Source: a virus
Virus record (IMG/VR): IMGVR_UViG_3300030101_000247
Location: 1 to 37,822 of that record
Reading direction: 5' to 3' (one strand)
DNA length: 37,822 nucleotides
Under the pieces are notes generated by a model. That model did not search any database. It was given only the letters and a program-made list of their open reading frames with translations, and was not told where the DNA came from. The translations under genes were made by a program, and so were the position numbers. Positions 1 to 37,822 of the stretch are shown one piece after another (the stretch's first letter is position 1; every line of letters begins with the position of its first letter).

Positions 1-1
1 G

Positions 2-139
2 ACTTCGTTATATTATTCCCTCCAAGTCATGGGCGATGTACAAGATAAGTCTGATGCTTACGCAGCGTTGGGTGATACTGACGTCGAAGATTACTTGGCA
101 GGAATACTCGAACCCACATCATGCGACTGCCAACAATGA
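2..139 (+). CDS. nrdA: Ribonucleotide reductase class I alpha subunit, C-terminal fragment (5' end outside window)
   Basis: The frame is open from the window edge to a TGA at 137-139 and encodes 45 residues. It begins TSLYYSLQVMGD, which resembles the conserved T-x-YY segment near the end of class I reductase large subunits, and ends in SCDCQQ. Such subunits carry a C-terminal cysteine pair that shuttles electrons from thioredoxin or glutaredoxin; here the pair is C-x-C rather than the usual C-x4-C. The stop overlaps the start of the next gene (ATGA), which looks like a small subunit, so the two probably form an nrdAB operon supplying dNTPs for phage replication. The call rests on a short tail plus context. 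Confidence 0.7.
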   Translation, partial: TSLYYSLQVMGDVQDKSDAYAALGDTDVEDYLAGILEPTSCDCQQ

Positions 140-852
140 ACCCCTACGAAAAATTATTATCAAGAAAAAGAACATGGACACCAGTTGTCCCCACAAAAGG
201 CGAGGTAAAATACGGTGCTGAAGAAACCATCAAACGTGCTCTCGCAATACGTCATATGGAGCTACCAGTTGGAGAATTTATTTCTCAAGGCTTGGAGAAG
301 GAGGTTCCGCATTCAGCGAGGACACTTCTTCACTCAAACGTTAAAGACGAGATTAAACATGATCTCGCTTTGGGCTACATTGTTGACGCCCACGGTGCCG
401 ACCCTCAATCAGAACTGGAGGCGATAAGATTACGTGACGCTTGGATTGCACATCCTGACCATACTATCACAAAAGCTCTCGTTGCAGAGCGAGCTATATT
501 TTTTGTTCTACTGCCTTTCTTTAGGTTTAATGGTGATGCTGCTCTCAGAACAGTATCAGCTGATATATCCCGAGATGAACAGGTCCACGTGGCAACGAAC
601 AGCTTGGTTTGCCGTGAGCTCGGTCTTAATCCTTCTCCTAGTTTGGATAAACTTCGGAAGGCAACTATTAACTGGATAGTACAACCACTAGGTATAAATA
701 CTACTGATAAATATTTAGACAAAAAATTTTGGCTGGATGCGAGCGATCAGTTAATGTATCAAGGGAAAGCTCCACAGTTTTCCGACACAAGAGCAGCTCG
801 TGTTCCAGCATTCTTTGAACATGCAAACACCAACCTCCCACAATATGCTTGA
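136..852 (+). CDS. nrdB: Short ribonucleotide reductase class I beta subunit, apparently lacking the radical tyrosine
   Basis: The 238-aa protein starts at the ATG that overlaps the nrdA stop (an upstream in-frame ATG at 121 would lie inside nrdA). It has the ferritin-like di-metal motifs of the small subunit: E72-x-x-H75 (KDEIKHD), E119 (LVAERAIFF) and E148-x-x-H151 (SRDEQVHV); E42 may be the first acidic ligand. In typical class Ia proteins the radical tyrosine lies four residues after the first metal histidine. Here that position is L79, and the nearest tyrosine is Y81. The protein is also much shorter than the usual 320-375 residues. It may use a tyrosine-independent metal or modified-residue radical. 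Family assignment is fairly secure from motifs and its position behind nrdA. Confidence 0.8.
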   Translation: MNPYEKLLSRKRTWTPVVPTKGEVKYGAEETIKRALAIRHMELPVGEFISQGLEKEVPHSARTLLHSNVKDEIKHDLALGYIVDAHGADPQSELEAIRLRDAWIAHPDHTITKALVAERAIFFVLLPFFRFNGDAALRTVSADISRDEQVHVATNSLVCRELGLNPSPSLDKLRKATINWIVQPLGINTTDKYLDKKFWLDASDQLMYQGKAPQFSDTRAARVPAFFEHANTNLPQYA

Positions 853-1018
853 GGCTATCATCGGCCCAACCATAAGCTCTATAGAAGTAGAGCTAGACGA
901 AATGTTCCCACCCCTAAATCCACATCCAAAGCAGACCATCAGCGAAGTTATGTACCTAGCTGGTCAACGCTCGGTGGTTGAGTGGTACAAGAAACGAGTC
1001 AGTAAAGATGAAGGTTGA
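845..1018 (+). CDS. Small conserved cyanophage-type protein, unknown function
   Basis: This 57-aa protein starts at an ATG overlapping the end of nrdB by 8 bases and itself overlaps the next gene. It contains MFPPLNPHP followed by EVMYLAGQRSVVEWYKKR. I recall small cyanophage proteins with a similar FPP-x-NP plus YxxGQRSVV arrangement, but I know no function. No membrane segment or metal motif is visible. An earlier ATG at 800 in the same frame would overlap nrdB more and is less likely. The overlapping junctions on both sides suggest translation coupled to nrdB. Confidence 0.65.
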   Translation: MLEAIIGPTISSIEVELDEMFPPLNPHPKQTISEVMYLAGQRSVVEWYKKRVSKDEG

Positions 1019-1436
1019 GCACGTACACCCAGCCAACCTACCAGCTGTATGGCATCAGGTAAAACCTATTGTTGATACAGCACTGACACATAATGTAGGT
1101 GAAGTAGTAGGGTCAGACTTCGTAGAGCCATTGATGACAGGAGAGAAAGATCTCTATGTTTCAGTCAATGACAACTATGAACTGACCGGTGCTCTTATCA
1201 CTACAATTAATATACATCCACAAAAGAAAGAATTGTTTGTAGATGTATGGGCTACCATTACTGGGTATGCTGATGACGAGTGTTACAAAACTTTTGAAGA
1301 AGCTTTGTTAATACTAGCTGACACCGAAGGGTGTAATTATATATCGGCATATTGCCGCAAGGGTCTATCAAGACCTTTATCTAAAAAATTAGGATGGGAA
1401 GAATCCTATTCTGTTATGACAAAACATTTACAATGA
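1008..1436 (+). CDS. GNAT-like acetyltransferase-fold protein
   Basis: The 142-aa protein starts at ATG 1008, which overlaps the stop of the preceding gene; an in-frame ATG at 978 lies deeper inside that gene. Its pattern suits a small GNAT fold: an N-terminal helix (PAVWHQVKPIVDTAL), a strand with GALITTINI in the middle, then a helix and an end of the form LSRPLSKKLGWEESYSVMTK, as in GNAT domains whose last strands follow a 'lGW..' segment. Proteins of this type often sit just before the structural genes in podoviruses. The acetyl-CoA loop is not clearly seen, so it may be a non-catalytic relative. The following gene begins after GAGGTAA. Confidence 0.5.
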   Translation: MKVEHVHPANLPAVWHQVKPIVDTALTHNVGEVVGSDFVEPLMTGEKDLYVSVNDNYELTGALITTINIHPQKKELFVDVWATITGYADDECYKTFEEALLILADTEGCNYISAYCRKGLSRPLSKKLGWEESYSVMTKHLQ

Positions 1437-1445
1437 GGTAATACT

Positions 1446-3491
1446 ATGGGCGGCGGAGGCGGCAGCAAAGGCGGCAGCAAAGGCGGCGGCGGCAACAGAG
1501 CAAACAAAAGAAAACTAAGTGGCAAAGAAAGAGCTCAAGCTGCGGCTAAGAAGAACATCAAAAACTATGGTGGTACAGCGAAAGCTGCTGCTGCTAACAG
1601 AGCTAGCAGTAGAAACAGATTTAGTCAGAACAAATTAACAAATTTATATACTGGATCATCGGACGCCAGTGCGTTTACTGGTCCGGGTCTTAACATAAGT
1701 GGTGTTGATTCAAGTAAGTTCAGCTCCTCTAGAGTAAAGACACGATACAGTAACAAAGATTACTTAACTGCAACACCATACAAGGAAGCTTTTAAACGTA
1801 CATTTTTTGGTGATGGACTACAGGGTAACAGATTTAATCCAGTAGATAGAGCAGCTGCATTAGGTGCAGGGTATACAGACTCAGTTATAGGACTAGCAAA
1901 CTTTGCTAAGAACAGGTTAGTACCATTCGGAAAACTAGCTCCTAATATACCTACGTTACCTAAGTTTCAAGATGCAAACTTACAAGGACTTAGAAACTTT
2001 GGATCAGTAGCTATACCCGGGCTACAAACATTCGGTGCAGCTCAGAGATTATCTAAGGTCGGATTAGGTCAAGAGATAAGCCAAATGAAATTACCTAATA
2101 CAGGAAAGTATGCTTTCTCTAATGCTCCGGGCGCGTTTAGACCTAAACTTACAAAGACTGGTATAGAAGGAGTGAGCCCTGCGACTATATTTTCAGCATT
2201 TACACCTAAGATGCTTGCAACAGGTCCAACAGCTGGAGGATCAGCAGCTATACTTGGTACAGCAACAGGGCTACAGGGTGGTAAAGCGTTACAGGCTGGT
2301 GGATTAAATACAGGTGAGTCTAGTGAGGATACCGGACCATCAACCCGTGATGTATTTAGCCCTAATTCTAAACTTAGATTAGCTAGAACAATTACTCCAC
2401 GTACAGCCAGAGATAAAAATATAGATTATAATATACCCGGCATAGCTAAAGATGCAGTGCTCGGTACACTTGATGCAGCTACACTTAACAAGTTTGACTT
2501 TGATAATCTAGGCCGACCCGGTGAGGATAAAACATTTACAGATAAGTTTAATACGTTTAAAGAAAGTCCATTACAGCAAGCAGTATTCTCAGCACAGACT
2601 GGACTAGACGCTAAACGTGTAATGAATGAAGGCGAGTCAGCAGCTAAAGAAATTTATAATAACTATATTAGTAAGATAGATACCGAGACAGCTCAAACAG
2701 CACGGCGACCTATCGCTGAGTTGTTTAGAGATACAGCCGGTGAAAATCAAACTGATGCTACAGCTATGGTTGGTAGAGCTATCAATGCATATAGTCAAGA
2801 TGCTGAAAACTTTAGCGACGCTCCTAACGCTCTTACAAAAAATTTAGGACGCTTTGGTATTCCACAACTTAGTGATGAAAACGTACAAGATCTACGACAT
2901 ACATTTGACAAAAGTGTAACTGAAGATACTGGCGTAGCCGGTAAGAGCTTAACAAACATTCCATACAGTCAGGCTCTTGGTCTTGCTAACAGGATAACTG
3001 CTGGTAAAGTTAAAGATGGTGTAGTTGAAAGCATGGATCAACTAGGGCTAAGAAATATTCCTAGTCTTAATGATGCAGTTGCTGTTGGTCAGCAGTTTAC
3101 AGACAATCTAGGTGATCCAGATTCAACAACCGCCAAACGTATGGGTGAGCTAGACAATTTATATAAACAGTTCGGACCGGGTGGAGGACAAGCTCCTACA
3201 ACCAAGTCAATCCTTAGAAATTTAGGAACAAAAGGAAGCGGAAGTAAACGGTCAGGACTACAATCACCGACTGGTAGACAAAGACCAGCCGAGGTACCAT
3301 TGATAGAACCTATACCTGTAGCTCCACAAACAGCTGACCCTAATTTAAAAAGTATAACACAAGAAGCATATCAAAAAAGGTTAGCTCAACTTAAACAGCT
3401 AACACCACTCCCACCTGTAATACAACAAACTCGAAGACCAGTTCCTCAATTTAATTTTAGAACTGCATTCAACAGAAATTATTTTGCATAA
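1446..3491 (+). CDS. Glycine-rich 681-aa protein, probable virion component, unknown function
   Basis: The start ATG follows a plausible ribosome site (GAGGTAA, 1436-1442). The first 16 residues are almost entirely Gly, Ser and Lys, with a near-tandem GGC-GGC-AGC-AAA codon repeat, then a basic alanine-rich stretch to about residue 60. The middle is rich in Ala, Gly, Thr and short hydrophobic helices, with no transmembrane domain. The last 60 residues are proline-rich and end in arginines and aromatics. Size, composition and position between nrdB and the portal gene suggest a structural or ejected protein. I do not recognise a family. Four bases separate it from portal, so they are probably co-transcribed. 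Confidence 0.75.
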   Translation: MGGGGGSKGGSKGGGGNRANKRKLSGKERAQAAAKKNIKNYGGTAKAAAANRASSRNRFSQNKLTNLYTGSSDASAFTGPGLNISGVDSSKFSSSRVKTRYSNKDYLTATPYKEAFKRTFFGDGLQGNRFNPVDRAAALGAGYTDSVIGLANFAKNRLVPFGKLAPNIPTLPKFQDANLQGLRNFGSVAIPGLQTFGAAQRLSKVGLGQEISQMKLPNTGKYAFSNAPGAFRPKLTKTGIEGVSPATIFSAFTPKMLATGPTAGGSAAILGTATGLQGGKALQAGGLNTGESSEDTGPSTRDVFSPNSKLRLARTITPRTARDKNIDYNIPGIAKDAVLGTLDAATLNKFDFDNLGRPGEDKTFTDKFNTFKESPLQQAVFSAQTGLDAKRVMNEGESAAKEIYNNYISKIDTETAQTARRPIAELFRDTAGENQTDATAMVGRAINAYSQDAENFSDAPNALTKNLGRFGIPQLSDENVQDLRHTFDKSVTEDTGVAGKSLTNIPYSQALGLANRITAGKVKDGVVESMDQLGLRNIPSLNDAVAVGQQFTDNLGDPDSTTAKRMGELDNLYKQFGPGGGQAPTTKSILRNLGTKGSGSKRSGLQSPTGRQRPAEVPLIEPIPVAPQTADPNLKSITQEAYQKRLAQLKQLTPLPPVIQQTRRPVPQFNFRTAFNRNYFA

Positions 3492-3494
3492 ACA

Positions 3495-5063
3495 ATGACA
3501 TCAAAATCTAGGTATGATAGTTTATCCAGTGATCGTTCCCAGTTTTTGACCGAAGCAGAAGACGCGACTAAACTTACATTACCATATCTCATCAGAGGAC
3601 ACGAAGATACCTCTATGGGTATGAAACAACTGAAGACACCTTGGCAGTCTGTAGGGGCTAAAGGAGTTGTAGCGTTAGCATCAAAGCTATCACTATCACT
3701 CGTGCCTCCACAGACCAGCTTCTTTAAGCTGCAGCTAGATGAGTCTCAGCTAGGAGAACAGTTTGGTCCGGAAGTAAAATCAGAACTTGACTTATCGTTT
3801 GCAAAGATAGAGCGTACAATCCTTGACGCTATCGCTGCATCAGATGATCGTGTAGTAATACACCAAGCATTACAACATCTAGTTGTAGGTGGTAATGCTC
3901 TTATCTTCATGGGTAAGGATGGGCTGAAGTTATATCCTCTTAATCGCTACGTGATAGAACGAGATGGCAACGGCGACGTGATTGAAATTATCACAAAAGA
4001 AAGAATCAATAAAGATCTGATTCCTAACTACGAACAGATCGCACCAGAGATGAGTTACAACGATGACGAAGACATAGGCAAGAACGAATGTGATGTCTAC
4101 ACACACGTCAAGCGTGACAACAATAGATTTATCTGGTATCAAGAAGTACATGGTAAGGCACTACCCGGCTCGAATGGTAAGGCACCTGTTGACAGTACAC
4201 CATGGCTACCTCTACGTTTTAACACAGTAGATGGTGAAGCATATGGTAGAGGTAGAGTAGGACAGTTTATCGGAGATCTTAAGTCTCTCGAAGCATTGTC
4301 TCAGGCTATCGTAGAAGGCTCTGCAGCAGCTGCTAAAGTTGTGTTTACTGTATCACCCTCAGCTACTACTAAACCACAGACGCTGGCGGCTGCAGGCAAC
4401 GGAGCGATTGTGCAAGGCAGACCAGACGACATAGGTGTAATACAAGTTGGGAAGACGGCTGACTTTGCTACGGCATTGCAGCACATGCAGACACTCGAGA
4501 GAAGGTTGAACGAAGCGTTCCTGATCCTGTCAGTTCGGCAGTCAGAACGTACAACAGCTGAAGAGGTACGTATGACACAGATGGAACTCGAACAACAATT
4601 GGGTGGACTCTTTGGGCTCCTGACTGTAGAGTTCCTCGTACCTTATCTCAACAGAAAACTTAGTATCTTTCAGAAGCGTGGTGACATACCACGTATACCA
4701 AAGGGTATTGTTAAGCCTATCATTGTAGCTGGTATCAACTCACTAGGCAGAGGTCAAGATGCACAAGCATTAGGAGCTTTCCTACAAACCATTGCACAAA
4801 CAATGGGACCAGATGCAATAGGTACATACATAAATGCAGAAGAAGTTATCAAGCGTCTAGCAGCTTCACAAGGTATTGATGTATTGAATCTAGTTAGATC
4901 AATGGAAGAGGTACAGCAAGAAAGACAACAAGTACAGCAAGAACAAACAGACGCAACACTACAGGAAAGAATACCTGATATAATGAAGACACCTTTAATG
5001 GACCCAACTAAGAATCCGGAACTATTACAAGGCGGACAACCACAGCAAGCACCACCACAATAA
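3495..5063 (+). CDS. Portal protein (head-tail connector), T7 gp8-like
   Basis: The 522-aa length matches podovirus portal proteins (T7 gp8 is 536 aa). The portal ring sits at one capsid vertex, through which DNA is packaged and ejected and where the tail attaches. The N-terminus (SRYDSLSSDRSQFLTEAEDA, then LPYLI, TPWQSVGAKGVVALASKL and LSLVPP) is typical of the T7-like group. The middle has the TTAEEVRMTQMELEQQLG segment seen before the long helix of these proteins, and the C-terminus is a glutamine-rich coiled tail (EEVQQERQQVQQEQ). The next gene, the scaffold, starts two bases after the stop. Confidence 0.93.
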   Translation: MTSKSRYDSLSSDRSQFLTEAEDATKLTLPYLIRGHEDTSMGMKQLKTPWQSVGAKGVVALASKLSLSLVPPQTSFFKLQLDESQLGEQFGPEVKSELDLSFAKIERTILDAIAASDDRVVIHQALQHLVVGGNALIFMGKDGLKLYPLNRYVIERDGNGDVIEIITKERINKDLIPNYEQIAPEMSYNDDEDIGKNECDVYTHVKRDNNRFIWYQEVHGKALPGSNGKAPVDSTPWLPLRFNTVDGEAYGRGRVGQFIGDLKSLEALSQAIVEGSAAAAKVVFTVSPSATTKPQTLAAAGNGAIVQGRPDDIGVIQVGKTADFATALQHMQTLERRLNEAFLILSVRQSERTTAEEVRMTQMELEQQLGGLFGLLTVEFLVPYLNRKLSIFQKRGDIPRIPKGIVKPIIVAGINSLGRGQDAQALGAFLQTIAQTMGPDAIGTYINAEEVIKRLAASQGIDVLNLVRSMEEVQQERQQVQQEQTDATLQERIPDIMKTPLMDPTKNPELLQGGQPQQAPPQ

Positions 5064-5064
5064 C

Positions 5065-5847
5065 ATGGCAGAAACATTAACAATGGAAAACCAGCCAGAG
5101 GTTACTTCTATCGACAACCTATCTGCAGAGGAGCAAGACTCTCTGAAGGTAGGAGAACAGATGGAAGAAGCACAAGAGCAACTTCTAGCTGGTAAATATA
5201 AGAACGCACAAGAGTTAGAGAAAGGATACCTTGAGCTACAAAAGAAATTAAATACAGATGAGCCTGAAGCACAGGCAGCAGAACCTGAAGCAGAACCAGA
5301 AGAGCAAGGTGAAGCGGAGCCTAATATACTAGATGCATTGTGGAGTCAGGCTACCTCCGAAGACGGTAAGTACGAAGGAGAAACTATAACTGCACTGAAC
5401 AAGATGACTCCTGTTGAGTTAGCACAGATGCACCTAGAATATAGAAACTCTGTAGAAGGCCAACAGCCACAAAACAAAGACTTTAGCGAAGCAGATGTCA
5501 CACAGTTAAAAGGTATTGTAGGTGGAGAAGAGAACTATTCTAATATGATTGACTGGGCACAGAAATCTCTAAACAAAGAAGAGGTAGATATGTTTGATCA
5601 AGTCATGCAAAGAGGTGATCCCTTGTCAGCATTCTTTGCAGTAAGAGCATTAGCTTTTGCTTACAACGATGCAGTTGGTTATGACGGTAACGTAGTACAA
5701 GGCAAGGCACCTAAACAAAACACAGATCAATACCGTAGTCAAGCCGAAGTGCTTGAAGCTATGTCAGATCCTCGTTATGAAAACGATCCAGCATATCGTC
5801 AAGATGTAATGGAAAAACTACAAAGATCAACAGACGTAAACTTTTGA
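5065..5847 (+). CDS. Capsid assembly (scaffolding) protein, T7 gp9-like
   Basis: This 260-aa, strongly acidic protein lies directly after the portal gene, as T7 gene 9 does. Scaffolding proteins guide polymerisation of the capsid protein into the prohead and then leave. The N-terminal half has long runs of E, Q and A (for example PEAQAAEPEAEPEEQ) and is predicted to be mostly helix. The C-terminal part is helical and ends in basic and hydrophobic residues, where scaffolds usually touch the shell. A second ATG six codons in (MENQPEV) is possible. The call comes from composition, size and gene order. Confidence 0.85.
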   Translation: MAETLTMENQPEVTSIDNLSAEEQDSLKVGEQMEEAQEQLLAGKYKNAQELEKGYLELQKKLNTDEPEAQAAEPEAEPEEQGEAEPNILDALWSQATSEDGKYEGETITALNKMTPVELAQMHLEYRNSVEGQQPQNKDFSEADVTQLKGIVGGEENYSNMIDWAQKSLNKEEVDMFDQVMQRGDPLSAFFAVRALAFAYNDAVGYDGNVVQGKAPKQNTDQYRSQAEVLEAMSDPRYENDPAYRQDVMEKLQRSTDVNF

Positions 5848-6512
5848 CACAAACCGCTTATCCACTTATAGTTATTGATAACTTTTTTGAAGACCCTGAT
5901 GCTGTCGTAGACATAGCTAACAACACAGAGTTCTTTGCGGGAGAAGTTGGTAACTATCCGGGCCAAAGATCGAAGCCAATACAAGAAGTAGATCCAAGAT
6001 TATTTCAATGGATTGGCAAACGAGTATACACCATATTCCAGACTCAAGAACCTGAGTACTGGGAACTTCAGATAACATTCCAAAAAATAAAATCCTTTGC
6101 ACCGGACGATCAGTACAACCCTTTCAACGGTGGATGGATACATACTGATAGCAAACCTTGGTTCGGTGGTGTTATATATTTAGATAAGAATCCCGAACCA
6201 GATACAGGCACATCTATATATAAACTAAAGAGAGGGTATACTTACCAATACAGAGAAGAGTTGCACGTAAAGCAAGACTTTTATCTAGGTAAAGATATAG
6301 ATACAGAAGAATACAATCAGTGTTTTAAAGACATGACTGATATGTATGAAGAAACAGTGAAGGTACACAACGTTTACAATAGGCTTATTCTGTTTGATGG
6401 TAATGCTCATCACGGAGCACAGACCTATGGAACTAAAGAACGTTTAACCATGAATTTTTTTGGCACTGAAATGCAAGGGCCAAAGCCTCCTCTGTTACGA
6501 GGAGAATGCTAA
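5844..6512 (+). CDS. Fe(II)/2-oxoglutarate-dioxygenase-like protein (DUF6445-like)
   Basis: The 222-aa product starts at a TTG that overlaps the scaffold stop (TTGA). It begins with the YPLIVIDNFFEDPDAV pattern seen in small phage oxygenase-like proteins. The iron triad appears as H100-T-D102 (GGWIHTD) and a distal H189 or H190 (GNAHHG), with R200 (KERLTMNFFG) placed to hold 2-oxoglutarate. Such enzymes hydroxylate proteins, nucleic acids or small molecules; the substrate here is unknown. A second, different family member lies at 9527-10075. Being between scaffold and capsid genes suggests late expression. Confidence 0.65.
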   Translation: MTQTAYPLIVIDNFFEDPDAVVDIANNTEFFAGEVGNYPGQRSKPIQEVDPRLFQWIGKRVYTIFQTQEPEYWELQITFQKIKSFAPDDQYNPFNGGWIHTDSKPWFGGVIYLDKNPEPDTGTSIYKLKRGYTYQYREELHVKQDFYLGKDIDTEEYNQCFKDMTDMYEETVKVHNVYNRLILFDGNAHHGAQTYGTKERLTMNFFGTEMQGPKPPLLRGEC

Positions 6513-6536
6513 ACAAACTATTATAGGAAAACTATC

Positions 6537-6671
6537 ATGCCAATGGGAAAAGGAACTTACGGAAGTAAGAAAGGAAGGCCACCAGCAAAAGGTAAAAAGA
6601 TGAACAAAGGTTTATCTAAGTTACCAAGTGCGGTAAGAAAAAAGATACTCGGTAAGAAAGGTAAAAAATAA
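6537..6671 (+). CDS. 44-aa lysine-rich mini-protein
   Basis: The product begins MPMGKGTYGSKKGRPPAKGK and ends with a run of Lys and Gly, with about a third lysine. I recall very similar GKGTYGSK-x-GRPP mini-proteins in many marine phages; their function is not known to me. Net charge and small size suggest nucleic acid binding or packaging with the virion. The stop overlaps the next start (TAATG). It is preceded by a short gap (6513-6536) holding AGGAAA, a weak ribosome site. Confidence 0.75.
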   Translation: MPMGKGTYGSKKGRPPAKGKKMNKGLSKLPSAVRKKILGKKGKK

Positions 6672-7330
6672 TGGCTACTATTGACGACCTAGTAAATGCA
6701 CAGGCTTATCGTAGAGCAGCTATGGCAGAAGGGTTAGCAATGGGTAGAGAGATCCCTCCCGGTAAAGGAGGATCTCCCGGCCAGCCATACGAGCCTGATG
6801 AGAAGGGACCCTTTGTACCAGCACCACCACGTGATGGGCTAATGATAGCTCACCATAGAGAGCATTTTGGTGATGGCGGTGGTGACGACTTAATGAAAAA
6901 ACTTATGGCAGATCCGACGTTAAATGAGTCTGATTTCCAACGTATCTTAGGACCTGACTATAAGAAAAAAATCCAGCAGTATCAGCAGAATCAAAGTATG
7001 CTAATCTCTGGTGCTCAGGATCTAGACAGTAAAACAAATCCATTACAAGATGGCACCTTTCTAGATGAAGATGGAAACCGATACCTATGGTCTCCACGAG
7101 AACAAAAATTTTTAGACATGGGACCATATGATCCAGACGTACATGGACTACCTATACCCTTGGCTAAGAAGAATAATATGATGATAGCTTCTCACGACAA
7201 TCGACCGTTCAAGTCAGTACCAGCAACAGGACCGAGTAGTGATACCATGGCTCCTGATTGGCTGATTGATTATATGAATAGAAAAGACGAGAACCTATTT
7301 CAAATCCAAGACAGATTAAAAAGAGTCTAA
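6671..7330 (+). CDS. 219-aa protein of unknown function
   Basis: The start overlaps the stop of the upstream mini-protein (TAATG). The protein has a helical N-terminus (DDLVNAQAYRRAAMAEGL), a Pro/Gly-rich linker (PPGKGGSPGQPYEPDEKGP), and two similar motifs, GLMIAHHREHFGDGG and NMMIASHDNRPF, which may be a repeated element. The rest is hydrophilic. No signal peptide or transmembrane segment is visible, and I do not recognise the family. Its place among structural genes suggests a minor virion or assembly protein. Confidence 0.7.
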   Translation: MATIDDLVNAQAYRRAAMAEGLAMGREIPPGKGGSPGQPYEPDEKGPFVPAPPRDGLMIAHHREHFGDGGGDDLMKKLMADPTLNESDFQRILGPDYKKKIQQYQQNQSMLISGAQDLDSKTNPLQDGTFLDEDGNRYLWSPREQKFLDMGPYDPDVHGLPIPLAKKNNMMIASHDNRPFKSVPATGPSSDTMAPDWLIDYMNRKDENLFQIQDRLKRV

Positions 7331-7332
7331 CT

Positions 7333-7581
7333 ATGGCAGTCAAAAAGAAGAATGTTTCACTTAAGATCGGCAAGCATAAGAGCAGAAAAGGAGGTCTCAC
7401 GGCAGCTGGTAGGGCTAAGTATAACAGGGCTACCGGCTCTAACCTTAAAGCCCCACAGCCCGGCGGAGGCCCACGTAAAAAATCCTTCTGTGCTAGATTC
7501 AAAGGCATGAAAGGGCCGATGAAGAAACCGAACGGCAAGCCTACACGTAAGGCACTTGCCATGAGAAGATGGAAATGTTAA
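7333..7581 (+). CDS. DUF6321-like basic phage protein
   Basis: The 82-aa protein carries KGGLTAAGRAKYNRATGSNL, then KAPQPGG, KSFCARFKGMKGPM and a C-terminal KPTRKALAMRRWKC. This pattern (GLTA-AGR-KYNRATG-NLKAP and KSFCARM.GVKGPM) is a widespread marine phage family I associate with DUF6321. It is strongly basic with two conserved cysteines (one at the C-terminus). No biochemical role is known to me; DNA or RNA binding is an inference from charge. It starts two bases after the preceding stop and is part of the mini-protein run. Confidence 0.8.
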   Translation: MAVKKKNVSLKIGKHKSRKGGLTAAGRAKYNRATGSNLKAPQPGGGPRKKSFCARFKGMKGPMKKPNGKPTRKALAMRRWKC

Positions 7582-7582
7582 A

Positions 7583-7732
7583 ATGAAACTAACACCACGA
7601 CAACAAGCTACTCTTAAAAAACATGCCGAGCATCATTCTAAAAAACACATGGCAATGATGCGTAAAGATATGAGAGGTGGCATGAGCTTTACAGCGGCAC
7701 ACAAAAAAGCACAAAAAGCAGTAGGAAAATGA
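7583..7732 (+). CDS. 49-aa His/Lys/Met-rich mini-protein
   Basis: The product starts MKLTPRQQATLKKHAEHHSK and continues through KKHMAMMRKDM and a C-terminal FTAAHKKAQKAVGK. It has six histidines and six methionines in 49 residues and is very basic. Near-identical small proteins (MKLT-RQQ, KHHSKKHM, MR) are common in marine phages; the role is unknown to me. It lies one base after DUF6321-like, and its stop overlaps the next start (ATGA). Confidence 0.75.
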   Translation: MKLTPRQQATLKKHAEHHSKKHMAMMRKDMRGGMSFTAAHKKAQKAVGK

Positions 7733-7785
7733 AAAAGAAAAAATCACATTCTTGTACATGCAAACATGGAGGTAAGAAACGCTAA
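7729..7785 (+). CDS. 18-aa Cys/His/Lys peptide
   Basis: The reading frame is only 18 codons, MKKKKSHSCTCKHGGKKR. It overlaps the preceding gene by ATGA and the next gene by TAATG, so the tight chain of stop/start overlaps supports real translation. The H-x-C-x-C-x-H core could bind a metal ion, and the lysine ends could bind nucleic acid; both are inferences. It is far below normal gene-calling limits. Confidence 0.5.
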   Translation: MKKKKSHSCTCKHGGKKR

Positions 7786-7835
7786 TGCCTAAGAAGAAAA
7801 AGAAAGGAACTAAACCTACAACCAAGAGATACTAA
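7785..7835 (+). CDS. 16-aa lysine-rich peptide
   Basis: This frame encodes MPKKKKKGTKPTTKRY and is joined by TAATG overlaps at both ends, so no nucleotide between 7583 and 7999 is left uncoded except by overlap. Its existence is inferred mainly from that tiling. Nothing about function can be said beyond strong positive charge. Confidence 0.45.
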   Translation: MPKKKKKGTKPTTKRY

Positions 7836-7999
7836 TGGCTGCTAAACGAGGACTATACGCTAACATACATGCAAAGCGTAAGCGTATCAAAGCCGGCTCT
7901 GGTGAGAAGATGCGGAAGGTGGGAGCTAAAGGTGCTCCTACTGCAGCTAACTTTAAACGTGCTGCAAAGACAGCTAAGGGTAGAAAGAAGAAGAAGTAA
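7835..7999 (+). CDS. 54-aa basic mini-protein (GLYANIHAKRKRI family)
   Basis: The sequence starts MAAKRGLYANIHAKRKRI and includes KAGSGEKMRKVGAKGAPTA, a signature I recognise from small proteins in many marine phages. It ends in KGRKKKK. The function is unknown to me. The TAATG start overlap places it in the coupled run. After its TAA, the +1 frame stays open for 28 more codons (see the finding at 7994-8084), so a longer frameshifted product is possible. Confidence 0.78.
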   Translation: MAAKRGLYANIHAKRKRIKAGSGEKMRKVGAKGAPTAANFKRAAKTAKGRKKKK

Positions 8000-8061
8000 T
8001 CGTGCCGCCGGCCCGAATCGTATCGTACCCGGCATACGTACTTACTACCCAAAACGAACTA

Positions 8062-8262
8062 ATGATTACTACCGAATACGGTAAACAAAATATTTTTCCT
8101 AACGAAACTCCAGCGAGAGTTATCGATAACTATCCAATTAACACCAACCCTATTATGACAAACGAAGCAGAAAGATTTAATGGCTGGGCAGCAATGCTCG
8201 GTTTCGTAGCAGCAATCGGTGCATACGCAACAACAGGACAAATTATACCCGGCATTTTTTAA
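8062..8262 (+). CDS. hli: High-light-inducible protein (chlorophyll-binding, one membrane helix)
   Basis: The 66-aa product ends with the Hli signature AERFNGWAAMLGFVAAIG followed by AYATTGQIIPGIF, the ending shared by cyanophage and multicopy Prochlorococcus Hli proteins. Hli proteins sit in the thylakoid membrane, bind chlorophyll and carotenoid and protect photosystem II. The usual E-x-x-N-x-R has W where R is common. I chose ATG 8062; a GTG at 8002 in the same frame would give 86 aa. It ends immediately before psbA, so the two are surely co-transcribed and would support host photosynthesis in infection. Confidence 0.92.
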   Translation: MITTEYGKQNIFPNETPARVIDNYPINTNPIMTNEAERFNGWAAMLGFVAAIGAYATTGQIIPGIF

Positions 8263-9342
8263 ATGGCACAAACTATCCAACTTACAAAAGAAACCAGCAA
8301 CTGGGATAAGTTTTGTGAGTGGGTAACAAGCACCAACAACCGCCTCTACGTGGGGTGGTTTGGTGTTCTTATGATACCTACTTTACTAACAGCAACCACT
8401 TGCTTTATACTTGCTTTCATCGCAGCACCGCCTGTAGACATTGACGGCATACGCGAACCAGTTTCCGGTTCCTTACTATTTGGAAACAATATTATATCAG
8501 GAGCAGTCGTCCCCTCCTCTAACGCAATCGGACTACATTTCTACCCCATCTGGGAAGCCGGCACACTTGACGAGTGGCTATACAATGGCGGACCTTACCA
8601 ACTTGTTGTCTTTCATTTTTTGATAGGAATAGCAGCCTATGCTGGAAGACAGTGGGAACTATCTTACAGACTCGGAATGAGACCTTGGATCTTTGTAGCT
8701 TACACAGCTCCAGTATCAGCAGCTCTTGCTGTATTCTTAGTCTACCCTTTCGGACAGGGGAGTTTTAGTGATGGTATGCCTCTTGGTATCTCTGGTACTT
8801 TTAACTTTATGTTCGTATTCCAAGCAGAACACAATATCCTTATGCATCCGTTCCACATGCTCGGCGTTGCTGGGGTATTCGGTGGAGCTCTTTTCGCTGC
8901 TATGCATGGAAGTCTCGTTACTTCTTCGCTCATTAGAGAAACTACTGGATTGGAGTCTCAGAACTATGGCTACAAGTTTGGTCAGGAGGAAGAGACTTAT
9001 AATATCGTGGCTGCTCATGGTTATTTTGGCAGACTAATTTTTCAATATGCAAGCTTTAACAATTCTCGTGCTCTACACTTTTTTCTGGCTGTATGGCCAG
9101 TCGTGGGCATATGGCTCACCTCTATGGGGATAGCTACCATGGCATTTAACTTGAATGGTTTTAACTTTAACCAGTCAATATCTGATGCAAATGGTAAGAT
9201 AGTTCCTACATGGGCTGACGTCTTAAACAGAGCCAACCTTGGCTTTGAGGTTATGCATGAGCGTAACGCACACAACTTCCCATTAGACCTAGCAGCAGCT
9301 GAGTCTACACCTGTAGCTCTTACAGCACCAGCAGTAGGTTAA
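8263..9342 (+). CDS. psbA: Photosystem II reaction centre protein D1
   Basis: A full-length 359-aa D1. The residues of the oxygen-evolving and electron-transfer sites all sit at standard positions: Tyr161 (YZ), Asp170, Glu189, His190, His198, His215, Ser264, His272, His332, Glu333, His337, Asp342 and Ala344. Cleavage after Ala344 would remove a 15-residue tail. Position 130 is Gln, the form of low-light D1, rather than Glu. There is no intron or frameshift. D1 turns over quickly in light, and phage copies keep photosystem II working while host expression fails. The gene lies directly after hli, with no gap, and the following small gene overlaps its stop. Confidence 0.99.
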
Positions 9343-9464
9343 TGGCACACCAAAATTCTACAATGCAAGCCTCTGTCACCCGCTATGGCTTCTATCAAGA
9401 AGAGGAAGAGAAGAAGAAAGAAACTGATAAAGAACTTTCTGACAACGATAACTCTGATAACTAA
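9342..9464 (+). CDS. 40-aa acidic small protein following psbA
   Basis: The start overlaps the psbA stop (TAATG). The product begins [19 protein letters not shown], followed by a run of E and K, and ends in Asp/Asn-rich sequence. It is hydrophilic, with no membrane segment or motif. Coupling to psbA suggests expression in the same message, but I know no function. Bases 9465-9526 downstream hold no clear gene; a 26-codon frame at 9476-9556 is weak. Confidence 0.45.
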   Translation: MAHQNSTMQASVTRYGFYQEEEEKKKETDKELSDNDNSDN

Positions 9465-9526
9465 CTTATTTATTATGTCTGGTGTCACTCGACACTGGCA
9501 ACGTACCCACTCAACTACTACTGATA

Positions 9527-10075
9527 ATGTTCACACCACCACACTGGAGTCATAAAAATATTAAGTTTCCACACGAAGAGATTGATTATATTATCTCACA
9601 GTTTAAGAAACATCAACCATATGGCGAGAACTATACCAGTTATTCTAATAAGTATTATCCAGAAAGTATATGGAATAAATCCTATGACTCAATTTTGGCT
9701 AACTTATTAGAAGATGTTGGGTTGTACCAAACTTCTGTTTACTCATATTCTTATTGGGCACAGCTATATGTACATAAATCATTACATACTGTGCACCATC
9801 ACTTTGACCTTAGCAACGATTTAAGCTTTGTTCACTTTATAAAAGTTACTGACAAGCCTTTGTTTAGATTTGTAAATTTAAAAGGTGATTACTATTTACC
9901 TAAACAAGATGAAGGTGATCTTATATGCTTTCCCTCGTGGTTATGGCATGAAGTAATACCTAATGAATCAGATCAAGAAAGATTAGTTGTTGCAGGCAAT
10001 ATAGAAATTAAGCATATGGATACACCCACAGATGTGAAAGCATATCTAAAAGCCACGTCCGTTCATCCTGATTAG
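9527..10075 (+). CDS. Fe(II)/2-oxoglutarate-dependent oxygenase-like protein
   Basis: The 182-aa product (start ATG 9527; a GTG at 9482 is the alternative) shows the complete iron site of this fold: H92-F-D94 (HHHFD), distal H141 (SWLWHEVIPN) and R152 (QERLVVAGNIE). That last segment matches many phage and marine bacterial oxygenases where 'FPSWLWHEV..N....R..VA.N' closes the barrel. The substrate is unknown. It lies between psbA and the capsid gene, so late expression is likely. It differs from the one at 5844-6512 in layout and size. Confidence 0.72.
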   Translation: MFTPPHWSHKNIKFPHEEIDYIISQFKKHQPYGENYTSYSNKYYPESIWNKSYDSILANLLEDVGLYQTSVYSYSYWAQLYVHKSLHTVHHHFDLSNDLSFVHFIKVTDKPLFRFVNLKGDYYLPKQDEGDLICFPSWLWHEVIPNESDQERLVVAGNIEIKHMDTPTDVKAYLKATSVHPD

Positions 10076-10124
10076 GACGCATGCAATCTGACCATGGAAC
10101 GGGGGTCAGGTACTGAGGATAATT
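10076..10124 (+). promoter_or_regulatory. Short intergenic leader with hairpin upstream of the capsid gene block
   Basis: The gap holds a perfect 6-bp stem CTGACC (10088-10093) / GGTCAG (10104-10109) with a 10-base loop. No T-run follows, so it is not a classic terminator and could be an RNA-processing or stability element. Next to it at 10075-10081 is GGACGCA, a motif also present in both early intergenic regions (33290, 34335). The location matches where T7 carries its strong gene-10 promoter. An 11-codon frame at 10081-10116 also exists but cannot be judged. Confidence 0.35.
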
Positions 10125-10226
10125 ATGACTCAAGTAGAACTACAAGCTCGAATCAAAGAGCAAAGAGATCACGCTAGAGCTATGAAACTTAAGTATCGTG
10201 GCATAGAATATACACCCAACAGGTAA
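10125..10226 (+). CDS. 33-aa DUF4278-like small protein
   Basis: The product is MTQVELQARIKEQRDHARAM followed by KLKYRGIEYTPNR. The final part resembles the cyanobacterial 'MKL-x-YRGV-x-Y' motif (DUF4278), joined to a short helix. Small proteins of this shape are common near capsid genes in cyanophages as far as I recall. The function is unknown. It ends directly before the next start. Confidence 0.6.
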   Translation: MTQVELQARIKEQRDHARAMKLKYRGIEYTPNR

Positions 10227-10361
10227 ATGGCATACTGGGAGGTTCGAGTCCTCCCTATCCTATTGGCTTTTGCCCAGTACGCTGGATACCTTAAGCCGTC
10301 TAGACGGTGGGATAGACCACAAACAATGATCAAAAAATTCTGTACAGGAAAGCAAATATAA
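10227..10361 (+). CDS. 44-aa small protein with a hydrophobic N-terminus
   Basis: The frame starts the base after the previous stop and encodes MAYWEVRVLPILLAFAQYAG followed by YLKPSRRW and a basic end. Residues 8-21 are hydrophobic and could insert in a membrane or pack in the virion. The DNA also contains a perfect tRNA T-arm-like stem-loop (10237-10255), so part of it might be constrained by something else. Expression is plausible from the tiling but not proven. Confidence 0.45.
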   Translation: MAYWEVRVLPILLAFAQYAGYLKPSRRWDRPQTMIKKFCTGKQI

Positions 10362-10376
10362 CCCTTAACCATAACA

Positions 10377-11549
10377 ATGGCTCAACAGAATAGCACATTG
10401 ACCACGGCTCTTACACGTCCGGGTCAACTTAATAGTGCCGGTGATTCCCGTGCACTTTATTTAAAGCTGTTCAGTGGAGAGATGTTCAAAGGCTTCCAGC
10501 ATGAAACTATTGCTAGAGACCTTGTAATGAAGAGAACCCTTACTAACGGTAAGAGTCTCCAGTTCATCTACACTGGACGCACAAAAGCCGAGTATCATAC
10601 ACCCGGCAACAGCATACTAGGTAACACAGATGGTGCACCACCAGTAGCTGAGAAAACCATTACAATCGATGACCTATTAATCAGTTCAGCGTTTGTATAT
10701 GAGCTAGATGAAACACTAGCACACTATGAATTGAGAGGAGAGATTTCCAAGAAGATTGGTTATGCTCTTGCACAAAAGTACGATAGACTTATCTTCAGAG
10801 CTATCGCTAAAGGTGCTAGACAAGCTTCTCCAGTTTCTAAGTCTGGTTTTGTAGAGCCCGGCGGAACACAAATCCGTGTCGGTACTTCTGCACAGGCTAA
10901 CAACGCATACGACTCAGCTAAGCTAATAGAAGCATTCTATGATGCTGCTGCTGCCCTTGACGAAAAGGGAATTTCTACTGATGGTAGAGTCGCTGTGTTG
11001 AACCCAAGACAATACTACGAATTGATACAAGCTGTCGGTTCTAACGGTCTTGTCAACAGAGACGCACAAGGTACAGCGTTACAGTCCGGAAACGGAATCA
11101 TTGAGATTGCAGGCATCAAGATCTTCAAGTCAATGAACATCCCATTCTTCGGATCATACGGTACTAAGTACGGATCTGCGTCTGCAACAAACCCCGGTGT
11201 AGCAGATCCCGGAAACACAGGTTCCTTTATTGGAGAGACTGCAGAGGACGGTAGAAAGTCCGTAACAGGTCTTAACAATAACTATGGTAACGCAACAGAT
11301 TTCGCTAACAGCTGCGGACTAATCTTCCAAAAGGAAGCCGCTGGTGTTGTAGAAGCTATCGGACCACAGGTTCAGATTACTTCTGGCGACGTTTCAGTTG
11401 TCTACCAAGGTGATGTGATTCTAGGACGTCTTGCAATGGGTGCAGACTTCTTAAACCCTGCTGCATGCGTAGAGCTTGTTGCTGGTGCTGCTACTGGATC
11501 TACCGGTAACGCAACATTCGGTAACACATACCCAGAAAACAGCAACTAA
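10377..11549 (+). CDS. Major capsid protein, T7 gp10-like
   Basis: The 390-aa protein fits the T7 gp10A family (about 345-400 aa, HK97 fold). Recognisable elements are the N-terminal domain with LYLKLFSGEMFKGFQHETIA, the loop LTNGKSLQFIYTGRTKAEYH, TPGNSILG, the ITIDDLLISSAFVYELDE strand and EISKKIGYALAQKYD helix, and AGIKIFKSMNIPFFG near the centre. Hundreds of copies build the shell. A strong intrinsic terminator follows 15 bases after the stop, as in T7, which allows high capsid output relative to downstream genes. Confidence 0.95.
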   Translation: MAQQNSTLTTALTRPGQLNSAGDSRALYLKLFSGEMFKGFQHETIARDLVMKRTLTNGKSLQFIYTGRTKAEYHTPGNSILGNTDGAPPVAEKTITIDDLLISSAFVYELDETLAHYELRGEISKKIGYALAQKYDRLIFRAIAKGARQASPVSKSGFVEPGGTQIRVGTSAQANNAYDSAKLIEAFYDAAAALDEKGISTDGRVAVLNPRQYYELIQAVGSNGLVNRDAQGTALQSGNGIIEIAGIKIFKSMNIPFFGSYGTKYGSASATNPGVADPGNTGSFIGETAEDGRKSVTGLNNNYGNATDFANSCGLIFQKEAAGVVEAIGPQVQITSGDVSVVYQGDVILGRLAMGADFLNPAACVELVAGAATGSTGNATFGNTYPENSN

Positions 11550-11564
11550 TTTATTCTTTATACA

Positions 11565-11587
11565 GGGGGCTTCGGCCTCCTTTTTTT
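11565..11587 (+). terminator. Rho-independent terminator after the capsid gene
   Basis: GGGGGC (11565-11570) pairs with GCCTCC (11575-11580, one G-T pair) around a TTCG tetraloop, followed by seven Ts. It sits between capsid and tail tube genes exactly where T7 has its terminator after gene 10. Partial read-through would set a high capsid to tail ratio. Confidence 0.9.
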
Positions 11588-11590
11588 ATT

Positions 11591-12211
11591 ATGCCTTTTC
11601 CAACCACAAACGCTACACAAGAGCTACCAGCTATAAACCAAATACTAACGTCATGTGGTCAAGCTCCTGTAACTACATTAGACCAAACCAACCCGGAAGT
11701 TGCGATTGCTTATTCAACACTGTTACAGGTGTCACGAGAGGTACAATCAGAGGGCTGGACTTTTAACAGAGAGGATCACTATGAGTTTACAACAAACACT
11801 GATAACGAAATAGAGATCCCTAACAATATAATACAAATTAAGTTAACAGAAAATGCACAGAACTCACCTTTCAACGGAGTTAGGAGATCAGGCAAATTAT
11901 ATGACAGACAGAATCATACTTTTAAATGGGACTACAGCCCTATAGAAGTAGACGTAGTATGGGAGTTTGACTTTATAGATCTGCCAGATCCTATACGAAA
12001 CTACATTGTAGCTAGATCAGCTAGTATTGTATCTAGTAAGATCGTAGGTGACGACGACCAGTATAAACGTCTACAGCAACAAGAAATACAGCAAAGAGCT
12101 TTGGCTATGGAGTATGAAACTAACCAAGGACAGTTTACTATGTTCGGACATCAGCAAGGTGCACAACCTGTATATCAAGCTTATCAACCATTTCACGCTT
12201 TACAACGATAA
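11591..12211 (+). CDS. Tail tubular protein A, T7 gp11-like
   Basis: The 206-aa product matches the size of T7 gp11 (196 aa) and lies directly after the capsid terminator. The N-terminus ATQELPAINQILTSCGQAPV and the segment SREVQSEGWTFNREDHYEF are typical of the family, whose members join the portal to the tail nozzle as a ring. The end (residues about 170-206) is rich in Gln and aromatics. The stop overlaps the start of tail tubular B (TAATG). Confidence 0.92.
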   Translation: MPFPTTNATQELPAINQILTSCGQAPVTTLDQTNPEVAIAYSTLLQVSREVQSEGWTFNREDHYEFTTNTDNEIEIPNNIIQIKLTENAQNSPFNGVRRSGKLYDRQNHTFKWDYSPIEVDVVWEFDFIDLPDPIRNYIVARSASIVSSKIVGDDDQYKRLQQQEIQQRALAMEYETNQGQFTMFGHQQGAQPVYQAYQPFHALQR

Positions 12212-14826
12212 TGCCATCAGTTACTCAACGAGTTGTTAATTATCTTGGTGGAGTATCTAGACAATCAGACGATAAAAAACTACCGGGTCAAGTAGAAGAG
12301 TGTATCAACGCTTATCCTGACCCAACGTTTGGTCTGACTAAACGCCCCGGCCTTCAACACATAGGTAATCTAGGTACAGGCACCACATACGACAACGCTA
12401 AATGGTTCTTCATATCTAGAACTGACACAGAAAAATACATAGGTGCTATTACACCAGCATCAGGTGGCTCTACAGGGGCCATTGCAATATGGAATGCTGT
12501 AACCTTTGCTTCAGCTACGGTAACGTACGGTACAGGGGCACAGGCATACCTTACAGCAACACGTACAGACTATGACATACTGACTGTACAGGACAAGTCA
12601 ATTATAACTAACAAGATTATCACAGCTAACAAAACAGCTGATCCTACATTTAATGCTAACAGACAAGGCACATATAAAATAACAGGTGTGTCTACAGATA
12701 CGACATATAGTGGTGCCGTTGCTGGTCAGACTTGGACAGTTACAACAGATAACAATGATACATACTCTGACGCATTAGGTAAAATTAAAACTGCTATAGA
12801 TAACTTAAATATATCAGGACTTACAACTACAAAACTTAAAGATAATATACGCCTAACACGTAATGCTGCGTTTACGCTGACCGGTGTGGGTGGTGCTTTT
12901 GCTAATCAGTTAACTACATTTCAAGACGAGATTCCTACATTAAGTGAGTTGCCAGAAGAGTCAACACATAATCACTGTGTAAAAATAGTTAACAGTGGTG
13001 CATTAACAAGTGCATACTATCTAAAGTTTGAAGCTAATAATGGTACATCTGGACCGGGTATCTGGAAAGAAGGACTAGCTCCTGACACATCAACAGGACT
13101 TGATGCAGCTACTATGCCACATGAGCTAATCAATACAGGAACAAATGCATTTACATTTCAGCGTGTAACATGGACAGCACGTAAGGTAGGTGATGATGAA
13201 ACTAATAAACACCCATCATTTGTAGGTAGTAAGATACAGCAATCATTCTTCCATAACAATAGATTAGGATTCTTGTCTGCTGATACAGTATCAATGAGTC
13301 AGTCAGGTAAGTTTTTTGACTTTTATCATACAACTGCACAGGCAGTAACTGACGCAGATCCTATAGATCTAAGTGCTAGTACTGTTAAACCAGTTGCACT
13401 ACATAGTGTATTACCGTCTACACAGGGTCTTGTACTATTTAGTGCAAACCAACAGTTTCTTATGGGATCTAATGATGGTATACTTACACCAACCAAAACA
13501 GTTATACGAGCGATTGCTAACTATGAAATGGATACGATTATTGACCCTGTCGATAGTGGTACTACAATTAACTTTGTCAGTAAAACCCCTAGTTATACAC
13601 GGATCTTCGGCATGGTTACACGTGGAGAAAACGAAAACCCACAAGTAGTTGATATCGGACGTGTAGTAAATGAGTGGGTACCTTCTGGTATAGATACACT
13701 CATCGCTAGTGCACAGAACCAGTTTATAGCTTTGTCAGGACAATCAACACGTTACATATATTTCTTTAGATCTTTTACTGAAGGTAAAGAAATTAAGTTA
13801 CAGTCATGGTTTAACTGGGAGGCACCCGGTAATGTACAAACTATAGCTACAGATTCTGATGAATTTTTTGCTGTTACAAAACAAGGTGGTCAGTTTACAT
13901 TAACTAAAGCTAGTTTAAGTCAGAGTCCAGAGGATGCTATTATTGTTAACAATGATGGTACAAAAATTAATCCTTGTATAGACTTGTATGCTACAGCTGC
14001 CGCTGTCGAGTTTGACACAGCTGGTGAATTTTCTAAATGCTTTATACCTTTTAATGATGCTACCAATCTAACACCGGTGCTGATTATTAAAGGTACTACA
14101 GCTACAGGACAGTTTATTGAGTCTGGTTTTACTCTTACACCTGAGCGTGTAGTACAATCTGGTGGTGCTAGGAATGGTCAAACATTTTTTAAGGTGCCAT
14201 TTAAGAACTTGACAAGTGTAGCAAGTGATGTTATAGTAGGTTATAAGTTTGACTTTGACATTATATTACCTAAGACATACTATAGAGTAGATGACAAAAT
14301 GCAGATTAGTGACTTTACTGCTAATCTTACAATAGCTCGTATGAAGTTTGCCGTAGGATTATCAGGAGTTATGGCATTTAAACTAAAGTCAAAAGGTGTA
14401 CGTCAAGGTAAAAAAGAATATACAGGTGATGGATCTACAACAGTTTTTAGTTGGATTAATGATGACTTAAATTATGTAGATGATGACCAAGTAAGAGTAA
14501 CAGTAGATAATGTGGTAACTACTGCATTTACTATAGATACTACAAGTGGTAATGTACCTAAAATTACATTTAGTTCTGCACCAGCTAACAACTCTAAGAT
14601 AGTTATATTTCTTGATGAGTGGTATAACCTTAACCCAGTTATATTAGCAGATCAATATTTAGCAAACGATATTGCCATCTCTGATCACACTATATTTACT
14701 TTACCTATACACCAGAAAACAGATAACTTTACACTACGATTATTTAACGATTCGCCATTCCCTGTCTCTGTAAACGGCATGATGTGGGAAGGTATATACT
14801 CACCTAGATTTTACAGGAGGACTTAA
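12211..14826 (+). CDS. Tail tubular protein B (nozzle), T7 gp12-like
   Basis: The 871-aa length is near T7 gp12 (794 aa). The start VTQRVVNYLGGVSRQSDDKK, followed by CINAYPDPTFGLTKRPG, is the gp12 signature, and IQQSFFHNNRLGFLSADTVS with the run to FFDFYHTTAQ is also typical. The protein forms the tail nozzle through which DNA leaves. A segment near residues 735-800 (GKKEYTGDGSTTVFSWINDD) resembles the start of the tail fibre gene at 22292, suggesting a shared beta domain. It overlaps the neighbouring genes at both ends. Confidence 0.93.
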   Translation: MPSVTQRVVNYLGGVSRQSDDKKLPGQVEECINAYPDPTFGLTKRPGLQHIGNLGTGTTYDNAKWFFISRTDTEKYIGAITPASGGSTGAIAIWNAVTFASATVTYGTGAQAYLTATRTDYDILTVQDKSIITNKIITANKTADPTFNANRQGTYKITGVSTDTTYSGAVAGQTWTVTTDNNDTYSDALGKIKTAIDNLNISGLTTTKLKDNIRLTRNAAFTLTGVGGAFANQLTTFQDEIPTLSELPEESTHNHCVKIVNSGALTSAYYLKFEANNGTSGPGIWKEGLAPDTSTGLDAATMPHELINTGTNAFTFQRVTWTARKVGDDETNKHPSFVGSKIQQSFFHNNRLGFLSADTVSMSQSGKFFDFYHTTAQAVTDADPIDLSASTVKPVALHSVLPSTQGLVLFSANQQFLMGSNDGILTPTKTVIRAIANYEMDTIIDPVDSGTTINFVSKTPSYTRIFGMVTRGENENPQVVDIGRVVNEWVPSGIDTLIASAQNQFIALSGQSTRYIYFFRSFTEGKEIKLQSWFNWEAPGNVQTIATDSDEFFAVTKQGGQFTLTKASLSQSPEDAIIVNNDGTKINPCIDLYATAAAVEFDTAGEFSKCFIPFNDATNLTPVLIIKGTTATGQFIESGFTLTPERVVQSGGARNGQTFFKVPFKNLTSVASDVIVGYKFDFDIILPKTYYRVDDKMQISDFTANLTIARMKFAVGLSGVMAFKLKSKGVRQGKKEYTGDGSTTVFSWINDDLNYVDDDQVRVTVDNVVTTAFTIDTTSGNVPKITFSSAPANNSKIVIFLDEWYNLNPVILADQYLANDIAISDHTIFTLPIHQKTDNFTLRLFNDSPFPVSVNGMMWEGIYSPRFYRRT

Positions 14827-15710
14827 TGGCTATACTACCAGCTATTATTGGTGGTGTTATTGGATTGTATGGAGCTAATAAATCTAAAAATGCTGCTGAA
14901 GACGCAGCTAGAACGCAGAACGAAGCGATAGAAGCTCAGTATCAATACAATAAACAAGCTCACGCGATGAACAAGGATAAGATGCTTGCTGATCGTGCAT
15001 ACCAAGTAAAGGTAATAGAAGAAAGAGCTAGACAAGAAGGGCAGCTAGCAGCATTTAAAGATGCAACAGCTGCTAACCAATATAACTATCAACTGCAAAT
15101 ACGTAATAAACAACAAGATACTAACGAACGTTTATTCCAAAAGTCAGAAGATATCTATAAGTATCAGACTGACATTAACTCACTAGCAGAAAAATCTGCA
15201 CAAAACGATGAGTTTCAACAGCTAAAAGAAATAAAGGCAGAAAAAAGATACGAAAAAAACCAAGCTTATATCGACGGTCTAATGGCCGAAGGTCAGATTA
15301 GAGCAAGAGGCCAGACAGGTAGATCAGTAGATAAGGCTAGAAGTGTGGCTACACTCAAAGCAGCTACATCTTTATCACTACTAGATCTATCATTAAAGAA
15401 TGCAACAGCTGCTTCTAATAGTGCACTAAATCAAATTAGTCAAGACAGAACAGTAGCTGATCTAAATGCATACGCTAGAAGAATGCTAGACCCCGGTATA
15501 CTACCTATGCCTGTCGCACCTCTACCTACTCCACAAGCTACATTTATGTTACCTCGAGTGTATCAAGACTATGATTTTGGTCCTGATCCTATACGTGGAG
15601 CTATGATGAATGTATCAGCAGCTGGAGCTGGAGCATTTGGTACAAGTATTACTAGCCTTGCTGGGGCAGCATCTGATATAGCTAGTGCAATTACAAAATC
15701 TCTAAGTTAA
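14826..15710 (+). CDS. Internal virion protein, T7 gp14-like
   Basis: The 294-aa protein follows the nozzle gene by a TAATG overlap. Its N-terminus (AILPAIIGGVIGLYGANKSK) is a hydrophobic glycine-rich segment that could span a membrane, followed by about 150 residues of Q/A/E/K-rich coiled coil and an Ala/Gly-rich end. T7 gp14 has the same layout and forms a channel in the outer membrane after ejection. The assignment is by layout and gene order more than by motif. Confidence 0.75.
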   Translation: MAILPAIIGGVIGLYGANKSKNAAEDAARTQNEAIEAQYQYNKQAHAMNKDKMLADRAYQVKVIEERARQEGQLAAFKDATAANQYNYQLQIRNKQQDTNERLFQKSEDIYKYQTDINSLAEKSAQNDEFQQLKEIKAEKRYEKNQAYIDGLMAEGQIRARGQTGRSVDKARSVATLKAATSLSLLDLSLKNATAASNSALNQISQDRTVADLNAYARRMLDPGILPMPVAPLPTPQATFMLPRVYQDYDFGPDPIRGAMMNVSAAGAGAFGTSITSLAGAASDIASAITKSLS

Positions 15711-15713
15711 CAA

Positions 15714-18143
15714 ATGGCAGAAATTAAAAAACCACAACGCTACGGCAAAGGTGGTAGGTTCAGCCGTATGAATATAGATGCAGGGTTACGACCCATAGAA
15801 ATGCAATCTAGAATTACGACTGACGCAATGCAGCGTCAAGCTACGCAGCAATTTAACATAGACAAGATGCAGATATCTAGCTATGAAAGAAACGCAAAAC
15901 TGCAAGAGCAGAATGCAAAAGAAATCTATAAAACTGAAATAGAGGCACCTTTCAAAGCTAGATCTGAAGCTATAAAAAGAAACGCTGATACCGAGATACA
16001 AGGACTACAGCGACAAAGTAAAGAGTATGAAAAATTAGCAAGCGTATGGCAAAGACTTAGTCCTACCCTTGCTAAAAGTTTTTCTACTCTAGCAGGCAAC
16101 ACACAAAAGTATTTAGATACTGAACAAGCTATAGATCAGTTTGAGGAGTTAACTAAAAGTGGTGCACTAGACGCAGCATTTGGTATTAACGAAAGACTGC
16201 ATCAAACTAACGCTTTTACTGATATTGTTAATAGAGAGTTTGACGAAGAAGAACGTGCTAGAAAAGGTGACATTGATGCTAAGGTTAACGCTACGTTTTT
16301 GCGAAACACAATAAATACCAGAAACCCTGTACTTCAACAGTTATTGTATAATGCTTTTGAACAAGGCTACGATGGCATACAGGATCAATGGTATGGTGAA
16401 ATAGAAGGAGAACTTGACAAAGTTAATGTTGTTAGGTATACACAGCAAAAAACTTTACAGCTAATAGAAAATTTGGGATATGATCCTAAATCAGAATTAG
16501 GCTTAAAGATGCAAAAGTATGCTAGAGCCAAAGCATTAACTCAAGAAAACCAACTAACTTTAGAACAAGAGTTTCTACAACGTAAAGAGATTATAGATAC
16601 TGGCGTAGATAAAATACAAGCTGCATTAAAAAGTGGTACATACGAAGAAGCAAATGCTCAATGGAAACATGTACATACACAAACTGTAGCTATACCAGTT
16701 AAAAATCAACAAGGGGTATACTCTAGAAATCTAAGTGTCAACCCTATGTCTGAATACAAAAGCTGGGTTGAAGCAAACGTAGACGATGTAAGATTTTCTG
16801 GAGCTGGTGGATTACTACGGGCTCAAGAAGTACTACTAGGTAAGACTGCTACAAATCCGAATGGATGGCAACTAAACGGAGCTAAAGGTAACGGTAAGAA
16901 TGATCGTCTGTTAAGTAGATTCCCTAACTTTGAGCAAGAGTTCTACGAGATGTGGTCTAAATCACACGAGAAGAATAAAAAAACTAGTAAGATTATACAG
17001 GATGCTAAACACAAAGCAGCAGCATCAGAGTTTGAACAGAGGTTATTAAACGGCGATTACAAAGGCAAAGACGGTAAACAGTTTAACGAAGAGTTCTGGA
17101 ACGATTGGTCATCTAGTAATGGCAATCCAAAAGCTAGAGAAGTTTTCGGTACAGCTATAGGTTTTGCTACTGATAAGATTGACGTAAATACAGTCAACAG
17201 TAATTTAGTTAAAGCTTACAGACGTGGCGATTTAATGACAGCTTACATGTCATGGGCTACATCATACTCTGACGAAAATCAAGAGATTGGATTTATTGTA
17301 AAAGATATAAAAGATTTAGCATACAGCAAAGGTGTAGAAGTAAACAAACTTGACAACCTTTTACTTGATACATTTAAGGACAAGTTAAGAAAAGTATATG
17401 GTCACGACTCGCTAACTCAGGTACAAGACGATTCTTCTACGAACAAAGCACAACAAATACTAGGTGCAACACTAAGCATTTTTGCCGAAACTGCAGGATC
17501 TAATAGGTCTGTAGAAGAAAGATACAATGAAGCAGTGGTTGCAGTAGATGCTTTGTTAGGCATTAAAGATGGTCAAGTAGCAAACTTTGATGATGATGGT
17601 TATCGTGGACAAGGTATCTTTAGACAGAAACGTACTACTAAAGGTGGTGTTATATTTGTTAGAGACGCTGGACAGGTATTTGGTAATACAACTTCTATAG
17701 AGATTAGTGATGAGCTAACTGGACCATTTGGTGGACAGCTAAAAGGTGATAACAGAAAAACAGCTTTGTTTAATCTAATACAGGAACAGGTTAATAATAA
17801 AGGTATATCAAATCTAGATCTATATAACTTCTTAAAAGATGAACCTACAAATAATAGATTATTAAATCATATTGCAAACGAACAGATGGGTGATGTAGAC
17901 CCTGTTAAATTTAAGAATGAGCTAAGGCAACGAGTAGATATAGATGCTGAGTTTAAAAAGAATGCAATACAATGGGGTGCTAAACAATGGTGTGATGATT
18001 TCCTTGGTGCTACTGCTACAGGTGATGTCGGTGCAGATGCATTCAGTGTATGTGTACAAGCACTAGAAAAAGAAACAGGAACACAAGCATGGGAGTTTTT
18101 CCTAAACCCTGCTCTTAGAGAACAATTACAGAGGACAGAATGA
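15714..18143 (+). CDS. Internal core protein, T7 gp15-like
   Basis: The 809-aa protein is close in size to T7 gp15 (747 aa) and lies between gp14-like and gp16-like genes. It is hydrophilic, largely helical, with long stretches of alternating charge from about residues 30 to 120 (many K, E, Q) and few motifs. In T7 this protein is part of the ejected core that forms a periplasmic tube and motor for genome entry. The stop overlaps the next start by ATGA. Similarity to known cyanophage proteins cannot be checked here. Confidence 0.78.
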   Translation: MAEIKKPQRYGKGGRFSRMNIDAGLRPIEMQSRITTDAMQRQATQQFNIDKMQISSYERNAKLQEQNAKEIYKTEIEAPFKARSEAIKRNADTEIQGLQRQSKEYEKLASVWQRLSPTLAKSFSTLAGNTQKYLDTEQAIDQFEELTKSGALDAAFGINERLHQTNAFTDIVNREFDEEERARKGDIDAKVNATFLRNTINTRNPVLQQLLYNAFEQGYDGIQDQWYGEIEGELDKVNVVRYTQQKTLQLIENLGYDPKSELGLKMQKYARAKALTQENQLTLEQEFLQRKEIIDTGVDKIQAALKSGTYEEANAQWKHVHTQTVAIPVKNQQGVYSRNLSVNPMSEYKSWVEANVDDVRFSGAGGLLRAQEVLLGKTATNPNGWQLNGAKGNGKNDRLLSRFPNFEQEFYEMWSKSHEKNKKTSKIIQDAKHKAAASEFEQRLLNGDYKGKDGKQFNEEFWNDWSSSNGNPKAREVFGTAIGFATDKIDVNTVNSNLVKAYRRGDLMTAYMSWATSYSDENQEIGFIVKDIKDLAYSKGVEVNKLDNLLLDTFKDKLRKVYGHDSLTQVQDDSSTNKAQQILGATLSIFAETAGSNRSVEERYNEAVVAVDALLGIKDGQVANFDDDGYRGQGIFRQKRTTKGGVIFVRDAGQVFGNTTSIEISDELTGPFGGQLKGDNRKTALFNLIQEQVNNKGISNLDLYNFLKDEPTNNRLLNHIANEQMGDVDPVKFKNELRQRVDIDAEFKKNAIQWGAKQWCDDFLGATATGDVGADAFSVCVQALEKETGTQAWEFFLNPALREQLQRTE

Positions 18144-21100
18144 ACGAAGAAGAAAATCTAGAACTAAATCTTTTTCGCGAAGAAGAAGAACAAGTACCTA
18201 CAAAAACTGGTACTCCTGTTTTCTCTGCACCTTTCGGAGCAAAGTTTGGTAACAGCTCTGTAGATTTGGATATCAAAGAAAACCATGATACTATGAGACA
18301 AGAGTATAAAACATGGTGGGGTATGCCAAGAGGTGAAGAGAAAACTAAACTACAGGAAGAATTTAATCAAAAGTATTATGGACTATCTACACAAGAAGTT
18401 CGTGATAATACACGTGCTAACGCCACCAGCATGTATGGTACAACACCGGGCAATCACCTAAAGAATCTATTTGAAGGAATGTCTGTGCCCGGGGTGGGTA
18501 CAATAGACTTTGCTATGGATACGTTAGGTGCTATTATTCCGGGATTTGATAAAGTAGATGAGAAGTACGATCAAGCAACTATGTTTGATAATGATGTACA
18601 TCAAGCCTTACGTAGGCTATCATCACTTGTTATACCCGGTATTATGGGAGGTAATGCTGTACAAGGCACTATCAATGCCAAGTTTGCTGGAGGTGCTTTA
18701 CTTAGTAAACCTTGGTTTAATAAACTACTAGCTACTGGTACTGCTCACGGTATATTAGATATGGGTATCACATACCTAAACGATATATCTGATGAACAGA
18801 CTATGACTGACGATCTAAGTCAGATGTTTCCTAAAACATTTGGCCCGGGCGGACGTCTACCACTACTAGACTTTTTTAGAACTAATAACAGTACAAGTCC
18901 ACAGATGCGTAAACTAAAGAACACACTAGAGGCTGCACCCTTTGCAGCGTTTGGTAGTGTTATAGGTGGTTACGCAGACCTTAAAAGAGGTTTTAAAACT
19001 ATGGACTGGTTTGAGCCTTTGGATGAAGCATCAGCTGCTTACAAACAACTAAATATAGAACTAGGTGCTGATGAAGCAAAACTAATACGTATACAAGAGA
19101 TCGATGAGTTGTTGTCTCTAGGTGACGCAAACATGAGTAGAGCTACACAAGATCTACTGATTAATGAGAAGCTACAACTAGAAGACGCTCTAAATGGTGT
19201 AGATAGTATAGATGATGTCGTACGTAGAGAAGATGCTATAGCAGACTTAGAGAACACTGCAGCTGTTGAGAATAAACTAGCTGACTTTGAGCAACTAGAG
19301 TTGGATCTTAATGTTAATAATCTAGATCCTGATCTTAACGCTGACATATTAACTGATGCACAAAAAGCTAAACAAAGCGTACCTCCGGGTAATGTTGCAC
19401 AGAACATGGCAGATACTACATCTATAAAGAATGGTCCTGACTTTTCTACTGGTGACCCTGCTCCTATCATAACTCCTAGTATGAGAAGAAAAGGTCTAAT
19501 GGTAGGCTCAACCTCTCGTGATGTTGTTATGGGTGTTGGTGAAGCTTCTAGATTGATAGGTAGATTTGACGGTGTTGTAGATGGCGTTAGATGGGGTAGC
19601 AAAGAGATGAACTCTGCAGCGTGGGGTATCTTTAATGATATTATATCTGCACCTACCGTAGAAGATCTACGTGAGCTATTTATGACTACTAAAGACGTCA
19701 AGAATTTACTAGGCGGACTTTACAAAGTTGAGTATGCACCAGAAGATACAATACGTGGTACAGCCTTTGCTATTAAATATCTATTTGACAGATTCTTAGG
19801 TAGACCTATAGCTGAATCATCGGCTAGAGTTATGGATACACTAGGAAGAGAAGTAGATACACTTGCAAATGCACTTGATGAAATGGCACCATCGGTTGAT
19901 AGAAACCGTGCTATGGATCTTATCATAGGTAAGCTAGAATTTCTACTTGACGAGTATGCAGTTAATAAATACATATCTGGTTGGCAGCTACGTAATAAAA
20001 ACTGGTTTGACCAGACACCGCCAGCTAGTGCAACAGCAGCTATAGAAGGTCTAACTAGAGAGTTCCAAGCTGCAGAAAACAGCATACACGCTAAGAACAG
20101 AGCATTTACAAAAGAACTAAAACGTCTACAAAAAGAGTTTCCAGAAGCACTAAAGCCATTGATGGATGCTTTCTCAGCTACTAACGGTGACGTTGACAAC
20201 CTTGCTAAACTACATAAGTGGGCAGCAAGTCAGATTACACCTTTAGGACTACTTAGAAGTCCTGACCCTAAGAACATGAACTTGTTTGCTAAGGCTACAT
20301 GGGGTGTAAGATATAATAATATGTTATCTGGTATATCTGCATTTAATGCTGGACTTGGTAATGGTGTACAGTTGCTGATGAGGCCACTGAATGGATTACT
20401 AGGCCATGCTGTTACAGGTAATGTAGAGGGTATTAAACGTACGCTATACTATAACTCTGCTGTATTCGAGACTAATAGACGTGCCTTAACTGATGCTTTC
20501 AGGATGATGAAAAAGACACATGCTGATCCGAAAGCTATGATGAATACATTTCGTAAGGACTTTGTATTTAAAACAGATAAGTCATGGGATATTATGGAGG
20601 ATATGGTTAAGGTATATGAGAAGGAAGGTAACTGGGGTAGAGCTTATCAGTACAAGATAGCATCTACACTGAAACAGATGGCTGGCATGAAGTGGCTACG
20701 TTTTGGTATGACTGGTATGGTATTTCCTGACGTGTTTACTAACACACACCTTGCTACTTATTTATCACGTGTCAACTCATATGCTGATATTATGGCTGAC
20801 CAAGGCTTTCCAAACTTAAAAATGTTGAAGCAAGCTGAGGCAGAAAACTATGCAAAGTATTTTGATCCTGACGGTCTAGTTAAGAATGATGTAGTAAAAG
20901 CAATGGCTGGTGAGATACAGCTAAACATAGATGATGGCTTATCTAATTATCTTACTGATGCAACTACAGCGTATCCTATACTAAAAGAGATAATGGCATT
21001 CCCACGTACAGCTTCTAACTACATGAAAGCTGGGTTGTCCTATACTCCTATATCTTCTATACCGGGTATTAATAAGTATGCTAAAACTATATATGCTAGA

Positions 21101-22288
21101 ACAGCAGATGATATAGCAGAAGCTCTTATGGATCATGGTATTAATATGTCTACTACTCCTAACGCTCAGGTTATCTTTGAGAACTTACGTGCAGAGTATA
21201 TAGGTAGGCAGGCGTTTGCTAACTTACTTACATTTACTTTATTCCAATACGCTCTTGCTGGTAACATACGTGGTAATGGCCACTACAATGCATCACGTAG
21301 AAACAAAGAAAGAGATCTAGGTCACGAACCTAAAACAATAAAAATAGGTAACAGATATGTAAGCTACAAAGGTCTTATAGGTATTGAGCATGTGCTTGCA
21401 CCTATAGCTGACTTAGCATACTACATGGGTGACATGGATGAGCACTTATTAGAAAACTGGATGTCTAAAATCTCATGGACTGTTGGTGCTACATTCTTAA
21501 ATGATTCACCATTGTATGGTCTCGAGAAAGTATTTGACATGCTTAACGGTAATGAACGTGCAGTATCACAGTTCCTAGCTGGAGCAGCTGTATCTACAGT
21601 ACCTCTTAGTGGTAGCTTCGGTGTGCTTGCTAATGCAATCGAAGGTGCACAAAAGGACATAGGAACTGATATTCAAGACTTCTTTAAAAATAGATTTCCC
21701 GGACTTAAAGGACAGTTGCCTGATTCAATCAATCCATGGAATGGTAAACCTATACGAGACATTGAGAACCCTGTATTGTCAGCACTTAATGCTATTAGCC
21801 CTGTAAAGGTTAGTGATCCAGAAGAACCATGGGAAGTATTCTTACGTGACATAGGTTATACAGGTATACATATGTTAAGATATGATAGCTCAGGCTCATA
21901 CGAGTGGAAACCAGAAGATCGTGAGATTATAAATAAGTACATGGGAGAGCAGAGACTAGATAAACAGGTTATGCGTATAATGAAGAATAAGTCATATAAA
22001 AAATTAGTTAAATCTATTGTAGCTTTGCGAGGTAATTATAGACCAGACAAGGATACAATAAAATTAAAAACAGATTTGTCACCCCTACATAGAGACTTAG
22101 ATCAATTAGTACGTGAAGCACAAAAGATTGCTGAACAGAAATACCTAGTCGATAAACCTCTTATACAACAAGCTATCTTTAATGCACAGTTAGCTAAACA
22201 AGCTATGAGAGAAGGTCGCGTAGATCAAGCATCTGAATTACAAAAGAAGGATGCACAACTTAAAAATCTTATAGAACACGGTAACTAA
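18140..22288 (+). CDS. Large internal core protein, T7 gp16-like
   Basis: The 1382-aa length matches T7 gp16 (1318 aa), and it follows gp15-like by a 4-base overlap. T7 gp16 carries an N-terminal transglycosylase domain; I see no clear catalytic Glu-Ser and GLMQ-type motif here, so wall cutting may be done by another protein or be absent. Hydrophobic segments are present near residues 160-200 and in the last third (for example the region around MVFPDVFTNTHLATYLSRVN). The C-terminal 150 residues are basic and helical. Probably ejected to form the inner-membrane end of the channel. Confidence 0.85.
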   Translation: MNEEENLELNLFREEEEQVPTKTGTPVFSAPFGAKFGNSSVDLDIKENHDTMRQEYKTWWGMPRGEEKTKLQEEFNQKYYGLSTQEVRDNTRANATSMYGTTPGNHLKNLFEGMSVPGVGTIDFAMDTLGAIIPGFDKVDEKYDQATMFDNDVHQALRRLSSLVIPGIMGGNAVQGTINAKFAGGALLSKPWFNKLLATGTAHGILDMGITYLNDISDEQTMTDDLSQMFPKTFGPGGRLPLLDFFRTNNSTSPQMRKLKNTLEAAPFAAFGSVIGGYADLKRGFKTMDWFEPLDEASAAYKQLNIELGADEAKLIRIQEIDELLSLGDANMSRATQDLLINEKLQLEDALNGVDSIDDVVRREDAIADLENTAAVENKLADFEQLELDLNVNNLDPDLNADILTDAQKAKQSVPPGNVAQNMADTTSIKNGPDFSTGDPAPIITPSMRRKGLMVGSTSRDVVMGVGEASRLIGRFDGVVDGVRWGSKEMNSAAWGIFNDIISAPTVEDLRELFMTTKDVKNLLGGLYKVEYAPEDTIRGTAFAIKYLFDRFLGRPIAESSARVMDTLGREVDTLANALDEMAPSVDRNRAMDLIIGKLEFLLDEYAVNKYISGWQLRNKNWFDQTPPASATAAIEGLTREFQAAENSIHAKNRAFTKELKRLQKEFPEALKPLMDAFSATNGDVDNLAKLHKWAASQITPLGLLRSPDPKNMNLFAKATWGVRYNNMLSGISAFNAGLGNGVQLLMRPLNGLLGHAVTGNVEGIKRTLYYNSAVFETNRRALTDAFRMMKKTHADPKAMMNTFRKDFVFKTDKSWDIMEDMVKVYEKEGNWGRAYQYKIASTLKQMAGMKWLRFGMTGMVFPDVFTNTHLATYLSRVNSYADIMADQGFPNLKMLKQAEAENYAKYFDPDGLVKNDVVKAMAGEIQLNIDDGLSNYLTDATTAYPILKEIMAFPRTASNYMKAGLSYTPISSIPGINKYAKTIYARTADDIAEALMDHGINMSTTPNAQVIFENLRAEYIGRQAFANLLTFTLFQYALAGNIRGNGHYNASRRNKERDLGHEPKTIKIGNRYVSYKGLIGIEHVLAPIADLAYYMGDMDEHLLENWMSKISWTVGATFLNDSPLYGLEKVFDMLNGNERAVSQFLAGAAVSTVPLSGSFGVLANAIEGAQKDIGTDIQDFFKNRFPGLKGQLPDSINPWNGKPIRDIENPVLSALNAISPVKVSDPEEPWEVFLRDIGYTGIHMLRYDSSGSYEWKPEDREIINKYMGEQRLDKQVMRIMKNKSYKKLVKSIVALRGNYRPDKDTIKLKTDLSPLHRDLDQLVREAQKIAEQKYLVDKPLIQQAIFNAQLAKQAMREGRVDQASELQKKDAQLKNLIEHGN

Positions 22289-22291
22289 CAC

Positions 22292-25210
22292 ATGGCTGTT
22301 ACACAAAACGTTTTTACAGGTAATGGCTCCACCACCACTTACTCATTTACATTTTCATATCTTAAGGCATCTGACGTGAAAGCGTCTATAAATGCAGTCG
22401 AAACTACAGCATTTACATTAACTAATGCTACGACATTACAATTTAATACTGCTCCGGCAAACGGAGATAACATTTTAATATTTAGAGAAACGGGTATTGA
22501 TGATCTAACAGCTACATTTTTTGCTGGTTCTGCCATTAAGTCAGAAGATCTGAACGATAACTTTACGCAGAACCTTTTTGTTACACAAGAGGTAAACAAT
22601 CGTTACCTAAGTATTCTTGGTGGTAACACTATGCAAGCTAACTTATTATTAGGTAAGGGTGTTGACATAGTGTTTGAAGGTGATATTGATGATCCTCACG
22701 AAACTACTTTAGAAGTTGAAAATCCTACATCTGATAGAATTATCACTCTTCCTAATGTGTCTGGTAACGTTGTTACTACAGGAGACACAGGTACCGTAAC
22801 GTCTACGATGATAACTGACGGTACAATAGTTGATGGTGACATAGCCAACACTACTATTACAGGTGGTAAGCTAGTTAACGATACTATTACTGCTACACAA
22901 ATAGCAAACAATGCTATAACAGTTAATGAATTAGCAGACGACTCTGTAGACAGAGCTGCTATTGTAGCTGATGCTGTAAACGGTAGTAAAATAGCGGACA
23001 ACAGCATTGACTCAGAACATTATGTAGATGGTAGTATAGATCATGTACATTTAGCTGGCGATGCAGTCGACGGTGATAACATAGCTGACGACTCTATCAA
23101 CTCAGAACACTATGTAGATGGGTCTATTGATACACAACATATAGCTGCAGATCAGATAACTAATGCACTTATAGCTGATAATCAAATAGACTCTGAGCAT
23201 TATGTAGATGGATCTATTGATCATGTACATCTATCTGGTGACTGCATAGACAGTGATAACATACAGGATGATGCTGTAGGTGCTGAACATATACAAGCTA
23301 ACGCAGTTACTGACTCCGAAATAGCAACAGGTACATTAGATAACAGATACTATACAGAAACAGAGCTAGATGCTGGGCAACTAGATAACAGATACTTTAC
23401 AGAGACAGAGCTTACAGGCGGATCTCTAGACGGTAGATACTATACAGAATCAGAACTAACAGGGGGAGCACTAGATGGCAGATACTACACAGAAACAGAA
23501 GCAGAAGCTAGGTTCCTTAGACAAGACTCTAGTGAGACTATTGCTAGTGGAGTTGCTTGGTCTAACTCTGATGCATTCGTGGCTACTACAGCTGCTATCA
23601 ATGCCCGTATTATTGACCTTGTCGATGATGTCGGTGGTTTTACTGCTATTGCTAACGAGACTTCTTTCCCAGATACTAACCCGCAAGCATCCAGCGGTAA
23701 GGCAGCTATTTTAAGTATTACTTCTATTGGCACAGCTCGTGCTCCTAGTGGTACAACTGTTACTATTGCTAACGGTAATGCTTCTAGTAATGCTACAATT
23801 ACGATTACTGGCGTACCAACTACATTGCCAGCAGGCTTCGGTGTATTAGTAGAATCCACAACTACATTACATACGTACACATTCCATAGACTTGTACCGA
23901 AAGCAACAGAGATTACTACAGTTGCAGCTAACGCTTTAGCTATTACAGCTGCTGCAAACAATGTAACAGATATAAATAACTTTGCAGATTTATATATAAT
24001 TAGTAGTAGTGCACCTACAGCAAGAGTAGATAGTACTGCTTTACAAGAAGGTGACTTATGGTATGATAGCAGTAACGATAACATACGTGTATATACTGGT
24101 AGCGTATGGTCAGCTGTTACTCCTACACAGGCGGTACTAAATGATATAGCTATTGTATCAGGTGCTGTAACCTTCCAAGAAGATCTAGGTCTAATTACTG
24201 ATCCAGTTACTACAGGTAGCTCAAACGGTTCACTAGATATAGTAGCAGATGCACTAGAGGATGAAATAACTTTAGCGATTACAGTCATTACCTCGAGCGG
24301 TAACAAGTATGTAGTAGATGGTGATACATCAAACCCTGCTAAAGCTCTTGAGTTGTACAAAGGTTGGACATATACGTTTGATCAAAGTGACAGTAGTAAT
24401 GCAAACCATCCTCTTAGATTTAAGACAGATGCAGGCAGCTACACAACTAACGTAACAGTAGTAGGCACACCGGGTAGTGCTGGTGCGTATACTAGAATTA
24501 CAATACCAGAGACACAGCCTACAGGACTTAGATACTACTGTACTCTACACGGTAATGCTATGGGTAACACCATAACTGTTAAGGATGATCCTATTAAAAC
24601 AGTTGCAGATAATATATCTAACATTACTTCTGTTATTACTGCTTCAACAAATGTTAATACTGTAGCTAACAATATAGCTAATGTTAATAATGTTGGTGGT
24701 AATATATCTAACGTTAATAGTGTTCATAGCAATGCGTCAAACATAAACAGTGCAGTATCTAATGCTTCTAACATTACTGCTGTTGGTGGTTCTATATCTA
24801 ATGTCAACTCAGTTGCATCTAATCTTAGCACTATCAACGACTTCGCTGCTAGATATCGTGTAGCTAGTTCTGCACCAACAAGCGGACTAGATGCTGGAGA
24901 TCTTTACTTTGATACCACATCTGACGAGCTCAGAGTGTACAACGGAACAGCGTGGCAAGGTGGTGTAACAGCTACAGGTAACTTAGCCGGACTAGGAGCT
25001 AACCAATTTAGCGGTAACATAACATTTACAGGTTCTCAAACTGTTGATGGTAGAGATTTATCAGTAGATGGAGCTAAACTAGATAACATAGAAGCAAACG
25101 CAACGGCAGATCAAACTGGTGCTGAGATTGCTACTGCTTTATCTGGACAAACTATTGCACCCAACGTAATTACAACAACAAACTTGACACTTGACTTCGG
25201 AACAATTTAA
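22292..25210 (+). CDS. Tail fibre protein, T7 gp17-like N-terminus, with cupredoxin-like domain
   Basis: The N-terminus to about residue 110 (QNVFTGNGSTTTYSFTF, NDNFTQNLFVTQEVNNRYLS) is the phage tail attachment domain of gp17. Residues about 230-330 hold three 30-residue repeats with SEHYVDGSID, then DNRYYTETEL-type repeats to about residue 405, all fitting a trimeric fibre shaft. Residues about 690-765 look like a cupredoxin: H706 (NHPLRF), C750-x2-H753-x3-M757 (YYCTLHGNAM). The end has N-I/S-N-V heptad-like repeats and a ENIEANATADQTGAEI-type ending. The fibre recognises the cyanobacterial surface. Confidence 0.88.
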   Translation: MAVTQNVFTGNGSTTTYSFTFSYLKASDVKASINAVETTAFTLTNATTLQFNTAPANGDNILIFRETGIDDLTATFFAGSAIKSEDLNDNFTQNLFVTQEVNNRYLSILGGNTMQANLLLGKGVDIVFEGDIDDPHETTLEVENPTSDRIITLPNVSGNVVTTGDTGTVTSTMITDGTIVDGDIANTTITGGKLVNDTITATQIANNAITVNELADDSVDRAAIVADAVNGSKIADNSIDSEHYVDGSIDHVHLAGDAVDGDNIADDSINSEHYVDGSIDTQHIAADQITNALIADNQIDSEHYVDGSIDHVHLSGDCIDSDNIQDDAVGAEHIQANAVTDSEIATGTLDNRYYTETELDAGQLDNRYFTETELTGGSLDGRYYTESELTGGALDGRYYTETEAEARFLRQDSSETIASGVAWSNSDAFVATTAAINARIIDLVDDVGGFTAIANETSFPDTNPQASSGKAAILSITSIGTARAPSGTTVTIANGNASSNATITITGVPTTLPAGFGVLVESTTTLHTYTFHRLVPKATEITTVAANALAITAAANNVTDINNFADLYIISSSAPTARVDSTALQEGDLWYDSSNDNIRVYTGSVWSAVTPTQAVLNDIAIVSGAVTFQEDLGLITDPVTTGSSNGSLDIVADALEDEITLAITVITSSGNKYVVDGDTSNPAKALELYKGWTYTFDQSDSSNANHPLRFKTDAGSYTTNVTVVGTPGSAGAYTRITIPETQPTGLRYYCTLHGNAMGNTITVKDDPIKTVADNISNITSVITASTNVNTVANNIANVNNVGGNISNVNSVHSNASNINSAVSNASNITAVGGSISNVNSVASNLSTINDFAARYRVASSAPTSGLDAGDLYFDTTSDELRVYNGTAWQGGVTATGNLAGLGANQFSGNITFTGSQTVDGRDLSVDGAKLDNIEANATADQTGAEIATALSGQTIAPNVITTTNLTLDFGTI
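23009..23278 (+). repeat. In-gene 90-bp (30-residue) repeat, three copies
   Basis: The string encoding DSEHYVDGSID starts at 23009, 23099 (as NSEHYVDGSID) and 23189, exactly 90 bases apart. Each unit continues with a second SID/AVD-type phrase and an ADD or ADN. Synonymous differences between copies show the duplication is not recent. The repeats form part of the fibre shaft. Confidence 0.85.
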
Positions 25211-26511
25211 TGGCAAAATTACTAAAACTAAGAAGAGGATCAACCTCTGGACATAGCAGCTTTACCGGGGCCGAGGGTGAAGTTACAATAGATACAACAA
25301 AAGACACAGCTGTAGTACACGACGGTTCTACAGCCGGTGGTCGGCCACTAGCTAGAGAAGACTTAAATAATGTCACCTCTGCTACCATTGCTGGAAAACT
25401 AGGTGCAGACTCTTTAACAACATCTAAACTTGCAGCTGGTGCTTTACCAACAGATGTAACCGTAGCAAGTGCTAATATAGTAGACGGTTCTATCGTAAAT
25501 GCAGATGTTAATGCAAGTGCTGCTATAGCTGGTACTAAGGTAGCCCCAGCATTTGGTTCACAAAACTTATCTACATCAGGAACTGCTGCAACTGGAGCGT
25601 TGACTGTCACAGGCAACATTGCAGTATCAGGAACAGTTGACGGTGTAGATGTAGCTGCACTTAACACAACTGTAGGTAACTTAGGAATATCTGGCGGTGC
25701 TATAGCAAGCGGAACAACAGCAACAACTCAGGCCGCATCTGACAATAGTACTAAAGTAGCAACAACAGCTTATACAACTACAGCTATATCTAATCTTGTA
25801 GACTCTAGCCCTAGTGCACTAAATACACTTAATGAATTAGCAGCTGCACTTGGCGATGACGCTAACTTCTCAACAACTGTTACTAACTCAATAGGAACCA
25901 AGTTAAACCATACTGGTGGTACAATGAGTGGTAATCTTGATCATAATGACAACGTAAGAGCTAGATATGGAAATAGTGACGACCTACAAATTTATCACGA
26001 TGGTAACCATAGTTATATAAACAACAATACTGGTGATTTTTACATACAATCTGATGGTAATATAAAATTAGAAAAAAAAGATGGTGGAGCTGATTATATC
26101 CATTGTATTGCGGGTGGTGCAGTAGAATTACATCACAATGGCAATAAAAAGCTTGAGACAAGTTCTACCGGAGTGTCTGTAACAGGTGCTTTAGTAGCGT
26201 CCGGTGACGTAACTGCATTCTCTGACTCTAGACTTAAGACTGAAATACACACAATTAAAGATCCGCTTGAGAAAGTAGATAGACTACGTGGTGTAACATT
26301 TAAGTGGTTGCATACAGATAAACCATCATCTGGTGTTATAGCACAAGAAGTACAAGAGGTATTTCCTGAGCTAGTTGTACCTGTAGACCACGAAGGTAAA
26401 GAAGTACTGTCTGTAGACTACGGTAAGCTAGTTGGTGTCCTTATCGAAAGTGTAAAGGCACTGAAAGCAGAACTAGATCAACATAAGGCTGACTGTGCTG
26501 GAGGTGCATAA
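25210..26511 (+). CDS. Tail fibre/adhesin with S74 intramolecular chaperone
   Basis: The 433-aa protein starts by TAATG overlap with the fibre gene. The C-terminal part (from about residue 335) is the endosialidase-type chaperone: S338-D-S-R-L-K343 gives the Ser/Lys pair with the five-residue spacing of the S74 family, then HTIKDPLEKVDRLRGVTFKW, SGVIAQEVQEVFPELV and a final helix LIESVKALKAELDQHK. The chaperone trimerises and folds the fibre, then cuts itself off, probably just before S338. The N-terminus has a LRRGSTSGHSSFTGAEGEV fibre motif and Ala/Thr/Gly-rich shaft. Confidence 0.88.
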   Translation: MAKLLKLRRGSTSGHSSFTGAEGEVTIDTTKDTAVVHDGSTAGGRPLAREDLNNVTSATIAGKLGADSLTTSKLAAGALPTDVTVASANIVDGSIVNADVNASAAIAGTKVAPAFGSQNLSTSGTAATGALTVTGNIAVSGTVDGVDVAALNTTVGNLGISGGAIASGTTATTQAASDNSTKVATTAYTTTAISNLVDSSPSALNTLNELAAALGDDANFSTTVTNSIGTKLNHTGGTMSGNLDHNDNVRARYGNSDDLQIYHDGNHSYINNNTGDFYIQSDGNIKLEKKDGGADYIHCIAGGAVELHHNGNKKLETSSTGVSVTGALVASGDVTAFSDSRLKTEIHTIKDPLEKVDRLRGVTFKWLHTDKPSSGVIAQEVQEVFPELVVPVDHEGKEVLSVDYGKLVGVLIESVKALKAELDQHKADCAGGA

Positions 26512-27434
26512 TGGCATTACAAAACTCAGGGCCAATAAAAATAAGTGAAATAGCTAACGAGTTTGACAGTTTAGCTGGTAATACACCTGATAGCCTATCC
26601 GAGTTTTATGGGGCGGCTGACGGTGTACCCGGATCAGGTGCTATAGACATAAGTGATTTCTATGGCACAAGTTCTGTTATTGCATACACTGCAAGTAATG
26701 CTACAGATGTAAATCTACAAACAGTATTTGGATCTGACTGGGCTGCTAATATAGCTAAGTCTTATACTGTACCTAGTGGTGTAGAGCTTGGAGCAACTCA
26801 AGTAAGTAACAACGCTTTGACTGCACCAGCAGGCATGGGAGGAACCTTAGTAATTACTAACTCTGGTACTCTTTCTGGTGCTGGTGGTAGCGGTGGTAGC
26901 GGTGGTAATAACTCTAGTATTTATAGTTCTCCATCTGGTTCTGCTGGACAGGCTGGTGGTGATGCATTAGAGATACTTACTAACGGTGTAAGTGTTGTTA
27001 ATAATGGAACAATCCGTGCCGGAGGTGGCGGCGGTGGCGGTGGCGGTGAAGGCCAAGACGCTTACCGTACTGCACACTCATGGATTAATAACGAAGGTGG
27101 TGCCGGTGGTAACGGCGGACGAGGCCAAGGTTATAATCACGGAAGACAAGGTGGATCAGGTGGTGGTAATGGTACACACCAATGGTACAATATAATGAGA
27201 AATGGACACGGCGGATCAGGTGGTGGCGGTGGCCACTATGGTAACTCAGGATCTGGTGGAAGTGGCGGAAACAACACTCACGTTGACTTTACAGATATTG
27301 AACAGTCAGACCATATAAGTCGTTATGGACCGGGTAGTGGCGGTGGAGGTGCTGCAGCTGGATTCTCAATTAAAAAAGGGTCTGGTATTTCTGTAGCACA
27401 GTCTGGGTCAGGATCACAAGCTGGTAGAACATAA
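26511..27434 (+). CDS. Glycine-rich tail fibre/adhesin protein
   Basis: The 307-aa protein starts with an N-terminal domain (SGPIKISEIANEFDSLAG, SLSEFYGAADG, IDISDFYGTS) common in cyanophage and T4-like tail fibre tips. From about residue 120 it is dominated by Gly runs (GGGGGGGGGEG and similar), Asn and Ser, as in glycine-rich polyglycine-II adhesins of phage tails. Histidines and aromatics appear between the Gly runs. The gene overlaps the previous fibre gene by one base (TAATGG) and probably encodes the part that touches the host. Confidence 0.78.
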   Translation: MALQNSGPIKISEIANEFDSLAGNTPDSLSEFYGAADGVPGSGAIDISDFYGTSSVIAYTASNATDVNLQTVFGSDWAANIAKSYTVPSGVELGATQVSNNALTAPAGMGGTLVITNSGTLSGAGGSGGSGGNNSSIYSSPSGSAGQAGGDALEILTNGVSVVNNGTIRAGGGGGGGGGEGQDAYRTAHSWINNEGGAGGNGGRGQGYNHGRQGGSGGGNGTHQWYNIMRNGHGGSGGGGGHYGNSGSGGSGGNNTHVDFTDIEQSDHISRYGPGSGGGGAAAGFSIKKGSGISVAQSGSGSQAGRT

Positions 27435-27812
27435 TTGGAAATACCCACCTTTCCTACTATACAAACCCCCTCAATACCTCTCCCTACAGCAGATGTTCCC
27501 ACGTATCAACCTTTGGTCGTACCTCCGAGCGATTTACGAAGACCCAAAGGCACAGAAGAGGTGCGGACAACAGAAAACCCACCCCCAAAAATACACTTTC
27601 CACCATTACCTAGTATTACTCTACCCTCTCAGGAAGTTTTAGTTGCTGCGTCTGTTACAGCTGTCACGGCTGTAGCAGCTGCAACTGTTACACAACCTAT
27701 AATTAACGCACTAAAGGAAAAAATACAAAAGTTCTTACAAGGCAAGATAAATAAATGGAAACAAAACCGCCAGAAAAGAAAGGCATCTTTAGAAAAATCA
27801 AAGAAAGTGTAG
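27435..27812 (+). CDS. Conserved cyanophage membrane-anchored protein with proline-rich N-terminus
   Basis: The 125-aa protein begins at a TTG directly after the previous stop (TAATTG). The N-terminal half is proline-rich (IPTFPTIQTPSIPLPTADVP, PLVVPPSDLRRPKGTE), followed by one hydrophobic segment (LVAASVTAVTAVAAATV) and a basic C-terminus. I recall similar proteins across cyanophages in the same neighbourhood. It could be part of lysis or a virion membrane protein. The next gene starts in a different frame 58 bases before this one ends. Confidence 0.68.
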   Translation: MEIPTFPTIQTPSIPLPTADVPTYQPLVVPPSDLRRPKGTEEVRTTENPPPKIHFPPLPSITLPSQEVLVAASVTAVTAVAAATVTQPIINALKEKIQKFLQGKINKWKQNRQKRKASLEKSKKV

Positions 27813-28066
27813 ATGACCACGATGAGCAGATGGCTATACTAGCTGCAATCGTGCGGTTAACTGTAGTAGTCTGGTCTGGGTTTATTATCACCTTAAACTA
27901 TGTAGAAATACCAATGGTAAAGAAATCAGGTAACTCTGATATTACTTTTGTCGCTAGTGTTTTTACTGGGGCCTTGGCAACATTCGGACTTACTACTGGC
28001 AAAAATGGTAGTAGTAAACCACCTACTTGCCCAATGATGAAAAAACAAGACACACCAAAAACATGA
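27755..28066 (+). CDS. Two-helix membrane protein, holin candidate
   Basis: This 103-aa protein has a charged N-terminus (METKPPEKKGIFRKIKESVD), two hydrophobic segments (ILAAIVRLTVVVWSGFIITL; FVASVFTGALATFGLTTG) and a basic end. That size and shape, and its place between tail fibre and small terminase genes, match the T7 holin gene 17.5. Such holins make holes in the inner membrane to release the lysozyme. No sequence motif proves it. Its end overlaps the next start (ATGA). Confidence 0.5.
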   Translation: METKPPEKKGIFRKIKESVDDHDEQMAILAAIVRLTVVVWSGFIITLNYVEIPMVKKSGNSDITFVASVFTGALATFGLTTGKNGSSKPPTCPMMKKQDTPKT

Positions 28067-28419
28067 AGAAATGGATTCTTCTCTTGGCTCTGTTATCACC
28101 CAGCATAGCTAGAGCAAATACTGTCACGCCTCAGTTTACAACAGGGAGCATGAACAGCACAACAACTACCACTCAAAGTATAGTGGAGACGGAGCAAGTA
28201 CAAGTATACGGTGCAGCCGTAAACACTTGGTCTGGTACAAACATAACTCCGTCAGCAGACATTACAACAAGCGGGACAACGTTTTCCGTAACTAACGCAT
28301 CTAACCCATGGAGTTTAGAAACAACAACAAGAGCAGCAGGGTTAGTAGAACAAAGAGATTATACACGCAACTATACAATAAACTCTACTACTACATCGCT
28401 TTCTGTGTTCTCACAGTAG
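28063..28419 (+). CDS. Secreted small cyanophage protein with signal peptide
   Basis: The start ATG 28063 overlaps the previous stop; an in-frame ATG at 28027 would give a longer start inside the previous gene. MKKWILLLALLSPSIARA is a clear signal peptide with probable cleavage after ARA. The mature part (about 100 aa) is Thr/Ser/Asn rich, with GSMNSTTTTTQ and DYTRNYTINSTTT, suggesting a small beta protein. I recall similar proteins in cyanophages. The role is unknown; periplasm or outer membrane at lysis is plausible. Confidence 0.7.
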   Translation: MKKWILLLALLSPSIARANTVTPQFTTGSMNSTTTTTQSIVETEQVQVYGAAVNTWSGTNITPSADITTSGTTFSVTNASNPWSLETTTRAAGLVEQRDYTRNYTINSTTTSLSVFSQ

Positions 28420-28919
28420 CACCTGTATATGCTGAAGGAGATACAGTTAATAAATCAAATCCAGTGGCCGCAGCTACTGGTAATGTCACCAATCAGGCAG
28501 TGCAATTCCAAAACAATGGAGCATCGTCACGACAGGTGTACGGCCCTAACATACAATGCAATGGGTCAACTATGACTTTTAGTCCGTTCTACATGGGCAA
28601 CGATTCCGAACCTAGAGATCCAGATGGATACGTCATAAGTGAGAACTGGGGATTTCAGCTTAACTTTATGGTGCCATTGGACAGAGAAGGTCTTAAGCAA
28701 TGCAGACGCATAGCTAAACGTCAAGAAGAAAAAATGCAGCTAGACTTTGAGCTTGTACGAGCGTTGAAGTGTGCAGAGCTGCAACAAAGAGGCTTTGCTA
28801 TACGGCCTAATACAAGAGTATATCATATATGCTCAGATATAGTACCAATACAATCATTACTACCTAAACAAAATGCTAGCAATTCTAAAACCAATCGTTT
28901 TAACATTTTTAAAAAGTGA
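28308..28919 (+). CDS. Second exported cyanophage protein, overlaps the first in another frame
   Basis: The only normal start is ATG 28308, inside the preceding gene (112-base overlap). The first 30 residues are basic, then YYYIAFCVLTVAPVYA forms a hydrophobic core with likely cleavage after VYA. The mature protein contains GPNIQCNGSTMTFSPFYMGN and ENWGFQLNFMVPLDREGLKQ, motifs I know from cyanophage proteins of unknown role, and a helical half with several cysteines (IQC, KQC, LKC, HIC) that may form disulfides. Together with 28063-28419 it looks like an exported pair. Confidence 0.72.
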   Translation: MEFRNNNKSSRVSRTKRLYTQLYNKLYYYIAFCVLTVAPVYAEGDTVNKSNPVAAATGNVTNQAVQFQNNGASSRQVYGPNIQCNGSTMTFSPFYMGNDSEPRDPDGYVISENWGFQLNFMVPLDREGLKQCRRIAKRQEEKMQLDFELVRALKCAELQQRGFAIRPNTRVYHICSDIVPIQSLLPKQNASNSKTNRFNIFKK

Positions 28920-29031
28920 CAAGTTTAAAGGCTTCGTCGTTGATCTACTCGAAAAGCTAGTCGAGCAAACTGATAATAACCTTGATGACAAAGCGTTAGC
29001 TATAGTTAAAAAAGGACTTGATATAACATGA
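28873..29031 (+). CDS. 52-aa conserved small helical protein
   Basis: The product starts MLAILKPIVLTFLKSDKFKG, then FVVDLLEKLVEQTDNNLDD. It overlaps the end of the previous gene by 47 bases and the start of small terminase by ATGA. I recall similar short proteins in cyanophages in the same place. It is amphipathic, but not a clear membrane helix, and its function is unknown. Confidence 0.7.
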   Translation: MLAILKPIVLTFLKSDKFKGFVVDLLEKLVEQTDNNLDDKALAIVKKGLDIT

Positions 29032-29294
29032 CAGATACAAGAGTAATACCTAAGAAAGCTGGCGAGGAAAGTTTTAACGAACTCCACTACCTTGTTACGC
29101 AAGAGTTCTTACGTAAAATAAAGTGTGGCGAAGCAAAAACTCAAGACTTAAAAGCAGCATGTGATTGGCTAAAAACTAATGACATAACAGGTGTTGCTCT
29201 TGAAGGTAGCCCACTTGACAAACTAGCTTCGATAATACCGAAGGTAGATCCAGAATTAGTAAAGAGCAGACTTTATGGCAAGACCCGGACCTAA
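29028..29294 (+). CDS. Terminase small subunit, T7 gp18-like
   Basis: The 88-aa length equals T7 gp18 (89 aa) and the gene lies just before the packaging block. It includes ESFNELHYLVTQEFLRKIK, KTQDLKAACDWLKTNDITG and SPLDKLASIIPKV, the last resembling the ending of the gp18 family. Small terminases bind the concatemer and the large subunit to start packaging. It overlaps the next gene by 20 bases in another frame. Confidence 0.82.
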   Translation: MTDTRVIPKKAGEESFNELHYLVTQEFLRKIKCGEAKTQDLKAACDWLKTNDITGVALEGSPLDKLASIIPKVDPELVKSRLYGKTRT

Positions 29295-29541
29295 ACTAAG
29301 CAAGAACCCCGGTAGAACTGCAAGATTCTACAGAAAGAACAAAGAGTCACGTGAGAAGCATAGACGCACACAGCGAGCTATCAACAGTACACCAGAGAAG
29401 AAAGCGTACAGACGTGATCTACTTAAGATACGTAGAGAGCGTAAACCCGGCAGCCAAACAGATATGTCACATAAAGGTGGCAGAGTGGTTGCTGAATCAC
29501 GCAAAGCAAACCGTGGACGTGGCGGAGCACGACGAACTTAA
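29275..29541 (+). CDS. Basic 88-aa marine phage protein
   Basis: It begins MARPGPKLSKNPGRTARFYR and continues with basic, mostly hydrophilic sequence, with SREKHRRTQRAINSTPEKKA, and ends in RGGARRT. I recall similar MARPG(P)-K-NP proteins of marine phages. About a third of the residues are K or R, so it may bind DNA. Its overlap with the small terminase and with the HNH gene (TAATG) places it in the packaging operon. No nuclease motif is visible. Confidence 0.75.
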   Translation: MARPGPKLSKNPGRTARFYRKNKESREKHRRTQRAINSTPEKKAYRRDLLKIRRERKPGSQTDMSHKGGRVVAESRKANRGRGGARRT

Positions 29542-29867
29542 TGACACCATTACTACCAACACCTGATTACTATTTACACAACCTAATAACCATGACAAGT
29601 TCAGAGTCAAAAAGACTATGGAGAAGAGCTATAAAAGAGCATTTTAATTGTCAATGTGTTTATTGCGGAGGATTTTATGAACTACACAACCTTACAATCG
29701 ACCATGTACAACCTAAGAGCAAGGGTGGTCAAAGCGTTACGAGGAATGTTGTACCCTCGTGTACCAGATGCAATCAGGCGAAAGGTAGCACTCACTGGCT
29801 CGACTGGATGAGGTCGACATTCGGACAGACCGAGCGAGAACAAACCATACTACAGCATATACAATGA
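29541..29867 (+). CDS. HNH endonuclease with Cys4 zinc site
   Basis: The 108-aa product has C39-x2-C42 (CVYCG), D54-H55 (LTIDHVQPKSKGG), N69 and C74-x2-C77 (SCTRCNQAKG), the complete HNH layout with a zinc pair. A later start at 29592 (MTSSESK) would still keep it whole. HNH proteins beside terminase often help cut DNA during packaging (as in cos-type phages) or act as homing nucleases. The TAATG overlap shows coupling to the preceding gene. Confidence 0.88.
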   Translation: MTPLLPTPDYYLHNLITMTSSESKRLWRRAIKEHFNCQCVYCGGFYELHNLTIDHVQPKSKGGQSVTRNVVPSCTRCNQAKGSTHWLDWMRSTFGQTEREQTILQHIQ

Positions 29868-31210
29868 ATGAAGAAGTAGATTCTACAGCTATCATCAACG
29901 AGATTATTGGTCCTGATGAAGAAGAGCAAGAAGCAGCGTTTGAGATAAATAGAAGAAAGCTAAACGAAGCAAGACAGAGACAGAATGAAGGTAGAGCACA
30001 ACGGCAGCTTGAGGCTGTAAATAAAGTTTTACCAAAATTTACTATAGCAGATATTTCTGAAGGCTTATCAGACATGAAAGCTGGTCAAACAGGTGCTATG
30101 CTTGGTGGTAGTATTCTTGGAGAATATCTACCTTTACCTAAAGGTATAGGAGAAACGCTAGGAGCTGGCGGTGCTTTAGCAGCTAAAAAACTTGTTATTG
30201 ACCCAATAGTTGATGAGATATTTAACACAACTAGAAGCATATTTAATATAGCTAAAGAAGCTCCTTCTGGACGTATGTTTGGTGTAACAGCTGGAGGTGA
30301 AGGCATTAAGGGTGGCGGTAAATATGTTAATGCAACAAAGAAAAATCTAGAATATTTTAATAAGATAGGGTTCACTGGAACCAATAAACTAGATATACAG
30401 ACTATGTTGTATGGTATTGATGATGCTGGTAAACCGGCTATGAGTCAGTACAAACGTAGAGCTATAAAAGCCGGCCTTGGAAACGAGACTTTTGACTGGG
30501 GACAGTTTAACAAAACTAGAGAGGTTCTAGTTAAAGATTACCTAGACGGTCTACAAGATCTTAAAATAGATCCTAAAACTATACATGCACACCACATATC
30601 AGCTTTACGTGTTACAGCATCATTGTTCGACGGTCTATCACCTATACAGCGTAAAAAGCTACTTAAGACCTTTCAGAAAGAAGGTTTAGCACTAGGAAAC
30701 AGTCCTAAAAACTTAATGGCTTTGCATAAAAGTGTTCACTTAGATGTTGTGCACCCGTTTTTAGAAAAACAGCTTGGTAAGTATGGACAGCTGCTACTAG
30801 ATCCAGCTAGAATGAAAAGACTGAATCCTAGGCAAAGAGAAGGTTTAGTTAAGCAGTTTGCAAATATTATTAGACATTCAGAAGAAGTAGCTCTAGATGC
30901 TAGCAGAACATGGCTAGACGAGGCTTTTACAGGAGCAACACCAGATCAGGCATTAAGTGTTAAGCTTGATATGTTAGATTCAGCATTTGAGGAAAGAATA
31001 AAAGGTTTAAGATTATTAAAAAATAAACTTGATACTATCGGACCTTATTTACCTTATATGGCAGAAGATGCACCTGTTCCAGAAATACTTAGAACTAGAG
31101 TAAGGAAAAAAAGTGGCAAGAAGTTACTAGATAACTTATTAAAACCATATGACAAAGATCAACTTACAATATGGGATATAGATCCAGAAACCTTTAGTAA
31201 AAGTAAATGA
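29864..31210 (+). CDS. 448-aa protein with HNH-like histidine motif, unknown
   Basis: The start overlaps the HNH stop (ATGA). The N-terminus is acidic and helical, with a glycine-rich hydrophobic segment (AMLGGSILGEYLPLPKG and GETLGAGGALAAKK). Residues 241-245 read HAHHI and are followed by GNSPKNLMALHKSVHLDVVHPF (N279, N283, H288, H292, H297), a pattern close to an HNH or colicin-like nuclease core. The C-terminus is basic (RVRKKSGKKLLDNLL). It lies just before the large terminase. A nuclease fused to a membrane-interacting region, perhaps ejected, is one guess. Family not recognised. Confidence 0.65.
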   Translation: MNEEVDSTAIINEIIGPDEEEQEAAFEINRRKLNEARQRQNEGRAQRQLEAVNKVLPKFTIADISEGLSDMKAGQTGAMLGGSILGEYLPLPKGIGETLGAGGALAAKKLVIDPIVDEIFNTTRSIFNIAKEAPSGRMFGVTAGGEGIKGGGKYVNATKKNLEYFNKIGFTGTNKLDIQTMLYGIDDAGKPAMSQYKRRAIKAGLGNETFDWGQFNKTREVLVKDYLDGLQDLKIDPKTIHAHHISALRVTASLFDGLSPIQRKKLLKTFQKEGLALGNSPKNLMALHKSVHLDVVHPFLEKQLGKYGQLLLDPARMKRLNPRQREGLVKQFANIIRHSEEVALDASRTWLDEAFTGATPDQALSVKLDMLDSAFEERIKGLRLLKNKLDTIGPYLPYMAEDAPVPEILRTRVRKKSGKKLLDNLLKPYDKDQLTIWDIDPETFSKSK

Positions 31211-32952
31211 CAGATAACGATATAGTAACCGCCCTTAAAGAAGACTTCAAGCTTTTCCTACAGGCATTGTGGGATCAGCTTGACCTACCACAACCTACGA
31301 GGGCACAATATGCAATTGCAGATTACTTGCAGAATGGTCCCAAGCGACTACAGATACAGGCGTTTAGAGGAGTTGGTAAGAGCTGGATTACTGGTGCTTT
31401 TGTTCTTTGGACTTTATTTAATGACGCCGAAAGAAAGATAATGATTATATCTGCATCTAAGGAAAGAGCAGATAACATGTCTATATTCTTGCAGAAACTA
31501 ATTATTGAAACACCTTGGTTATCATACTTACAACCTAAATCAGATGAGAGCAGATGGTCACGTATATCGTTTGACGTTAACTGCTCACCACACCAAGCAC
31601 CTTCTGTTAAGTCAGTAGGTATTACAGGACAGTTAACCGGATCTCGTGCAGACCTAATTGTATTAGATGACGTCGAGGTGCCGGGTAACAGTATGACGGA
31701 GTTTATGCGTGAAAAGCTACTACAACTATGTACTGAAGCGGAGTCGATCCTTACCCCGAAGGACGATAGCCGTATTATGTATCTCGGGACTCCTCAGACT
31801 ACTTTTACTGTTTATCGTAAGCTGGCAGAGCGTTCGTATCGTCCCTTTGTTTGGCCCTCCCGATATCCAAGAAAAGCCAAACTCAGTCAGTACGAAGGAC
31901 TCCTAGCACCACAGATACAGGAAGACCTTGATATGGGAGCTGACGAGTGGAGTGTCACAGATCCCGACAGGTTTAGCGAAGAGGACCTAATAGAACGTGA
32001 AGCATCTATGGGTCGGAGCAACTACATGCTTCAATTTCAATTAGATACGAGTTTATCAGATGCAGAAAAGTTCCCTCTTAAAATGGCTGACCTTGTGGTT
32101 ACTAGCGTCAACCCTACTACTGCTCCTGATAACGTGGTCTGGTGTTCAGATCCAAAAAACGTTATCAAAGACGCCCCTACGGTGGGACTGCCCGGGGATT
32201 ACTTCTACTCACCCATGCAGCTACAAGGAGAATGGGGTCCATATTCCGAAACCATTTGTTCCGTAGACCCCTCTGGAAGAGGTACAGACGAGACTGCAGC
32301 AGCTTTCCTAAGCCAACGCAATGGGTTTGTATACCTACACGAAATGAGGGCCTACAGAGACGGTTACAGCGACAATACACTGCTTAACATACTGCGTGGT
32401 TGTCGTAAGTATAACGTAACTAAACTTGTAATAGAGACAAACTTTGGAGATGGTATTGTAAGTGAACTATTTAAGAAACATATTCAACAAACGAGACAAT
32501 ATATCGATATCGAGGAGGTTCGTGCCAGCGTTAGGAAAGAAGACAGAATTATTGACGCTCTTGAACCTGTGCTTAACCAGCATCGTCTTGTTGTGGATCG
32601 TGCTGTTATCGACTGGGACTATACGTCTAACAAGGACGCCCCTCCTGAAAGTCGACTTCTCTACATGCTCTTCTACCAGATGAGTCGTATGTGCCGTGAG
32701 AAGGGTGCAGTTAAACATGATGACAGATTAGACTGTCTAGCACAAGGCATCAAGTATTATACAGATGCGATGTCAATTAACGCTCACGACACCATTGTAC
32801 AGCGTAAAAGAGAGGAATGGGAGTCTATATTAGAGGATTTCTTAGAATGTCCACATAGATCAGCTAATCACCTCGTAATGGGCATGGATAAGGACCAAAG
32901 AGAGCAAGCAATGGGTCTAGAAGGCAATTCTAACGTAAATACGTGGATATAA
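31207..32952 (+). CDS. Terminase large subunit, T7 gp19-like
   Basis: The 581-aa length matches T7 gp19 (586 aa). ATPase motifs: FRGVGKS (residues 53-59, Walker A), LIVLDD (150-155) plus E157 (Walker B). The nuclease domain shows D354 (CSVDPSGRGTDE), E410 (LVIETNFGDG) and D505-D506 (HDDRLDC). The protein drives DNA into the prohead and cuts the concatemer. The 4-base overlap ties it to the preceding gene, and it is the last gene of the late operon. Confidence 0.96.
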   Translation: MTDNDIVTALKEDFKLFLQALWDQLDLPQPTRAQYAIADYLQNGPKRLQIQAFRGVGKSWITGAFVLWTLFNDAERKIMIISASKERADNMSIFLQKLIIETPWLSYLQPKSDESRWSRISFDVNCSPHQAPSVKSVGITGQLTGSRADLIVLDDVEVPGNSMTEFMREKLLQLCTEAESILTPKDDSRIMYLGTPQTTFTVYRKLAERSYRPFVWPSRYPRKAKLSQYEGLLAPQIQEDLDMGADEWSVTDPDRFSEEDLIEREASMGRSNYMLQFQLDTSLSDAEKFPLKMADLVVTSVNPTTAPDNVVWCSDPKNVIKDAPTVGLPGDYFYSPMQLQGEWGPYSETICSVDPSGRGTDETAAAFLSQRNGFVYLHEMRAYRDGYSDNTLLNILRGCRKYNVTKLVIETNFGDGIVSELFKKHIQQTRQYIDIEEVRASVRKEDRIIDALEPVLNQHRLVVDRAVIDWDYTSNKDAPPESRLLYMLFYQMSRMCREKGAVKHDDRLDCLAQGIKYYTDAMSINAHDTIVQRKREEWESILEDFLECPHRSANHLVMGMDKDQREQAMGLEGNSNVNTWI

Positions 32953-33002
32953 GTCGATCCCTCACGTATACAGGGGAAGAGAAGGGTGGACTCGACCCCT
33001 AT

Positions 33003-33024
33003 GGAGGAGACTAACATCTCCTCC
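33003..33024 (+). other. Perfect 8-bp hairpin downstream of terminase
   Basis: GGAGGAGA (33003-33010) and TCTCCTCC (33017-33024) pair perfectly over a 6-base loop. No T-run follows, so an intrinsic terminator is unlikely. Just upstream, 32953-33000 carries CCCT/AGGGG and GGGT/ACCC partial complementarity, so a folded RNA or a packaging signal is possible. This stretch (32953-33084) has no convincing gene, although a GTG frame from 32986 runs through it. Confidence 0.6.
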
Positions 33025-33084
33025 TACCTATACCGGTTATCATATGAGTTGATAACTCTCAATACACCACTCCTAACCACTAAT

Positions 33085-33255
33085 ATGATAAAAAAAGAGG
33101 ATAAGATCCGATATATGGTGCTATATAACAGCCATGAGTCAGATAGGGTCTATATAAGACCAGATGGGACTACATATGTCTGTAAACAACGTAAAAACGT
33201 ACCAGATACCTATTATACACCGCAGATGCAACTAGAACTACCTCTAGAATTTTGA
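33085..33255 (+). CDS. 56-aa protein of unknown function
   Basis: The product starts MIKKEDKIRYMVLYNSHESD, contains a short beta-like segment (VYIRPDGTTYVCKQRK) and ends in LELPLEF. A start at 33115 (MVLYN) would give 46 aa, and the same frame is open up to a GTG at 32986, which would include the hairpin. I do not recognise it. It lies just after the late operon. Confidence 0.4.
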   Translation: MIKKEDKIRYMVLYNSHESDRVYIRPDGTTYVCKQRKNVPDTYYTPQMQLELPLEF

Positions 33256-33575
33256 CATAATTTTGTGAAGCGTATACACGTCACGGCCGGGACGCACAGC
33301 CCCCCAGTGGGGTATAGAATTACTATATAATACTGATTAATTCTGTATATTAACAGTAATTATTTATTATTTTGGCTGATAGTTGTGTATATTTTGTGTG
33401 ATCTGTAGGCGTTACATATTCACAATCACGTTTGTATACAGAATAAAGAATGCACAATGCAGACCACGACTGGATAGTACTGTGTTCTCAATAAGACTGT
33501 GTGATACTGCTGACAAAATGATTGAGTCTCAGATGACAATGCTATTATAGTAGTGTAAGAGAAAAGGAGAAACAG
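33256..33575 (+). other. Non-coding junction with AT-rich inverted repeats, likely near genome ends
   Basis: No gene can be supported here. The block holds TCACGGCCGGGACGCACA (33281-33298), a C-rich to G-rich hairpin (CCCC at about 33301-33304 with GGGG 33309-33312), and an AT-rich section with two overlapping 7-bp inverted repeats: AGAATTA (33316-33322)/TAATTCT (33338-33344), and AATTACT (33318-33324)/AGTAATT (33355-33361). Then come a TATTCACAATCAC box (33417-33429) and a promoter. Its place between terminase and early genes is where a T7-like genome would have its ends and early control region. Confidence 0.6.
33522..33548 (+). promoter_or_regulatory. Host-type extended -10 promoter for the early genes
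   Basis: The -10 is TATTAT (33543-33548) preceded by TGC (extended -10). A weak -35, TTGAGT (33522-33527), lies 15 bases upstream. Transcription would start around 33555, just before an AGGAG ribosome site (33565-33569) and the first early gene. Host RNA polymerase would be needed before phage polymerase is made. Confidence 0.6.
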
Positions 33576-33776
33576 ATGACAAACATTCAGACTCAACCTA
33601 AGACAGCCTTCGGCAGAACATTACACTATGTTACTGATGAGTGTCAAGCTCAAGCTTTACAATCTTTAACAGGTAAGAAAACACTAACAGATAATGATTT
33701 AATTAGTTTACAAATGCTAGGTCTACAAATCAACGGCACTAACTTTATACAACAATTAGAATTAGTAGGAGTTTAG
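33576..33776 (+). CDS. 66-aa early protein of unknown function
   Basis: It has a strong ribosome site (AGGAG at 33565-33569, 6 bases before ATG), unlike most late genes. The product is hydrophilic with a Gln-rich region and no motif I know (NIQTQPKTAFGRTLHYVT, QLELVGV at the end). It is the first gene behind the early promoter, so it may interfere with host functions, as early T7-like proteins do; this is an inference from position only. Confidence 0.65.
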   Translation: MTNIQTQPKTAFGRTLHYVTDECQAQALQSLTGKKTLTDNDLISLQMLGLQINGTNFIQQLELVGV

Positions 33777-33778
33777 TT

Positions 33779-33952
33779 ATGGATCTACAAAAGTTTAAGT
33801 TCTATCATCATTCAGCAGAATATTATAGACAGTTATATAATTCAATCAAACAACTAGAGGATAGTTGTAAAGAAGTAAACTATACAGTATATCCTTCAAC
33901 AATAACAAATGCTCGCAAGAGTGTATTCAGAAAACATATTAAGAATAAATAA
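33779..33952 (+). CDS. 57-aa early protein, unknown
   Basis: ATG 33779 follows AGGAG (33766-33770) and the frame ends in TAATG overlap with the next gene. The product (MDLQKFKFYHHSAEYYRQLY, SIKQLEDSCKEVNYT, basic C-terminus KHIKNK) is rich in Tyr and Lys. I do not recognise it. The gene is very AT-rich compared with those after 34349. Confidence 0.65.
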   Translation: MDLQKFKFYHHSAEYYRQLYNSIKQLEDSCKEVNYTVYPSTITNARKSVFRKHIKNK

Positions 33953-34245
33953 TGACAACTAAAATAAAAGAATATGTAGTTCAATTAGAAATAGATATTG
34001 ATTGTCAAGAACTACTAGATGCAATTGGATTACCTTATGAACAATCATTAGATGATGATACACAGAATGTAGTTACAATGCGAATGCCATATGATGAGTA
34101 TAAAGAATACATAACAGATAATATTGTATTTGAACAATGTAATGAACAACATATTGCAAATGCATTATTAAATGCTGAACTTAGTGAATATACAACAAAA
34201 GCAACTATATTTAAACCAAATGGTGATACTATTTCATTTTATTAA
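33952..34245 (+). CDS. 97-aa acidic early protein, unknown
   Basis: It is coupled to the previous gene by TAATG. The sequence is acidic, starts KIKEYVVQLEIDIDCQELLD and includes DDDTQNVVTMRMPYDEYKEY. The shape suggests alternating strands and helices. It could be a DNA mimic or inhibitor, as acidic early phage proteins often are, but nothing specific supports that. It is the last gene of the first early group. Confidence 0.65.
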   Translation: MTTKIKEYVVQLEIDIDCQELLDAIGLPYEQSLDDDTQNVVTMRMPYDEYKEYITDNIVFEQCNEQHIANALLNAELSEYTTKATIFKPNGDTISFY

Positions 34246-34251
34246 GTTATA

Positions 34252-34280
34252 TTTACATAGTATTATTATTTTGCTATAAT
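34252..34280 (+). promoter_or_regulatory. Consensus sigma-70 promoter
   Basis: TTTACA (34252-34257) and a perfect TATAAT (34275-34280) are 17 bases apart, with an extended -10 TGC. This is the strongest host-type promoter I see in the window. It lies in a 103-base gap and would start transcription around 34287, upstream of a repeated box and the gene at 34349. Confidence 0.8.
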
Positions 34281-34306
34281 ATAAGTATGACACCAAATTA
34301 TCACAA

Positions 34307-34332
34307 ATTCACAATCTATTCACAATCACAGC
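34307..34332 (+). repeat. TTATTCACA-like direct repeats (DnaA-box-like) in the early control region
   Basis: ATTCACAATC occurs at 34307-34316 and 34318-34327, in tandem. TATTCACAATCACAGC (34317-34332) recurs at 36961-36976, and 13 of its bases at 33417-33429. At 36960-36968 the exact string TTATTCACA fits the bacterial DnaA box TTATNCACA; the other copies differ by one base. They could bind a host or phage factor. Only the 36961 copy lies within a gene. Confidence 0.5.
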
Positions 34333-34348
34333 TAGGACGCACACACTC

Positions 34349-34627
34349 ATGTTATATCATTTAACTTATGGCCGCAACACACCGACAGGCCGCGTGTCAG
34401 ACCTTGACTGGCAGATGTATTGCCAAGAGGTACTCGACGCTAATTTCGACGGTTACACTATTCAAGACGCAACGGGAACGTGGAAGTCTGACTTAGAAGA
34501 TACCAAGATAGTTAGCATTGACACACGCAACAGAGACAAAGTCGAGGGTGTTGCACAATTATACAAAGAGATGTTTGACCAAGACGCAGTTGGTCTATTT
34601 ACTACACCATCAATGGAGTTTATTTAA
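34349..34627 (+). CDS. 92-aa early protein, DUF3574-like
   Basis: The start LYHLTYGRNTPTGRVSDLDW and ATGTWKSDLEDTKIVSIDTR recall the pattern of the DUF3574 family ('YFGR..P.G..VS...W...L', then 'GxW'). No catalytic residue is known for that family. It follows the consensus promoter at 34252-34280. From here on codons are less AT-rich than in 33576-34245. The stop overlaps the next start. Confidence 0.6.
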   Translation: MLYHLTYGRNTPTGRVSDLDWQMYCQEVLDANFDGYTIQDATGTWKSDLEDTKIVSIDTRNRDKVEGVAQLYKEMFDQDAVGLFTTPSMEFI

Positions 34628-34788
34628 TGCAACAATGGTCACAGAAATACTACGCTACACTGACTCACAACCAACACGTAGTCAATAATCATTGGTTCTT
34701 TCAAATGCTATCACTACTCAAGGACGATGGCATTTTATATGTACCAAACTTAGATAAAAAATTCAACAAACAAGGAGAAGAAGTATGA
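34627..34788 (+). CDS. 53-aa early protein, unknown
   Basis: A TAATG overlap joins it to the previous gene and ATGA to the next. The product begins MQQWSQKYYATLTHNQHVVN and has WFFQMLSLLKDDGILYVPNL. Similar short 'ILYVPNL' endings are seen in hypothetical phage proteins, but no function is known to me. Confidence 0.6.
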   Translation: MQQWSQKYYATLTHNQHVVNNHWFFQMLSLLKDDGILYVPNLDKKFNKQGEEV

Positions 34789-35213
34789 CAAATTGTAAAC
34801 AAGACGCAGCAGATGCTATCATGGACACATACACACCACTCGACGTCAAGGACATCATCACAGAGGGTGCAAAGAAACATGCAAGGTATCACGTCACAAG
34901 AGATGAGGTGCTAAGCTTTTACGCTGATCACAACGACGGCGTACACCATGAGTTACTTGACTCAGACCCTAGGACATTTGCAATGTATCAGTTCTTTCAA
35001 GCTTGTTACAATGAGTCAACCAAGTCACACACAGATCAGTGGTTCTTTATCAGGGACGTAGTCTGGTTGTACATTGACACTATTGCAGCACAACTTGCAA
35101 CAGAGCATGACTTATACGATACACCACGTAAAGTTATCGAGGATGAGGTCTTACGCATAGACTTAGCACGTAGAAAGGTAGACTTACAGATCATAGATGG
35201 AGGTAAGTCTTGA
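34785..35213 (+). CDS. 142-aa early protein, unknown
   Basis: An AGGAG site (34773-34777) lies 7 bases ahead of the start. The product is helical, mildly acidic, with HARYHVTRDEVLSFYADHND in the N-terminal half and EDEVLRIDLARRKVDLQIID at the end. I do not recognise a family. It is the last gene before the promoter at 35229. Confidence 0.65.
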   Translation: MTNCKQDAADAIMDTYTPLDVKDIITEGAKKHARYHVTRDEVLSFYADHNDGVHHELLDSDPRTFAMYQFFQACYNESTKSHTDQWFFIRDVVWLYIDTIAAQLATEHDLYDTPRKVIEDEVLRIDLARRKVDLQIIDGGKS

Positions 35214-35228
35214 TTTACTGACAATTAC

Positions 35229-35257
35229 TTGTCTTTCTTGTAAATCATTGCTAATAT
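35229..35257 (+). promoter_or_regulatory. Extended -10 promoter giving a near-leaderless message
   Basis: TTGTCT (35229-35234), a 17-base spacer ending in TGC, and TAATAT (35252-35257) form a promoter of the same type as that at 34252. The next ATG begins only 7 bases after the -10, where transcription should start, so the transcript may have no or almost no 5' leader. An alternative -10, TATAAT at 35255-35260, shifts this only slightly. Confidence 0.6.
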
Positions 35258-35263
35258 AATAGT

Positions 35264-36109
35264 ATGAATATCTTTGTTACCGACCGCTGCCCAATACAGT
35301 CAGCCCGCAACCTACCCGACAAGCACATTGTCAAGATGCCACTCGAGACTTGCCAAATGCTGTCCATTATATACAGCGACTGGTATTACGGCGTCGGCAA
35401 GTTATACAAGTCAGACGGCGTACCATATCGCACATCACACGGTGCATTTCGCAACCATCCATGTACACAGTGGGCTGCTGCCAACCAATACAATCTTGCA
35501 TGGCTTATTGCACACGGCATTGCTTTGTGTCACGAGTACACTGCACGTTATCACAAACGTCACACTTGTCACGACGTCATCAGGCAAGCACTTGTTATTT
35601 ATACCAGATGCTTCAGTCATTGGCCTAGTTCACAAGCATACCGCAAAGTCACGTCATTTACACGTGCCATGCCAGAATCTATCAAGTTCGACACTACTAT
35701 CGACACTATCACTGCATACAAGCAGTATCTTAACACCAAGCCGTGGCTAGCTACCAACTATCTACGCATACCATCACGCAAACCATCATTTATTATTACC
35801 ACCATGCAAACAGTATCATCAAAAGACATCAACTACAACGACGACATCATTGACCTTGATGCACTCACACCATCACAACAACAGCAAGCCAAGTCATTAG
35901 AGAAAGCTATGGCAGCAGCAGATGCTACCAAGGGTCTAGTTCCTGCACCCAAGAAAGCCAAGAGAGGTGGCAAAGCAGGCAGAATCGTAGGTATATCAGC
36001 AGACGAGAACAAATATATCCAAGACTTGTTACAGTTTGTTTCAGATGACCCACATTTCGGTTCAAGCAACCCAAACTATGCTAAAATACAAGCAAGATAC
36101 AATAAATAA
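35264..36109 (+). CDS. Pyrimidine dimer DNA glycosylase-like (T4 endonuclease V family-like) protein
   Basis: The N-terminal ~165 residues match a family found in marine phages and annotated as pyrimidine dimer DNA glycosylase: MNIFVTDRCPIQSARNLPDK, HIVKMPLETCQMLSIIY, GAFRNHPCTQWAAANQYNLA, WLIAHGIALCHEYTARYHKR. It could repair UV damage in phage DNA, useful in surface water. The C-terminus (residues about 190-281) is different: acidic, then Ala/Lys-rich linker and a small helical end, perhaps a protein interaction part. The match is by recalled pattern and the catalytic residues are not verified. Confidence 0.65.
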   Translation: MNIFVTDRCPIQSARNLPDKHIVKMPLETCQMLSIIYSDWYYGVGKLYKSDGVPYRTSHGAFRNHPCTQWAAANQYNLAWLIAHGIALCHEYTARYHKRHTCHDVIRQALVIYTRCFSHWPSSQAYRKVTSFTRAMPESIKFDTTIDTITAYKQYLNTKPWLATNYLRIPSRKPSFIITTMQTVSSKDINYNDDIIDLDALTPSQQQQAKSLEKAMAAADATKGLVPAPKKAKRGGKAGRIVGISADENKYIQDLLQFVSDDPHFGSSNPNYAKIQARYNK

Positions 36110-36122
36110 TTAGGAGATAATC

Positions 36123-36614
36123 ATGCCAAACCACTGCCACAACAGGGTCATTATATATGGCTCAGGCAATGACACAGAAGAAACACGTGAGCAGATAGCC
36201 AAGCTCAAGGAGATATTCGAGGGCAAATCTATCTTTACTCACTTCATACCAGAACCTGACTGGGAGAACACACCACTTATGTCTAATCAACTCAAAAGGT
36301 ATGGCAACGACAGAGGTAAACTAGGTGAGCTACCACAATACGTCGACACAGGCTACGGCAAATCGTTGAGGTTTGTATCAACAGACGAGCCTGACGACAG
36401 GTGGTATGATTGGAGACTAGCTAACTGGGATACCAAGTGGGACGCATACGAAGTCTCAATTGACGACGATGATCCTGATCAACTTGAGGTATCATTTGAA
36501 ACAGCATGGTCTCCACCAGAAGCTATATGCCATGCCATGAGAGATAAATACCCTGACCTAGCAGTCTCGTGGTTCTACGATGAGCCCGGCTGTGAGATAG
36601 CGGGGTACTTATGA
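36123..36614 (+). CDS. YubB/DUF1281-like ferredoxin-fold protein
   Basis: The ribosome site AGGAG (36112-36116) lies 6 bases before ATG. The 163-aa product has the family's features: MPNHCHNRVIIYGS at the start, F-x-HFIPEPDW, a central WYDWRLANWDTKWDAYEV, and SFETAWSPPEAICHAM towards the end. These proteins are common in phages and plasmids; their function is not settled. Its stop overlaps the next start. Confidence 0.72.
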   Translation: MPNHCHNRVIIYGSGNDTEETREQIAKLKEIFEGKSIFTHFIPEPDWENTPLMSNQLKRYGNDRGKLGELPQYVDTGYGKSLRFVSTDEPDDRWYDWRLANWDTKWDAYEVSIDDDDPDQLEVSFETAWSPPEAICHAMRDKYPDLAVSWFYDEPGCEIAGYL

Positions 36615-36835
36615 CAAGAGATGACACGCCCGAGACATGGGCAGGCAGCAAGGCTAGAGTTGTCAAGCCATTGTATATGCTAATCAAGCTTGAGGTTGAT
36701 GCTGATGTAGTCAAGTCACAAACTGATGCCAACACTTATTGCGAGAATCATTGCAATTCTTTACAGTATGAGCTTGTTGACTATCATTATCCTATAAAAT
36801 ATAGTGAACGCCATTACCCATACATTGCATTATGA
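36611..36835 (+). CDS. 74-aa early protein, unknown
   Basis: ATGA overlaps link it to both neighbours. The start TRDDTPETWAGSKARVVKPL and the middle LIKLEVDADVVKSQTDANTY are unremarkable. It has a plausible small alpha/beta fold with the strand LIKLEVDAD, but I recognise no family. Confidence 0.55.
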   Translation: MTRDDTPETWAGSKARVVKPLYMLIKLEVDADVVKSQTDANTYCENHCNSLQYELVDYHYPIKYSERHYPYIAL

Positions 36836-36981
36836 AACTAACAGAACTAGAGATAGCTGAGATATGCTACGACATACCTAAACAAAAGAATACTAAAGGT
36901 AGAAAGAAGCCACAAGCTCTTCGTGCTGCTAAAAAACGTGCGAAGCAACTTATACAACGTTATTCACAATCACAGCCATGA
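36832..36981 (+). CDS. 49-aa basic early protein
   Basis: The product MKLTELEIAEICYDIPKQKN followed by TKGRKKPQALRAAKKRAKQL is helix-rich and strongly basic at its C-terminus. The last codons contain the TTATTCACAATCACAGC repeat, so this DNA may serve two roles. It overlaps neighbours by ATGA at both ends. Confidence 0.55.
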   Translation: MKLTELEIAEICYDIPKQKNTKGRKKPQALRAAKKRAKQLIQRYSQSQP

Positions 36982-37196
36982 CCGACCTATACCGTTACTA
37001 CTGTGCCGAGACTGATGACGGCAGACACTTCTGTCTTATGGCCAAAGATGCAATGGAAGCTGCATACAGAGCAGATGCCATGTGCAAGGACTGGTATAAG
37101 ACTACACTCAAGGACGTTTACCTTGACCGACATGATAACCCTAACAGGAGATACAAACCCTATGACGAAGAAATACTTTCCAAACAACTACAATAA
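36978..37196 (+). CDS. 72-aa early protein, unknown
   Basis: The product (MTDLYRYYCAETDDGRHFCL, KDAMEAAYRADAMCKDWYK) has three Cys and a mixed charge pattern. Its start overlaps the stop of the previous gene. A different frame is open over the same DNA from 37003, but it has no good start until 37162, so I take this frame as the gene. Confidence 0.6.
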   Translation: MTDLYRYYCAETDDGRHFCLMAKDAMEAAYRADAMCKDWYKTTLKDVYLDRHDNPNRRYKPYDEEILSKQLQ

Positions 37197-37497
37197 GATA
37201 GCTAACAGCCCTGCCGAATGGTTTGAGCCTATGGAGTACGACTTGTTTATGGATTGGAAGATGAATGGATGGGTTATGATGCCAGAGACTGAGTGTATCA
37301 TTCGTACAGTTCATTGCGTGACAGGTAAAGTCAAAGAGTACACATATCAAAGACGTTCTGCAGCTAAAAAGAGATTGGCACAGTTGTTGCAAGAACATCA
37401 GCATGAGCTTATAATATGTACCGAGGATAACATACAGCATCTCAAACCAGAACAATACATTACGGAGCACGATGAAGAGAACTTCTATCCCAAGTGA
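37162..37497 (+). CDS. 111-aa early protein, unknown
   Basis: I place the start at ATG 37162, after AGGAG (37146-37150). The frame is open from 37003 but that part overlaps the previous gene. The product (YFPNNYNKIANSPAEWFEPM, WKMNGWVMMPETECIIRTVH) is mixed alpha/beta with a C-terminal acidic segment. I recognise no family. It overlaps the previous gene by 35 bases and the next by 26. Confidence 0.55.
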   Translation: MTKKYFPNNYNKIANSPAEWFEPMEYDLFMDWKMNGWVMMPETECIIRTVHCVTGKVKEYTYQRRSAAKKRLAQLLQEHQHELIICTEDNIQHLKPEQYITEHDEENFYPK

Positions 37498-37687
37498 TGA
37501 CGTCTACACTTACGAAAAACAGGCGTTAGACATGCTCTCACCAGAGCATCCACATTACCACGAGGTATATCAGCACCTATACAATCAGATATACGACCAG
37601 AAACATGACATACGTAACACCCAACCAGCTAGACGAGCAGATACAACTAGAGAGAACACAGATTTCGCAAGGACTGAAGAGACTTAG
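37472..37687 (+). CDS. 71-aa early protein, unknown
   Basis: The product starts MKRTSIPSDDVYTYEKQALD, has MLSPEHPHYHEVYQHLYNQI and an end rich in Arg and Thr. The last 83 bases overlap the start of the RNA polymerase candidate in another frame, and the low-complexity end may not be translated as read. I recognise no family. Confidence 0.45.
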   Translation: MKRTSIPSDDVYTYEKQALDMLSPEHPHYHEVYQHLYNQIYDQKHDIRNTQPARRADTTRENTDFARTEET

Positions 37688-37822
37688 AGATCAGACGTTC
37701 AAGTTAGAGCAACAGAACTATGCATCTGCTAGTTTGTATGGCATTGCATCAGTAGAAACATTACTGCCGCTTGTTGTTGATCAGATTATGTCGACTAATC
37801 AGAAGATACATCAAGGCAAGTA
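37605..37822 (+). CDS. T7-like phage RNA polymerase, N-terminal fragment (continues beyond window)
   Basis: The frame from ATG 37605 stays open to the window end. It reads QLDEQIQLERTQISQGLKRL and then LEQQNYASASLYGIASVETL LPLVVDQI. The T7 polymerase N-terminal domain has the same layout: a helix with '.EQLALE', and a later 'TTLLPKMIARI'. Single-subunit polymerase transcribes the middle and late phage genes. The identity rests on about 70 residues plus context (last of the early genes in T7-like phages), so it is a fair but unproven call. Confidence 0.65.
   Translation, partial: MTYVTPNQLDEQIQLERTQISQGLKRLRDQTFKLEQQNYASASLYGIASVETLLPLVVDQIMSTNQKIHQGK

Follow-up and report, generated by a model that had tools for sequence, protein, structure and literature searches.

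EcoRII sites (CCWGG) are very scarce in the coliphages T3 and T7. The virus analyzed here is likewise a T7-like phage short of CCWGG, but it differs from them in its hosts, probably in the enzymes it meets, in the completeness of the loss, and in having relatives that avoid CCGG in parallel. More broadly, Rusinov et al. (2018; PMC6286503) report that roughly one viral genome in ten has eliminated a site completely or nearly so. The window (the whole stretch of DNA under analysis, 37,822 bp) resembles the dsDNA phages of that study in having been cleared of a palindromic Type II site; in contrast, the genetic code here links two sites, of which only one can be lost. The main text of that article contains no mention of Prochlorococcus, Synechococcus, cyanophages, CCWGG, codons, or dipeptides, and among open-licence PMC articles we found no literature on site avoidance or dipeptide effects in cyanophages. 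Site avoidance itself is already known; the new part is the trade-off imposed by the code. On the bacterial side, Iyer et al. (2008; PMC2292703) described operons that combine MORC genes with those for cytosine methylases and Vsr nucleases and predicted them to be restriction-modification (RM) systems, and an mzaABCDE system has been described in which MzaA is called a sigma factor (PMC9523054).

The window is a fragment of the genome of a T7-like cyanopodovirus, a virus of marine cyanobacteria, and lacks the block running from RNA polymerase to DNA polymerase that relatives have. The presence of psbA identifies the virus as a cyanophage (Table 1).

Table 1. Features of the window and the spelling of their Pro-Gly pairs.
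Feature	Position	Strand	Remarks
ORF, 681 aa, no PHROG family	1446..3491	+	Six Pro-Gly pairs, all CCC/CCG
Portal (head-tail adaptor)	3495..5063	+	Recoded Pro-Gly at 4164
psbA (photosystem II D1)	8263..9342	+	Cyanophage marker
Major capsid protein	10377..11549	+	Five recoded Pro-Gly: 10419, 10602, 10857, 11193, 11208
Long ORF at tail tubular protein B position	12211..14826	+	Placed by gene order only; four recoded Pro-Gly
Long ORF at gp16-like internal virion protein position	18140..22288	+	Placed by gene order only; eight recoded Pro-Gly
HNH endonuclease	29541-29867		
Terminase large subunit (TerL)	31207..32952	+	Source of the tree; recoded Pro-Gly at 31681, 32191
Small-ORF region after terminase	33576..37822	+	On the early-gene side, judging from relatives; no CCWGG

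Direct counting over positions 1 to 37,822 on both strands gave no CCAGG and no CCTGG. The original prediction had claimed this total absence, against about 30 copies expected, and had called it genome-wide; both points held, since CCWGG is missing across the window, including the small ORFs after the terminase. A maximal-order Markov model predicts 32.5 copies in the 37,822 bp, and the resulting z-score (−5.7) is the lowest among the palindromes tested, i.e., 4-mers, 6-mers, 5-mers with a central W, S, or N, and 7-mers with a central W or S. A set of 42 ORFs picked by a mechanical rule covers 36,021 bp and includes three short minus-strand ORFs that are probably not real genes. Across this set, 200 shuffles of synonymous codons gave a mean of 48.1 sites and a minimum of 39, compared to none observed. 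The absence therefore holds under both nulls, one of which preserves protein sequence and codon usage; the loss is synonymous and extends to all frames. Nor does it reflect general avoidance of GC or CC, again as had been claimed, given that CCCGG (27), CCGGG (20), CCTTGG (10), and CCATGG (7) are all present. The sister contig (G584, 44.6 kb) likewise contains no CCWGG, with 41.3 copies expected.

The recoding is directly visible at Pro-Gly pairs. There are 39 in the window, exactly the number counted originally, and all 39 use CCC or CCG, compared to 75 of the 489 other prolines; CCA or CCT, which encode 414 of those 489, are used in none of the pairs (Fisher p = 3e-29). Recoding at every pair could be read as codon-pair or translational selection against CCW-GGN. 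We rejected this reading as exceedingly improbable: CCWGG is also missing outside Pro-Gly pairs (0 versus 18.1 expected), and other cyanopodoviruses spell the dipeptide in the opposite way, with CCW at 36/36 pairs in P-SSP6 and 34/34 in R27W. Mutational decay, in which C5-methylated CCWGG would be lost through deamination without selection, finds some encouragement in the Dcm-like methyltransferase of Prochlorococcus described below. However, the deamination products are not clearly raised in either the window (observed/expected: CTWGG 60/52.6; CCWAG 61/61.7) or the sister contig (67/64.6 and 84/76.2), and the Pro-Gly codons used differ from CCWGG at the middle base (W to S), a change that deamination of a methylated cytosine cannot give. 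Given the lack of a clear product excess in both contigs, decay was rejected as very improbable.

Every CCN GGN spelling of Pro-Gly holds either CCWGG or CCGG, and both sites therefore cannot be avoided together. Among 148 related contigs, each 7 kb or longer, CCWGG is avoided in 33, CCGG in 34, and both in none; with near-duplicates removed (135 contigs), the counts were 32, 31, and 0. On a TerL tree of 99 rows, the 15 CCWGG avoiders require six changes and the 18 CCGG avoiders 11, again with no overlap. Repeated change on this tree, synonymous recoding, and loss in all frames together make site-specific selection against CCWGG, in every frame and through synonymous recoding, well supported. 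Because the code forbids removing both, each related virus seems to be left with a choice between losing one site and losing the other. In phages low in both CCWGG and CCGG, the leftover sites are mostly at Pro-Gly codons.

The five cultured Prochlorococcus phages examined (P-SSP7, P-SSP6, R27W, P-GSP1, and NATL1A-7) have each been stripped of most occurrences of one or more short palindromes, as has P-SSP2. By codon shuffle, some Synechococcus phages have about half of the expected CCGG (e.g., DSL-LC07, 38/78), which is milder than these near-total losses. The original prediction had proposed looking for equal absence of CCWGG in phages whose hosts lack such systems, and the outcome was mixed: the 11 phages recorded with Synechococcus hosts (P-SSP2 left out) have CCWGG near expectation, which favours a response to host restriction, but P-GSP1, recorded on Prochlorococcus MED4, avoids the site fully.

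Some phages low in both sites also have few Pro-Gly dipeptides (16 versus 38, the most depleted of 361), and orthologue alignment shows few Pro-Gly gains in several of the doubly depleted phages. We regard protein-level loss of Pro-Gly under double site pressure as tentative because of several counterexamples. Two phages low in both sites, NATL1A-7 and G591, have Pro-Gly at 1.16 and 1.19 of expectation and P-SSP6 is at 0.94; G619 has little Pro-Gly (0.71) but no marked depletion of sites; in G618, P-GSP1, and P-SSP2 the dipeptide is likewise scarce (0.72–0.78) despite raised CCGG; and Gly-Pro is also reduced in the doubly depleted group (0.53 versus 0.68). At orthologue-aligned positions in the doubly depleted phages, Pro-Gly was not kept significantly less often than the remaining Pro-X and X-Gly pairs (p = 0.25 to 0.88). 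GGWCC and GGCC together cover every Gly-Pro spelling. As a second exclusive pair they were not supported: 14 of the 148 contigs avoid GGWCC, 32 avoid GGCC, and one avoids both (p = 0.15). A broader proposal is that the code makes CCWGG with CCGG (at Pro-Gly) and GGWCC with GGCC (at Gly-Pro) jointly unavoidable, that cassettes swapping related specificities at one Prochlorococcus locus pin phages to one site, and that Pro-Gly dipeptides are removed under double attack. We place this somewhat short of even odds; if true, DNA defence would reshape viral protein sequence.

CCWGG is not the sole avoided site in the window, since GCGC occurs once (position 2131), compared to 24.2 copies expected by the Markov model or 41.2 by shuffling. 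The claimed specificity of the avoidance thus stood in part: GATC (138 observed/143 expected), GGWCC (26/25), and GGCC (39/38) are present, but GCGC is avoided too. CCSGG stands at 47/25 and CCGG is enriched (71 versus 44.9); this enrichment and the near-loss of GCGC had been missed in the original prediction. GGATCC (0 versus 8.1) and ACTAGT (1 versus 12.0) are also scarce. Their scarcity is less telling, since most of 18 cultured relatives are low in ACTAGT and roughly one in three is low in GGATCC, and host DNA itself has slightly few of both.

We found no family of DNA methyltransferase in the 22 ORFs scanned in the window, itself a fragment. C5 methyltransferases (PF00145) were absent from the window, its sister, and 28 other cyanophage records, and one search of 30 other records returned none; N4/N6 methyltransferases (PF01555) were absent from 25 records, including the window, and likewise from the sister. 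One window ORF (34349-34627) weakly matches a PHROG named SAM-dependent methyltransferase (E = 0.0018). In another search, three of 13 records (G615, G616, and G617), which avoid CCGG rather than CCWGG, carried a C5 methyltransferase of 296 aa; it is only distantly related to the Dcm-like family and best matches (~33–36% over 165 residues) the methyltransferase of a HaeII-type locus. Some relatives may additionally use methylation, but as neither the window nor its sister carries such an enzyme, the odds of our explanation stay the same. P-SSP7 gp12 is annotated as a C5 methyltransferase; Pfam finds no family in gp12, and the window has no gp12 homologue. A nuclease of the phage's own that cuts CCWGG to degrade host DNA would also require a site-free phage genome, and the window does encode an HNH endonuclease and several small ORFs without family. 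HNH genes are, however, annotated near the terminase in relatives with normal CCWGG (S-RIP2, S-RIP1, and S-B28), and we consider this origin improbable.

Direct searches of host genomes, in line with the original suggestion to look for a CCWGG methylase, returned PF00145 in 66 of 249 Prochlorococcus genomes and a candidate Dcm-like methyltransferase in at least nine. By BLAST, the latter are 46–53% identical to E. coli Dcm over 289–322 residues in eight members and 129 in one, and the target-recognition region aligns with Dcm in three (L215, L238, and L192). As in E. coli, Vsr adjoins the gene, in 9/9 cases. Unlike E. coli K-12, where only vsr lies beside dcm among the genes compared, six of the nine loci lie next to putative defence modules, of the Mza/MORC type or of other kinds (PDC-M33A-like included); the other three have none within the stretch examined. 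PADLOC models of MzaB, MzaC, MzaD, and MzaE, components of the described Mza system (PMC9523054), match in G016 (L243), and MzaB–E homologues occur in order in G035 (L244, 34–46%) and G188 (L248, 64–79%). The proposed host Dcm/EcoRII-like restriction was accordingly borne out in part: Dcm-like genes with Vsr exist in wild Prochlorococcus, but their neighbours are Mza/MORC or PDC-M33A-like, not EcoRII. EcoRII-C was detected, weakly, in one of 400 genomes (G108; 29 bits, partial profile); the 3-kb contig concerned carries no Dcm-like gene, and the C5 methyltransferases of G108 lie in other parts of that genome. Among the papers listed by searches on tycheposons, none joined tycheposons, Prochlorococcus, and restriction-modification.

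Instead of a Dcm-like system, the agent might be an enzyme of the MvaI/BcnI type or a LlaMI-type system directed at CCNGG, with clearance of CCWGG representing the larger part of possible escape. In genome G023, the locus that elsewhere carries the Dcm-like gene holds a LlaMI-family restriction enzyme, and the MvaI/BcnI family occurs in one of 400 genomes (G365), placed there by a solved-structure search that gave nothing useful for two other candidate restriction enzymes. Outside Pro-Gly, P-SSP7 has fewer CCNGG sites than expected (9 versus 18.7 for W; 0 versus 4.8 for S). Yet CCSGG is not selected against in the window (9 versus 5.5 outside Pro-Gly, and 39 at Pro-Gly), which weakens a CCNGG-only agent for the window, though not for P-SSP7-like phages; an MvaI-type cutter of CCWGG is possible. 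Overall, we judge this alternative unlikely.

Concealment from bacterial DNA-cutting defence is the most likely explanation for the absence. Specifically, we give a probability of about 0.72 to the reading that the lineage lost every CCWGG under selection from restriction directed at CCWGG that lacks modification, in the Prochlorococcus hosts it infects in nature, and that it could clear one site but not both, because Pro-Gly always holds one or the other. The loss went largely through synonymous change, and each removal at Pro-Gly forces CCSGG and hence CCGG. The likely agent would be a mobile cassette in which Vsr and a Dcm-like C5 methyltransferase are coupled to a module for restriction, of Mza/MORC or other type; we infer both that CCWGG is the target of such host genes and that this phage encounters them. 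Mza may not be the agent, given that the avoidance known so far involves orthodox Type II enzymes (PMC6286503). Many Prochlorococcus genomes lack RM altogether, with typically 0 to 1 system per genome (PMC8262939), and the full avoidance in P-GSP1 counts against the explanation in this light. So do the presence of the Dcm-like gene in few genomes and the near-expected CCWGG (113/136 over 160 kb) of the cassette-bearing host genome G016.

The trade-off predicts that paired specificities such as CCWGG and CCGG would be inescapable by silent change. The Dcm-like methyltransferase beside Mza is a testable candidate for CCWGG-dependent defence. The streamlined genomes of Prochlorococcus have been regarded as poor in restriction systems (PMC8262939); the palindrome losses of its phages tell otherwise.

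We confirmed the absence of CCWGG from the window under a maximal-order Markov model (0 sites versus 32.5 expected) and within its ORFs when synonymous codons were shuffled among them (0 versus 48.1, minimum 39 in 200 shuffles). The recoding described in the original prediction also held: proline is written CCC or CCG in each of the 39 Pro-Gly pairs and never CCA or CCT, in contrast to the other prolines, 414 of 489 of which are CCA or CCT (p = 3e-29). The initial observation is real and exact. Moreover, the loss of CCWGG is not a matter of Pro-Gly alone, since no site occurs outside these pairs compared to 18.1 expected. GCGC is likewise depleted in the window (1 versus 24.2 by the Markov model or 41.2 by codon shuffling), and GGATCC and ACTAGT are also scarce, with less specificity.

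The window, an IMG/VR virus record (37,822 bp), encodes PsbA, a T7-like head-tail adaptor, a head assembly protein, a major head protein, and terminase. Among named phages, it is closest to cyanopodoviruses of Prochlorococcus and Synechococcus. It is a partial genome; the complete or near-complete relatives compared span 42.6 to 47.7 kb. Three further features are tabulated below. The DUF3574-matching ORF also weakly matches a PHROG named SAM-dependent methyltransferase. S-AdoMet lyase is an anti-restriction type found in T3.

Further features of the window
Feature	Position	Remarks
2OG-Fe(II) oxygenase	9482-10075	between psbA and capsid gene
Small ORF	34349-34627	matches DUF3574; S-AdoMet lyase family below cut-off
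ORF with Pyr_excise (pyrimidine dimer DNA glycosylase) domain	35264-36109	

The pattern is shared by close relatives. The ten closest by terminase large subunit (TerL; 89-92% identity) contain zero to two CCWGG sites each and no GCGC, and the whole 44.6-kb sister contig G584 lacks both (0 versus 41.3 and 0 versus 28.5, respectively). Farther relatives do not follow the window; many retain CCWGG and instead lack CCGG. Among cultured phages, P-GSP1 (0 observed/41 expected) and P-SSP2 (1/38) avoid CCWGG, while P-SSP6 (0/36), R27W (0/36), and, more weakly, NATL1A-7 (13/40) avoid CCGG. The recorded host of P-SSP2 is Synechococcus, and we take it to have been isolated on Prochlorococcus; with this phage left out, the other 11 phages recorded from Synechococcus carry CCWGG at about the expected level and show no strong CCGG loss under the Markov model. 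A quick TerL tree was built from 99 rows, and short loci in which too few sites are expected were scored as non-avoiders; 6 changes were needed for the CCWGG label and 11 for the CCGG label, and both were clustered beyond 500 shuffles. Other words are lost elsewhere. P-GSP1 lacks or nearly lacks CCWGG, GGCC, CTGCAG, CAGCTG, and GCSGC jointly (0-1 each versus 11-41), as if it had encountered several restriction systems. CGWCG is absent from P-SSP7 (0 versus 17) and P-SSP2 (0 versus 16); we know of no named enzyme for this word, and its loss may point to an undescribed specificity. Five phage loci (L345, L346, L364, L366, L369) each lack GGWCC (0 versus 4-6) and retain GGCC.

The genetic code imposes a trade-off between the two sites. 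The codons CCN GGN form CCWGG when N is A or T and CCGG when N is C or G; Pro-Gly codons always hold one or the other, and it is therefore impossible to lose both while keeping Pro-Gly. We scored avoidance (observed/expected <0.35 and Poisson p < 0.02) in the 148 contigs of at least 7 kb from a set of 253 phage sequences (window, L002-L099, L249-L402). CCWGG was avoided by 33, CCGG by 34, and both by none (Fisher p = 5e-5, uncorrected for phylogeny); with near-duplicates removed (n = 135), the counts were 32, 31, and 0 (p = 6e-5, likewise uncorrected). This mutual exclusivity is in part made necessary by the code. Leftover sites at Pro-Gly agree with the trade-off: Pro-Gly accounts for 39 of 48 CCSGG sites in the window ORFs (overlaps counted twice) and for all four in L364, which has no CCWGG, as well as for residual CCWGG in P-SSP6 (36/43) and the phage loci L369 (6/6), L345 (4/4), and L337 (11/12). 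Across whole contigs, the ORFs of G608 (L364) have no CCWGG and 18 CCGG sites, of which 16 take the form of CCSGG at Pro-Gly; G609 (L369) has no CCGG and 19 CCWGG sites, 18 at Pro-Gly. The Pro-Gly share is smaller in contigs G614 (22/27), G616 (20/27), and G617 (18/23).

It is possible that site pressure reaches the protein level through depletion of Pro-Gly itself. Ranked by depletion, this pair comes first among 361 dipeptides in G608 (16 versus 38.1, p = 4.5e-5), second among 318 in G609 (18 versus 33.9), and fifth among 365 in G616, and across 39 genomes its ratio tracks CCNGG depletion outside Pro-Gly (Spearman 0.50, p = 0.001, uncorrected for phylogeny). Against such an effect, NATL1A-7 and contig G591 keep normal Pro-Gly levels despite being poor in both sites, Gly-Pro is lower as well, and at aligned positions Pro-Gly was lost no faster than other pairs. 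No Pro-Gly depletion was observed in the window (39 versus 37.2) or G584 (49 versus 43.8).

Prochlorococcus ranked top (88%) among the best 80 psbA matches from the genome collection, phage psbA being a weak guide to host. C5 methyltransferases occur in 66 of 249 genomes of the genus of Prochlorococcus sp. AG-321-E21. Within the part of these covered by 30 C5 methyltransferase loci and further regions, at least nine genomes encode a methyltransferase family that shares 46-53% identity with E. coli Dcm (289-322 residues aligned in eight of them, a 119-aa piece in the ninth), with a Dcm-like target-recognition region in the three members aligned. A Vsr gene adjoins the Dcm-like gene in all nine, identified by Pfam in the genome G016. 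There, PADLOC identifies the neighbors as MzaB, C, D, and E, and G035 and G188 have homologues arranged in this order. Other genes follow in G091 (one PDC-M33A-like), G196, and, more distantly, G096; no defence module was seen in the remaining three within the contig stretches examined. The locus is flanked by a SIMPL-domain gene on one side and a conserved two- or three-gene block on the far side, and differing cassettes lie between them in seven of the loci compared, which show both flanks. The methyltransferase/restriction cassettes at this one Prochlorococcus locus thus vary by genome (L211, L219, L237, L243-L246). One of them combines a LlaMI-family restriction enzyme with Vsr and a dedicated methyltransferase that shares 42% identity with Dcm; LlaMI cuts CCNGG. 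A HaeII-family enzyme in G250 is of interest for the GCGC loss, though HaeII recognizes RGCGCY and the window misses the whole GCGC word.

No DNA methyltransferase was found in the window or G584. The doubly depleted, CCGG-avoiding contigs G615, G616, and G617 encode a C5 methyltransferase of 296 aa that is only distantly related to the Dcm-like family, and some relatives may therefore combine avoidance with methylation. The contigs with this protein (loci L463, L464, G617:C1:31228-31857) avoid GGWCC as well as CCGG. P-SSP7 gp12 carries a DNA methyltransferase annotation; it has no Pfam family and no homologue in the window.

Neither deamination nor translation effects fit the counts. Silent recoding to escape CCWGG-directed restriction is the best account: host restriction at CCWGG would lead the phage to shed its sites through synonymous changes. 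Judging from gene content, the putative agent is the Dcm-like cassette, which this virus would encounter in Prochlorococcus hosts, with Mza as the candidate cutting part. Site avoidance is a known strategy and is held to concern orthodox Type II systems (PMC6286503). If the Mza link is right, these phages would be an exception to that rule; if it is wrong, the agent would be an unseen Type II partner. Avoidance as such is of a known kind. The novel element is that a phage must choose which of CCWGG and CCGG to lose, a pattern spread over many related phages and paralleled by an interchangeable host locus, and it merits testing.

Follow-up and report, generated by a model that had tools for sequence, protein, structure and literature searches.

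Tiny lysine-rich proteins encoded between the scaffold and capsid genes of a T7-like marine cyanophage as candidate internal head proteins

In the heads of T7-like phages, the internal core proteins are a few large proteins that build the ejection channel. The internal proteins of phage T4 (IPI, IPII and IPIII) are small and basic, are made with the head genes and are each present in about 300 copies (PMC9026906). Contacts between their lysines and the phosphates of DNA are described (PMC3012670), and prepackaged internal proteins speed T4 packaging (PMC7697877). Targeting to the T4 capsid depends on residues 4 and 7 and processing on residues 8 and 10, with gp21 cutting after L/I-x-E (PMC9026906), and the IPII N-terminus MKTYQEFIAEA was confirmed in T4 records. 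The chlorovirus PBCV-1 also packages many basic proteins with its DNA, including the basic virion DNA-binding proteins A278L, A282L and A437L (PMC3281028), though it is a eukaryotic virus with a different mode of packaging and is likened here by kind, not by homology. For phages, a 2012 paper reported no evidence that basic proteins have a large share in neutralising packaged DNA (PMC3281028).

The window analysed here, a virus record taken at its whole length of 37,822 bases, has T7-like head genes, with profile matches for a scaffold and a major capsid protein, and is the genome of a T7-like cyanopodovirus, that is, a marine cyanophage-like virus (Table 1). Six very basic frames (p44, p82, p49, p18, p16 and p54, named by their length in amino acids) lie between these two genes, as do hli and psbA, the same arrangement as in cultured cyanopodoviruses. 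The positions of the six frames and of the 219-aa gene among them, together with the ATGA and TAATG junctions described in the first-pass annotation, were confirmed: TAATG occurs at 6671, 7785 and 7835 and ATGA at 7729, and p49 begins at 7583, one base past a stop. Lysine and arginine make up 26–50% of the six proteins against a median of 12% for the 50 predicted genes, among which the cassette frames take six of the top seven places. The proteins are small (16–82 aa) and basic (pI 10.4–12.0), with a summed net charge of +88, and differ from the T7 core proteins in being tiny, lysine-rich and encoded between scaffold and capsid genes. Dinucleotide shuffling of the window produced chains of at least four small ATG frames joined by ATGA or TAATG in 2% of cases; judged by conservation among relatives, which is a stronger test than shuffling, the six frames are not random open reading frames.

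Table 1. Features of the cassette and its neighbourhood in the window.
Feature	Coordinates	Strand	Matches and remarks
Scaffold/capsid assembly protein, upstream of cassette	5065..5847	+	phrog_1052 head assembly, E 1e-45; Pfam Phage_T7_Capsid, E 5e-8
p44, 44-aa basic protein, MPMGKGTYGSKxGRP family with AT-hook-like G-R-P core	6537..6671	+	31 distinct family members
219-aa gene interrupting the cassette, not basic	6671..7330	+	TAATG-joined to p44; only 4 relatives in viral contigs
p82, 82-aa basic protein, DUF6321	7333..7581	+	PF19846, E 3.6e-25
p49, 49-aa basic protein, His-rich family, predicted three-helix	7583..7732	+	phrog_31838, E 5e-10
p18, 18-aa micro-gene	7729..7785	+	ATGA overlap with p49; family in 68 distinct contexts
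p16, 16-aa micro-frame	7785..7835	+	TAATG overlaps on both sides; one relative
p54, 54-aa basic protein	7835..7999	+	phrog_16028, E 2e-27; phrog_11180, E 4e-7
High-light-inducible (hli) gene, downstream of cassette	8002..8262	+	phrog_178, E 5e-25
Major capsid protein, downstream	10377..11549	+	Pfam Gp10A-like, E 6e-75

Several other genes of the window may be recorded here. A DUF6445 protein (5844–6512) overlaps the scaffold gene by four bases just upstream of the cassette, matches phrog_1644 'minor coat protein' and has an H-x-D...H pattern resembling 2OG-Fe(II) oxygenases; a 2OG-Fe(II) oxygenase (PF13759, 9482–10075) lies between psbA and the major capsid gene. The 219-aa protein contains two similar motifs, LMIAHHREHFGDGG and MMIASHDNRPF. 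The seventh gene rich in lysine and arginine (29275–29541, 88 aa, net charge +23, phrog_6437) lies directly 5′ of an HNH-endonuclease-like ORF (29541–29867).

p82 is a member of DUF6321, matching the full Pfam model (positions 1–72 of 72) with 88.8 bits against a curated cut-off of 28.5. At least 597 relatives were present in viral contigs, DUF6321 turned up in hundreds of marine phage records (146 starting from p82 and 506 starting from a T4-like homologue), and 15 columns were invariant across 31 diverse members. For p54, at least 589 relatives were found in viral contigs, with 84 annotated phage records in the family, and both p82 and p54 are conserved in phages of cyanobacteria, SAR11, roseobacters and Methylophilales. 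PHROGs 10346, 727, 3477 and 11180, set beside DUF6321 among the closest known families, are listed as of unknown function, and the literature search for DUF6321 returned no paper naming it. The p54 and p82 domains both occur in phrog_11180 and phrog_28131, whereas the window encodes them as separate genes, for which a head role is proposed here. No solved structure matching p82 by sequence was found, and its predicted structure was mostly loose or unfolded (pLDDT 65), a confidence too low for structure search. The DUF6321 proteins of MinM2 and Greip (L166:2465-2710 and L167:2465-2716) are labelled 'RecA-like recombination protein'; this label, apparently mistransferred, was set aside because these proteins have 81–83 aa and consist of DUF6321 alone.

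The p49 family, with 172 relatives in viral contigs, has five invariant histidines, and comparison of p49 with two relatives gave pS of 0.51–0.64 and pN of about 0.10–0.12. AlphaFold2 predicted p49 as a firm three-helix domain (helices 5–15, 20–31 and 36–46; pLDDT 95), but because comparison of this fold with the PDB gave no significant match (best E 3.1; best VIA Z 4.0), no function was drawn for it. p44 carries K-K-G-R-P, of which GRP was retained in all 31 distinct relatives, but the Pfam scan at E 0.1 did not match it to the AT-hook. The 54-, 49- and 44-aa proteins are members of widespread phage families; the first-pass annotation had remarked that such small proteins recur in marine phages.

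The composition of the cassette varies, with gene order shifting and other small basic families coming and going between relatives. Among the 39 p82 loci with enough flanking sequence, p54 was present in at least 21 and an 18-aa-type frame in at least 24, both tallies being lower bounds obtained by motif matching. The p54 and p82 domains are fused in one protein in T4-like cyanophages (phrog_11180 proteins), and the p44 and p49 families are fused in contigs L238 and L240; these fusions support the joint role that had been suggested from the dense tiling of the genes. In another cyanopodovirus contig (L186:2837-3398), a PSAYAN-type protein (phrog_27331) and DUF5872 occupy the same cassette position, and DUF5872 has also been reported from an algal giant virus (PMC12085832).

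The DUF6321 proteins of T4-like cyanophages carry this domain at their C-terminus, and their genes often stand beside terminase genes, as in S-CRM01, S-CREM2, S-SM1 and DSL-LC05. p54 shared 59% identity with the N-terminal domain that directly follows the targeting sequence in a T4-like cyanophage protein. Many fusions of p54 and DUF6321 start with MRDYKEFKELCE/AKRGLYANIHAKRKRG or MKTYSQFIEE/GKKKGLWDNIHAKRKRG (slash, predicted cleavage), a putative targeting sequence that resembles the one on the T4 internal proteins and has a predicted cleavage site of the L/I-x-E type. The IPII-like motif was present at the N-terminus of all 19 distinct fusions, which are related, not independent, sequences from T4-like cyanophage loci with p54 within the first 60 residues, versus 8 of 359 other ORFs. 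The predicted cleavage leaves three to four residues ahead of G-L-Y, and in 96 of 102 standalone p54 proteins the initial Met lies three to five residues ahead of G-L-Y; the p54 of podoviruses therefore resembles the processed, mature protein. No targeting motif stood directly ahead of p54 in 8 of 26 long p54-bearing ORFs, and, of 47 long DUF6321 proteins lacking p54 at the N-terminus, just 3 had one. The six proteins of the window start directly with their domains and carry no targeting sequence, so that another route of entry, by affinity for the scaffold or for DNA, must be assumed for them.

A mass-spectrometric virion proteome with coordinates exists for Synechococcus phage S-CREM2, in which gp137 was detected in purified virions with four unique peptides and gp160 with seven (PMC10665884 Table 3). 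gp137 is the sole DUF6321 gene of this phage, with the domain at its C-terminus (E 3.5e-10), though coverage was just 4.1% and its peptides are not known to fall inside DUF6321; gp160 is the sole gene with sister basic domains. For the N-terminus of gp160 (L344:3943-4836), the PHROG match is phrog_696 'major head protein' (E 5e-10), though the protein is a string of basic domains, given which the phrog_696 name may be wrong. A relaxed targeting motif, loosened after gp136 was seen, occurred in three S-CREM2 genes (SAM hydrolase, gp136 and cytidylyltransferase), all in the virion proteome, and in none of the 169 other genes (Fisher p = 0.010), whereas the original motif gave one virion gene versus no other gene (p = 0.22). 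The SAM hydrolase found in virions (ORF6; L349:3837-5081, minus strand) starts with the targeting-like MKDFDSFLEE, which suggests packaging and injection of this enzyme. No podoviral virion proteome with cassette proteins was found in the literature: the P-SCSP1u cryo-EM paper contains no mass-spectrometry text, the P-SSP7 purification paper contains no proteome, and the S-SCSM1 and S-CREM1 proteomes name proteins only in figures or supplements. Because trypsin breaks down peptides this rich in lysine, past shotgun studies could have overlooked them. T4-GC119, called 'structural protein' in S-E7 but 'hypothetical' in S-SM1, was dropped as evidence.

Relatives in larger cyanophages either occur in virions or bear a signal for packaging into the head, so the cassette proteins most likely enter the head with the DNA. 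On balance, we lean towards the reading that they are internal head proteins, held within the capsid and attached to DNA through their lysines, offsetting part of its charge. The position of the genes between scaffold and capsid genes, or beside terminase genes, the fusions and the summed charge also speak for this reading, whereas the DUF6321 genes of Greip and LMM01, which do not adjoin head genes, speak against it. A virion or DNA role had been put forward in the first-pass annotation as DNA condensation or virion lubrication; the targeting sequences and the virion mass spectrometry, both of homologues, support such a role, nothing was found in support of lubrication, and DNA condensation is inferred, as is DNA binding, the latter only from the charge of the proteins and the T4 precedent. 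The following scenario may be proposed. The cassette proteins would be made late, their translation being coupled and accompanying that of the scaffold, and would enter the procapsid together with the scaffold. They would then stay in the finished head, their lysines binding the incoming DNA and offsetting part of its charge; as an illustration, an assumed 300 copies of each protein at +88 for the set would supply about 26,000 positive charges, to be set against about 75,600 phosphates, or about one-third. The cassette would thereby give podoviruses an equivalent of the T4 internal proteins in the form of separate tiny genes, with the T4-like cyanophages stringing the same domains together.

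We favour the view that the cassette proteins work like T4 internal proteins, and do not claim that they are T4 internal proteins, because the proteins of the window lack a targeting sequence. They are also far smaller than the T4 proteins and belong to a T7-like genome, and Pfam and PHROG scans gave no IPI, IPII or IPIII family match to these very short proteins. Tentatively, and as a possibility that we regard as doubtful, marine phages may have in common a modular set of small domains rich in lysine (p44, p82/DUF6321, p54, p49, p18, DUF5872-like and 'PSAYAS') forming a chromatin-like packaging system, which podoviruses would encode as separate micro-genes and T4-like cyanophages as large, targeted, protease-processed virion proteins. 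A place for DUF6321 inside the head, if true, would bear on whether phages hold packaged DNA with their own basic proteins, for which evidence is said to be lacking (PMC3281028), and would give a testable role to many 'hypothetical' genes.

The cassette proteins might instead be packaged in the head but do their work after injection, being ejected with the DNA and acting on host nucleic acids, defence enzymes or ribosomes; T4 IPI, for example, blocks a restriction enzyme. The T4 internal proteins are defence proteins of diverse kinds whose one common feature is the targeting sequence (PMC3012670), the same kind of motif is present on the S-CREM2 SAM hydrolase and cytidylyltransferase, and cassette gene content differs strongly among close relatives, as in an arms race. 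However, the retention of p82 and p54 across phages of such different hosts argues for a general task, the invariant DUF6321 positions also count against such a role, and we consider a post-injection role unlikely. A role restricted to the infected cell, in which the proteins would act late by binding RNA or replicating DNA and would not be virion parts, appears rather improbable: proteins so small and basic could attach to nucleic acid of any kind, and the DUF6321 genes of Greip and LMM01 lie away from annotated head genes, but the targeting motif on fused homologues, the homologous domains in purified virions and the cassette's position between scaffold and capsid genes all point to the head. 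We think it very unlikely that the proteins, instead of binding DNA, cement or decorate the capsid on its outer or inner face, since the adjoining capsid genes and the 'minor coat protein' match of the neighbouring DUF6445 protein are set against a largely unfolded prediction for p82, an extreme lysine content and a targeting sequence on fused homologues that points to the head interior.

The two smallest frames fared differently when checked for conservation. The p18 family was found in 68 distinct contexts, with a one-base overlap on the upstream side in 48 and with the next start in 55, and these conserved overlaps support the coupled translation that had been suspected from the tiling. In 13 aligned members, picked by position and then by a C-G-C core, pS was 0.62 and pN 0.16 in frame, compared with 0.21–0.22 and 0.25–0.26, respectively, in the two shifted frames. 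By these sequence measures, p18 is a conserved micro-gene under purifying selection. Frames of this type, such as MAHKKGSKCGCKHGGKKR or MAHKGKGSCGSKGKGGKKGYR, directly follow p82 in many relatives, or else occupy another place in the cassette. p16 had one convincing relative, MTKKKKKGTGTKTKGY, TAATG-joined 3′ of the p49 gene in contig L049 (L049:3389), and the reality of the p16 frame is thus less certain. That the two frames are merely leaders or spacers coupling translation to p54, hli and psbA is highly improbable, since the conserved one-base overlaps on both sides would suit such a role but the p18 peptide is conserved despite many synonymous changes and its frame moves between different neighbours; this argument bears on p18, and p16 might still be such a spacer.

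A possible H-C-C-H metal site, noted earlier in p18 and p16, is present in the window sequence but did not hold up among relatives: the first His is not conserved, and while one subgroup retains C-x-C-x-H, the other has a single Cys. A zinc-binding micro-protein with four conserved ligands is therefore not supported. A p18-family gene is also present in S-TIP37 (L175:4941, MAHKGKGSCKGGKKGGYKK), where it is unannotated in the GenBank record, and a conserved 18-aa gene carried by many phages and missed by annotation offers a clean case for micro-protein study.
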